From Paramacrobiotus metropolitanus (taxonomy: Eukaryota; Tardigrada; Eutardigrada; Parachela; Macrobiotidae): a DNA stretch of 64,000 nt. Of the stretch, positions 1 to 64,000 are shown in pieces. Position 1 is the first letter of the stretch. Every line of letters starts with the position of its first letter. The notes under the pieces were generated by a model that saw nothing but the letters and a program-made list of their open reading frames with translations, searched no databases and was not told the DNA's origin. The translations under genes and the position numbers were made by a program. The stretch spans positions 992,001-1,056,000 of the forward strand of contig NW_026570244.1 in assembly GCF_019649055.1 (NCBI RefSeq), in the 5' to 3' direction.

Positions 1-1293
1 AACGTTTCTTGGTGCACCATTAACCGATGAGGCTATAACTCACCTTCTGCAACAGAAAATTGCTTCCTTGAAACTTTTTACAGAACGTTTGCGAATACTA
101 AATGCCCATCACGGATTTTACCTGTTGCGGAACTGCCTGTCCATTCCGAAGCTCATGTATACACTGCGCTGCAGCCCATGTTGGAAAGTGCCGGCGCTGC
201 TGGATGAGTTTGACGGTCATGTTAAAGAAGCCTTGGAAGAAATCACCAATACCAAACTGGACGGACTTGTGTATACGCAGGCTACGCTACCCGTTGCCAA
301 AGGGGGTTTGGGTGTTCGACGAGCGAAAGCATTGGCTCCTTCTGCCAATTTGGCTTCCATGTTTGCGACTCGTCAGTTAACATCTCAGATCTTTCAAGGC
401 AGCAGCGAGCAGCTGGTCAGCGATGCGTGTGAACACTGGAAACTGGAGTCCGCATGTGATGAGTTACCGTTAGATTTGGCTCGTGTTCATCAGTGTGTAT
501 GGGATAATGCCGTCATACAGAAGGATGTTGATGTTTTGTGGAATAATGTTGGCGGCAATAAGCGAGCTGAAGCACGTATGAGAGCAGTTAGCACAAAATA
601 CGCCGGAGCCTGGCTCAATGCTCTTCCCGCGAAAGTTTTCGGCAACTTCCTGGATGATCAGACTTTCCGCATTTCTGTTGGCCTGTGGCTTGGTGCTAAG
701 ATCGTGGAGCAGCATTCGTGTGCGAGATGTGGTAAAGAGGTCGCGGAAAACGGATACCATGGGCTAGCGTGCAAGAAGTGCATCGGGAGAAGGAACGTCA
801 TAACGGCATTAACGATATCATATTGCGAGCACTATGTAATGCCGGCATTGAGTCATACCCGGAGCCCATTGGCTTTTTGCGCGAAAACGGAAAACGTCCG
901 GATGGAGCTACGCGTTGGAAGTGGTACCGCGGGCAGCCATTAGTATGGGACGTTACTTGCAGAGACACGATGGCGGATTCATACATCGACGCGACCTCAA
1001 AGTGTGCTGGCGCTGCCGCCGAACTGGCATGCCGGGAGAAGATTGGAAAATACAAGTCGCTTACTGATCGCTGTAATTTTGTCGCCTTTGCATGTGAGAC
1101 TTTTGGCACTTGGTGTGAGACCGGCATTGTAACGTTAAAGGAGATCGGTAAGAAGTTGTTTTTAAGGACGGGTGAGAGTCGCTCTACTTGTTTTCTGTTT
1201 CAGCGTTTAAGTTTGGAGATTATGCGTGGTAATGCAATGAGTGTATTGTGCACGGTCCCTTCCCATGTTAATTGGGACAAATTCTTCATTTGA
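1..1293 (+). mobile_element. Non-LTR retrotransposon 3' part (RT C-terminus plus endonuclease-like domain), frameshifted
   Basis: This is the C-terminal part of a retroelement polyprotein, open at the left window edge. The first frame (to about 795) carries the post-RT region and a zinc-binding motif CARC...H-x3-C at about 717-775. The reading then moves by one base near 790-800 into a second frame that holds RPDG, WDVTC and the DSYID...AGAAAE stretch and ends at the stop at 1291-1293. A cysteine/histidine knuckle followed by PDG...WDVT resembles the restriction-like endonuclease domain that follows RT in R2-type site-specific LINEs; that assignment is from family knowledge. The frameshift makes this copy non-functional. 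The last 30 coding bases and the following 30 recur at 17.75 kb, which marks them as the true element 3' end. The element meets the decayed F-box-like family copy tail to tail at about 1290. Confidence 0.75.
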
Positions 1294-3504
1294 TCATGTT
1301 TGTTGAGCGAAGCTCGCCTTGCACATATTGAGAAATTAAAATAATTAACATAGTCGCTATTTGATCCTTGTTGAGCGTGTCCTCGGTTTGAGTAACAATA
1401 ATGAATGTGCACTCGTGCAATCCAACTCTAACATGAAATCGACAATTGCGATCCGAAATCGACATACGACTATTCGGACGGTGGCCGTAATAACAGTGGC
1501 GAAACGAAAGGATGATACGGTAGATATCAGCCGCTTCCTGAAAAACGGACTCCGCATTGGGAAAGGGGATGACGTATTTTGTGTACGTCAGTGTGGTGCT
1601 TCCATCTGGAGCATCCATCTCCCTGGACGGCAGCTGCGCGACTACTTGACACCGGTCCACCACTTGGACGCAGGCGCTGGCAGTGGTGTAGAGGCCGTCA
1701 ACTCCAGAACTCTCTGGCCTCACAAACCACAGGCCGCACACTGTAAAAATAAGCATATACTGCACCTCATGGGGCCGAAGCCAGTGTTAGTCTGGGCCGT
1801 CTACTCTCTACTCTTCCCGTACGGTTCGGGCCGGCATCTAGCTTTTCCGGACCGATCCCGGTAAAAAGAGGCTTAAATAGAGACGGAGAGAAAGAGATGA
1901 TCGAGTTGATATACGCTCCAAACCTATACAACGTTACGTACCGCTGTCAGCGGTAAATAAATCATGGAGTTAATGCAGTCTCCTGGTGCATTTGTTTCGT
2001 TTGCGCTGCTTGCAAACCAGATAGATGTACGTTAACTGGTGATGAACATCCTTTTGAATTCACGAAACGTTCACGGTAGTTACGAGTTAACGCAAGTAAA
2101 ATTAGCAGACGAAATCTGGTACCGTGAAGTGCTGGCGAGAATGCGTGTGGCAAGAACTTGAAAAACCTCAACGCGGCCTAAATAAATTCTCCTATTGAAA
2201 AAATAGGAAATGGCTATTGTCACCCCCCTGCACCCCTTTTGACTACTGTCTACTGTCACCCTTTTTTTTAACTGAAATAAACACCCTATTGTCACTCATC
2301 ACCACACGCCCTTTCAGCTATTGCCACCAGCGGCTCTTTTTCAATTCTGTTCCTGCCACCACCGGCAGAAAAAAATCGCCAAGCAAACCTTATTGGCACT
2401 TAATGGATCACTAAAATGCGGCCTTATTTTTCTGATTTTGAACTTAGCATCTTCGGGATTTCATTTGTTGAGCTCCGCAGCAAATGCGATCGCACAAAAG
2501 TCCACAATTACGACAATCCCTTCGTTGCTACACCCGCGGAAACTAAATTCCGGTGTCCTCGCTCGCTTCCGGTTAATCTCGAGGCTTTCTTAATCAGTGG
2601 TGCCGATAGAACTGGTACCGAGAGTTTCGCCGGCAACGCAGAATCATAAACAAACGGCTAACCATTATAAGGCCTCGTCCCGAATTCAAAGCGAATCTCG
2701 TTGCGATGCAGCAACTCCACCTCGCGAGATGGCTTCGCGTACCGTATCTGTAGGCGTGGCCACTGCATACAGCCACCAGTTGGTATGACACTTTACAAAC
2801 AGCATTATAAAATCGATTATTATAGGTAGTACCTAATGTTTACCGGCACTTAAATTTGATGATGTACGGTACGAGAAACAGCTCTATGCTACTGATTCGG
2901 TGATTCCTAGCCACTTACAACTAACACCATCCAGTAAAGCTGCCGGCCGAAACCGAAACGGCCCGTCCATTTCGTCGCGTAACGCCACCAACACCTGCGT
3001 ATTTCTCCACTCAGTTGCGGACCAGTTGTCAGTAAGAAACGGAAGAGGCCAAATGAACCAGGCTTGAATCCAACGTGCAGTCGTTTTCGTGGAGTCGAAT
3101 TCAATGTAGGCGCAGCTCCCGTCTGCCGAAATATCCTACAATGTTACAGTACTTTATTCCTAAACCGTTAGCAGGAACTCGCACATCTTGACAAAGTTAA
3201 CCGTGCATCAGCACGATGCTTGAAGGTTTTTTGGCTTTAGCCTTTCCAACATGTTCTACAAGCCTTAAATCATTCAGCTTGTCTGCATGTGCAGCTTGCC
3301 GAAAGCCGACGTCGTTAATGTATCCGTGCGTACGAACATTATACGATACTGAATTGACTACTGCGAATGCTGCCAACATGCCTGCATATATCCTAACCAC
3401 CAGGAGCCGGACTGGGTCCTTACAGCAACGGTGTTCTGATAGCTGAACTTATCGATACCACGCAACACCCGTCGAAATGGGGGAAGACTTGCCGGAACTT
3501 CCAT
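1286..3504 (-). pseudogene. F-box-like family, copy 1 (truncated; N-terminal domains A and B only)
   Basis: First of four related copies in the window. On the minus strand an ATG at 3504 opens domain A: exon 3504-3382 carries LPPFRRVL, QNTVAV and SGSWWLGYMQ. It continues after a possible GC-AG intron in exon 3135-2919 (DISADGSCAYIEF, then VALRDEMDGPFRFRPA). A GTAAGT donor in phase 1 leads over a 1.18 kb intron to domain B, exon from 1740 (CVQVVD...LTYTKYVIPFP). The same blocks in the same order occur at 37.2-36.4 and 60.1-59.1 kb. The F-box-like and C-terminal exons present in the other two copies are absent: the retrotransposon end at 1293 lies where they should begin, so this copy is probably truncated by that insertion, unless they lie beyond the window edge. 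Function unknown. Domain A, with its WWLGYIQD-type core and following aromatic WLP motif, could be a Tudor/SH3-like barrel (inference). Confidence 0.65.
2195..2340 (+). repeat. Array of short GGCTATTGTCACC-like repeats
   Basis: Within the long intron of family copy 1 the plus strand shows GGCTATTGTCACC, CTACTGTCACCC, CCTATTGTCACTC and GCTATTGCCACC in about 140 bases. The start, AATAGGAAATGGCTATT, is shared with 6331. This looks like one end of a DNA element related to the one at 6.33-7.04 kb. Confidence 0.4.
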
Positions 3505-4014
3505 GCTGATCTACAGCAAACCAACACACAGTATTAAAATTAACATTACAGATAGTAACAATTTCCTACAAGTTAAGCAGATAAAAAGCCGAGTACGGAT
3601 GAACGACCTTTGCCACGTGGCACCTGTATGCCATAAAACTTTAAATATTAATAGTTTATGAAGCACAAGTAACAACGGACACTACCGCGCGTCCGATCAC
3701 TGCGGCCGGGTTTCATTTCGGTCACATACAATTTCTTCGGCCCACGGTTCAACGCTCATTTCATCTTATGCTCACTTCGGCCAGCATTCAATTTGGCCAC
3801 CGCTTGCGTCGGCTTTTACGTTTGTTTGTTAAGTTTTCTTCGGTTCTTTTTGCTAGGTCTTTTGGTTTTCATAGGTTTTCAACGGTTTTTGTAAAATACA
3901 GGGTTTCCCACACTTTTTAACATACACACCTCTGCAACATTCACAAAGCTTGGAACGGAAGGTGTGTTATAGAGAAGTTTCACTGTAGTGCGGAAAGAGG
4001 GCAGCCGTTTGTTT
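3505..4014. other. Intergenic, nothing recognised
   Basis: AT-rich sequence between family copy 1 and the protease relic. I see no exon, RNA gene or clear repeat. Confidence 0.5.
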
Positions 4015-4400
4015 ATGGCACTGCGCTGCCCACGGTCATCTTTGTCGGCCCCACTGAATCATTGATTAAGAAAGTGTTGAGATCAACCGGGAGTGAGAAC
4101 ATCGGGATTTTGTTTCCGCGCGTGCAGCAGCAAAGGGATGGTCATAATTCTGGACTTTTCGCGATCGCATTCACTGCGGAACTCATTAGCAAAAAAAATG
4201 GAGAAGATGTCAAGTTTAATGTCCCATTGCAACATGCTACGTGCGTTAGAATCGCATCAACGGCGCGAAGGTCCATACGCTATTGCGGAATCGAACCCCC
4301 CCCCCCCACCGGGGCAGGAGAAGCCTCAAAAAACAAGCTGTTGCCATTGGCCCCCATTGACGGACGTAGACTAATGCGGAACAATAGAGGCAGACCGCGT
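4015..4400 (+). pseudogene. Relic of transposon-associated Ulp1/C48-like cysteine protease
   Basis: The translated plus strand reads VIFVGPTESLIKKVL, then FPRVQQQRDG, then SGLFAIAF and, after a frame change, a MR-HL-like stretch. Many invertebrate transposons carry an Ulp1-like (C48) domain with the signature VQQQ-x-G-x-DCG-x-FAIAF, where the Cys is the nucleophile. Here the catalytic position reads N-S-G, so Asp and Cys are both lost. A twelve-cytosine run (about 4296-4307) and the frame change add to the decay. No intact protein can be made. Assignment rests on motif similarity over about 60 residues only. Confidence 0.5.
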
Positions 4401-4511
4401 CCTTCGGCATCGCTTCACTAACAAATAAAGAAAAATTGTGGAAAATCGCAAACAAGTAAAATCAATCAAGCTGGCGATTAGCGTCATCTGATCTGCAGGA
4501 TCTGCATTATT

Positions 4512-4592
4512 CTGGATTTTCTGTTTATTGTTATTTTCTGTTTATTGTTTATTGTTTTCTGTTTATTGTTATTTTCTGTTTATTGTTTATTG
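4512..4592 (+). repeat. Tandem repeat, TTTTCTGTTTATTG units
   Basis: About 75 bases of imperfect tandem copies of CTGTTTATTG and CTGTTTATTGTTATTTT. Confidence 0.7.
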
Positions 4593-6329
4593 GATTTATT
4601 AGGATTCTTAGGTTTTTCAGAATTCTTAGTTGTCTTTGGTTTTCTAAGGTTGTGTAGGACTGTTTACAAGAACAGTTGAATACTAACCATCTGTGCCAGG
4701 GGCCCAGGGCCCAGAATTTTCGTTCTCCGCGGCTAACTTGTCTTCCCCTTCATCCAATCTTCACAGAATAAAGGGCGTAAGATGTCTCTCAATGTCAAAA
4801 TTTCCGTATATATATTATTCCTGAAGTCCAGTGGTCATTTGAAACTTTGCTGCCATGTATGCCGTAGACTTTAAATGAACTGATTCCATGATTTGACTGC
4901 ACAGTACAGTACCTTTGGACTTCACCACAGATTTCAGTTCCGTACTTGCAGTATTCTGTACTGTTAGTGCGAATGCTCATTAAATTAGCCCTGATTACAT
5001 TATTAATTTTTTGTTGTATTCTGGATTATTTACTGTTAGTTAGCATTTCGACTACAATGGTAACAAATGCTGTAACAGAATCCAAGCAGCTATTTTTAAT
5101 GAAGCAAAATGCACCTAATCGATGCGGTATTTTTCCCCCAATAAAACGGTTATAAAAGTCGCAGTGCTGTTGTGAGCCAATATTCATCCGTGCTCAGCTT
5201 GTTTATTAATAAATGAGTTCAACAACTCAGTAACACACACATTCGGGTAAACTGTGACGACTTCTATGGCTATAATTTCGCACAGGGATTTAAAGTGCAT
5301 TAATTAAAGTAGTAGTACAATAAAGAGCAGGACCGACTCTGTAACTTGTAATACAGAGTCGCTCTTGTAAAGAGCCACCTTGGAACGCGGTGCTAGCATT
5401 CGGTTTAGCTGCATATCGCTAGAAAGCACCAGGAAACTGGGTGCGCGAGTGTTCGTTTTCCCGTTCAAATGGCGTTTTTCCCCACAGGCCACAGGTACTA
5501 AAATACTTCAGTTCTCAGCTTGTGCGCGGTACCAAATACGCCTGTTCTCCAGTGTCACCGTACTGACAGAATCACAGAGATCGTGTAGTTCTTGGCCAAC
5601 CACTGTACTAGTAACTTGAGTACTCGGAGTCGGATGATATGTAAATGCAGATATATATATTGTACAACAATATTACAGAAGTTGGCTTAGGAATGTAGGC
5701 ACTGCTACTTCTGTATAAACTATTCATTATAATAAAATGCGGATATTTTTCCTTGTCTACCACCACCAACTCACCCAGAACAATATCCTTCTAATTCGCT
5801 GTGGAAAAAGATGATGCTAAGGGTCTGTTTCCGTAGAACCAAAAAATCTTGAATACGAAATAAACCTATTCGGTGCATCGGTACCTCGTTACGAAAACAG
5901 TACAACAATACATTGTAAACTGATACTCGAAAAAAGGACAAGGACCACTGCAAAACACGAAGTACAAGAAAGCACTTATAACTCTAGAGATCTAATGTTT
6001 CAAAAACCTAAGAAAACTGATTTAAAATAATATAAATGGCTGCACGAATGCATCCTGAAGGATACGACTACAGTTTTAATGCTACTACAGTATCGTACGC
6101 TGTACGCAACACGCATGCAAGTAGAGGCAAGTGGCACACGCAAAGACAAGGCGGAAACCTACAGTAAAATCTATTTACAGCGAGTTACAATAAGCCTCCC
6201 GCGGGGGTTGCCCCTTATACAGACCTCCCACGGCTCCCAGTGGTTTTAAATACTACCGTAAGTGCTACGATCTGCATTGGCATCTTTGGTAACATCGGAG
6301 AAAATACCAGTGTTACTGGTACGATTTAT
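4593..6329. other. Intergenic, nothing recognised
   Basis: About 1.7 kb of AT-rich sequence with only short, stop-limited frames. No motif or RNA gene seen. Confidence 0.5.
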
Positions 6330-7036
6330 AATAGGAAATGGCTATTCTCAGTTTCTCACCACCCATACACCACGTATGGATATTCGCACCACCTTTATTT
6401 AAATATTTTTGCACCACCTTTGGCTACTCCCACCCCTTTACGGCTTTTCTGCGTTCGGCCACATCCCATCGAATCATCCTGCTTTTCGATCGAATCCCAT
6501 ATACGTACTTGTATGTATTTCTTAATAATTTGTTACATTTAATATTACAATTACACTACACTAACGAACACTACACTGGAAAAATTTTTCTTAAGATTTA
6601 CTCTGCCGTTCTCTTTGAAATTAAATTGTAATAATTATGATCAAACATTAAGCGTTGCCTGCGTTGGTGAACTTCCAATATCGGTATTATGGCATCCGCG
6701 TCCTTATAATTATGCACTGTACAGTTGCGAGCCAAAAACATTCAAACTAAACTTGGCACTATGACGGTAGTCGGTGACTACCCTGTTCGTATTGCAGTGC
6801 TGCCAGAAAAAAATCAAAAAGACTTACACCTAGAAGAACAACTGGTGCCAGTGTCAAAAGTTGTTTTTTAAAACTATGCAATAAAAGAACATTTCCAATG
6901 AAGTGGTAGGAATAGTCAAAAGATGGTGTCAGGCTGTCAGGTGCCATTTTAAAAAGGTAGTGGGAATAGCCTAAAGGTGGTTAAAGGAGTGAGAATTGCC
7001 AAATGGTGGTGCGAGGTGGTGGGAATAGCCAGTGAA
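6330..7036. mobile_element. Putative non-autonomous DNA element with inverted subterminal repeat arrays
   Basis: The left end has plus-orientation motifs: GGCTATTCTC...CACCACC at about 6341 and GGCTACTCCCACCCC at about 6420. The right end has their reverse complements: GGTAGGAATAGTC at 6905, GGTAGTGGGAATAGCC at about 6957 and GGTGGTGGGAATAGCC at 7015-7030. Short motifs repeated in opposite orientation at the two ends are typical of the subterminal regions of cut-and-paste elements. No transposase frame lies between them, and I could not fix terminal inverted repeats or a target-site duplication. Confidence 0.4.
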
Positions 7037-7139
7037 CACCCTTAACAATAACTAGCGGTGGTTGTCACCAACACCAATGCAAAGCGCTTAACTCAAAAGT
7101 GGGAAATGGTATATGGATTTGTGGAAGTGGAACAGTGGT

Positions 7140-7500
7140 ACGTTATTGTCCTGCACGTAATGGCCACTGGAAGACACGCTCGCCACGGCGGGTTGAACAG
7201 TACAGTATACCGTTCTTGGGTTTCTGCGGGTATCCCAGCGAATCTCTCACCCTGCGGTACATCCCATACTTCCGATCGTCGCCCGGACGGACGCGCCACA
7301 TTTACATGGAAACGCGGCATGGGCTTAGCATGGTAGGTGACCTCACTGCCCTGTGAGGGCACTGTCGCGCCCAGTGTCACAATAAGTTCACTTCCGCTAC
7401 CGCGGGTTCTGCCGCTGCCCAGGCCGAAGACAAGAAAGCCAGACGTATCTCCAAGGCAGATACATTTTGCCCCACTATTAAAATAAGCCACTATCAATAA
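7140..7500 (+). mobile_element. Retrotransposon relic, endonuclease-like domain
   Basis: Plus-strand frames carry NSTVYRSWVSAGIPANL, RRPDG and KRGMGLAW, then after frame breaks SAAAQAEDKKAR...FCPTIK. These align with the PDG...WDVT and AGAAAE regions of the element at 1-1293 and, more closely, with the reverse complement of 33.0-33.27 kb. The WDVTC core is destroyed by an indel around 7335. Confidence 0.65.
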
Positions 7501-7808
7501 ACCAATAAGAGAAATTTGACTTGTGCGCAGGGAGCAAGTACAATGCAACTGCAGTGTGTCGCTATGAAGTATCTATATATATTTGTGATTTGTTTACAGT
7601 TGTAGCTTGTAACTACCTTTGTTTTGTTGCAGAACTTGATTAATGTGGCTGGCTTGTGCTAACTAACGCCAGTCGTGCCAAACGGACGCAGTTTTGTACA
7701 GTTTTTTGTTTACGAGTAATAAAAGTATTTTTTAACTGAATTTATCGTTGTATATTAATATTCGAAAAGGAAGCCGAAACAGAAATGAGCGAAAAACACA
7801 TCATTCAA

Positions 7809-7880
7809 GAGACTCGTTATGCTACAGCTAGTACGTCTGTGTTGGCGTAAGACAGTGGGTTCGAGCCTTACCAAGTCTCC
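7809..7880 (+). ncRNA. tRNA-like sequence (pseudo-tRNA or SINE head)
   Basis: A 72-base segment has acceptor-like ends GAGACT...AGTCTC (six pairs) and a T-arm-like GTGGG-TTCGAGC-CTTAC. A weak GTCT/AGAC anticodon-arm stem has an oversized loop, and the D-arm is poor. It is not a functional tRNA. A tRNA-derived element is the most likely reading. Confidence 0.3.
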
Positions 7881-10800
7881 TTGTAGCCGGGATGCGCGAA
7901 GGGTGTGTCTAGCGCCGTCTACGTTGTGGTGCCCGACGGTAGTGACCCTTACACAGTTGCCCTGCGTCCCGTAATCCGACTATGAACGGGACATGCTGCT
8001 CTCCATGCAAATGCAGCGCTTTCACTGAAAGCCGGGTTGTGGGCCATCCGGCGCATCTATCTGTACTCTGTAGCGTATATGGAGTGCAATTTATAAGACG
8101 CTAGATAGTCTGCTTCTGATGAAGCTTTTATTAGTTATTAGACAAATACTGAAGTGGCGCGGTACATGGATCCGCTCAGCTGTGGCTGCACCATGCCGAG
8201 AACACAAAACACAGACGAGGCAGTCAACTCGGAACCCGGAATTAACTGAGGAAAACCCCGATAGGGAAGACGAAGCGAATTCCGTTTGACCGTCGCATAC
8301 ACACCATGCCACTGGGACGTACGGGAAGCAAGCTTGGCATGGGACTCGGGCCGCCATATTAACGATAATGTTAACGTTAAGGTTTACCTGTCAATGATTC
8401 AAGACCATATGGCCGGCCGTGACGTCGACGCGGGACCGAATTCGAAACGAAATCAAATGAAGCGATGGCCGCGGTATAGTGGAAAAGGGGCCAAGCTGTC
8501 CAGTGCCTCGTACGCAGTGCCGGCTTTACGTTTCGGAGAATTCGACTCGTAACTGCTGAGTGTGCGAACTGAACACCGGGAAGAGCCAGAGGCATCCGAA
8601 CTAAAGGTATCGAACCAACACACACGGCAGCGTGGTTGTGCGGTGCTCTAGTGCCAGCAGCTGCTGCTTCCTTTGACACTTATCTGTACCAAGAACGCGT
8701 TACCGGCCCCTCTCCAAAAATTTCATCTTCTGCACAGTAACAACAATAGAGTATACTTAAGAATACGCTATCGCGAGGTTTATAATGTGTTTCAGTGTTC
8801 CCTTTTAACCCGTTTTTGTTCCTGAAGCTGCTTTGTAAACTACAGGCGGTAGTTAACTTTGATTTTTGAGAGTAAACCTGTATGTACTAATACCTGTATT
8901 TCCATTATTTTCAGTTTCTACGTGCTATCTGTTTTTAGTACAAATACTGCTATCATGAAAACCGAAGGAAGAAAGACTTACATGCAGATCTACATACCGG
9001 TGTCTCTGAAAACATGAATTAACTGCCATCTACAAACCCGTTGCAGAAACGGGTATGAAGGTGCTACTGGTGCCCTGTCATCCTGCAAAAAATCCAATTT
9101 TTCTGTCACAGGGAGTCGGTGGCGCTGTCCTGTTTCGGCTAGAAGTATACTTTACTGTATATGATATATACTAATTAAGCAGTGGTCAAATCGATCGGTG
9201 TTCTAAACATGACATGATTATTCTTGAAAACCGTCAACTAGCGCTGAACGCCACAGAAACCGATTGATTGCGGCTTGCGGGTGGAGACGAGAGCGGGGAA
9301 TGAGGAAGAGCAGGAAGATGACTAAACCACCGATATACGGTTGTCAGTGCATGCAGCGTTTATGAAGCGATGTGCACCATTAAATGATGTAAGTTGATAG
9401 CCAGGTCATGCTGCGTCTAAAAGCGGCAATGTATTGCGGCGTTTGATGGAGTAACCGAGGAGGAAAGAATCAAAGTCGGGGCTTGTGCGTTGCTGTAAAG
9501 CGTGCGATTAGCGAGTCAAGTCGGGACCACCCAGGGAAGGAAGATGATCGGCTGCACTGTGCCGGAACGGGTTAACTGAATTTACAGTATCTGGTTGTAA
9601 GCGCGTTGCCGAGGGTGTTGTTGCATTGCGGCGGGTTAAGTTGTGTGCAGTATTAAAGGCGCTGCTAGTGGTCAGCGGCCAGTGGCAGTCGTAAGGCGTT
9701 CGCTTAATTACAAGCAGCGATGCACGCCGGCACTGAACCACACAAACCAACGTGTATATGCTGGCGAATTGGCAATGCTGCCAAACGCCAATCAACCTGC
9801 GGCGTCCCTCCAGCGACGATCGCAGCCGGGGTCCGCTTAGATTCCCATCCTATCCGCTGCGAAGAATCTGATGCGAAGCGATCCGGTCGGTTACAGTTGG
9901 CAAATTGCAAATACCTCCAGCGCGCCAATCCATCTCCTTACAACTGCTTTCTTCATTTAACTGGCCCCTCATTTCCCTGCGGTGGTTGCGGTGATTTGTA
10001 ATCGTCAAAAGGCAATTAACACGACTGCTCTCTTGTCATTCCACCGCAAATTAAATGCATGCCCATGTCTTTAGTGTCCTTTTACACACTTAAGTACGGT
10101 ACTATACATATACTGCAGAATAATAATTATTAATAATTACTGTACATACTCATCATGGTTGCCTGCACTCGCACAATCGTACAATATAAGAAAATTGTGC
10201 TACTTAATATTATTATGATTTATATTGTACAGGTATGTACACTACCGCTGGCGCTGTTCATTGTTATGTTTGTCGTATTAAATGCTTAACGATAGCTTTT
10301 CTGTTAGTTTGTTAATTACCGCCTAGCGGTGGTACTGTATGTAATAAACTGTATTAATGTGTTGATGGTAGTTCAGACTTCAGAGAAAGCATTATCTCGT
10401 CATATTGAATAACTCATTAGGTGAGCAATAACTGAATAATTAATCGATGCAATTAACAGCCAACACTGGCAAGTAACTATCTAAAACGGAAATTACAGCT
10501 GCAATTAACATGTTTTCGTAAAAAAAATATGCTTGAGTGGTTTGTATTATTACCGCCGATCTGCTCTCGTCCGGCAAACCCGTTCCTTCCCGTTAAAGGG
10601 CAGGGGAAGCGGAAGCGAACTGCAGCCAGCCTGTGTAGGCTGGAATGTCGGTGCGCCGGCAGCTGCCGCTGCCAAGACTCGACAATTTTATTATTAATCA
10701 TGCTGGCTGGTCCATCACCGGTACATGTACATCTGTATCCTGATCCACACGCTACTACTACGGAGTACGCACTACCCGGCAAAGTGCGCCCGGCTTCCGG

Positions 10801-12153
10801 GGTACTCCTGCCGCCTCCACCGTCGACATCGACATCGGCCGGACCGGCATTTGTGGGGTCTTGCCCAATGTTCTGCATGGCACAAATAGGGTACATTTCG
10901 GCGTCAGCGTTAACAGTTTAGCTTACAACCGGATCATTAGCTTACATCCAGTCTGCATCGCAGTCTCAGCGTGGTGTAGTATTCGGCATTCGACATGTAT
11001 TCGGTACTTACGTGCAGCGCAGTCTTTGTACAAACGAATAAATAGCTAATGAAGGTACAACTGCTCGCTAATGCTAATAGCTGAAGGCGCTTTAAGCATT
11101 CCTACGGCGTTCTGATGGCAGCGTAAAAACTAAATGTGAAATTAATAAATGTCAGTGATCGGGCTGATGTTGTTATAGCTGTAATAATGCTGTACTGTAT
11201 AACACAGTCTATATTCCGGTACGCGCTGTAGAACATGTTTGGTGGGCGCATGATGAACTATCATCATATCTGGCTGTCAGAAGAATCATTTCCAATTCTG
11301 ACGGCGAAATTATACGGCCAGCTTGCGACTTGCCGCAATATCCATCAATTACCACCGCCAACATAATGCCATCCACCATAATAACACCGTGTACATGTTC
11401 CGCCTGCCATCATACCACGGCCACAAAAACACAACTATTGCATCGCGTACGTACCGAAACTGCAAGTACGGTACCTACCGCAACGACACCGTATTAATTT
11501 TCCACTGTAGCAATTTGACAGCTCTGTAATCCGCGCTGCCGCCGCCAGCAGCCAACGAAGCCGGCTGAAAATAGCCATCGCAACGGCAGCGACCAATCAG
11601 CGTCGTCCGCACGGCGCTGTACGTCCTGCGGAGTGCGGACTGTTTACCGCGCTCTGATTGGTCAGCACATAGACCGCACTGCCCGGCATCGGTATTTGGA
11701 GAAAAATATGTCTGTATTGTATCCACATAACGAAATAACGATATCGTTGCCGGCCCGCTTTTATGGTGCTGTGTACAAGCGATAATTATGCTATTTGGCT
11801 GCATAATAGAGATATGTACACAGGGAGCGCTTTGAGAAGCAAACAGCCACGGCGAATTAGGCTAGTGTGAGTGGCTCGAAGAAAAGCTTATTAGTTGCCT
11901 TATTTCGACAGGCGCGGCCGCATTCACTCGCTTACGAGCTGCAAAAAAGACGTCAAGTCAAATCGCTCGCTGATCAGTGTAGTGCTGCGTTACGATATTA
12001 TTCGCTGCCGTTGATTACCCAACGCCGCCGCATGACATCCTTATCAGACAACCAACTGTCCTCCATTCATCCCAACGTTGTTGCGTGACCTTTTCTTTTT
12101 ACTGAACCTTCCTATTTTTGTTTTTTTCTTAACGGCTTAATCACTGGGCAGAA
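7881..12153. other. Intergenic, 5' of engrailed; no further gene recognised
   Basis: About 4.3 kb without convincing exons. Frames at 10.5-10.9 kb are open by chance in GC-rich DNA. TAAT-core-rich stretches occur at 10.1-10.5 kb. A GTGACCTTT lies at 12085-12093, about 60 bases before the engrailed start. This is where distal regulatory DNA of engrailed might be expected, but nothing proves it. Confidence 0.4.
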
Positions 12154-15100
12154 ATGCAGTCCAGCCAGTTCAGCGGAGGTGTACAGCTGGTGCACATCAA
12201 GGAGGAAGAGCGTGACCTTTCCCCCGAGAGCTTCGTCAAGTTCTCCATCGAGAACATCCTGCGCCCGGACTTCGGACGCGCCCCGCCGGGACTGCTGTCG
12301 CGCTGCAAGCCGGACCTAGAGCTAACCTTTTCTCCGCTACTGCTGACCCCGCCGCACGCCCACTCCCATCCGCCGCTGCACCCCGCATCCCGCAAATTCA
12401 GTCCCTACTACAGCCACAGCACGGCGCAATTCCTTAACAACCCCGGCCGCCATCGGCCGCGCCGCACCGCCACGCCGCCGACGGACGCCGTGTACAGCAA
12501 CTTCGGCTGGGATCGGCATAATAAATCGCGCAGCAACGAGTACACCATTAAAGCGGATGATGAGCAGGAGCGGCACGGGGAGGCCGCGCATCCCGAGAGC
12601 GGCGGAAAGGGCACGCACGTCAAGGCCGCGGCCGACTCGCGTTCCTCCCCGTCGACGGGCTCGCCGTCGTCGGTGGGCGGCAACGGCGCCAACCAGGACT
12701 GGCCGGCCTGGGTCTTCTGCACGCGCTACTCCGATCGCCCCTCCAGCGGTGAGTCACTGAGTGACGCAAATTTAATCAGTTCGAGTGACTGGTACTTTAT
12801 CGCATAGGCAAACGACAATTATATGCTAATTTTTCGACCGAAACGGAAATGTTTTGGAATACGGTGGAAGATGTACTCGAACGTACTATGTTGTATGAAC
12901 TACGTATATAACATTTAAGAGCCGGACTTTTGAAATAAGTTATGTCAAAATTCCGGCGATCTCTAGAAATTAATCTAGCACGACCTTGTCGTTTCTGGAT
13001 AAAAAAGCGTCAGTTGTAAAGCAGTTTAGGCGAGAGCATTAATTAGTGGAAATGCCGACAGTAATTAGCCGTCTTAACTTAATGAGCCCGCGGCAGTGAT
13101 TGCGCCGACGCGTGCAAGAACAGTGCAGCGGTAATCGCCGACGGACGGAACTGATTTCACTTAACTTTATTATTATCAATTACAAGGCGGTAAAATATGC
13201 TCTCATAAAGTAGCACACTGCCAGAATTGCGCGTTGGCTGGTTTGTTAACCAGCAGCTTGCTTCTGAGTCTGGCAACTTTGTAAGCGGGCGTTAATTAAA
13301 AACGTCTGGTTTTAGCGGTAGGATGGGAATATTTTCCATTGGAGCAGTGACCAGTTTTACTTAATAAAAACAACTGCGCTATGACCGCAATCAGCGTTGG
13401 ATTACATACCTGGTAGCTTATAATATTATAATTATTGGCTGGTCTTGGCGTCTGTGTAAAAAGCGGGAAAACAGTGGCGCTGTTTCGTTAGTTGGTTAAT
13501 TAGGTGTATTGCATTGATGAGGCAGTAATTGATTGATAGTATTGGCTGCGGCAGTGGTTGTATGATTGTCTGAGCGTGATTACTTATGGTGTTGTGAGAA
13601 CAAGTCAATTAGCGCGACGCACTGATTATACTGTGCCGGCCAGTGAGTCTGGTGTGGCCAGCAAGCGGCGCTTTTGAACTGGACACTGCCGCTTACATTA
13701 ACAGCAGGCACAGTGCAAGCGGCCGGCCGCTTAATAGAATAAAGCGTGGATTCGGTTTCAGGCTGCCTGGTTTAGAGATGAAGCTGCAATGGGCGGTCAT
13801 GCTTCAGTTAGCAGCGAGAAATGGAGCGGCTGCTGGTTGCCAGCACAGTAGCGTTGCTTAGCCTGAATATGAGTGTAACGCAATGGGGTCGCTTAATTGA
13901 ATCCAGTTGTAACAATTAGACACTGTGTTCATTTGCTGCTCCTTCGCCGTCTTCGCGCAAATGCCTGCCGACGCCGACAACGTTAACGAAACCGGCAGAC
14001 ATTCGAGCCGTTGGTTATTTTTGCACGCAGATTAATTCTCCTGAGTTGCAGCAGGCATGCCTGTTTTTCCATCGAGTTAGCTAGATCAATCAGCCACTCC
14101 CTCGCAGCTTCATCACTCGTCTTTCTTCCACTGCAACATCATTATTCTGGCATTAATATAAGATATCAGAGCGTGAAAGCCGTTAGCTTTGTCTTATTAA
14201 TCCTGCCGCCCAAACGGCATTTATATTAATTTTTTATGCATTTTTTCTAAAATGGTAGGAGTAAAACGAACTAAATAATTTGGAAATCAAGTAAATAACG
14301 TTAGCATTTACCGGCATCTGGAATATCTTGCAAATTTGCAGTGATCTGCGTGAAATACATAACTGTGCGTTGAGTAACAGCCGGTAAAAACACATTAAAC
14401 TTTGATGTAATGTTTAATACATTATGTTGACTGTATGTTCTTGTACACGTAGAGGCAGTTGCACCTGAAAGGGTTTTGTTTTTATATGGATGGGCGTATA
14501 TATACGCGCAATAAGGTATTAATGTGACGGTGTTATTGCGGGTTGTGATTGGCAATCAAAGGATGATTAAGAGCCGTAAGTGGATTTGATCGTCGCACCA
14601 TTAAAGATGTATACCTGCCTAAGCGCTGCATCATGCCGGCAACGGTCGGGTTAATATTGCATTTATTGCCAGCGAATCGAATGATCGAATCGATGCCCCC
14701 GGTCAACAATCAGCATCCAATCAAACCGGCGTGCCAAATTAATTTCCACTCGATTATATTATCCCGCCGCGAAGAACTGCACTTTCAGTACACGTGTACC
14801 GTGTAATACGCTGTGCAGCGGAGCGGACATATAAAGTATATATACCTGAACGGTGCCGGCGGCTCCCGTGTATAAACTACTGATTGTAAACAATGTCGTT
14901 AAACGTCGCCGCTTAAATACTTAATTAACTCCCGACCTGACACGGCCGCTATAGATATACACACAATCGGCATTTTAATCATGCACTGAACAAGCTGCTG
15001 ACAATAATTACTAATTAAATCGGCCTGACTCCGGTTGTCACTAACGTTGCTCTACATCGTTCCTAATCCAACTCAAATCAACCGAACACTTATTAATCGC

Positions 15101-17129
15101 CACACGCACACATCGCTCGGCCACCGCGGAATGCGTGTTCTGCACAGGAAATTAAACTGCGGAATGTGATTTGTGCGGATTAGAGCCGAGCAAGAGGCAA
15201 TTTTCAGTCTGCGTGCACGCGGTACCGGCAACATGGGAGAAGATCCTCGGAAAGAGAATTACCCAACGGAGCGCTGTTATGGCATTACGCGGACGTGTAA
15301 TGGGTTTTGACACGGCGGTCAGCGGCAGAGATGAATTTTCCGCTCGGTTACCGGCACAATGTTTCTGCCGATTACACGGATATTACCGCTGTAATACCGG
15401 CGGAATTGAATACCGCGCATGCGCGCCGCGCGATAAGCCGCCTGATCTGCTGGTAACTGTCAATTGTACGGATGAGAGCCGGTCAAGTAGCCAATGGGAT
15501 TAGCACGCGATATCCATGCGATCCCGGCTGCGGCGCCGCGATACATGCATACGATGGAACACCAAGTAATATAAGAAGTATCAGTTGTCTTTGCTGCCGG
15601 GATCATGTCGCAAGCTCTCGGCTGATTGCGCCAGGAAGGGCAGAAATGCAGTTGATAATGTGCGGCAAGAGTAGCAGCGGGGGCGGCGCAGATAGAGTAA
15701 ATAAGGCAATTATCGCAGCGTGATCGCCCCGATAAATGCTCGATTGCCACTCGGCAGTGGCCGTCCAAAGCGGCCGGCTCAAATTAAACTGTTGCCCATT
15801 AAAGAGGAGCATGATTGCTTGATGAGCCGTGATTGCATGAATGTGCGCTGTGCATCACGCTTAATTTCACCTGAATTCGATCAACCACCGCCGTCTAGCA
15901 CACTGCCACAGACTGAGGCGCACCGCTCGCTAGTAGTAGCCGGGATCCATCCACGCACTCCCACCGCACATGCATCCGGGTCTCTAGACCCGGCATGTTA
16001 ACAACAACACCCAATTATCCTGGTCAACTTCCTAAAGGTCATCCATATACAGACTCTACTGCTTACAGCTATATACCAAAACGGCATAGCACTATATATG
16101 GGTGACCTTTACAAGTGTATATAATTGTATACGTACGTATATATATGTGTAAATATATACATATACATAGACGCATGACCTTTGCATGCGTGTATATATA
16201 CGTACAGTAAACACCTATATAAGCAATTTAAGAATGCAGTACTATGAATATGTATTTATGCCATGATATTATTGAGTTGTCACTCTTTACCTAATTAAGT
16301 GCATCATTCGTTTATGCATGCGATACAGTAAGGAATATTACGAATATCATAGGTACTGTATATGGAGCAACGGGCCGGTTAATTATGTAATTACGTGATT
16401 GTTATGATGCGTAATTGAATAGTTGTGTGGTTGACAGGACCGCGGGCGCGGCGCTGCAAACGGCGCGAGCGGAAGCCGGAGGAGAAGCGGCCGCGAACGG
16501 CCTTCACGCAGGAGCAGCTGGAGCGACTGAAGCGGGAATTCCAGGAGAACCGCTACCTCAACGAGAAGCGCCGGCAGGAGCTGGCCAAGAGTCTGCAGCT
16601 CAACGAGTCGCAGATCAAAATCTGGGTATGTACAAGTAAACCGGTTACTACGGTACACAACACACTCTGATCTCCGCACTTGCTGTTAGTAGAAACGTGT
16701 TAAACAAGGAAAGGTCAAATACGCTAGTCTTAAGTCTAGCTGGGAGCGGAATGCGCTGCCCCGCTGGTTCGACTGTAAAACAGCGGGTCAATTAGTATTG
16801 TTACAAGTTGGCATTATAGCGCTGATGATGATGACTGGTGGTCCTGGCGCATTCTGACCGCTGCTGTAATTTCTGTCGTCCAGTTTCAGAACAAGCGGGC
16901 CAAACTGAAGAAGGCCAGCGGCGCGCGCAACCCGCTGCAGTTGTCGCTGTTGGCGCAGGGCCTCTACCAGCACAACGCCAACACCGACACCGACCTGGAC
17001 CCCACCGGCAGCGTCCCGGTCGCCCACAGTCGCGGCTCGCAATCCCGGTCGCCCTCGCCGGCCAACAGCAGCGGCAGCGGCGCGTCGGCATCCTCCGAGC
17101 ACCGGCCCTTCCCCCGCGGCATTCCCTGA
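12154..17129 (+). CDS. en: Homeobox transcription factor Engrailed
   Basis: Three exons: 12154-12748, 16438-16625 and 16884-17129, joining to 342 residues (splice phases 1 and 0). EH1, the Groucho co-repressor motif, is at residues 30-41 ([12 protein letters not shown]). EH2, the Extradenticle-contacting block, is at about 183-199 ([17 protein letters not shown]). The homeodomain spans about 214-273, beginning EKRPRTAF and containing IKIWFQNKRAK. The Engrailed-type C-terminal extension follows ([13 protein letters not shown]). Together these are diagnostic of Engrailed, a repressor used in segment and neural patterning. The middle of exon 1 is low-complexity and His/Pro/Ser-rich. Intron 1 (3.7 kb) separates EH2 from the homeodomain; intron 2 (258 bases) splits it exactly between Trp48 and Phe49. 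The ATG at 12154 is chosen as the first in-frame Met before EH1. A polyadenylation signal AATAAA lies at 17347. Confidence 0.96.
12749..16437 (+). other. engrailed intron 1, probable regulatory intron
   Basis: 3.69 kb, far longer than any other intron here. It starts GTGAGT and ends TTGACAG. It holds many TAATTA/TTAATTAA cores and, at 16034, 16103 and 16176, three AAAGGTCA half-sites (one direct, two inverted) in 150 bases, followed by (TATA)-rich DNA. No coding frame of substance. An enhancer role is inference. Confidence 0.5.
16758..16787. other. Hairpin in engrailed intron 2
   Basis: CCCGCTG and CAGCGGG form a seven-pair stem with a loop of about 14 bases. The loop includes GGTTCGA, but no tRNA can be folded around it. 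Confidence 0.4.
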
Positions 17130-17346
17130 TCAGCCGGCTCCCTCGCTGATGCAAGATCGGCGTCAGCGTCGCGGCCGATAAAGGCGAAAATCAATATACT
17201 CGTCTCGCTGCTTAATTACTCCTCGCTACTGTACCAAAACGAATGTACTTACAGATATTTATGTATCGTTTATTACGATATATGCATTGTCGTTAAAACG
17301 CGGCTGGTCAGTGTGTATCTCTTACTTTTACCCTGCACCCAACGCC

Positions 17347-17352
17347 AATAAA
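17347..17352 (+). terminator. Polyadenylation signal of engrailed
   Basis: AATAAA about 218 bases after the engrailed stop codon, on the coding strand. Confidence 0.55.
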
Positions 17353-17749
17353 GGCCCAGTAATTCACTGCTTGCGAAAGTTATAAATTAAATAATATATA
17401 TAATATTCAATCATATTAAACTAATTCTTGTGAAAATATTAAAATTGGTAGAGCATTAAAGTATTGCAGATTAACTATGAAAGCGTTAACGAATAACTGC
17501 AAAGAAAACAGTGACTGACATGCACTGCGACTAACATACCTGTTTCTGCGTGCAATGTATCGTAAGAAAATGAAGAAACGCCTGTTGCTGTCCTGTGCTG
17601 CAGTCCACGGACGTATCTATGCATGCGTGAATATTTGTATTATATGACACTAATAAATCGTATGACATACCCTAGGTTTTGGACGTACGATACATTGCAC
17701 TGACAATGACAAGTATAATAACTGTGTAAATTTAATCGCATTATGTACC

Positions 17750-17815
17750 TTGGCGAGCTTCGCTCAATAAAAAACACTCAAATAAAGAATTTGTCCCAGT
17801 TAACATGAGAATAAT
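17750..17815 (-). mobile_element. 5'-truncated retrotransposon 3' end
   Basis: On the minus strand this reads CATGTTAACTGGGACAAATT, then a TGA stop and TTGAGCGAAGCTCGCC. It matches the last codons (HVNWDKFFI, stop) and 3' tail of the element ending near 1320. Only about 65 bases remain, as expected for a severely 5'-truncated LINE insertion. Confidence 0.7.
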
Positions 17816-18695
17816 AATGAGTTTAATGATATATGGTACTCGTACCATTTATACAGTACTCGTACATGTACTGAATATTTACCGGCATTTGTTAGATTTC
17901 TCGTGTGAATTTTGCTTGCAGCGGTAGCAAAGTTAGATGTTGTAATGCAGTGTAATTAATATACACGCTCTGCTCAGTTTTGAATGCGGAGGAGCTGTGA
18001 CTCATAAAAATTCAAATAAATAAGAATAAAACTGTAAGTTGTACAAACAAAATTTCTCCGGCCAGTGGCCAGTAGATTAATGCCACCCAGGCTGTCGTTT
18101 AGCTATGTCACTGGCACGGGAATAGAAGGATAATAGCGATAGGGCAATTAGCGGCACAAAATGCCGAAGACGGATGAATTTCACTGGTGCGGGGAAGACA
18201 GATCAGAACAGCTAGGAAATCGGTAGATTTGCCAAATGCGCGCTTATACCGTTACGGTGCGCGTGTGGCGTTGTTTGTGGCCCAATGGACACGAGAATGT
18301 CGGGAGAAGCAACAGCAGTTGTAGTGAACGGTGGATAACTGATAGTGTGTGAACAGCAGCGGAGCGCGCGACACCTGATTAACCTGGATAGTATTAGTGG
18401 ATACTGGATACCATGCATACCAGTCTCACAATGGGCCGGGGTGAACTCGACGTGCACATAAGATACTGGAATAACTACTTTGTATATAACATCCACTCAC
18501 TGTCCTCGGATCATTACTAATAATAAAGGTCACCCTTCGCTCATACCCCACGTGCACCATTTTGAATTTGAATAAACTATGGACAGAACCTGCTAATGGA
18601 AAAAATCACTGTAAGCAGGCTGATTTATATCGCTGCGTTAGTACGGTTAGTGTACGGTGCGGCGGTGGCGCGATTGCCAAGGCTTAGAAAACATA
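17816..18695. other. Intergenic between engrailed and the P450
   Basis: No exon seen. It contains one AAAGGTCAC at 18525. Confidence 0.5.
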
Positions 18696-18701
18696 TTTAT
18701 T
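18696..18701 (-). terminator. Polyadenylation signal of the P450 gene
   Basis: TTTATT on the plus strand (AATAAA on the coding strand), 70 bases after the stop codon. Confidence 0.5.
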
Positions 18702-18770
18702 ATTCTATCAAAAACTAGCGAATTCTTGAATGCCAGTTCGGTACGGCCCACTGCACGTCGATCCCTGCAA

Positions 18771-20699
18771 TCAGCGCTCCTCAAGGATGATTTCGTAGGG
18801 ATCGGGGTACATGACGATGCCGTCGTTCTCGTTGAGGGAGGGCAACTCGCCGGCCGCGGGCGGGTGGATGGAGAAGTTGAGCATGATGTTGGCGAAGAAG
18901 AGGAAGAGCTCCTTGCGCGCCAACTGCTCCCCGATGCAGGAGCGCCGGCCCGCCGAGAAGGGCACGAACTGCTCCGGGACGGTCAACCGGCCGTCCGCCC
19001 CGAGGAAGCGCTCGGGCAGGAAGCGCTCCGGCTCGGGGAAGAGCGCCGGGTCGTGGTGGATGGAGAACAGGTGCAGCATCACCTGCGTCCCTATTTAATT
19101 CAATGCCGGGTTAGTGCCGGAGACTTAAAGGTCACCGGAAGTAGCTGTTTACCTTGGGGGATGGTGTAGTCGCCCAGTTTGGTGGTCTGCGTGCACATGT
19201 GCGGCACGGCGAAGGGGATGAGCGGGTACTTGCGCAGCGTCTCCAAGATGACCGCCTCCGTGTACACCAGCGCGTCGCGCTGCTCCAGCGTCACCTGCTG
19301 ACCGGAAGTGGACGAACGGGACCCCAGAACGCGGTCCATTTCCTCGTGGATCTTGGTCTGTACGTCCGGGTTGTGCAACAGCATCAGGAAGATCCTAATT
19401 TAAAAGGGAAAAGAAAGGTCACAGCATTGACTAACCGTGGGAAAGTCTTCCGCCTGCATTTTTACCACTGGAAAGCCGTCGTCGTCGTCTCGAAGCCACC
19501 GATAAAGAGATCCATCAGCACTTTGGGCAGCCTCTCCGCTCGGAAGACGGCCTTATCACCGGCCTTGGACGCTTCGTCGGCCGCCTTGTCGAACCAGTCG
19601 TCGACGAAGTCGCGCGGCATTCCCGGCTGGTGCCGTTCGACGTGCTCCTCGACGATGGATTTCAGGAAGGCGAACGTGCGTCGGAAGGTGTTGTATGCCG
19701 TCTTGAGCCTGCGACTGACAAAGAGGCGCAAGAGAGGGAAGGCTCGCGCCTGCTGGGAGATCATGACCTTTTTGATGGCCTCCGTCAGGTCGTCGCTGAG
19801 CGCGTGGAAATCGGTGTCGCCCTGCTGGAAGTTGTTGCCCATCAGCACCGAGCTGATCACGTTGGCGGAGGCGTTGGCCAGCGTGTTGCGGGGGTTGAAG
19901 GGGCGGGACGACTGCCCCTCGGAGGGGGCGGGGCAGTGCCGGCGGAAGGCGGTGATCAGTTCGTCGGCCTCGTGGAGAATCGTCTCCTGCATGCTGGACT
20001 TGCCGAAGCCGAAACTGCGCAGACTGATCAGCGTGATCTTGCGGATCTCCCGCTCTTCCTCACTGACGCCGCTGGCCACGATACCTACAGAAATCCGGAG
20101 AAGATATGTTACACAGCAACACATACTAACCGGCATTCAGCGCTTCTGCGTTGCTGTGTCGACCGCGCCGCAAGGTGCGTAACGTACCAGGCTCGCCAGC
20201 AATAACGTCCAAACTCCTCATTTCCGGCGGACGTCCGGCAAACTCCCAGGCGTGGTTGATCACGGCCTCTCGGAAGTATTCATAGGATGTAATCCACACG
20301 GACTTCCTATGAGTATCCATGCTTAGTTCAAATTCTGCATTAAGACATGTAGTCGCTATGGCAACCGCCCACAGAGTGTACTGCCTAAAACATGCTTTTG
20401 CGCTCTCATTACGCTACCAGCCAACAGTAGGGCTGCCGTCTGCGCAGTGCGTACCTGGGTCCGAGTTGGAGAGTGATGCAGCCGCCCAGTTGGCTGCCGG
20501 CCGCCTGGATGAGGCGGTGGCGTTGGCGGCTGAGCATGAGCGTCAGATTGCCGAGCAGCGGCCAGCCCGGTGGCTGCGGCGGTAGCGCTCCGCCCGCGGG
20601 CGGCCGCCGTGGCGCCGAGCTGCTCCAGCGCTGCAGGAAGTACAGCACCGCCGCCAGGAGGGCCGCGCTCCCCACCAACACACCAACCGTTGTCAACAT
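18771..20699 (-). CDS. Cytochrome P450, CYP2-clan-like microsomal monooxygenase
   Basis: Five exons: 20699-20455, 20306-20188, 20084-19466, 19394-19153 and 19090-18771, joining in frame to 514 residues, the normal size for a microsomal P450. The order of landmarks is complete: an N-terminal membrane anchor (about residues 5-25), a proline-rich hinge with PPGWPLLGNL, LQLGPRKSVW, the I-helix oxygen-binding motif GGFETTTT (about 317-324), the K-helix ETLR (379-382), the PERF region (EPERFLPERF) and the haem loop FSAGRRSCIG with ligand Cys460. P450s use NADPH-cytochrome P450 reductase to oxidise lipophilic substrates at the ER membrane. The GPR and FSAGRRSCIG signatures suggest the CYP2 clan; the substrate cannot be told. 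It is divergent from the secreted protein gene at 22268. All introns are 62-148 bases. Confidence 0.95.
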
Positions 20700-22267
20700 G
20701 GCTGCGAAAACGACCTCTGTTTGAAGTTATTCGCGTATATTTCCTCTCCCTCTTAAGAAAACCACCAAACGTTCTATCCCGGGCGCTGTGACTCTTACTG
20801 TATCAATCTACGGAAGCGAGACTGTGCTGCGCATGCGCATGCTGTGGCTGTAAAATGTTGGTTTGGCAGGCAGATTATCGGTATGGAGTCTATGGACTAT
20901 AACCGGTCCGATTGCAGTTGTTTTATTACAGTATTAGTGACAGCGACTATGTACTCGTACATAATCTGTACAACTGTGCTTTTGATACGTCTGGTGAAAG
21001 TCTGCTGACATTCGCACCGGCAGGCATAAACAACAAGTATGTATGTACTCGCACAGTTCTGCATAGAGCACGTGCGGCTCGTGTTTGTGTACGTGTACCC
21101 AATTGCAAATACGGCCACGAACAGGCAATTTATTGTAAAGTACATTGGTTTTTAATAAAAAGGGAGTTAATACAGAGTACACTGGTGACTGACCTTGAAA
21201 ATTAATATTAACTAAATGATGTGTACGCGTATCCACCCACGTGCACAGTCATACACACCGCGCTATCGACTGTGGGTGTATACAACGTTATAATTATGAA
21301 GTCCACAAGTATAATATCAAGTATGACCATAACATCCCTAATTAAAAATGGTAAATCAGCATTTCTACCGGTTGTTTGAACCAGATAGCACGCGTAGCAA
21401 CCTGCCGTTATAACATTGACGAGTAAGGCATATCATGAATCGTTGGTGTGTAAACTGCACTGATAGCGCAGGTCCGTCCGATATGGTACAGTGGTCTAGC
21501 CAAGAAACCTTTCGAATTCTGTCATTGCAGATTAGATACGCCGGCGATGCAGCGTCGTGTTATGCTCAATACGAGTAATTCCCGTTGTTTGATGAGTGCG
21601 TGCGCATTGTACCTGTGCGGCATATGTAGCGGTTGTATCTGTACCGCGGCGGTACGGAGCCGGCTGGCGCTCGCTCTCTCGTCCGCCGCGCACACCGCCC
21701 GTACGAATCCGGCAACGCGGCGCTGAGTGCCGCTTCCGGTCAGCGCCGACTGCTGGTGAGGATCGCGCTACGCACACGCCGCGTCCGGTGCATGTGTTGT
21801 TGTTGGCGCAGATGCAGTAGAGAGACAACACCGGCTAATTGTCGGCGATTAATTACCATCAAGACATCGTTTGGCACGCCGTTCTACGTAGCACACTGCC
21901 GCTATTCCTTTACATCTGAACAAACAACAGACTGGACAGCGTGATTAACAGCAAAGCCAGTAACACTAAGCGGACAGTCTGAACGTATATAAACTGCCGA
22001 CGTCGAAGATGGTCACCTGCTTCATGCTCGTAATTCCTTCAGTTAGGTATTAAGTATCGCTACAACGCATGGGTCCCGGTCTTAACAGACACCCGTAACA
22101 GTTCTTGCCGTTAATCACTACGAGCAGCAACAGACGTGATTTGCACAGCGTAACCGGCCAGAAATTCACTTTCTACACTATAACTTTTATGCAATTATTA
22201 CAACGATGTGACGATTGATTGTTGAGGGTCGACTGGTGACCTTTCCACTATAGCCCATATATACGCG
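20700..22267. other. Intergenic between divergent genes
   Basis: About 1.57 kb between the P450 start and the orphan secreted gene, which would contain both promoters. A GTGACCTTT lies at 22236-22244, 23 bases before the plus-strand ATG, followed by CATATATAC. No other feature seen. Confidence 0.4.
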
Positions 22268-23792
22268 ATGGCCTCGCGCCTGACGTCCATCATTCGTGGC
22301 GAGCGGAGCTTTCTCCTGCATGTCTATTTAATTACGCTCTGCGCTGCAGTGACCGTCAATGTGGTTCAGGGATTCTCCCTTCCGGTGCTGAGTCTGCCGT
22401 CAGCGGCGAGCCGTGCCCACACCGTAAGTTGTCTATAATTATGTAATTAATATCAGTACTGAAACGGCATTCATGCGGCTGAATACGACTAATTTCCGGT
22501 CACTTTGTCAGGTCAACCGGCAGGTCATCGTCCAGCCGTTATCCATAAACAGCGTGGATGTCCAACCAGAAGTCGCCCCGCACACGGCCGCCATTAATGC
22601 GTCCAACAGCGCGGCGGCCCTCTCGACATCTGCGCTGAAACTGCTCAACATCGAGCAGTCGGCCTGGTTGCGCATGCACCCACTGCAGCGCGCCCTGGCC
22701 ATCGGCATCCCCTCCGCGCTCTTCATCAGCCGCGGCGCCGCCACCGCCGACACCGCCAACGTCGCCCCGCCCACCGGCTTCCAGATGGACGGAGCGGCGG
22801 CAGCGCATCCCGTCGTTATGCAGTCGCGCGCCGGCCACCAGCCGCTCAACTTCCCGCCGCCGCCCCGGGCGGCAGGAGAAGTGGAAAGTCCCCCGGTCCT
22901 GACGGAGGCGCTGCTGCATAATCTCGAGCGCCACCTGGACGGGGATGCGCCGGCGGTTGCTCCTGCCGCGGTTCCCAGTTCGTCGCCTATCGGACCGGTC
23001 AACAACCGTCCGGCTTTCAATGCCGGCAACACAGCTGATCCAATGAGTGCGTAATAATATTAAATAAAGCATTCATACTTGATAAAGTTTTATTTTTTTT
23101 GCAGATGCGGCTGTCTTACCACGTAAGTTCTTGTAAAGGTCACGCCGGTTACACAGGAAATTTTGATACTCAATTTTTCAGTGATTTATTATCTGCTAAA
23201 CGGGATGAACCCGATGCGATTCAACCAGCCGTACGGAGCGAGCGGAGCGGGGCAGTTTAGCGAGGAAATCGGTTTCCGCAGCCGGCGCAGCGCCGCTCCC
23301 ACGCCCTCCATCCACGAGGCGCTGCGCGAGGCTCTCAATACAACCCAGCGTTTCAACAGCAGCGCCGCACGGACCAACCAGACCAGCGGAGAATCGACGG
23401 CCGGCGGGTGGGAGCAAGCAGAACTGCTGGCCGACATGCAGCGGCTGGGCGTGACCTTTCCCGGCGCCCCCCGCCAGCTGGTCCTGCCCTCCCACCTCGT
23501 CAGCGCCCTGGAGCGGATGCGCCAGGCCGACGTCACACCGGAAGTGGGTGATCCGCGGGCCGCCGCCCCGACGGCGGTGGAGCCCAGCGTCCTGGAGGGA
23601 TTCCTGCGCAAGGGCGTCGAGATTGACGCGAAAGCCGGCTTCGAACCGGCGCCGGGCCTGCTGCCGCCGACCAGCACGCCGCTCCCGGTCAGTACCGCCG
23701 CGGTCACCGGCAAACCGGCGACGGATAAGGACATGTTCTGCACCTGCATCCCCATGCCCAAACAGACCACGACGGTGCCGGTGTTTTCTTAA
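22268..23792 (+). CDS. Orphan secreted Ala/Pro-rich protein
   Basis: Four exons are inferred: 22268-22423, 22512-23046, 23105-23122 (18 bases) and 23182-23792, giving about 439 residues. Phases agree at all junctions (0, 1, 1) and the microexon is flanked by GCAG and GTAAGT. Residues 1-36 form a signal peptide (hydrophobic core LLHVYLITLCAAVTVNVV). The mature part is rich in Ala, Pro, Thr and Ser with few Cys, lacks membrane helices and repeats, and ends near CTCIPMPKQ. I recognise no domain. The start is the only in-frame Met before the signal core. An AATAAA at 23886 may be the polyadenylation signal. It is probably a lineage-specific extracellular protein. The weakest point is the exon 2 donor (GTGCGT). 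Confidence 0.6.
23105..23122 (+). other. 18-base microexon of the orphan secreted gene
   Basis: Bounded by TTTTTTGCAG and GTAAGT. It contributes six codons' worth of sequence and keeps the frame between exons with matching phase 1. Skipping it would also keep the frame. Confidence 0.55.
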
Positions 23793-24426
23793 AAAATCCT
23801 CTGTTGCCGTGTTTTATTTATGTAGTTTACTGCTTTAACTGTGTCCTGCTTGTACAGCGCTGAACACGTGCGTGGTGAACGTGTAAATAAACACGTAACT
23901 GTGCTATATTTCTCCATTTCCGGTTGGCAAGCCATTATACACCGGAAACGCGAAATATTTTTTCTAATGTTTTTCTGTTTTCTTGCCGCTGGGTTTTGTC
24001 GAACGGATGGAGGCTGCCGCTTTGTTACTCAACCATTGTCGGCGCAGCATAAGCGTTGACTCACTCGGTACGTCGACAAAAAATAACTATGACTCACTGA
24101 TAAAAACCGGGCCAAAATTCTCCTTAATTAGCGCAAAAACAACAACAAGCCGACAAAAAACAGCTGCAGATAGATACATAATCACTGCTCGTGCAGAAAC
24201 CTATCTCGCCGTTTCCGTGAATTTGCCGGGTGAAAGGTGTGATTAATACACGAGCCGGAGGCGTTTACATTCACTACATTATATGGCTTGCGTTAAAAAG
24301 GCTGCAGAAACGCTTCCGCTGTGCCAAGCGATATACAGTTTGCTTTTGGTTGCACGGAAACCAAAATATTTTTCTTGGTATTTTCGAATTTTTTTCCTTT
24401 GGCCGGTTAAAGATAAAAGCTTGAGA

Positions 24427-24687
24427 ATGAACGCCTCGCACGTCTGCCTAGTGTGCGCGCTGGTCGTGTTAGCGATCGTGCCGGTGATGCGCGGATTGGA
24501 CCACAACGTGTGCAAGGACTTTGGCGACTGCTGTGACCGCTGCACGCTGGGCGGGGGCCAGGCGACGGACGTGTCCAACAACTGCAACGACTGCTGCAAA
24601 GTGCCCATGGTCGGGCCGGACGGCCGGCGCTGGAAGTTCAACAACGGCCACTGCAGCCCCTCCGGAAGCTGCTGGTGCCGACCGTGA
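24427..24687 (+). CDS. Small secreted cysteine-rich protein (10 Cys)
   Basis: Single-exon, 86 residues. Residues 1-23 are a signal peptide (CLVCALVVLAIVPVMRG). The mature chain of about 63 residues has ten Cys in the order C-x5-CC-x2-C, then C-x2-CC, then C-x6-C-x-C, which would allow five disulfides. The first ATG of the longer open frame lies upstream at about 24283, but the Met at 24427 places the signal core correctly. It resembles no six-Cys arthropod defensin that I know. Candidates are an antimicrobial, protease-inhibitor-like or structural knottin-type peptide. Function unassigned. Confidence 0.65.
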   Translation: MNASHVCLVCALVVLAIVPVMRGLDHNVCKDFGDCCDRCTLGGGQATDVSNNCNDCCKVPMVGPDGRRWKFNNGHCSPSGSCWCRP

Positions 24688-24984
24688 TTCGCTCTGTTTT
24701 TCAATGTATGGAACAAACTGTACAGTGACATCCGTGACAGTGATTTTCAGCATCCGTTTTTGATAATTGTATAAATTTGTATTAGTCTCAGTCAGCACTG
24801 GTCAAGCCCGGCAATTTTCAACACGATAAAAACCTCCACCACTATCCCGTAATAATATCAGCGATCCATCTGGCAGCACACACAAAAACCGTATACAAAT
24901 CTCACAGCTGGCAAATCCATTAGAAAATCCACAAACACCGCGAATAAATAGCTTCTTCTGTATAAATTCCACGTTTCCCCGCGT

Positions 24985-27900
24985 TCAGACGACCCGCAGT
25001 ACGCCGACGCAGCAGGGGCAGTAGGGCGTGTGGTGCAGCGGCCGGTGGGCGGGCGCCGCACCGGCGGCGCTCGGCGGCGTGTGGACGAGGTCGTCCATGT
25101 CTTGCAGCAGCGTCAGGATCGTCGCTTCCGCACCCGCGTCGGCCTCCGCGCCGGCCGCGTGCCCGTTCTCCGCGGGATGGACCGCGGCGTCCGGCGTGTC
25201 GCCCGACTCCACCTCCGCGTGCGGTCGGTGCGGCGGGACTTCCGGCTCGTGCAAGCGGCCGCGCAGCAAACCGGAGAGCTTGGCAATGTTCAGCTGCACA
25301 AACACAACGTGCCAGAAACATTAACACGTTATCCAGACGATGCATACCTTCATGGCTTCGCGCTCCTCCAAGAGACGTTGGATCTGCTGGCTCTTCTCCA
25401 GCTCGCGCTGTTTCTGCAGGGTGCGCTGGTTCTGGTACAGCGCAATGTAGTCGCCTACACGATTGTACAGTTAAAATGGGATTGTGCGAGGGAAAGGTTG
25501 GTTTAAGCTTTCTGACCTATGGTCTCGGTTTCGCCCTGCAGCTGCAGGATGACGTGCTCCAGCTGGTCCACCTGGTCCTGCAGCTCGGCGTTCTGCTTCA
25601 TGGACGCGACGAATTTGTGCTCCAGCGTCTTGTAGGCGCCCACGCGCTCCGTCAGCTCCAACAGCTTCGACTCCTCCTACAAACACCCACAACAGTCAAA
25701 TAAAATAGGTAAAAATCATACATACATTATTCATTTAAAAATTAATAAACAAATTAACCACATATTATCCAATAAATTAATGCTCTTGACACCAATTAAT
25801 GTACCTCCTTGATGCGCAGCGCATTCTTGAGGTAGATGACCTCGGAGTCGGCCTGGATGACGCGGTTCTTGTACAGCTGCATCTCGTCCTCCAGATTGCG
25901 GATCTTCCCCTCGAAGGCCCTGGCGTGGGCGGCCGGCTGCGGTTGCGAGCTGGCCGAGGCCGGCGTATTAACGGGAACGGCCATCTCCGTCTGCGAGTGC
26001 ATCAGGCTCCGACTGGGCGAACGCGGGGCGCCGGAAGCGACGGCGTCGGCCTGCGTGCGCAGTTGGTACGACTGCTCCTTCTCCTGCTGCAGCTCCACCG
26101 TCAGCCCGTCCAGCAGCCGCTTCAGCTCGTGGTTCTGCGAGACGGCGCGGCTCAGCGCCACCTTGTCGCTCTCCACGGAGGCCAGTAAACTGCTGCGGTC
26201 ACTGGCGCTGGCGGCCAGCTGCTCGTTCAGGGCCGTCAGCCGCGCAATTACTTGGCTGTGCTCGTGCAGACGCGCTTCACACTGCTGCAGGGCGTCGCTC
26301 TATAAAATCCCCATAAAAAATATAAGATTCACTAGATTACAGTTAATTTTCAACATTAATCGGTCAGCAATTTGACTGGATAAATTAATTTCATCAACTG
26401 CATCAGCAACAGCTGCGATCACCGTTAGCAGCCGATTCCCTGGGCGGCTGGCATGGACTGACCTTTTGCTGGTTGGCCGACGCCAGTTTAGACTTCTCCT
26501 GCTGCAGTTGGTCCATGAGGCTTTTCTGCTGCGCCGCGGAGTTCAAAAGGAATTCTACCGCACAAATCAAATTCCATTTATGCACGAATATTTGAGTCGA
26601 CGCACTGCTGACCGTTTTCCCGAATTAGGGCTTCCTGTTGCGCTTTGAGCTGCGCGTTCTCCTTGACGGCCTCCTCCGCCTTATCCGCGTCCTCCCGCTC
26701 CGGCATGAGCGGGCGGGCGGCGGCGGCGGCCTGCGCCAGCGCGGCCTGGTAGCGGCCGACGAGGGCGTCCATGTCGCGGCGCAGCGCGGCCATCTCCTGC
26801 TGGTACTCCTGCACCTTCCACTCCAGCGCCTTCTTATCGCGCTGCAGACTCTCCACCTGCTCCTGCTCGCGCGAGTCGGCGGCGCCGCGCTGCCACACCC
26901 GCTGAGATTCCACATCGCTCAGGCGCTGCTCCAGCCGTTTCGTCTCCGCATCCTGCGCAAAAGACCGCATTGTGGTCTGACGATCAAAAATACCGGAAAA
27001 AGAAGGGATATACCTTGAGGTTGAGCTTCTTCCTGGCCTCGAAGAGCTCATCGCGCATTGTCTCCACCGTCTTCTCCGACTGCTCGGCGACCAGCCGGAG
27101 ATCGGCGATCTGGCGGGTGTAGCGTTCTGTCTGCTCGTGGAAGTTGTGGCTGGTGTGCTCGCTGATAAACACGCCACGTTAACCGTTGACTGCAGCCAGT
27201 ACCGAGAATATTACCGACGTACCCGTTCATCTGTGTCTCGTTCAGTCGGCGCTCGCATTCGGTGAGCGTGAGGCGCAGTTCGGCCAGCTTGTTGGCGTAC
27301 CCCTCGGCCTCGACGGCCTTCTTCTTGGCCATGTGGTCGGCGCGGGTGAGGGCCGCCTGCAGCTCCGTCTTCTCCGCCACCAGGATCCCGATCGTCTGAA
27401 TGTGTCCCTGCCAACCGCCATTTCCCCATAATTCATCACTCAACGAACAAATAATTTATTCCCACGCACCGCACACCAATATCTCACGATTATTTTTAAT
27501 TTATTACGACTGTTTTTATGTATATCCATATAAGCGGCACGACGGAAAGTACTGAACAGACTCACGTTGAGCTGCTCGCGGAGGTTGTGGTGTTCGCGAA
27601 GGAGGCGGGAGTCGACGCTGGAGCGCTCCCGGTCCAGTTCCTGCCGCAGTCGCTGGATGGTCTCGCGCTGCAGAATGCACACAGAAACAGTCCGTACAAT
27701 TGCCGTTAACGCATTTATTCGTTCACGCTGTATATGGTCAGTTGAATGGCAGGTGCATAAGTTACCATTTCATCCGTGCCGGCCTGCGAGAAGAGCGCTA
27801 CCTCGGGCCGGTGGTTGGCCAGACCGTCTTCCGCGGGATTACTGCGCTGGCTCAACTGCCGCAATAAATCTCTCCTGCAAGTAATCAAAAATTAAACTAT

Positions 27901-28742
27901 ACTGCAAGTCAGCCGTAGTAAAACCAAATAATTTACAAATATACTGCAAAACACCACAACAATGGCAAAGAAAAATTTCAATAAAGACAACAACGCAAGA
28001 ACAATTCACGAACTGCAATACTGTAACCTAAGAAAACAGAAATATTTACTCAGGACTTAATCACGTATTGAAACCTAAGAAACAATACTTTACAAAAATA
28101 CCAGGAAAGAGGTCAGAAATAATATTATAAAATTCCTTTCATTATCTAAAAAAAAGCAGCATGAGAAACGATTCGGGAATCATAACAGTAAAATTATTGT
28201 CTATTCTGTAAGCAGTGCACATCATGAGGATTGATTGCGGTAATTGATTATTCCAATGTGGAATTTTATTTGGATTTTCTGTAGGAAATTGTTCTTACAT
28301 TTCGCCGTTTTCCCCTATGGATGCGCGCGGCGATGCGCCGTCGACACTCCGCGCTGGCTGGGGAATGTGGCTGGTAGGGATGGACAAGGGCAGGACAGGC
28401 GCGCTGACCGGGGCGCCCCCCGCGAAGGCCCCCGCCCCCGCGAGGGAGTCCAGCGAGGGCGAGGAGCGGCCCGACAAGCCCGACACAGACAGCTCCTCCG
28501 CCGTCTCCGACACGTTGTCCGCGGTGTCCTGCGCCGTGGCCTTCTTCTTGCGGAACTTGTTCAACTGCACAGCCATACATTTACATTACAAACTGCCCCA
28601 GAGTGATGCAAACTGAGAAGCAAGTCCAACGACGCACCTTCTGTCGCGCCAAGGAGAGCCGCGCATCGCGCTCCTCCCCCGCCGTCGCGCGACCCTCCGC
28701 GCCGTCCGACGACGCTAACTTGGCCAATTCCGAGTAGGACAT
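24985..28742 (-). CDS. GOLGA2: Golgin subfamily A member 2 (GM130)
   Basis: Twelve exons: 28742-28638, 28564-28299, 27874-27766, 27667-27566, 27407-27223, 27161-27014, 26952-26613, 26554-26463, 26299-25805, 25676-25517, 25454-25348 and 25293-24985, all phase-compatible, 805 residues. GM130 is a cis-Golgi coiled-coil tether that binds p115 through a basic N-terminus and GRASP65 through its C-terminal tail. Seen here: a basic segment RQKLNKFRKKK (about residues 33-43), a long Gln/Glu/Leu heptad-rich rod, and the diagnostic block LEHVILQLQGETETIGDY (about 651-670) next to IALYQNQR, nearly the vertebrate GM130 sequence. The tail has ILTLLQDM and ends TPYCPCCVGVLRVV, a hydrophobic end where the family carries its GRASP PDZ ligand. 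It is head-to-head with the ARM-repeat gene, start codons about 920 bases apart. Confidence 0.92.
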
Positions 28743-29660
28743 GATGTCGCCAAGAGAAGCAATCAGGAGGGAATAGCAGCCGCAGTACTCTACGAGAACT
28801 CAGGACAAAATGTGTTCGCGCTCCTTGGCTTCCAGCTAGCGAAAAGCTCAGCTGCTCGTCGTCATAAGAATCCTCGTGCTTCCCATCCCGCACGCACCGC
28901 ACATCTACCTTGTATCAGGAACGTTAACATGCACGCACCATCAGTATTATGCATAAGGATCTCAAGTGGTCAGTGGAAGAAAATCCCAATTTCTTTGCAA
29001 TCAAAGTACTCTAGGAAAAGAGTCGTGACAAATATTTTTTAGATTAGACAAACAGATGGCAGACAGAAGCTGCTGTGTTTAGCAAGCTGTACACGTTGCA
29101 TACAGAAATACACGTGCTGCTCAGGAAATGTGAGTACGTAGCAGTCACCCGTTAGCAGTTCGTCCACGCCACCAGTGGCGTGCCGAAGTCTGCACCGTGC
29201 GTAGCAAACGTTGGGGGGCAAGGATTTCCTTCATGTTTCTTTTCCAGTTTTCCAGCATTTCGATTTTCGGTCCAGTATTGAGTATTAAGTAATTATTTTT
29301 AAATTGAATAAATTCTAATTCCTGATGAATCAGGATGATAGATGATTGTAACATTAATATTAAATTATAATTTATCATCTGAAATAAAAATTAATGCAAC
29401 ATTCCGGAACACTGTGTTTAATCTTGTTCCTGTTTTAATATGACCATCCTATAGCTGAAACGATCTTGTGGAGTTGTAAAAGTAGCAGTACTGAGAGTAC
29501 AGTACTCTTGGCAGAATTCGATCATAATTTACTATGGCTCTGATGGTGGATTTCAAATTGGTGATTTCTCCTTGAAATAATCTGACCTTACTAACTGTCG
29601 TTGCGCTAATCTGACTGGAGGGTCTTGTTGATTGTTTGGCGCTGTGAAGAAGCAGTGCGG
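28743..29660. other. Bidirectional intergenic region GOLGA2 / ARM-repeat gene
   Basis: About 0.9 kb. I looked for an upstream exon carrying an importin-beta-binding domain for the plus-strand gene and found none. No TATA box stands out. Confidence 0.4.
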
Positions 29661-31664
29661 ATGGAGGCGCGTCGCCTGGACGCGGACGAGGCCCTGCAGC
29701 GATGCCTGGTCCGCATGCGCTCCCCCAACCTGGCCCACCAATACCAAGGCCTGCAGAATCTCAGGTAGACTGTCCTCAGTGTCCTGCATTCAGCCAGATC
29801 CAGCAAAAGTACGTGTAACTCTTCCCTGCAGAAATCTGCTGCAAGCGCATGACTGCTCGCCACGCCACCTGCTCAAGACCAACGCACTGCCGCTGTTAGT
29901 GGACGTGCTGGGACCCCATGTCGAGTAAGCCCATCTGTTTTCTTCCAGAATTACTATCCAATTAATTAAATTTTTTTTCAAATTTTTATTGCTTGTGTTT
30001 GAGTATTTTTTGGATTTTAACATGCTCGTTGCAGTGAGAGCCTGCAGCTGGAAGCGGCGTGGATCGTGACATTCCTGACGGCCAGCGACGCTGCATGCTG
30101 TCTACCCCTCGTGGCGGACGGCGCGCTGCACGCCCTGCTGGAGCAGCTGGACTCGGCGCACCTGCCGGTGGTGCGGCAGGCCGCCGGCGCCCTGGCCAAC
30201 CTGCTGGCCGACGACGCCGAGCTGCGCTGTGTCGCGCTGCAGGCCGGCCTCCTGGGGCGGTTGCGCGTGCTGCTGCAGGCCGCCACGCCGCGGCCGGTGC
30301 TGCGCCTCCTCAGCTGGCTGCTGCTCACCCTCGCCCGCCCCTCCCCGCCGCCCCTGCCCCTGGAGGTGGTCGAGGAGGTCCTGCCCAAGCTCTTGTGGAT
30401 GTCCTCGCTCGACGATCACACGGTGATTTTAAAATATAAATAAATGGAAGAAAACGTTTTCTGCCGGTTTTGCTGACAATGCAGTACTTTCCTTTAAATA
30501 CAGGTGCGGATTAATGCCATTTGGAGTTTGACGTACTTGTCGGAATCGTCGACGGAGACGGCGCAGCGTCTTGGTCAGGACGACAAGATCGTGGTGTTGG
30601 TGAAGAATGTGTCGGTGAAAGAGCGGAATCAGTGCCTGGTCGGTTGCTGCATTTTCCTTTCATTCTGCTGACTTTTTCAACGAGGTTATTCGCAGTTTCC
30701 CTCGCTTCGGCTGCTGGCCAGCCTCTTGTGGGCCCTCCAGGGCGACGATCTCGTCCCCTTCTGCGACTGCATTCCCAAACTGGCCCACGTGCTCAACAAC
30801 ACCAACCGCCAGCTGCAAAAGGTACCGGAAAAGAAAATGAGCAATAAATCATTCAATAAAATCCAATAAATTGTAAAATATGTATATTTATTTGTAAAAT
30901 AAATTAATTATGTTGTCTTATGGCGGATGCAGTTGGCGCTGGTGTGTCTGGAGCGGATGGCCACAAACTGCGCGCTGGGCGCGCTGAAGATCGTGGGGAT
31001 TCCGGGTCTCTTGCGGCAGACGATTGCCCATGTACACAACGTACGTGTGCAACGTTTCCCCCACGCTGATGGTAGTAATCAATGCCGGGAGTGTTGAATC
31101 GTAGAGAAAAGACGGCAGTGTGTCGCTGGAGGCCGTGCAGATCGTGGGGCGCATCGTGCAGTCGGGCACGAGGGAGCAGCTGGCGGCGGTGCTGGAGGCG
31201 GGGGCCCTCGAGGCGCTGGCGGCGGCGCTGGTCACCCGCGACACGGCCACGCTGCGCCGCGTGCTGACAGTGTTGGACCAACTAGTGCAGCTGCTGGCCG
31301 AATGCGGCCTCTCAGGGACGGTGCGCGGTCGCCTGCAGGCGTCGCTCGGTGCGTATTAAAAGGGAACGGTTTCGATTAATCTCCGTTGTTTGAATGGAGT
31401 CAATGCACTAGCGATAAGTAGTAATTTATTAGGTAGTTCTTTTGGTGTTTATTAGATTAATTAATCTGCCTTTGTATTGATGTAGGCTTGGTGCATCTGG
31501 AGAATCTGCAGTGCTCGGACGACGAGGTCGTGCATAAGGCGGCCTGCGCCACGCTGGACCAGCTCTTCCACGCCGCCGACGCGGTAAGCATCCATCCCCG
31601 CCATTTGATCGTTTCCACGGCTTTTGAAGCATTTGTGATTCTTGTGTGCTAGAGTGAAATTTGA
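29661..31664 (+). CDS. Divergent importin-alpha-like ARM-repeat protein (TMCO6-like)
   Basis: Nine exons: 29661-29764, 29832-29924, 30035-30422, 30504-30638, 30696-30821, 30933-31040, 31105-31348, 31486-31583 and 31653-31664, about 435 residues. Consecutive armadillo repeats align in order with importin-alpha: LQLEAAWIVTFLTA, VVRQAAGALANLL, LRLLSWLLLTLARPSPPP, VRINAIWSLTYLSES, LEAVQIVGRIVQSG and a C-terminal HLENLQCSDDEVVHKA block. Importin-alpha binds nuclear localisation signals through a ladder of Trp-x3-Asn pairs. Here most pairs are broken (Asn to Phe, Thr or Arg). No importin-beta-binding domain is visible before the first Met, though a missed 5' exon is possible because the frame stays open upstream to 29610. 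It may be a TMCO6-type relative that no longer carries classical cargo. The last mini-exon is the least certain. Confidence 0.75.
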
Positions 31665-32383
31665 ATTGGTACTCTGGATTGTCTGGCATCGGTGTGGAGA
31701 ATAAGACACCGGAAATGGAGATTTTCCCGATTTTTGGGCAATACTCGGTGAATGCGCTACGCACATGTACGCTCGGCAGTCGGCAGGTAGTATTTGTTGT
31801 ACCCCTGCATGTTCTCTTTTAGCCGGATTATTTCTCGAGTTTAATTTGTAATTTTGTCGATCTGATTTTTTTTACAAACTGTGTACATTAAATTAAACTT
31901 ATGTGGATGTGCGTGGCATGAGCTTATCTGTAGTCTGTACATCGGCGGTTGTGCTGGTATTTCTTGTTATAATATTGGAATTTTGAATTTGAAACTTAAC
32001 TGAATTGCCTGCATGAGTAGAAGTACTCGTACTGAATTACAATAACCGTTCACAAGTGTTGTAACCCACAGATGATGTTTCGACAGTGCCTAAAGTTTAA
32101 AAGTTAGCCACTGCTTTTTACTGGCTTTATAGCCTTTTTTGCTACAGTAATATTTCTACGCGATACGTATGTATATGTATGTGCGCCCTGCGCCGGCTGG
32201 CAGTGGCGACTTGGAATTCCGTCATTTCCGTGCTGATACATGTATTTGTGATCGCGTAATAATGCACATGGATGTTGAACGATACAAACAGCATATGTAC
32301 AGCTGGAGCATGTTACGAAATCATACTATTACCGGGAAGATATCCGGCCCCGTATCGGTTGTATTTGTGACGCCAAAAGCTGA
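31665..32383. other. Intergenic with a duplicated non-coding repeat
   Basis: Blocks at 32055-32150 and 32175-32250 are similar to 37955-38040 and 38583-38630 (for example CACAGATGATGTTTCGACAG against CACAGATGGTGTTTCGATAG). No coding exon seen. Confidence 0.5.
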
Positions 32384-32599
32384 CTAGTCCAGCTCACACT
32401 GGTAGGGCTTCTTGTTGGCCAGTGCAGTATGCACATGTGAGCTGGCATTGGCGCAGTCATCAGGCTGGCCGGAAGGGGTGGGGCAGGCGCAGACTGCCGA
32501 GGTTGGCGACCTGCGCAGGTATCCGAATGCGCCCGGTCCACCGTCGGCCGCAGTGCAACGCAGCGATCCATCTGCGGTGGACTGGACAAAACTGGTCAC
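32384..32599 (-). other. Possible Cys-containing coding remnant (uncertain)
   Basis: The minus strand has a short open frame with six Cys near its end (LRCTAAD, VCACPTPSGQ, YQCELD, stop). A CAG acceptor candidate lies at its 5' side, and GC content is coding-like. No partner exon or domain was recognised. It could be a terminal exon of a small secreted protein or chance. Confidence 0.2.
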
Positions 32600-32799
32600 T
32601 GGTCACCGTCTGCTGCCGTATGGCTGGGATAACGGAAGCAACAGGTGAAGTGCCAGACGGCGCTGCAGCACATGTCTCCGGACGAGGGGCAAACACTGAC
32701 TTAGGGCATGGTAACTGGGCCGAACTATTGTATTAGCACAAGCCAGTCACCAGTTCAACTTCGAAACAAAAGCATAGTACGTTACAACAATAAGATTTC

Positions 32800-33600
32800 C
32801 TTTAAATTTTCCATTCCGTCCATGGTCTCGAGTGCGGAGGCCGCGTTGGATTTCGATGGATGGGCGTTGGCGCAGAAGTTCGAGTATGCAAGGTTCGCCT
32901 GTGTGCTGCTGTAGCCGCTTCCCGATTGCCAGATGCAGACTTTCCCCATGGCCCGTGAGTTTCAAAAACTAGTGGGGCAAAAATGTATCTGCCTTGGAGA
33001 TACGCGTCCAATCGGGTTTTCTTGTCTTCAACATGGGCAGCGGCGGAACCCGCGGTAGCGGAAGTGAGCTTAATGTGAGACCGAGCGACAGTGTCTACGC
33101 AGGTCACATCCCATGCTAAGCACATTCCGCGTTTCCATGCCAATGCGGTGCATCCGTCCGGGCGACGATCGGAAGCATGGGATGTGCCGCGGGGTTCGAG
33201 TTTCGCTGGTATGCCCCCTGAAACCAAAGAACGGCATACGATGCTGTTCAATTAACCCGCTGTTGCGAGCATCCCTTCCGGCGGAGTACGTGCAGGGTCA
33301 ACCCATGCCCACTAATTTGTGGCATTTCGCGCATGAAATGTGGCTCACAAATTACTGCGCCCAGCCTCAGCCCGACCGATATCTGCAAGGCGTCGCCGTC
33401 TAGGTGGTTGCCGATGTGTGCTGAAGGTAAGGCATTCAACCAAATACCGGCTTCGGGTTTGGATTGTGCAAGGAGACGGGCTTTATTGGTTTCCTCGTTT
33501 CGGAATACTTCCGGCAGGGTTGACAGCGATGCATTGCAGAGTGGCACGTCCCATGTTCGCTGTGCTGTGGGCCGAACTGGCAAGGCAGCTGTACAGCTGG
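32800..33600 (-). mobile_element. Retrotransposon relic, RT C-terminus and endonuclease-like domain
   Basis: Minus-strand frames follow the element of 1-1293 in order: WLNALPSAHIGNHLDGD...LQISVGLRLGA, a degraded zinc motif, RRPDG...KRGMCLAWDVTC, ATAGSAAAHVEDKK, FETHGPWG and IGKRLQQHTGE. At least two frame changes (near 33250 and 32960) kill it. It lies 350 bases downstream of the F-box-like family gene and in the same orientation. The nucleotide match to 7.1-7.5 kb (reverse complement) is strong. Confidence 0.7.
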
Positions 33601-33950
33601 ACGCGAATCAGTCCACCATCTGCCACATGGACGATAGAACTAACAGCGTTATACTGTTGAACTGCACCACTGCCGACGACGTCAGCTGGACGTCCGCCCA
33701 GGGCGGCGAGTCAGGAGCAGCGGGGTCCACCGGTTCCGTGCTGCAACAAGCAGGATTCAGAACGCTAATCAGGGATTCAGTAATCAGCCGCTAGCAGACT
33801 ACCGTAGGAGTTAGTGATTTCCTAATGGCCTTGAACAGTATTAATAATCGTACAAGTACGTACAATAAACAAGCGTCTATAGTACAGTATTTAATTAATA
33901 ATGCTACTGATAATAAGAGTAGCGAGGCTAAGCGAGGCGGGCGTCGCGAC

Positions 33951-36900
33951 TCACAAGCGCAGCAGGTAGCGGACAGACTCCCAGAAGCGACTCCGGTCTG
34001 CCGGCTCCACGGAGTCCCAGTACGCTCCCAACGCGGTCACCGTGCGCAGCAGGTCCGGCAAGGGCGGTGACGGCGGGAGGTGCTGCATGATGGCCGCCAA
34101 CATGGTGTTGTAATTGGCAGTGACGCCGTGGCAGCAGTCCAGCCGCAGAATGGGCACGCTGACCACCAGCGCCGGCAAGCTGCGGCCAAAGGGCGGCCGC
34201 CAGCGATAAGTACGCGGGATGTACACCCCGGGGGCGCCCATGGCAAACTCGTACAGCATGTTGTTCATGGCGTAGTCGACCAGCAGCAGCTGTGCACACA
34301 CTTCCGACAGAGGCGTCAAGCAGCGCAGCGCTCGCTTAGAGAACCACCCGCCCAGCTCGTACTCCACGACGCAGCGGTGCATTAGGATGCGCTGCAGTTG
34401 CTGGCCGGTGCAAGCGATGCGCACCAGATTGCTCAGAACAGCGATATCGTAATCCGTACTGGTCTCGTTGTTGCTGTGCACGTGCAAGCCCGGCGTCCAG
34501 CGGGTCCACACCAGGCTGCGCACGCTGCCACCCAAGGCGTACTGCAACAAACGGCCCAGCCGGAACATCTCGCTGTCCTTGTCCACGCTCTCCACGCGCA
34601 GACCCATGTCGACAATAACCAGTGCCGGTTTCCAGCCGACCAACACGTCGTTCCATACTGGACTCACTCTGCAATCGAAAATGCGCCACTCTCAACATAC
34701 CGTAATACTTCAACTTGCGGGAAGCTTGGCAAAATGCGGCACAATAATTATCGCATTCCCGAACTGCACGCGGTCGTTTCGAGTTGCAGTGATCGCGATC
34801 GCAACACGCAGACGTTGTCAATGCTGAATAAACAGTCAACTATGCACCTTCTTAGTTTGGCCTGGCTCACCGCATCCGCCAGCTCAAAGACTTGCGCAAG
34901 GACTTCCAGTGGTAAGGACTGGACTTGCACTCCTTGGTCGGAAACTGGAAATACGTATTTCACCTCGGTAAGCACCAGCAGAAAACGGCACTGCACTACC
35001 AGCTACCAGGACAAGTACAGTCATAATCCGTTTCTTATTTTTTTGCCAGTTAAAATCTTGTGAAAATTTTTCGTGTCACAGGTTGCAGAACATGCTGCAG
35101 ATCATCTCGTGGCCATTCTTTCACGTATGGGCGTTTTGAATATTGGCAACTGTTTTTATTTAGACTTTAGAGGAATACCTCTTCGTTTAATGATAAAGCA
35201 GTTGTGGACATGCTGCTTGCGCTGGACGAGTTGCTGCAGTCCGCGCACCTTGTAACAAAAAAATCCCGGTTTTTAATTTCATGTTAATGAGCAGTTTCGT
35301 TAAAATTTTTGGTTGCGTGTAGGGTCGCAACAAGAAAGGCGGGTTTTACTTCAAAATGTAACTAATACATTGCCCTTCCAAAATAAGATTGAAACAGATT
35401 AGCTTTTAAAGAGCTGGTCAGAAATTTGCTTTCAAAAACCCTTCTTGCGGATTTCATGAGATTACTCGTGTGGAGTTTCCGTTATTCCGTGCACTGGTCA
35501 AAGCCGATTGATAGAATATGTATTGCCATTCCTTATACTAAAAAGCACGAAACAACCCCTCTACCCAAAACATTAACGTGAGATAAATTATTCTAATTAC
35601 ATCCGATGTACCTCGTATCATCATTACTTTTGTTCCACGTTTAAGTTTTGCTGGCGTAAGTACTTTTACGTATTTCTGCGGTGTCCTTTTACGAATAATC
35701 CTACATGAATTTTTTTAAATTAGTTAATTCACACGATACACGATGGATACGGGATACCCACGAACACTGAAAACGGCAGGATACACAGAGAATACGTCTT
35801 ACAGAATGTAGCTGAGAAGCAGCAATTTTTAATTTCGGAATGGGTAAGTAATTTCTAGTATTGTTTTCCCTTCCAGGACATCCTCGAAATCTACTCAATT
35901 TTTCAAAATAATTCATAAAAGAGTTCAGTCTTAAGAAAATCTTTGTTTGACTTAAAATTTCTACGTTAAAAACATTGCCCTTTCGAATGAAACTAAGATA
36001 ATGACACTCAAGTAAGTATTGGACGGATCCCGTGCACAATCGTAAAGTAGATCGATATTTTGTTCAGCCACCCGGTATGTATCCTCTCGTATCGCTTCCG
36101 ATCCTATCACTCTCTGCTCGTGATCGGAGATCACCTGGGGCAACTCGTCTATCAGATGATCGGAGATCATCTGGGGCAACTCGGCAACTTACGCGGGAAA
36201 AATATTTTCGAAACTGTTCGCATGAGATTTGTAAACAGGCGTTGGCCAGAGCAGTAACGGTATGTACATACTTCTACCCGTAATGTTCATATTAATAAAT
36301 TACATAATAAACCACAGTAATACATAATAAAATACATACATAATAAACCGCAGTAATTACATAATAAACCACAGTATCTGTACTGTGTAGTTTCAAGTAA
36401 ATTGATATGCTTACAGTTCGCCGGTGGCACGGCTGGAATCCAGGGCGCTAGCGACGGTAAACGATCTGCCAGCGCTCCACTGTCGAGAAGTCGGCGGAGG
36501 CCGCGCTGCAGCAGTTCTGCAGTCCAGAAAGAGACGTGGTATTCCCAGCATATAATCCGCACAGAGTCTCTCTGAACCCGAAAGTAGAATCGGTTATCGT
36601 ATCCGCCGACATAATGGTAGCGGCCCGGCCTAGACTGCAGATCGTGGCGCGAGTGCTTCACTTCGTAGTGGAGGCGGTTCTCGTCGATGCTGTAGCCGAG
36701 AGGAGTGTCATCTCCTGCATCCATAGCTAGGGGTAGGGCCAGGACATATTTGGCGTAGAGTCCCTGCCGTCGGCAGCGGCCCGCCAGGGGCTGCGACGGC
36801 AGCCGTCCCGCTAGCTGCACGAGGTGAACCAGATGCCGACGAGCGCCGCTCGTCGTCGCCACGTAACACACCCGACAACGGCTGCCCCACACCAACACAC

Positions 36901-37240
36901 TCGCCGCCTCAAACACCAGCGGCGCCTCTCTGCTGGCGCGCAGAGCAACCAGCACGTCCCTGCTCTTTTGACTCGTAGGAAGGGGTGGGTGGACGACGTC
37001 GTGGGGGAAGACCGCGTGGGACGGCAACCACCTCGGCGCGAGCCTAGTGCAGTGGAAGTTAATGTACATCTCGTCGCCAGCCATGTCCTCGATAAATCCC
37101 AAACACCACACGTCGCTACCGTCGTCGGCCAGTTTAACTGGCACCATCACCGTGTTCTTACAGGCCACGCGGTGCCCCACCCGCCGGCACTCGCTAGCTG
37201 GACTGCCGAGACACGAGGAGGTAATTTCCTCCATGGCCAT
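33951..37240 (-). CDS. F-box-like family protein, copy 2 (apparently intact)
   Basis: Three exons: 37240-36415, 34944-34848 and 34668-33951, giving 546 residues. Domain A (about 20-130) has the conserved core VWCLGFIEDMAGDEMYINF and PRWLPSHAVFP. Domain B (about 155-265) has LYAKYVLALP and a Phe/Tyr-rich end. A short exon then encodes an F-box-like helix block SLPLEVLAQVFELA...KLRR (about 285-308), split in phase 2 just before VSPVWNDVL. The C-terminal domain (309-546) ends RYLLRL. F-box proteins usually present substrates to SCF ubiquitin ligases; here that is inferred from one short motif. Copies 1 and 3 have a phase-1 intron between A and B that is absent here. The large intron (1.47 kb) holds no recognised exon. 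The family appears lineage-specific. Confidence 0.6.
36297..36375 (+). repeat. Tandem ACATAATAAACCACAGTA repeats
   Basis: Three to four imperfect copies of a unit of about 20-23 bases, just inside the first intron of copy 2. Confidence 0.6.
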
Positions 37241-39059
37241 TGGAAGTTGGCAGAATAATCAATGCGGAATGCCAGTTCTCACAAGCTGGCGTTAATTAGC
37301 GCTGCGCATGCATCCTGATATCAACAGCTGCCACAATATTATTATTATTTACCGTCATTTCCCTGATGCGCATTCATACGTCAATGAAGGAATGTGGCAA
37401 GTATAAACACACCTTCATGGAAATGATACCTCACGCCGATCATGTAGAAATAACGTTGATTGATCACGAAAACTGACGAAATGGTCGTGTTGATTCTGTC
37501 ATGTATCATGTGTCAGGTTCGCAACGGTTTTTGAACATAAAGAACTCTTGCAAGAAAATTGCCGTACTTAATTGTATGTGAAGATGTTCGCTGAGATATT
37601 GCAGACTCTGAAGAGTCTAGATTCTAGACTCTAGAATCGCAAAGTCTGCAATGAATTTTGTGATAGTCTTCCGTGAAAAGCATTTCTAATTTCTATAAGA
37701 GGGCAACCGCCCCGAGTAGTCGTAGCTGTCAACCGGCGATAGAGGCACCCGCCCATGTTACGGTTGTGCACAGCCGCCCACGGGGCGGGCTATTCAACTA
37801 GGGCATGGCGACATTAGACGTATGGCAAGCCGGGGAATAAAAATACGGCTCGGGGGTGAAAATGTTTCGCTATGCGGCTAAAAGCATAAAAGAAACTTGA
37901 AGTTCAAGCTTCAAGTAGCGGAAATGTTTGGATGAGTATTTAACTAAAATAATTGTTAATGTGTTGTATTCCACAGATGGTGTTTCGATAGTGTCTAAAG
38001 TTTAGAAATTAGCCGCTGCCTTCTACTGGGTTTTATTGTTTAGTATTTTTTTAATCGTTTCTTGTTGGTGATAGCTTTTGATTCCTTTATGGTGATAACG
38101 CACGACATTTCGCGTCCTGTGATGATTAATCAGTTGCCGGTACCGTTTTGTGTCGGCTGTGTTTGTCGTTGTGTTGCAGCCGCAGCGCGTTAATTGTGTG
38201 AAGTGTTGTGTTGTGTTCCGGCTGATTGTCAGCGCGTCAGCTTTCCGCCAGCGCTGACACTGGCGTATTCGCTTGTTTTCTTTGCCGGCCATTTGCAAGC
38301 TAGCCATGCATAGCGACGGCCACGATCGGGCTGTTGTTGTGCGGTACGTGTGAATTTCTCCGCAATTGCAAGGCCAAGTGCGTTACTGTGCTTATTCATT
38401 TCATATGCATTTCTATGCCAATGCCAACCGGAAATTGGTGTTAATGTGGCTGCCGTATAATACGCGATGTGCTGTATCTAGCGTACGTGCGGCTGCGGCA
38501 ATCACATATTCTGCTGCTCGGCGCGTCTTTTCTCAATTAGTTCCTGGCTATTTATGCCGTTTTTACGCGCTACATGCTAGTAATATTATGCGCCGACTGG
38601 CGGCTTCCGTGCTGATACATGCATTATAATAATCAGCGTGATTCATGCGCCAACGATATAATATTATGATCATTGATCATGCGCTGCGTGGAGTGATGGA
38701 AAGAAGTTGATACAGTTACAGTTGCGCTTCCCTCGCGTACTTTGCTAAGATCCTTCTGATTATTCATGTATTTTGATCCTTGTGCGTCCTGACTGCAGCG
38801 CACGCGTTCTGCCGGTCCAGTTGCAACCAGTGCGTCGGTGATGGGCTAAATATAGCCGAACTGATCTTATCGCCTGTATATATCCCTCATTCTGCGCTTG
38901 TGCTGGAGTTTGTGGATACATATATGCGCCAAGAAAATCTTGTAGTACATGCAGCGCATATATACAGCGCGTTGAAAATGTGCAGATTTGACCCTGAACG
39001 GCATCAGCATCACATGCCCTGATTATTCTATCATTTTGTTGTTTTTCTCAAGGGACAGC
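37241..39059. other. Intergenic; second copy of the 32 kb repeat
   Basis: Short inverted motifs at 37612-37640 (AGAGTCTAGATTCTAGACTC) and the counterpart of the 32 kb repeat at 37955-38040 and 38583-38630. CATATATAC at 38957 could be a TATA element for the serpin. No coding exon recognised. Confidence 0.45.
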
Positions 39060-40454
39060 ATGTTGCGATTGTTGACAGTGTTAATGTTGTTGTTGGCGGG
39101 ATGGTCGGCGGGTCAGTCGCCGCCGCCATCGCCGCCGTCGCCCAGCAACGACGTGGATCGGCTGCGGCAGGCCAGCGACCGTTTCGCGCTGTCGCTGTAC
39201 CAGGCGCTGGCCGGCGCCCGCGACGCCAACGCCAACCTGTTCTTCTCGCCGCTCAGTATTAACGCCGCCCTCCTCATGACCTACCTGGGCGCCGTCAACG
39301 CCACCCGCGACGAGCTGGGCCGGGCGCTGGGCGTCAGCGATGTGCTGGGCACCCGCGCCGACCACCTGAACCGCGCCTACTCCGCCGTGGTGGACATCTT
39401 CAAGGCGGAGCCGGCGCGCACCTACCAGCTGCGCCTGGCCAACCGCATCTGCTTGCGGCAGGACGTGCAGCTGCGCCCCGACTACCAGGCCAGTCTCCGG
39501 CAGTTCTACGACACGGAGGTGGCGCGCTACGACTTCGCCGGGGCGGCGGAGCCGGCGCGGCTGGAGATGAACGCCTGGGTGGCCAACGCCACGGGCGGCC
39601 GCATCCGCAACCTGCTGGCGCCGGGCATGGTCAGCGCGCAGACGCTGATGCTGCTGCTCAACGCCATCTACTTCAAAGCCGACTGGCAGTACCAGTTCGA
39701 CAAGGCCGCCACGGCCGACCACCGCTTCTGGCTGTCGCCGGCCAAACAGCTGGACGCCAAGATGATGTCGGCGCGCCGGCGGATGTTCTACGCCGAGACG
39801 GAGCAGCTGCAGGCCGTGGAGATCCCCTACCGCAGCGAGGAGCTGAGCATGCTGCTGCTGCTGCCGCGGGCGGTCGACGGGCTGGCCGCCCTGGAGCGGG
39901 GGTTGAGTGTGCGGACGTGGCAGGCGCTGCAGGACCAGATGGACATGCGGCTGGTGGCGCTGACGCTGCCCAAGTTCAAGCTGGAGACGGCCTACGACCT
40001 GGTGCAGCCGCTGCGCAGTCTGGGGATTAATCGGTTGTTCGGGCCGGCGGAGCTGGACGGGATGGCGGAGAACGCCGCCGGGCTGGGCGTCAGCGATGTC
40101 GTCCATAAAGCGTTTGTCGGTACGACATCAAATGCAATTTGTTCCTCATTTAAAAATATTGTTAGTAATTACTAATGGTAATTAATTTATTTTTAACGGC
40201 AATATTCGTAATATTTTGGAATAAATCGGGTGAATCAATACTGACCGCTTGCTGGTGTTGCAGAGGTGAACGAGGAGGGCACGGAAGCGGCGGCGGCCAC
40301 GGGCGTGGTCTTCTCGCGGTCGGCGGTGCTGCCCAAGCAGGACGAGACGAAGGAGTTGCGCGCCGACCACCCCTTCCTCTTCGCCATCCGCCACAACCCC
40401 ACCAACCTCGTCCTCTTCCTCGGCCGCATCAACGACCCCACGCTCTCCTCCTGA
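39060..40454 (+). CDS. Secreted inhibitory serpin
   Basis: Two exons, 39060-40119 and 40264-40454 (phase 1), 416 residues, a typical serpin length. A signal peptide ([18 protein letters not shown]) is followed by a Pro/Ser linker and the complete serpin fold: [41 protein letters not shown], then [11 protein letters not shown]. The reactive-loop hinge [13 protein letters not shown] (from 357) has small residues at P12-P9, as needed for loop insertion, so it should inhibit. The loop continues [10 protein letters not shown], putting Arg372 or Ser373 at P1; Arg would favour trypsin-like proteases. The C-terminal [10 protein letters not shown]...LFLGRINDP is canonical. The Met at 39060 is chosen because it starts the signal peptide; the frame is open further upstream. 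One intron falls just before the hinge. Confidence 0.95.
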
Positions 40455-43400
40455 AGGGCTGGCTTTTATGCCGCGACGGTCGCTCTTGTCTCTTTTTCTA
40501 TGTTGTGCGCCTGTCAGTGTCGACACGTTGAATGTGTTGGGACGGGCGTAATGGAAATTCATGCCAGCAAAAAATAACTATTTGAATGTCGTATTGTTGT
40601 GGACGCCTAAATAGCGCTAGCTGCAGGTCACAGAATACGCCGCTGTAGTCGAATAATCAAGTATACTAAAGGACAAAGGCACGTCTTTCAGAGCACAAGG
40701 TGTTAGCATTTGACAAATTGCAGCTCTCATTCAAGTTTATTTACTCATTCGGGGGAGAAATTTAGAACATGGATCGTAGGCTCGTAGCAAATCAAGAAAC
40801 TTGAGTAACGGCGACGCTGTCATAATAATAAAAGTGCGTACTGAAGTATTCTATAGGTACGGTACTAATAAAATATAATAATTAAGTACGTCTGGCCGGA
40901 AGCGGAAGTAAAGTTTGGCAGTGATGTCAGCCGCCCACGGGCAGCCAGTTCAGAGTGCAGTCAGCGTGGCTGATCGCCAGTCGGACATTGGGCATTTTCA
41001 GTCGCTTGCAGTTTGATCGTTTTTAAAGGTTTTTCATCTGGATTTGTATTGTAGCCAGGTTTCAGTAGCATACTACGTTCAGTGAATGAGGAAACGTTGA
41101 GAAAGGAGAATCTGTTGGTCAGCACATGTGTGAAAATTGTGAAAATGCTGCCTGTTACGATCTGGTGGGAAAATGGAGGTTAACGTGACGTGTGAGACGT
41201 CAGTGGCTTGCCTATCAATATCAAGCAGTTTCGCCTTGGAGGATCTCGCCAGTTCGGGGCAGCTGGCCCCTCCACGGGAGCAGTCAGGTCGGTGCCATAA
41301 CGACGTAGCCCAGATCCGCAGAGAGCCTCATTCCGGGATGCGTAGCTGCCCAGCAGAAATTAAACCGGGAACTGCTTCCAGCTAGCGTTCTGCACTGAAG
41401 GCCTCACCATAATGGTGTAGTGTAGTGGCTGCGCGCCATAGCGTTACAGTAGGTACTTGCATCAGTTTCCGTTTGATAATATCGGGCTGTGATTATGTGC
41501 GCACTGGAATGAGGAATGTCAATTTGTGCCGTAGATACTATTCATAATACTGCAGTGAAATTGCAGTGTGTGGCGTCTCCCAGACGTACATATCATTCTG
41601 CATGTCAGATTGTCCTGGCCAGTCGCCAGTGGCTGCTGTCGTTTCTGGCGGATTATGCGCTGTTTTACGTAACTCGCCCTGATGCCCGACCGCTCACCAA
41701 TCAGGTCCGTTGTTTTGACTTCCCTGATCGAATACTTCTAGTTACAATTAATCAGACAAAACTTGCTTCGGAAAAGCAGTACGGAGTGTGTGTTGGCAGC
41801 GTTTCTTGTACAGTACAGTACATACCTGTTCGCACCGTGCTGGTGCAGGTAGCTGTCAGTGTGTGGGTGGGCGGCCGTACGCCAGCGGACACCGCTAGTG
41901 TGCTTGCTGCTGCCGTCGACTGCAGTCTGCTTTATGAATGTGAACGTTGCGCAGATATGAATCAACTCCTGGTTTCTTTCCCTAATTGGCCTTTATCCCG
42001 GCATGTTCCCTGGCAAATGTACAGTTAAATACGTCACTGGCTGACTGCTGCGCCGGGCGCGTCACCTTCCCTGGTTAGCCAACTGAGCCGGCGCTGTTGA
42101 CGGTTATGCATACCTCGCATAAGTGGCATTCCACCGCCGGTCAAATTTGCTATTACATTAATCAGTTAATACGTTATTGTTGACAGTCCATTTGCGCAGT
42201 GCAGGTCAGGGACTGGCTGCTCGGAATGGCTGTAGAATGGTTTTTGTTCCGTTCGTTTTTCATTTGACTGAACTGAGCACAATGAGTGGATGACTAATAG
42301 TCTAATAGTAAAAAGTGATAGCGATTCATGCCGTTTATAAACAGCGACGGCGGTGATAGTGATTAGTGATCTTCCGTGTAATATTATCTAATATTTTCGG
42401 GGCCGTTAGGACAACATGTGCACACAACACAGCTGAGTTAAGTATCTGCGCGTCTATTTGTACATGGATGCAGTAAATAATTCTCAAGTTTTGGATGTAC
42501 TTTAATTTTTACATCCCGATATGTGTAGTACATATCTTAGTCCATTCGTGTACTGTAGAGAGGTGTGAAATTGTAGCGCCCATTGGGCTGTTAATCACCT
42601 ACGACTGCCGATAAGTGCTTACTTTCCAGCCGATCAAATGTGTAATATCAAGATGCAGGCAGTCTAATATTAGATAGGAAGGCGGCAAAACGCCGTCAAA
42701 TTGTCGCTGTCCATTGGCCATTTACCCATTTACCACTGGCGTGGCCGGTCGGGCGCAGCGGGATACTGCGCGATTGCACTGATTATGCAGCGGAGATGCT
42801 GTGAAGATTCGTTGCTGGCTGCAGCAACGAAGTGTGCTGGCTGCAGCCTGAGTATACGTAGGCGGTCCACACTTGCCGGCTGCAAAGCTGTCTCCCTTTC
42901 GACTGTACACAGTGTGCAGTACATACGTTTATGGGTCTGTCTGTCTGTCCTTATTGCAATAGAATATAATATCCTGTCGTAATATTCCGCGGCAATTTAT
43001 AGCCGTTTAATGTTTGTCTATCGTGCGGCGCAATCCGCATCAGCATCTACTCTGTATACTTCGCTCTCTTTATCGCTCTATCTGAATCGGAAAGATCGCG
43101 CTCGCCTCTGGCCTTTCCGATCCGATCCGATCCGCCAACTGCCGACCCGGCCATTCGACCATTCATCTGCTCAACTGCGCACAACCATCACGCCACCATC
43201 ACATCCCGCCGCTCTTCTTTCCCTTTCGCTGCTTATATACAGTTGGCCATATGGTCAGCATAGCATTTTCCCTCACATTCTCCCCTGTTTTATTTCCAAT
43301 ATTTTCTACATTTTTGGGAATTTATTTGGAACAGTGCTTGTGTAGTGGACATTTTGTCAGTTTGATGCGTGACAGTAGCAGGTAGTTGAAAGTGTTGATG

Positions 43401-45900
43401 GGGGTGTGTCTGTGGTTATCGGAAATTAGGTCAACAATTGGCCCATTTCACGGTTTGGCCAGCTGCCGTATAATGCACAGACGCAGCGCCGTGTACCTGT
43501 TCCATTGGCAAACTTTGCTCCGTCTTATCTGGCGTTAAAGGGAATCGGTTACATCTAACCGTACTAATGTTTTGTTAGCCAGTGCCACCGATGGGGCCAC
43601 ACGGCAGCGGATGTTAAGAGCGAATTGCGCCGGCGGCCCGGCTTGAGCGTATCCATTGCGCTGGCATTTTCATCCGATTGCTTCTCTTCTCCATCTGAAT
43701 TTAATCTGGCCGGCAGCGCTGGGTTGGGGCCCGGCCCGGCTCGGTGTGGACGCGCATACGTTTGCCGGTTATTAATATCGCATATCGCCTCTCCATCTGC
43801 ATTTTCATCGGCCGTAGTCTGATGGATGCGCCGGTGACCCCATTGCCACTGCCATTGCGCCGAGAAATACATCCGTGTCCGTCAGGCACAGGCTACTTCC
43901 TGCCTCTCTTAAGCTTGACGGGAGTTTAGTCCCGGCCCGATTCTTCGCGGCTGATGGGCAGCGATTACCCGGCCTGTCATTGGCGCAATCGATGACGCAG
44001 TGTACCCGGTAAGGCTTTCAGCATTATCCCGATTAACATTTGCGGGGAAGGGAAAAGCCGGTAAAAGTTAAGCCGCTGTTGGGACGGTAAGGGTAAAGTG
44101 GGATATATATGCGCGCCGGTTGATGAGGCATTAGCGGAGTTGGATAATGTTTTTGCGGTGGACAGGACAGCAGGTAGGCCTAGGCAGGGTTAGCAGCGGG
44201 GCGTGCGTGCGCGGCGCGGATGTTGTGCAACATCCAGCTGCGGCCAGCGCCCGGGACGCCGCGCACAACGGCCGGCGGTATTGTGCTGCACGAGGGAAGC
44301 CCGTCAATTGTCGGGCCGGCCTTAAGCAGCGTGTGCGTTGTGCTGCGTTGTGTATGCCGGTAATGTGGGGGCTGTGTTGCGTGCGGCGCTTAACGGGATA
44401 CGCGTATATATGTGTGTATGTTGGCTATGTTGGCAGGGCGGAAATGAGAGTGGTCGGCCTGCTCTGCGCTCCTCTCCCTGGCTGGCCGGCCGTAATGCCT
44501 TTCATTCCGCTCCATCACGCAATTGCAGCTGTTTTCAGCGGGATTAACTCGTTGGGGTTCCCGTCGCTCGCATCGTATCGGCATCGCGTCGCAGCACAAC
44601 GCAGCGGCATCGGATGACCGAGTGAGCCGGCACACATACCAACGCATTGCTGGCTGCCTGTTTGTTGGGCCAACAGCTGAGCGCAGTGCATTACGCACGC
44701 AGCGGAGCGTTGCCGCGCAGTTCGAAGTGTAATACACAGATATACTGTGCGGCCACCTCGAGGGAGTCGTTTTTTGCACATTTGCCTAATGCTCATCCCA
44801 TTTACTGGATTTCGGCGATTACGCCGTCAGGATAATCTCTGACTTGACGTGGTTGTGTTTAACGCGGTGCCGTGCGCGGCGGACATGGAGAAGATTGTTT
44901 TGTTGTCTTTGTTGACGAGGTGACTAGTGTATATGTATGCAGCGGCGCTAACGAGATTAGGTGGGGCAAAGGGCACGGGAAAGGTGATCTGGCGGGGGAG
45001 CGGAATCAGCGGATGAGCATTGAGGATGAGGCTGCAGCGGATGATTATTGATGGGGATTATTAATTAAGACTGCTGCTGGCGTGTGATGCACACTGTGTT
45101 CTATCCGTGCTATGTGATGGATGCTCTTTAACGGGCTTGTTTGTTGCGATACATGAAGAGACGGCGCGCTGGCAGGGAATTGGCATTTGCCACTACCGGC
45201 ATTCCGCGCGCGCCGCTTCGCTGCAAAACGCCGTTTGACAGCCGTGATTTATCTGTGCACGAACGGGGCGGTGTTCCCATCGTTGGGCGCCTGTTGTCTG
45301 TGTAGTGCAGCGGCACTTGCAATTGACTGCATAAATCATCCTTTAATTATTCTCCCAATTTTCGTATATTTTTCCATGGTGCATAATTAGTCGTAGAAAT
45401 TTGCTATAAGTTTTTTTTTAATTAAATTTGCTATTAGTTTTTTTTTTAATTTAATTAATTGATTGGGAAATTATCCAGTGGGCACTGGCGCTGATTGGAT
45501 GACGGCGGAAAGAGTGAGCGCGGTTGTCTTACAGTGTTGCGTTGGTACAGTAATTAAGCGTGGAGTGGCCGCTATCGGCATGATGCGGCGGCACGAGTGG
45601 CCGGGCCTGTCAGCGATGAAGGGCTGTTGAGTAAATTGGGACGGAAGCGGCCGGCGGGAAGCGGGAAGCGGCGTCCGCGTGATGCGCCCGGTGTTTGCCG
45701 GGAAAACGCGGCAGCGCTGACGCGGCCGGCTTGCGCACGGCCACTCAGCGGACCACGGCGCCATTCAGTGGCGCACGCCGCGCTGCCGCACCGCCATTGT
45801 CGCCGGTTATTTTCGCCGTGTCTTCCCTATTAAACAATGCCGCTCAAGTATTTTCTTTCACACGGTATTGTTCGCCGGTAATTAACGGTACAGGCAGGGG
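40455..45900. other. Long intergenic region, no gene recognised
   Basis: About 5.4 kb of mixed composition. GC-rich pockets near 44.2-44.5 and 45.6-45.8 kb give open frames on several strands but no domain, splice-compatible partner or signal peptide. A duplicated AAATTTGCTATtAGTTTTTT-type unit lies at 45399-45455. Regulatory DNA for the downstream DLGAP gene is possible. Confidence 0.4.
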
Positions 45901-45908
45901 TATATAAA
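45901..45908 (+). promoter_or_regulatory. TATA box, probable DLGAP-gene promoter
   Basis: TATATAAAG, with an initiator-like TCACCAGT about 30 bases downstream (45929-45936). A non-coding exon then ends at CTAG/GTGAGT (46018). Confidence 0.5.
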
Positions 45909-45930
45909 GCCAGCCGGGACTTCCGGTATC

Positions 45931-48900
45931 ACCAGTAAGACATTTCTCTCGATAATTATTTTTCCCCGATTTTTAATCAACGCTCCCTCCGTGTGCCGTT
46001 AAGATTCCGTCGAACTAGGTGAGTGAGAAAGCAACGCTGCTGTTTAATTATTCACATGCATTTCTTTGATTGGAAAGCTGTTTTTCCCACGTCGGCGGCA
46101 TAATAGAGCAAGGGTAATATTATATAGTTGACGGCGTAATTGAATGCGCGCCGGGCAGCACGCAGACGGATTTGGCGGGTAAACAGGGTGTTTTGATGCG
46201 GCCGGCGATCAGGTTTCCATGTTCTTGTTTTGCGCGCCGGTCGGGAAAATATACAGTGTAATGTGTACTCGTTGGGCAGAAAATATAAATCGGCGTGTGC
46301 GTGTTTGTGGAGATTGGGGCCGGCGATAAGTGCTGACGAAGGAAACGCGATGCGTCTCCTGTCTTGTTTTCTTTACGCTTTTTTCATCCGGCTGGTTCAA
46401 CAACCCGTTTCCATTCGCGGTCACCCACCGCGTCCGGCATTTTACTTTTGACAACTGTAGCAAAATATTGCGGTTTCGATGGGTCAACCGGAAACCGTTA
46501 GAGCGCATCCGCAAAAATATTTTTTCCAATAATTGATAAATATTTCCAGTGAGCAAATAATGCCGCATTTAAGCGGATAATTTTCACCCGGTTTTTACGT
46601 GAAAATGCGTGTGTTGATGTGGGTTTCGCGGTGCATGATCAGCAATGCAGAAAAGTGTTGAATGCCTGAGAATTGGCACACATTTTCATATATGTATATA
46701 TCGCGCAATGGCAAGATACAGCCCAGTAATCGGTCATTCCAGTTTCGCTGTTGTGACCGGCTGCGGCGCAGCTGTCGGCTGCATATTTCCTCACTTAACT
46801 GTCAAATCTTGCTCAATTGAATCGTCCGGGAGAGATTGCCATTTTTTTGACTGTGCCACTTGAGAGTATCACAATATAATCAAACCGCGCCGCTTGAGAG
46901 CGGCGTATCGATCAAAAATGCCCTTTTTTCCTGTTTTCTTGAGCGATTTGTGCCGGGAGAAGATTACAAGAAAATTACCGGCGATTGCGCCGAGCGGCCG
47001 GCACCGCCCCGGCCGTTAGAGGTACAACTTCCGGTCGCCGGAAGTGCTAATTATTCCAGACGCGGCCTTGACGCGGACGGGACGGTGTTTAGTTGTCCGT
47101 AGCGGAAAATGTTAGAACGGCAGTTTGCGTCGTTTAACCTTTGACTGTGATGTCAGGCGCACTTAGTGCAGTACCGGGTTGACAATGTGTGTGGAATAGC
47201 GGCGCTGTGATTGCTGCGTTGTGGGTGACGCGGGGTTAAGCAGTAGCGCGGCACCTCTGCACCTGCGTCAATATTCATCGCGCTGTATAGCACGCTGAAT
47301 CAGAAATCGCTCTGTATTTTTTACACGTACACGTACGCAAGTTGAGTCACGGTGTGTGAATCTTGCAGGTAAACGAAAGTGACTAGACGCGCTGTACGAC
47401 ATCACGAGTGAAGTGAGTTGACAGGTGAGTGTGTACGTACAAGACGCCCGCGGGCGGGACCGCGCTGTATCCACCAATCGATGCGCCGTGTGTGATCCGC
47501 TGGCTGTTTGCACTTTGCAGTGATCGCAAGGCCACTGCGTATCGATTGATCGCGTACTGATACACTGCATCAGTGATACACGACATACGTCGACTGCGAG
47601 TATGATGAGCAAGAAGAGCCCGGTGATCGAGCGCGACGGCGTGAGCAGCGCCAACATGAGCAGCGTGTCCTTCAGCAACGACGTCGACTACGAGTACGAG
47701 CGGCGCAAATACAGCCAAGGCCGTGCAGCATCACCGCAGCATTCCTTCAAGCCACAGCAGCAGCAGCATCAGCAGTCGCAGCTGCATCGCCCGGAGATCG
47801 AGCCTGACGGGCCCAGCACCAGCCACAGTAGCCAGCCGAGCCTCGGCACTTTGAAGGTCAACCGCAGCTTCATCCAGTCCGGATCGCCGCAGTTGTCGTC
47901 GGTCGACGCCCGCGCGAACGACCGCCCCATCAAAGGCATCCTCGTCAACCAGGTACGCTCCACTGTTTACCGTTTTACACCCTTCTTTTTTCTTAACCAA
48001 ACACTGTATTAGCACCCGATCGTGTCTGATAGTTTCTTAGATTTCTTAGCTTTCTTAGACCTTTTTTTCGTCGTAATGTGTCTTCGCTGCTGCTTCGATT
48101 AGTCTTGTGCCCCGTGTAGCCAGGTCAGACGATCGATTTGCACGTTAGACTCGCTACGCAGTGTCCCCTGGCTGTGTGTGTTGGCCGCGGGTCGTGCCAG
48201 CTGTTTTCCCAGTCAACACTGCGCTGATGTCATCTGTTATGGATCGAACTGCTTGTATGTTGTGTGTTGTTTTCTCCTTTTCCTTCCCTCGTCTCTTTGT
48301 GTCTGGCTGTGCGCGTCTTGGCTTAACTGTTCGGGGGACAGCAACAGTCCCAGTCGCGTATATATACATACACTAAGATAGCGAGATAGCGTGACGTGAT
48401 TTATTTGATGTGATTTGTTGTGTATCAGCCGCCGCTGGCTGACTTCCGCTCGCTTTCCCGGCGTCCCCTTGGCAGCACGCGGTGCGCTTGCAGGCGCGGG
48501 CCAAGCGTTATTTTGTTCAGGACATATGGCAGCATATGTCGCGCGGAAGAAAAGAGAGAGCGTTACGCGAAAGGGAAGAGGGGAAGGGGGCGGGGCTGGC
48601 AGCGATATCGACACAAAACTATTGTATCGACTGCTTTAAGTCAATACCGGCCGCCAGCATCAGCTGAGCAGTGTTAAGCCACTGTTTGCCGTTGTCGCTG
48701 GCTCTGACTAGTCTTCCCCGTTCCCTCTTCCCGGCAGCGCTACTTCATCCCGTCCCACTCGTTTCTCCCTTTCTTCCCCACCCGCTAATCAACTAACCGT
48801 GTTTTGCTGTACATACAGTGAAACTCGCCGACGCACTGGTGTCTGATAACCCGGTGCGTGTTTTCATGCCGCCGGCATTTTTCTTTCCACGACTATCGCC

Positions 48901-51900
48901 GCTTTTATTGCACCGGCTGCAAGTTATATCATTTTTACAGCTTTGCCGATTAATACGATTACTGAGAAATGAAGCGTTATATGCTGACTGAAGGTGACAC
49001 ATTAGTATTCTTTGGCGTCTGCAATGAGTGCACAAGAGATTGAGTTGCATTTTGTTTGTCTGAGAGTTGCATAGTCAGTGTGTCTCACTCGGCTGGATGC
49101 TAATTGCGCGGTAAAGGCGGCTTGGACAATAGGTCAAGCAGTGCAGCTAGCATGGCGTGGGAAAAAAACACAGTCGTCCTTTGCGATGGCTTTATTCGGC
49201 TAGTTGTTTCGCAAATTAAGACACATGCCGGCAATGAACTTGTACCGGTTGCTCTCATTTTACACTGTCAACAAACGAAGCGCCACTTCACTCGGGGTGG
49301 AAATGCAAACAATTTTTGGCCGTGTTTTAAACTGAAATCTACAATATTTCCTAATTTATTTCTGTTTATAAACATAAGAAATTGAATACATGTACATATG
49401 GAGAGTATACTAGTATTTAACCAAATCGGGATTTAATTCGATCAGTTTATTAATAATTTTTGAAATTTAATTTTTCAAATTCAAATTCAAATTAGAATAA
49501 TTATTAACAAATTAACGGTGGTGTGTTTTGCGTGTGGCTTAGGGTTACCGCAGCCAGGAGAGCACCCCGCGCAGCACCCCGCGACTGCGCATCGAGCCCG
49601 ACTGGGAGTCGCAGGCGCAGGAACCTCTCCAACGCGCCGGACCGGCCCTGCGCACCATCCGGCAGTCGCACGAGTCGGCGGAGAAGGCGCGCAGTCGCAG
49701 CAGCGGCGGCGGCGTCTCCGTCGTCGCCGACTTCCTCCGCAAGTTCTCCCCGAAGATCGGCCGCTCCAAGAAGGCGCTGCAGTGGTACACGGTGGACATC
49801 CAGCCCAGCGCCGGGCTCAGCGTCCACAGCGCCGTCCTGAACGGGAAGCACAACAACAGCAGCAGCGTCAACGTTAACACCGCGCCGCACATCGCCGTCG
49901 AGCCGGACGAGTGCTCGACGCTGCGCGAACTGCAGAACGGCCGCATCAGCACCGAGTTCTCCGCCGAGATGACCGAGTGTCTGCGCCACACCGGCGCCCC
50001 GCCCCCGGAGACGGCGGCCCGCGGGGGGCGCGCGCCGTCCAAGGCCCGCGAGGAGACGGACTTCCGCAGCGGCAAGTACGTCGTGCATCTGTCGGAGACG
50101 ACGGAGAAGAGCAGCAGCAAGAGCAAGACGCTACCGGCCACCGGCGTGACCACGTCGTCGCCGTGGCGCGCCATGGTGGTGGACATCGACATCGACAAGC
50201 GGCAGGCCAGTCCGCAGCCGGCACCGCAACCGGCGCCGAGCGGCAGTCAGAGCGAGCGCAGCCAGTTCTTTCAGTCGATGCAGGCCGGTGGATCTCTTCA
50301 AGCACAAACTAGCAGCACCAGTGCGCGACCGGTGTATACAAGCGCCGAGAAAAAGCCGGCGCAGCAACCGCCGCCGCACCAGTTCCGCCCGCTGGACTTT
50401 AACATACCCGACTATTTTCAGGTACAACTACCGGGAAAATGGAAATCATACGTTTGATGCTAAATGTGCTAACGAATGTTTTTCCGTGCGGCGCAGGGTT
50501 CGGCGAGTTACCTGGCGGCGGTGAAGGCGCGCGACACGGACTTAAACCGGCACATTCCCTCGTACATCCAGCTGAGCCGCGCGCTGAACGGCTACAGCGC
50601 GCGCAACCTGTACACGCCGCGCAAACTGGTCAGCAGCCGCGACTACAACCAGCTGCTGTGCAAGAGCGAGGAGTACCTGCACCGCCGCACCGGCACGCCC
50701 ACGCCCACCCTGACGACCCCCACGCCGCTGCCGTCCTTCCCGCGCAGTCCCAGCCGCGGAACGACTGGAACACCCGGCCCCGGCCAGGACGTCTACCAGG
50801 CGCCGCACTCGGCGCGCCAGCTGCGCAGTCACTCCGCCGCGCCGCCGGAAGTGCGCCGCGCCGCCTCCGAGGACCGCGATCTCTCGTTGGTGGGACTGGA
50901 CGCCCCGCCGCCCCCGCCCAAGCCCGCTCGGTTGCGGGAGGTGGTCAGGAAGCCCGGGCACGAGTTCCTGGAGAAGCTGGAGGGAGAGCGCGCGCGGTTG
51001 CAGGCGCTGTGCGATGAAGGCAGCGTGCAACTGCAAACAAACGATCTCAACGACGAAAGTACGTGAAAATGTCTCCATAAATTTATCATACTAAAATTAA
51101 TATTGAAATATGTATTAATTTTGTGATTGTAACCCATAACCTTGATTTTAATATGATTTTGCTTGCATTATTTAAATATTTAAAAATTAACATAGCAAAT
51201 TTAGTTTAAAAAATATCATAAAATATTGATGAAAATTATAAAATATCGTAAGACTTAAAAAATATTATTAATCGATGGAATGGGGTATTTGCAGTTGCTG
51301 ATCAGCTGCGTGCCGCTATCGGGAAGACGCAGCTGCTCCTGTCGCAGAAATTCCAACAATTCCGCAAACTCTGCCAGAAAAACATCGTAAGTTGCGCTGT
51401 CATGGAGAAAATAGAAACAGCCGCCAAAAATACGCCTAAAAAATAGAACTAAATAATTGATTACAAAACAACTAATTAATACGAATTGTAAGAAAAAATC
51501 TGATAAAATGTGAAATTAAAATAAACACAGAATAAAGACAAGAATAAATGGATAGAAAATAAATGGCGCTGTTGCCGGTTGTGCAGGAGGAAAGCGAGGA
51601 CGAGCCGTTGAAGACGGGGACGGGGGACCTGCTGGGCTTCTGGGAGATGATGGCCATCCAGACGGCGGACGTAGAGCGCATGTTCGGCGAGGTGGAGCGG
51701 CTGCGGGCGGCGGCCAGCAGCGGAGGCGGCGCGTTGTCCTTCTACCAGACGCCCTCCTCCGACGGCTCCGACGCGGCGCCACCGCCCGCGGGGGCGGGGC
51801 CCACGCCCAGCACTAGCAAGAGTCCGCAGCACGGCGTCCTGCTGAGCGCCGGCGCGGGCGGCCAGCGGCGCGGCTCCAAGCCCAAAGTGACGTTCCAGCT

Positions 51901-52117
51901 CAACGAGCGCGATGTGCAGCGCCGCGAGCTCATCGCCGCCAAACGGCGCGCCTTCGAGGCCGAGAAGCGCCAGGGCTCCGGCTCGGGCTCCGGCTCGGGC
52001 TCCAGCGAGGACAGCTCGGCGCCCTCGGTGGCCGGCTCGGAGGAGCTCGCACCCGCCCCGGAGGACGACGTGCACATCTTCCTGCCGGCCAACGCGGCCA
52101 CGCTGCAGGTGAACTGA
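45931..52117 (+). CDS. Disks large-associated protein (DLGAP/GKAP family)
   Basis: Coding exons 47602-47952, 49543-50421, 50497-51058, 51295-51386 and 51587-52117 join in phase to 804 residues. Putative non-coding 5' exons are 45931-46018, 47369-47424 and 47521-47601. Vertebrate GKAP/SAPAP proteins bridge PSD-95 and Shank in the postsynaptic density; DLGAP5/HURP is a spindle protein. The GKAP homology region is at about 598-660: LRAAIGKTQLLLSQKFQQFR, then DLLGFWEMMAIQTADVERMF. The rest is long, Ser/Pro/Gln-rich and disordered, with a polyQ/H run in exon 1 and (GS)n near 750. The extreme C-terminus (LQVN) differs from the Shank-binding end of vertebrate GKAPs. The HURP alternative is not excluded, but the size and disordered N-terminus suit GKAP. 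Confidence 0.85.
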
Positions 52118-52164
52118 CTGCTGATGACCTCATCTGCACTGTATACAACCAACACAAATAGCGA

Positions 52165-52425
52165 TTAACACTGATTATTATGTATATTATGTATATAGAT
52201 ATTAGTATGTATATTATTATGTGTATTATTATGTATGTTATTATGTATATTATAATGTACATTATCATGTATTTTTATTACTATCGATATCGATATTATT
52301 GTGTATATTATTATGTATATTATTGTGTATATTATTAAGTATACTATTATGTATATTATCATGTATATTATTCTGCATATTATTATGTATAATATTATGT
52401 ACAGTATTATGTATATTATTAACAC
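52165..52425. repeat. Minisatellite, unit ATTATTATGTAT
   Basis: About 260 bases of imperfect 12-15 base units built from TATTATTATGTAT, immediately after the DLGAP stop codon and probably transcribed in its 3' UTR. Confidence 0.85.
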
Positions 52426-53723
52426 TTGATTCATTTTATTTACTTGATTAGTTTATTTATAAAAACGTATATTTATTCCTTCTGATTGATTTGTCTATTG
52501 TATTTAATTTGCTATTTTCATGCACTCGCATGTTTGTTTGGATTTTATTCGCTTAAAATGCATATGTTAATTTTATCAGATTTATTTTTTTCTAATTGCT
52601 GTTCAGCGAATATTTAACTAAGTGAACGAATGCTTTGCTTAAAAATGCTCGTTGTTAATCGAGAAAAAAACTGTTTGTAAATTGGGAATGATTGCAGGTG
52701 ACGTGATATAGTTGAAGTTAGTCGGCGTTTGATCTGATCTGCGGAGGACGGAACAAAATTGACACAGAACGTCAGGAGACGGATTTTAATTTTGTAAATT
52801 TAATTTTCTCCCCTTAAACGTTTCGGTGCGTGTTTTTCTTTAAGTTGACCGATGGCGGAGCAGCGGATGCTTTGTATAAACCCTACAGATGTGTAGTTTC
52901 CTTTTCTCTATGTTGGCGAATGGCGGATAAGAATGCCGTTTTTTGGGCAGTTTCTCTCATTTTTCGATCTGCTTTTCACTATGAAGTATGAAGAATGCAC
53001 TAATACTTGTGTGTAATTGAGTATCTCATGTTTCTTCGCTTCGGCTATTCACGGTTAATTGTTGTGTGGCGGTGCGCGAGAGTTTACGCTGTTAAAGAAT
53101 TTACATACACTCGGCGGCATTTTCCAGCTGGCGACTTTATTATGGATAAATAGAGGGAAAAGGAGTGTCTATATAATATTATGTACATATAAATATAGTG
53201 GAGGTGGAGTTATCGTAGTTAACATTCTACACTAACAATAATAAGTAATAAATGATAATAGTCTAACATTTAGAGTAGCAGCTAAAGTATACCGGCAGTA
53301 CATGTGTGATGTGTCCGCGTTGCACACACATAGCTATACATGCAGATATAACTATATATCCGGCATATCACATATATCCGGGCTGCTCGTATAATATTAC
53401 AGTCATCAACGGCTTGAAGCTTGGACTGAAAGGCCTCTGACACAATATAAATCCGCGGCACCACTGCTGTCCAGTGGAAGGTCACAGGGAGATGGGTCGA
53501 AGCAGAGGATCGGCGCCTTTGAACCTTTCCTTGTGATCTGCCGGTTAAGAATTCGCTGGGGCTAATGCGGTCGAACATCCGGCTCTGCCGTGCCGGTGGA
53601 CGCGCTAACAATGAAACTGCCCCACTGCGCGCTGGCATATATGATCTAGGATCTACAAAAATATATATGCCAGATTGCATGCGAGAACTGCATCGTCTAT
53701 CAACGACAGTGCACTTGCGGAGG

Positions 53724-53747
53724 CATATATATATATATATATATATA
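53724..53747. repeat. (TA)n microsatellite
   Basis: Uninterrupted AT dinucleotides for about 22 bases. Confidence 0.9.
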
Positions 53748-54217
53748 CGCATGCGCACGGCAGGAGACGCCGGACGACCACCCTAGCTAGCGGATTGGGC
53801 TGAGATAGATTAATACCACTTTTACTATGACTTTGACCTTTTTGATCCGGCAATTCGGGTGACTGTTTAGCCATAAGTGGTTTTTGAATTTAAAAACTGG
53901 TTATAATACGACATATTGCTCTGATGATGTTTATGTGTTTAAACGTAATATAGTTCGATAAATGCTTTATTACCAGTTTAAACGTGAACATACAGTACTT
54001 GCATAGCCATACAGCAGTTATTATTGTGAATGTAGCTATAAAACGATTCAACGTAGTTGTACAAATGGTCAAACTGCACATGCGCATGATGGAGACAAAC
54101 GAGCAAACACAGAGAGACTCGACGCTGTCGACAGCTGAACGGGCATCTTAAGGAAAAGGAGAAAAAAAGCAGCGGCTGGTCTGGGGAAAAGGCCGGACGA
54201 GGAGAATGCCAGCACGG

Positions 54218-55099
54218 TCAGAAGTGGTCGTCGCCGAGGCCGGACTCGTCGTTGAGGGCCGAGAGGCCGCGCTGGCGCAGCGCCTTCTTGAGGGCGGCGC
54301 GCTGCTGGTGGCGCTGCTCCTCCTCGGCGGCCTGCTTGGCCAGGATGTAGCCGATCTCGCAGCAGCGCGTGCCCGCCGCCCGCTCCCGCTCCGCGTCCCA
54401 CTCCCCCACCAGGATCACGTTCTCCCCTGCCAATTACACACGCTTTCATTTAATTGAATGATTATTCTATTACTTAATCGATTTCACTCAATTGATTCAA
54501 TATTTTTCATTTTAGTGGCGCATTTTAACGCATTTTCTGTTGTAATTAACTGATTTATGTCATGCTAATTGCAGCGCTATGGCCGTCCGCCCACGGTCCG
54601 CAGTCACAATTACACAGGCAATGACAGCGCTGTGGCTGGCCGCCCAGCGATGCCAGCTGTAAATGAACGTACCGCGCAAGATGAAGATTCCGCGCTGGAT
54701 GTCGCCGTACTCCAGGCCGACGTAGATGCGCTCGATGGTGTCCGACAGGACCAAATTCCCAAACTGGTCCACACTGCAAAATAACCACCACGTCACAGGC
54801 ACTAGCTAACATGGTGCAGTCGAAGTATGATCGCATTAATTCGCGTAAATAACACACGAGACAACGCTACGAGTGCTGGCGTTCAGTTTCACTAGTGCAT
54901 GCTAAACTGCGCGTTTCCACATTCCCTGAAATACGATGGGTTTTTCCTACCTTTTGAGGCAGCCAAGGAAGGTGCGGCCGTCGCGCAGCCAGACAAGGAG
55001 CTTCTTGTCCAGCTCGTAGCACAGATGCGCCGTCCCCGGGAGGACGTTGACGTTGGGGGGGCCGCGGCAGGGGCGGCCCCTGGCCGGGGGCGCGCTCAT
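54218..55099 (-). CDS. LSM1: U6 snRNA-associated Sm-like protein LSM1
   Basis: Exons 55099-54951, 54773-54673 and 54426-54218, 152 residues. LSM1 is the subunit specific to the cytoplasmic LSM1-7 ring, which with PAT1 activates decapping and mRNA decay. The Sm fold is clear: [61 protein letters not shown] (the last like the RG-containing Sm2 motif), then [10 protein letters not shown]. The acidic/helical C-terminal tail ([16 protein letters not shown]) is typical of LSM1. The start at 55099 is the first Met in the Sm frame. Immediately upstream, a Pro/Gln-rich frame opening at about 55250 would join the Sm frame if a seven-cytosine run near 55055 were one base shorter, so the true N-terminus may be longer. 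A phase-2 and a phase-1 intron are shared with neither neighbour. Confidence 0.9.
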
Positions 55100-56402
55100 A
55101 GCGCTGTTGCTGTTGCTGGTGGAAGGGCTGCTGCGGGCCGAAGGGGGAGCGCGGCTGCGGCTGGGAGGAGGGACTGCCGGAAGGCCCGCGTCCTGCGTTG
55201 CCGGGGCGGGGGTGCAGGGGGTGCAAGGGGTGGTTGGGGGGCTGGCTCATCTTGGCCCGGGACACAAGGGCAGGGGAAGATGAAGAATTCAGCGATCTCC
55301 GCGCGCACTCTCAATGCAATATGGCCTGCTGCACTGCGCTCCTGGCGAGCCAACCATCAACACGCGCAGCAGGGACAACCGCGGACAGAAGCCAACGCAG
55401 TCTGCAATTCTGGGTCGCCACAGCCAAGACCTGTCAGCACCGTTTCAGCAGCTGCCTGTCCGCTCCTACACACTGCGCTCCATCCAGCAGTTAACCATCA
55501 CTAACAATACATACTGGCTCGTCCACAAGACTAACCCACCACATGTACAAATTATTCGATTACAATCAGAAAACAAGTACTTATTCAAATATCGAACCAG
55601 CTGGCCCAGCATGCATGATGCAAATCGCACAATTTCCAGAATCCACCATTAAATTCTGTTACGTACTTGATAGAAACAGAAATCCTCAGAACGTGGCTGC
55701 CGCCGGCAGGACGAACTGCCGAACGGTACAGTGCACAGTGCATCCGCCCCGAGAAGCCATCGGCAATATTGCTACGAGTACCGGAAATTGTGGCATTTTC
55801 ACTTGCTGTACCGTCTGTATGCATATGTTTCCATATTCCTTAACACTTTGATTTCTACTTTTTTTTCCTTTTTGCTGCGGAAAAGGCTGGACATGTATCC
55901 CGTAAATTTTTATTAGTGGCTGCCGGTGTCATGATGCAAAGGGCATAAAAGAGAAATCCAGCACTAGGCAGAAGAGATCTAAACACGGATCAGATTCACA
56001 AGCAAAACAGATTGTTTAACCAGCCCGCTGTAACTATCCACAGATACACGGGCATCGAGAAGGCAGAAAAAGCCGTCTGTAAAACAGTACAGCTAATAAA
56101 AGCCAGCTCTCGCCAGGATAAAACTCTGGAAGAATAGAACAGCGAATACATGCATCCTAAGACCTAACCTAATGTATCCTTAAAACCGAACTGATAAAAA
56201 CAGCTAAAAACCGATCAAGTAAAGGTCTGTACAAGTGGCAGCAGAAACAAAATGCGTCCGGAGCAATGTCAAGTTGAAGGCGAAGAAGAGAGATTAAGTA
56301 CAAACACAATTAACATCCAAGAAACACGAATAGCAGACTGAGGGAGGCGGCCGGGAAACCAAGTCCTTCCGCCGCGGCGTCCATTGACCCTTTACTGTTA
56401 GG
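55100..56402. other. LSM1 5' region and LIM-SH3 3' UTR/intergenic
   Basis: 55100-55270 encodes the out-of-frame Pro/Gln-rich ORF described under LSM1. TTTATT at 55906 (AATAAA on the minus strand) would suit the 3' end of the LIM-SH3 gene, which stops at 56403. Otherwise empty. Confidence 0.4.
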
Positions 56403-56479
56403 TTAACTGACGGGCGTGACGTAGTTGGCCGGCAGCATGCCGCTCTTCCCCGTCCGCTGCACCGTCCCGATCATCCAGC
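56403..56479 (-). CDS. Terminal exon of a LASP/nebulette-type LIM and SH3 protein (partial)
   Basis: The minus-strand exon (phase 1 start at 56479 after a GGCAG acceptor) encodes GWMIGTVQRTGKSGMLPANY followed by VTPVS and a stop. This is the C-terminal third of an SH3 domain. The block [20 protein letters not shown] is highly specific to the nebulin/LASP family, whose SH3 domains end the protein and bind proline-rich actin regulators such as zyxin. The conserved Trp, Pro and Tyr of the binding groove are present. No other exon of the gene was found with confidence. They must lie at higher coordinates, so the F-box-like copy 3 would sit in its intron. A candidate exon is at 61141-61222. Confidence 0.7.
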
Positions 56480-56730
56480 CTGCCGTAATTGTCCACCTTA
56501 ATAGTAAAAAATAAATTAAATAAAAAGTAATGATATTCGTAGCGTATCTAGTGAAAATAACAGGCCAAAGTTCGCGTGGTGCACGGCCAGTACCTAACAT
56601 GGTCGTGACCTTTCTTTTCGGTTAGCATCGTGAGGAGATCAGTCGTCACAAAGTTGCTTCTTTCAAAATTCTGCTAAATTCTCGGGCGTAAGTAAAACTG
56701 CAGCACGGAGCAAAAGTCGCTGGAAGGCAT

Positions 56731-59700
56731 TCAGCGCGCCGCAAAGACCTGGCTGATGGCTAGCAGAGCCATCCTACTTAGTTGGCGAACATCCAACTGG
56801 CGCAAATCAGTCTCGTCCCAGCGCAGCGGTGACCCATCCGCCTGGAAGCCGCTGAATCTGTAATGCAGACAGTTGAAAGGATTCGCATTAACAACTGACA
56901 CGTTGCACTGCCTATTTCTACTGACACGGACAAGAGATGGCGAATTGTTTGCCATTCCTCGGGATAGGCCAGGCTGTGCAGCCACCGCCCATGGACAGCG
57001 CTTACGGTGTCGTACACCTGGTCGTCCACCGGCGGCAACGCGGCGTCCAGCGCGCACATCAGGCGGCTGATGAGGCCGTGCCAGCCGTCAGCGCTGTCGC
57101 AGGGCAGGACGACCCGGCGCAGCGCCACTTGCCAGATGCCGTCCGGGAAATCCGTGGCGTTCGACAGCATGCGGCGCCGCTCCGATGCCGGAAACGGCGT
57201 GCTGTTGTAGTGTTCCCCAAACGTATAAAATATGGCCCAGAGCGCATCGTAGAACAGTCTGGCTACCGTCCAATTGTGCACGATGAGGGTGTGACAGTGA
57301 CCTTTGAATGGGCGCAGACGGTGCATGATGCCGTGTTTCAACCAGCATTGCTCCTGCTTAAAACCAGAATGTTTCCTCCAGGCGCATTCGTGGTACGGTC
57401 GAGCAGAACAGGCGAAACGGGCGCCGCTGAGCACGACCCACTGCAGTTGCAGCTTGGTCAGGCTGAGCCAGTGTTCTACAACGTGGAGGTGGTTAGCGGT
57501 GCCGCAGCCAGTGAGGGCGAGACTCTTGGTGGCCGCGTTGACGCTGCGATTCAACAGGATAGCCACGGTGTAACAAGTATCGTTGAAGACCTGTCGGCAG
57601 GCACAACCCCCGTACCGTATGGTGATGTGCTGGTTATTAGTCCAGGGAGCGCTTAACAACGCCTGCCACAACGAGCACACCCTGTATCGCAAAACATCTG
57701 ATGATCATCAGCCGGCCTACAGTTTTATGCATTTTTACAGTTTTACCATCACATTGTAAAGGTGAAAAAATTGTGAAACAAAATCAGTCTTATTCTCAAA
57801 CGACTGCCTTGTGTAGCCAAGTTTCATAAAACATAAAAAATGGCATAATAGTCAGGCTTTTGCTACAGTTACCGTTTAGTCCGCATCTGATTCTGAAGGT
57901 CCAAATTTGCAAATATTTCCAACAAGATCACATGCGAAAGGTGACAAATACAAGCGTCCGGGCACATCTCACCGCTTTCTGTAAAGGAAATGCGCACTAT
58001 ATTGCGGTGATTAATCGAATACTGGGAAACAGGAATGATTTAATTACAGTACTTCAGCCTGTATAACGAGTACTTTCGTAAAATTTGCAAAGAATACCAA
58101 AAAAAACTGCTGACACATTCAGCATGTAGATGGAAACTGTGTCGCATTAAGTTCAATTTTATCCAGATTTACTCTTCGTATAACCGCTTCGCAAACGCCG
58201 GTGTAATCGCTGGGTGACTTCTGACAAAGCGGCTATTAAATTATGATTGCATAAACGAAATGAAGACCAACCAACTTAAGGAAAATGGCCCGATACATAC
58301 ATAGTGTCAAAAATGGGATACTTTAACTAAAACGTTCGCTTTCGCGCAGTCCGAATCACTTTTTTGTAATACTTTATGCCGTTCTAAAGCCAAATGGTTT
58401 GCAAACATTGTCCCACAAACCGGTTGCGCACGCAACAAAGATGTGGCCAACTAAAATGGGCGAAAAGTTTTAATGCATTGTGTGTACCAAACGTCTGTTT
58501 ATTACCCGATCTTCTTGAAACTTTGCTGGAAAAAATCCATTTTAAAATTATGGAGAAGTGCTATGAACCTACAACTGGTTCACTTTCGACTTTATGGCCA
58601 TTGGCCATGCGTTTTTTATAGCAAAGTTTCAAGAAGATCGGGCAATAACCAGACTTTTGGTATACAGCAATACATTTAAACGTTTCGCCCATTTTAGTTC
58701 GCCATATCTCGGCAACCGGATGTTGCACGCACAAACGGCTTTTAGTACAATGAATACAATCTTTTAGCTTTAGAATGACATAAAGTAAGTACTACAACAA
58801 AGTGATTCGGAGTTCGTGTAAGCGGAAGTTTTAGTGTATGTAAACCATTTTTGACACCATGTACCGGGCAGCATGTTTGACACAGTTTCCCTTAATTGTA
58901 AGGTATGTACAGTATGTCTCCTCACCTGTCACCTGCAAAAACTGATTAGATAAAAGACTGCCAAAAATGTTCGATTATTACACTAATAACGCGCAAAAGA
59001 AGCAGTTGAAAGGGTAAATGGTATCGTTGGTTTAGCCAGCTAAAACACTGCTTGCCCACCTGCACGGTTGACACACGGTCCATTACGAATACCGTGTTGG
59101 TATACGTGCTGGACAGAGAGGCCAATCCGGTTCGTCAAATGATTCTTCAGGACCTCGTATAAAGAAGCAGTCATTTCGGCCTCGGTGACGACCTCCGTGG
59201 TAAGGTTTATGACGATAAACGTGCACGTGTTTGGTCCAGTTTGCAAGTGAAACCGACAACCGTCGGTTAGTACATCGGTTATATAGACTTTCAAGTGCCG
59301 GTAATAAGCGTCGCGGAACTGTGTGATAATGCGCGCTATGTCTGCTCTCTCTTGGAGAAGGGACGCTGCATGCGGAAAAGGAATAACGTGTTTGGTGTAC
59401 GTCAAGGCATTGCTTCGACCTTGGACAGGAAATGCAGCCGGCGGCAGTTATGCGACGATCTGACAGCAGTCCACCACTTGCACCGAAGCGCTGCTCACTC
59501 CATCCGTCTGCGTACTTATACAACACAAACCGCAGCCTGTAAAATCAGCAGTTTTCTACAAATTAGTTTTCACAATTTTATCGTTTTCTACACCTACAGT
59601 TTTCTACAAATACCCTAGCCGTTCTCGAACCAAACCAGCATATACATGTATGCCCATGACCAGTACCTTTAATAAGTATCACGGAACAAGTACATACAAA

Positions 59701-60097
59701 CTTACAATACAGAAAGCATACATGTACTGTACATACTACGACGATAATCCAGCAGAATTGCCGGCCGAAACCGGAACGGTCCGTTCACATGGTCGCGCAG
59801 CGCCACCCACACCTGCATCTCCATGTTCGTCCATTGGACCGTTTCTCCGAAATTCATCAGCGACGTGCTGTCGGAAAGCAAGGACAGGATCCAAACGGCG
59901 TCAGTTGGAAGCCAACCCGCCGCTGCCTGTGGGGAGGCGAAAGCAACGTAGACGTGCCTACCGTCTACAGCGATATCTTGAATGTATCCTAACCACCACG
60001 AACCGTCCGGGCTCAGTACAGCTACCGTATTGTGGTAGCCGAACCCGTCAGCCACACGCAGCACGCGTCCAAAGGGTGGCAAACCTGTCCCGTCCAT
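56731..60097 (-). pseudogene. F-box-like family, copy 3 (in-frame stop in domain B)
   Basis: Exons 60097-59743 (A), 59536 to about 59060 (B), 57978-57873 (F-box-like), about 57693-56932 (C) and 56855-56731 (tail). Domain A has LPPFGRVLRV, HNTVAVL, SWWLGYIQDIAVDG and VALRDHVNGPFRFRPA. B has SASVQVVDCCQIVA, then TAA at 59450-59448 where copy 1 has Gln, and continues in frame with LTYTKHVIPFP. The F-box-like exon reads LSHVILLEIFANLDLQNQ...TKR and joins VCSLWQALL with the same phase as in copy 2. C contains DGIWQVALRRVVLPCDSADG, matching copy 2. The conserved exon order and phases show descent from a working gene. The stop indicates a pseudogene, unless the start of B is skipped by splicing. It probably lies inside an intron of the LIM-SH3 gene. 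Confidence 0.65.
58288..58869. mobile_element. Foldback (long inverted repeat) element
   Basis: Two arms of about 250 bases, 58288-58535 and 58618-58869, are near-perfect reverse complements. Pairs include CCCGATCTTCTTGAAACTTT with its complement, CTAAAATGGGCGAAA and CCGAATCAC, around a loop of about 85 bases. The ends read CCCGATACAT...ATGTACCGGG. No coding capacity. It lies between exons B and F of family copy 3, inside their intron. Confidence 0.8.
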
Positions 60098-60212
60098 GCT
60101 GGCCACTGGACAGTGGCACTGCCCAAGCATTCGCAAATATCCGAAGGTACTCCTGTCGTGCTACCGCTGTAAGAAATGTGTTTCTCTGATTATTAAGCTC
60201 CTGTGGTGGTAG

Positions 60213-60269
60213 CATAGAAAAGGATAATACTGTGCCTTTCTTTGAGACACAGTATTATCCTTTTCTATG
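60213..60269. other. Perfect 22-bp hairpin with 13-base loop
   Basis: CATAGAAAAGGATAATACTG (continuing TG) at 60213-60234 is exactly mirrored at 60248-60269. The hairpin is flanked by copies of TGGTGGTAG. It has the size of a short hairpin precursor, but perfect pairing argues equally for a recent foldback duplication. Confidence 0.7.
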
Positions 60270-60342
60270 GTGGTAGTATAAGGAGAAAAGCGGCTCACGT
60301 TCACGTACAGCGAAAAGGTCTTTCAAGGATTGTCAACACTAT

Positions 60343-60416
60343 GCGCTTTGGTGCAGTGGTACTGCCTACGCGGATCTTAGGACGTAGCCGGGGTTTCGAT
60401 TCCCCCCTCGGTGCAT
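60343..60416 (+). ncRNA. tRNA-like element with pol III signals (pseudo-tRNA or SINE head)
   Basis: 74 bases. A-box TGGTGCAGTGG at 60350, B-box-like GTTTCGATTCC, acceptor ends TGCGCT...GGTGCA pairing in six positions, T-arm GGGG...CCCC and a terminal TTTTT at 60417. The anticodon arm CTACG...CGTAG has a loop of about 12 bases instead of 7, so it is unlikely to be a working tRNA. Confidence 0.4.
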
Positions 60417-61140
60417 TTTTCAGTCGTTTCTCGGTTTCCCTCGGATGGCGCCTGCTGAGAGTAGAATGTGCACGGTTCGCAAAAAAATGTAACATAGTAA
60501 CTCTGTTAAGTAATTATAACAAAGAAGAGAAAACACAAAGGACAAAACATGGCCCAACACTCCAAAAGAATGGGCGGAGTGAGTACAGTGTGTGCAGATA
60601 CCTAGTGCCACTCGGACGAGTACAACTACAAAATTGATAATTATGATGCATGCGTACGTATTAATTTTAATTGTTTTGTGCATCTGTTGCACGATATGTA
60701 TGTTCTGTGCGCTGTATACAGTATCTGTAGTCTGTACATTTTAATAATAGATATGCAGTAACATTAGTAACCTCGTAACTGTTGCAACGTAGGGAGTGGT
60801 CCGGCGCTAGACTTAATCTCCGGGATTCAGAGGGGGTGTGAAGGGAATCGTCCCTCCCCTTGCACTTGTATGATACGCCTCTATGTTTGCTCCAGTATCT
60901 CTGTTTCCGCCTGTATCTCTGTTGTATCTCTGTTTCCGCCCCTTATTTGGGAATATATATAGATACAGCGATCATGTGTATGAGCTCCATCAGAGTAATA
61001 GTGTTTCAGTTTTGGTTCAGTATTAAAGCTGTTTGCCGAGTATTAAGTATATTTTTTCCTGCCGTTGCTCGCCACAGGAGGAGCAAGGGTTACAAGGCTC
61101 AAGCAGAAATCCATCGATTAATTTGAATTAAACTACTTAC

Positions 61141-61222
61141 CTGCTGGCGCTCGGCGACTGCCAGCCCCTGATGGCTGGCCGTGTTGCACAGCAACCCCTT
61201 TTCTGGCCTTTTTCGACTATCC
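61141..61222 (-). CDS. Candidate internal exon, gene unknown
   Basis: GC-rich island on the minus strand bounded by GAGTTGCAG and CAG/GTAAGT, a perfect donor. 82 bases with two open phases (for example EKGLLCNTASHQGLAVAERQ). It could be a linker exon of the LIM-SH3 gene whose last exon is at 56.4 kb, but the sequence is not diagnostic. Confidence 0.3.
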
Positions 61223-62155
61223 CTGCAACTCACCCCTTCACCGCATGCTTTTTTCCTACGCCCAGCTCAAGCGGGCTGCGAATATTCGCCTGATATATGC
61301 TGGGCTCTTGGAACTGCAGAATAAGTAGTCGCGTACTCACAAAGGTAGAGTCACTGGAGTGCTAATAACACGACAATAATTAGGTTCAGACAACAGCTGC
61401 AGATAGTAGTGGGTACTTGAGACACCTCGTTTTTCTCTAGACCCTACTCCGTTTTCTTCCGGTTTTTATTCCGAGCAACTTTAAAAAAAATCTGCGTTTT
61501 TCATGGTGCTCAGAAAGTTTAAAAACGGTAGACCGTTCTGGATTTATGCGGTAAAAAACTAGTGACGATTCAGAAGAGATATTCATTTCCGGTCCGGAGA
61601 TATACCGGGAACGGAGAACCCGCAAGGCTTGTCTTATGCCACTGTCCCCCAAGAAAACAACGAATTAAGCCACTCCACGACCGCAACCAGTCACTGCATT
61701 ACCAAACCCTATAATTTTACGAACCAATTACCGTCGCCAGTGCTGCGTTCGTTTGCAAGTGCTGCATATATGGTTCTTGATGCATCCTCACATGTGTCGA
61801 CTGACAGGGAAAAACTGACGGGGGCTGGAAAAAACGAGGTGCCCCACTACCAACCAGTCCGCGGTTCGACATACTTTAACTTTACCTAATCATAATGGCT
61901 AATACGAATAGGATTCTAATTTATAGGGGTAAGTAATGCGTATTCAAAAGGACCAAGTGTGATAATGCACACATGAGCCTAGTTTTTCGAACCAAAATAT
62001 TTCCGTTCTGACAAAGTTAGAAGACAATGCATATAAAAATTCCATGTTTTTCAGTATTTACCACTAGTAATTTGAAGCAAGTATCTTCCGTTCTTATCCG
62101 CAGCTGCACTCCGACTCTTGGTACAAGCGAGTGCTTCCATTTGTAGGACCAACTC

Positions 62156-62193
62156 ACTACCAAGACCCCCTCTATACAGGGGGTCCTGGTAGT
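62156..62193. other. Hairpin with G/C-rich stem
   Basis: ACTACCA-A-GACCCCCT, loop CTATAC, AGGGGGTC-C-TGGTAGT: fifteen pairs with one mismatch. Confidence 0.6.
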
Positions 62194-62457
62194 ACTCCTA
62201 AGTATGCGCCGTAGTACGGGAAGTATATTATTATTAAAGTGCTCACTCGAGGATAATGAGATACTGGATATCTGCTGCAGATTACTACACCTCAGTACCT
62301 AGTACATAATTATGTAGTACAATCATAATAATTATAGCTAGTATACATACACATCATATAGATGCTAATAACGATTATTATAATTTGAATACGAGTACAG
62401 TATTACCTGTATACTTGTGGGCAGCAGCTTTCCAACATGAGACCACTTGCAACAACT

Positions 62458-62480
62458 CACCGTAAAATTATTTTACGGTG
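62458..62480. other. Ten-bp palindrome
   Basis: CACCGTAAAA, loop TTA, TTTTACGGTG. Confidence 0.6.
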
Positions 62481-63194
62481 AAGAAATACTGTGCGATACA
62501 AGTTAACAAGTAGCCCGAAGGCTGAAGGGAGCACAAGTTAACGCGTATAAATCGCTGGGATATAAAAATTATTCCACTGTCAAAGGAAACTCACTTAATT
62601 ATAACATTCTCAAGCACCCACGCAGTTCAATCACGTAGTGGCAACATCATAACTGGGCAAATACAAGAACACACTCTAGAGTAGCATTAATGCACTTGCA
62701 GCGCTTCCCGTGCTGAGCCAGTCAGTGGCCACTAATTCTCATAATATGGTTCATTGTTCATCGGTATCCGAGATTTGTGAATCACCAAAAATGTGAGCCA
62801 GTAATTATAAGAATGTTACTATTGTATACGAATTCTATTTATATTTACATACGAGTGGTACTCTATATTATTAAGCTACTCTAGTTATTCTCAAACGAGT
62901 GAGCGTTTTTCTAGCTGTACAGGATGACGGAGATTTGTATTATTGTACTTCAACGAACTGCTACCTGAACCAACGAGCCGAATACTTAGTCGCTGCATTT
63001 GCTTTACTTCTGTTATATTTTATTGATGAGCGAATACAAAGTAATCTAACATCCACAAAAGAAACATTACTGCGTCGAGCAGTTGAGCAGTAATATAAAA
63101 AAACCAAAAATTTTTAATTTGTTTTGAAATTGAGAAAAAATGCTACCGCTCTGGTTCAGTGTAAAAAAATCTTTGTACTAATGTGCATTTACGT

Positions 63195-63440
63195 GAAAAA
63201 TTTGAAAAAGATCGGTCCATAATGAGACTTTTGGTATACAGATACCTGAAGGCATTTAACTTTCTAGAACTTTTGATTCGCCCATAACTTTCCAACCGGA
63301 TGTTGCGCGCGCAAACGGATTGACGCCTGTGTATACAAATCCTTTGGCTACAAATTTGAAATATCAATGCAAAATGTGTTAGGGAGTGCGCGACAGCGGA
63401 AGTTCTCGTGCATGTACACGAATTTGGTGCTATGTACCGT
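63195..63440 (+). repeat. Single-arm copy of the foldback element
   Basis: It follows the right arm of the 58.3-58.9 kb element in order: AGATCGGTCCATAATGAGAC, TTTTGGTATACAG, TTCGCCCATAACTTTCCAAC, CGGATGTTGCGCGCGCAAAC, then GCTATGTACCG. The inverted partner arm was not found nearby. Confidence 0.65.
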
Positions 63441-63583
63441 ATTACAGTTCCCATCGTATCGTGCAATACCGGACTGGACCGAACCGTATCAAGTGAGCGT
63501 GTGGCAACAACAGTGTTCAGTATGCTTGTTGCCGACTCTCGAATCATTGCAATCGCGGACTGCCTAATCTAAATCTATATATT

Positions 63584-63632
63584 AGTATGTATATTTAATA
63601 TATCGCATTGCGATATATTAAATATACATACT
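63584..63632. other. Perfect 24-bp palindrome, one-base spacer
   Basis: AGTATGTATATTTAATATAT (plus CGCA) at 63584-63607 is exactly mirrored at 63609-63632 around a single T. AT-rich and cruciform-capable. Confidence 0.75.
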
Positions 63633-63800
63633 GTATAATGTACAGTACTTTCTAGTTTATACATACCAATACCACTGTGCCAATACCGTCGTAATTAATT
63701 TTTCATATCGCGCTGTCGCCCTGGTTTTAACTGGCAGTGCTATCTAGCATAGAATCATACGGAGCACCAGGATTATCAAGTGGGCGTACAACCACGGCCA

Positions 63801-64000
63801 ATGCCCAGTTGGCCATACCGGCGCCTGAAATTCGACCGCAATCTCAGCAGCGGCAATACCGTCCAGGTCCGGCTGCAGTACGCCTGGTAGCTGCGCTTCG
63901 TGGAGGACATGGCCGCCGGCGGCGGCGACCAGCAGGTGTACGGCAACTTACGCTGCAGCGCACTCCCGACCGGTGAACATTGGCTGACCTTCCCGGGTCC
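63801..64000 (+). pseudogene. F-box-like family, copy 4 (partial, in-frame stop)
   Basis: The plus-strand frame from the ATG at 63801 reads PYRRLKFDRN, NTVQVRLQYAW, then TAG (63888-63890) where other copies have Trp or Cys, and continues LRFVEDMAAG...VYGNLRC. This matches domain A of copies 1-3 (PFRRVLR, NTVAV, WWLGYIQD). It is cut by the window end. The only copy on the plus strand. A one-base TGG to TAG change is the simplest explanation. Confidence 0.55.

Follow-up and report, generated by a model that had tools for sequence, protein, structure and literature searches.

An FMRP/FXR-type tandem Tudor module joined to an F-box in a large gene family of the tardigrade Paramacrobiotus metropolitanus

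An F-box is a plug that links proteins to the cell's disposal machinery, and Tudor modules of the FMRP type have been described in a small family of translational regulators. Are the two combined in one protein family in a tardigrade, and what might such proteins do? The question is raised by a window of 64,000 nt, the whole stretch of DNA analysed here (Paramacrobiotus metropolitanus, GCF_019649055.1, NW_026570244.1, 992,001 to 1,056,000, forward strand), in which an earlier note had described four copies of an undescribed family made up of domain A, domain B, an F-box-like helix exon and domain C. The A, B, F and C motifs are present at the positions that it gave. The assertion that all four copies share all the blocks holds for copies 2 and 3 but not for copy 4, which is a fragment of domain A, nor for copy 1, which lacks F and C in the window.

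The four copies in the window

Copy 2, on the minus strand, is predicted to be the sole intact member among the four. Its first exon (36415..37240, with the ATG at 37240 and the donor after 36415) carries the tandem-Tudor domain A and domain B in one open exon and supplied row one of the FMRP/FXR-matching profile. The F-box helix exon (LPLEVLAQVF...KLRR) spans 34848..34995, the acceptor at 34995 having been placed by phase, and the last exon, 33951..34668, supplies the second half of the F-box (VSPVWNDVL), domain C and the stop codon. These exons splice through GT/AG introns into a single frame of 563 aa. Domain A matches an 11-locus family profile, of which copy 2 is itself a member, with E 4e-114. 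The B motif LTYTKxVIPFP, said to be common to the copies, has diverged here to YAKYVLALPL, and the complete model of copy 2 has no KH match.

Copy 3, also on the minus strand, has the same blocks. The reading frame of exon 1 (59702..60097, donor position approximate) contains the first Tudor and the start of the second and matches the 11-locus profile with E 3.4e-17. Exon 2 (59060..59536, its start placed by a putative acceptor and its donor after 59060) completes domain A and goes on, after an in-frame TAA at 59448-59450, with domain B. The F-box helix exon (LSHVILLEIF...RTKR) lies at 57873..57978, and the last exon, with VCSLWQALL and domain C, at 56778..57681. Exons B, F and C fuse into one frame; the TAA, however, falls between A and B, so that the whole protein is not encoded by the copy as assembled.

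Copy 1 lies on the minus strand, with the start of domain A (MEVPASLPPF...WWLGYMQ) at 3361..3504, the remainder of the first Tudor and the start of the second at 2887..3135 (E 1.7e-11 against the 11-locus profile), and the rest of the second Tudor with domain B at 1286..1786 (B exon, E 5e-5 against the same profile). Neither F nor C occurs within the window. Its F-helix exon was found outside it, on the minus strand near C24:989,400, which is some 3.9 kb downstream of B, and the 4 kb taken for this locus contains nothing better than E 0.9 for domain C. Copy 4 (63801..64000, plus strand) is a domain A relic whose WxLG motif is interrupted by a stop codon in frame, and no frame of at least 60 aa in the 3.9 kb cut taken at this place matches the A+B profile. 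Retroelement-like ORFs, recognised by eye and without Pfam match, adjoin copies 1 and 2.

A phase-2 intron within the F-box

The F-helix exon joins the domain C exon in phase 2 in both copy 2 and copy 3, in agreement with the same-phase join noted earlier, and the intron divides the F-box itself. When all three phases were allowed, a complete F-box split by a phase-2 intron was recovered in 22 of 32 loci; these pairs score at least 28.9 bits, compared with 14.5 bits for the best control. Thirteen of the 22 loci were used to build the model and nine are independent of it. In the stretch taken, seven of the remaining loci have no F-box, copy 1 being among them although its helix exon lies further downstream, and three have the helix only. 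In a second subfamily (subfamily 2) the F-box is split in like manner. In two loci, L008 and L009, domains A and B and the F-box helix lie within one open exon.

The suspected F-box character of the F exon was borne out by Pfam. PF00646 recognises each of the 13 joined pieces at E<=1; these pieces had been chosen by eye, with one F-box-like join kept per locus and other joins omitted (L002, L021 and L025 were later regained by profile). The joined piece scores 27.9 bits for copy 3 and, over 53 residues, 20.8 bits for copy 2, against a cut-off of 20.5 bits. Among ten joined pieces, six exceed a curated cut-off of PF00646 or PF12937 and four exceed none. Full-length spliced copy 2 lies under both cut-offs, with 18.4 bits for PF00646 and 19.4 bits for PF12937.

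The 149 strongest unspliced F-box matches were considered as parts of the family and set aside, as no more than two of them share the strand of an A/B place and follow it at a distance of up to 4 kb downstream. Those arrays of F-boxes that occur on C52, C168, C92 and others form a separate set. Matches to CagY in the PDB (E 4e-11, 0 stretches) were likewise rejected as probable repeat artefacts; the first PDB F-boxes that match over a real stretch, both weakly, are FBXL3 (E 0.1) and FBXL2 (E 0.23).

Domain A and its relation to FMRP/FXR

Comparison of domain A with PDB sequences indicates an FMRP/FXR-type tandem Tudor, recognisable at the profile level. A 43-member A+B profile, derived from 47 A+B frames by omitting four that were incomplete, frame-disturbed or very divergent, was searched against 177,635 PDB sequences. 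It has seven matches at E<=10: six are to FMRP, FXR1 or FXR2, with E from 2.6e-4 to 5.3e-3, and the remaining one has E 1.3; an 11-member profile gave four matches, all to FMRP (E 0.0021-0.0048). In hhalign, A aligns with the tandem Tudor at E 3.4e-5 (probability 72) and A+B with FMR1/FMRP/FXR1 at E 1.8e-4 (probability 48), HH probabilities that we regard as moderate; the controls gave E 0.18 for B against Tudor and E 0.5 for A against KH0. The register of the alignment covers both Tudors, including R-x4-[EG]-P-x2-[WF]-x2-A. In the reverse search of 4,990 reading frames with a Tudor profile of FMR1/FMRP/FXR1, every one of the top 37 rows, which reach to E 0.84, is FMR1 or a family first-Tudor exon; two are FMR1 by construction, and the rest come from the family and subfamily 2 with some loci repeated. 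Single members are matched weakly in Pfam (Tudor_FRX1 in 2 of 43, Agenet in 3 of 43, best E 0.0013), and the identity of the family to the FMR1 profile is approximately 16-17%. AlphaFold run on alignments from the window only returned pLDDT values of 35 and 34.

Some first Tudor exons of subfamily 2 exceed the Pfam cut-off for Tudor_FRX1. The exon that follows was not recognised as a Tudor (E 0.62) and found no FMRP in the PDB search; we have discounted its resemblance to a second Tudor, which is by eye alone. Methyl-lysine reading was similarly set aside as the default function. By alignment columns, the family does not keep FMRP T102 and Y103, which we take to be positions important for methyl-lysine binding; the argument is a weak one, since the animal's own FMR1 is also without them. 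An aromatic pocket is placed in the second Tudor of FXR1 and FXR2 by PMC2970552, with a numbering that differs from that of the chain compared here, and was for that reason left aside.

Domain B, about 110 residues long, occupies the position that KH0 takes in FMRP. Its identity as KH0 seemed convincing by eye (YxKHxIPF compared with FMRP TFHKIKLDV, and TKNTFHKITIPL in subfamily 2), but was not supported by the profile tests: hhalign gave E 0.24 for B against KH0, and KH_9 was found in none of 43 window-type and none of 14 subfamily 2 members taken singly, a search in which HMMER filters discard weak matches. The subfamily 2 exon set does align with FMR1/FMRP/FXR1 in the expected register, weakly, at E 0.0055 over 21 columns only. 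Domain C is family-specific and about 235 residues long. The 17 C domains analysed (from 22 C frames, five having been omitted because they were short or extended beyond the locus) match no LRR family in Pfam, a result at the sequence level that is compatible with a hidden LRR fold, and the C profile has a single PDB match, to a kinesin-like protein at E 2.8. No Pfam model covers any of the A, B or C exons.

The family thus resembles FMRP, FXR1 and FXR2 in its N-terminal tandem Tudor, with the same order and register, and in having B at the KH0 position. It differs in that copy 2 has an F-box and domain C in place of KH1-KH2 and the RGG region, and in its many loci instead of a single gene. 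The same genome has one separate, ordinary FMR1, with Tudor to KH0 at C5:3,433,332-3,433,952. Because the KH1-KH2/RGG region was not encountered, we do not file the family under FMRP/FXR. The expectation of a Tudor-like domain A is upheld, and the description of the family as undescribed survives in part. A is of a known kind and F is a known F-box. The check set by the earlier note, whether profile searches would place the blocks in a common metazoan family, was answered half in the affirmative: they place the Tudor portion and do not place the fusion. The A-B-F-C combination is absent from those titles and abstracts that were listed by the literature searches.

Family size, turnover and a probable role

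Three protein searches of the P. metropolitanus genome gave matches at 324 distinct places, so that the original four copies are a small part of the family. This figure is a lower bound, and a place that it includes need not be an intact gene; the union behind it includes 150 of the 151 matches of one of its searches. An attempt to estimate how many copies exist in all, by way of the overlap between searches, was abandoned because these are biased toward different subfamilies. The family is very large and its matches are mostly open frames: internal stops were seen in 4 of 141 rows, in 7 of 150 among the matches listed and in 14 of 80 in a third set, counts that underestimate decay because the matched stretches are partial and were chosen by score. 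In the window, at least two of the four copies are damaged. Forty-three of the 324 places cluster on C27, and pairs range in dS from 0.02 to >1. Copy numbers, clustering and the spread of dS support birth-and-death turnover, as had been proposed for these dispersed, partly decayed copies. Coding constraint is evident, with dN/dS of 0.26-0.56 across the 25 closest pairs and of 0.17-0.65 per domain, and A, B and C each below 1 where tested (nine pairs).

We consider it likely, judging from the sequences, that the family encodes substrate adaptors of SCF ubiquitin ligases with a new FMRP-like receptor module. With the order tandem Tudor, domain B, F-box and domain C, the F-box would dock on SKP1, and thereby on cullin-1, and the Tudor/B module in front together with domain C behind would select a target, which would then be ubiquitinated. 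The genome has four SKP1-family matches. Family size and turnover suggest targets that change; viruses, mobile elements or food organisms could supply such proteins or ribonucleoproteins. A more specific proposal, which we advance tentatively and think unlikely as it stands, is that the tardigrade lineage joined the whole FMRP N-terminal module of tandem Tudor and KH0, a unit that binds ligands and ribonucleoproteins, to an F-box, and that this fusion, spread over >300 loci, marks foreign viral or mobile-element ribonucleoproteins for destruction, intracellular recognition having been made from a translational regulator.

An alternative is an ordinary expanded F-box family whose N-terminus is a generic pair of Agenet/Tudor barrels without any particular tie to FMRP, the matches arising because FMRP/FXR are the best-represented tandem Agenet proteins in the PDB. 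The low identity to FMR1 and the similar frequency of Agenet and Tudor_FRX1 matches in single members fit such an origin. We nevertheless judge it improbable, as no other Tudor or Agenet protein appears at E<=10 in the PDB search with the 43-member profile, the register extends over both Tudors with the R-x4-[EG]-P-x2-[WF]-x2-A pattern, and first Tudors of subfamily 2 exceed the FMRP-specific Tudor_FRX1 cut-off in company with the same split F-box.

It is less probable again that the F-box is no longer SCF-active and that the proteins are decoys or scaffolds binding FMRP-type partners or ribonucleoproteins. Several members do have F-box scores near or under the curated cut-offs, but divergence within both subfamilies has left the core of the F-box and its intron in place, and the genome contains SKP1 genes. 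That the blocks are neighbouring genes or mobile-element cargo, accidentally joined and not one protein, seems very improbable indeed. The retroelement-like ORFs seen beside copies 1 and 2 would suit it, as would the fact that the joins are predicted from genomic sequence; it is opposed by the single open exons holding A, B and the F helix in two loci, by an intron phase common to 22 of 32 loci where the best control reaches 14.5 bits, by the splicing of copy 2 in one frame and by the constraint on A, B and C.

As putative SCF adaptors, these proteins would represent a new receptor type, with FMRP-type Tudors as the front of predicted F-box proteins at hundreds of loci in one animal, and would provide a naturally occurring library of FMRP-Tudor variants on which selection acts. 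Were the targets viral or transposon ribonucleoproteins, an unrecognised layer of intracellular defence in tardigrades would be implied. The family may also explain part of the genome's gene content that is unnamed in public family libraries.

Among known F-box proteins, the F-box/LRR (FBXL) group is similar in having an F-box followed by a C-terminal domain, but differs in that domain C here has no LRR match in Pfam or the PDB and a large Tudor module precedes the F-box. The expanded F-box families of Caenorhabditis have different partner domains, FTH and FBA. A further partner, a transposase helix-turn-helix, is described in PMC12062965, a word search of which finds no Tudor, Agenet, FMR or tardigrade. 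The Caenorhabditis expansions, as PMC8665587 and PMC12062965 present them, are large, lineage-specific and quick to turn over, as is the tardigrade family.

Condition of the copies in the window

The motifs that the earlier note had reported for four copies of one multidomain family were all found at its positions. The family has an N-terminal domain (A), a next domain (B), an F-box helix exon and a C-terminal domain (C). The window spans C24:992001–1056000 in an assembly of 169.8 Mb and 533 contigs. A profile of the A+B exon built from 11 loci matched copy 2 (37240–33951, minus strand), copy 3 (60097–56731, minus strand) and pieces of copy 1 (3504–1286, minus strand). Copy 2 alone is intact, its three exons with GT/AG borders joining in one 563-residue frame. 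In copy 3 all the blocks are there, yet A is cut off from B by an in-frame TAA. In copy 1, domain A is present as two pieces and B is there as well; the F-helix exon of this copy (EACIRHLEHTILIEIFANLDLQSQMRIKR, with a GTAAGC donor after it) sits outside the window, about 3.9 kb past B. Copy 4 (63801–64000, plus strand) is a relic containing a stop. The first Tudor of copy 1 (see below) is split by a short intron at about 3361–3390 (minus strand) whose donor lacks an obvious GT, and copy 1 may no longer be spliced correctly.

Relationship of domain A to the FMRP Tudor domains

No Pfam family covers the A+B exon, and scans of 43 single members gave Agenet in three and Tudor_FRX1 in two, with a best E-value of 0.0013. 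A profile of the 43 members compared with 177,635 PDB sequences returned seven matches at E up to 10: four FMRP sequences (2.6e-4 to 6.8e-4), FXR1 (3.7e-3), FXR2 (5.3e-3) and a seventh at 1.3, with both Tudors spanned by the best alignments. In profile–profile comparison with a reference built from human FMRP, FXR1 and the FMR1 of this genome, the A+B exon aligned at E 1.8e-4 (probability 48) and A alone aligned with the Tudor region at E 3.4e-5 (probability 72), the controls being 0.5 for A against KH0 and 0.18 for B against Tudor. The reference Tudor profile was also run in reverse over 4990 reading frames drawn from the window and the loci retrieved. Apart from two FMR1 rows that are there by construction, the top 37 rows, in which some loci appear more than once, consist of Tudor exons of the family and of its second subfamily (subfamily 2); the first frame of any other kind follows at E 0.97. 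Many single members score weakly (copy 2, E 0.23). Positions held in common with the FMRP type include V-x-V at the start, the D in WxLGxxxD and R-x4-[EG]-P-x2-[WF]-x2-A, the R and P of which occur in all 43 members.

Subfamily 2 (for example C209:97403, C122:7401 and C106:65741, given as contig and position) provides a bridge. Its first Tudor exons exceed the Tudor_FRX1 cut-off of 25.9 bits at C209 (27.3) and C106:65813 (30.4). One first-Tudor exon of the subfamily, at L065, also matches the window-type profile at E 9.8e-5. By eye, the next exon looks like a second Tudor plus B; to hhalign it was not recognisable as a Tudor (E 0.62). This genome also encodes an ordinary FMR1, which has matches to Tudor_FRX1, KH_9 and KH_1.

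B is placed after A as KH0 is placed after the Tudors in FMRP. A KH0 identity for B of the window's type is unsupported by the sequence tests (E 0.24). Subfamily 2 gave a short in-register alignment with FMR1/FMRP/FXR1 (E 0.0055), and its PDB search yielded a single match, to a retinol-binding protein (E 0.78). Domain C, of about 235 residues, extends to the stop codon; an alignment of 17 of the 22 C frames had no convincing match in Pfam or PDB, the best being DUF3615 for one of the 17 at E 0.0055. Methyl-lysine reading by the Tudor module is unsupported because the FMRP positions that we take to be the relevant ones are not kept in the family; the animal's own FMR1 likewise lacks them.

The split F-box

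The helix exon is joined through a phase-2 intron to an exon beginning V(C/S)xxW. A strict pattern search requiring phase 2 found this pair in 13 of 31 loci, compared with 0/31 on the antisense strand and 7/620 in shuffles of three-base blocks. Thirteen joined pieces chosen by eye (12 loci in common with the strict search, L010 replacing L002) all matched PF00646 at E up to 1, the best at 1.1e-6. When a profile of these pieces was applied to splice pairs of any of the three phases at 32 loci, 25 loci scored above 20 bits, comprising 22 complete F-boxes and three with the helix only; the best control scores were 14.5 (antisense) and 14.4 (shuffled, one shuffle each). All 22 complete F-boxes use phase 2, and nine of them are absent from the profile. 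At two loci, L008 and L009, a single open exon holds A, B and the helix, so that this join can be read without assuming any splicing. Copy 2 at full length scores under both F-box cut-offs, and the single-protein evidence for this copy is therefore marginal; the evidence from the family as a whole is not.

In subfamily 2 an F-box with the same intron comes after the next exon. Among 17 entries (L064 and L067 being one locus) five have a complete F-box, at 18.0–36.1 bits, and in several more just the helix was found, compared with at most 7.7 on the antisense strand. A Pfam scan of four of the five complete pieces placed three above a curated F-box cut-off.

The joined exons are maintained as coding sequence, since all dN/dS values (NG86) lie below 1: 0.26–0.56 for the 25 closest pairs and, in nine chosen pairs with an approximate A/B border, 0.20–0.51 for A and 0.17–0.61 for B, with 0.27–0.65 for C in the five pairs having it. 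Not all of these pairs are independent.

Family size, possible function and neighbouring features

Protein searches of the genome with A+B of copy 2 gave at least 141 matches (141 of 564 candidates scored). With B of copy 3 there were at least 151, of which 150 were listed (150 of 204 scored), and a divergent member gave at least 80 (118 of 446 scored), with a stop inside the matched stretch in 4/141, 7/150 and 14/80 rows, respectively. Pooled, and with rows on one strand merged within 1.5 kb, they define at least 324 places, which are spread over 114 contigs; C27 alone carries 43. Subfamily 2 has 37 matches for the first Tudor exon, some weak ones (such as C82:361317) overlapping the first set, and 25 for the next exons; in both subfamilies the counts are of matches, not intact genes. 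Subfamily-2 Tudor/F-box genes are clustered at C53:799000–893400. Five divergent members lie on one strand at C114:361316–409541, two with stops inside; L051 of this group has a Tudor_FRX1 match with E 1.3e-4, short of the curated cut-off, and forms a further bridge towards FMRP.

Given the F-box and four SKP1 matches in the genome, the natural reading is that the family proteins would be SCF adaptors, in which the front (Tudor/B) and rear (C) domains would form the target receptor. From copy number and turnover, and on the analogy of other F-box sets that have expanded (PMC8665587, PMC12062965), we infer that the targets may be fast-changing foreign proteins. No such Tudor/F-box family was met in the titles and abstracts listed by literature searches on tardigrade F-box proteins or on FMRP, Tudor or Agenet together with F-box. 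In PMC5688124 FXR1 is reported to be a substrate of an F-box protein, a relation different from the Tudor–F-box fusion seen here.

At least 149 F-box-like (PF12937) matches (150 of 997 candidates scored) were also found, on contigs including C52, C168, C92, C93, C94, C82, C31, C35, C380 and C77. Two of the 149 lie less than 4 kb from a Tudor place on its downstream side; the other 147 make up a second expanded F-box set.

Open reading frames sharing the motif PDG...W..G.PL..DVTC.DT adjoin copies 1 and 2 in the window (736–1293, plus strand; 32802–33251, minus strand) and occur in L007 (2903–3739, plus strand). To the eye they look like retroelement tails; the two in the window have no Pfam match. 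The frame at 736–1293 abuts the B exon of copy 1, between it and the F-helix exon. The window also contains a cytochrome P450 exon (19465–20136, minus strand; PF00067, E 2e-22) and a serpin in one long open frame (38976–40175, plus strand; PF00079, E 6e-83).
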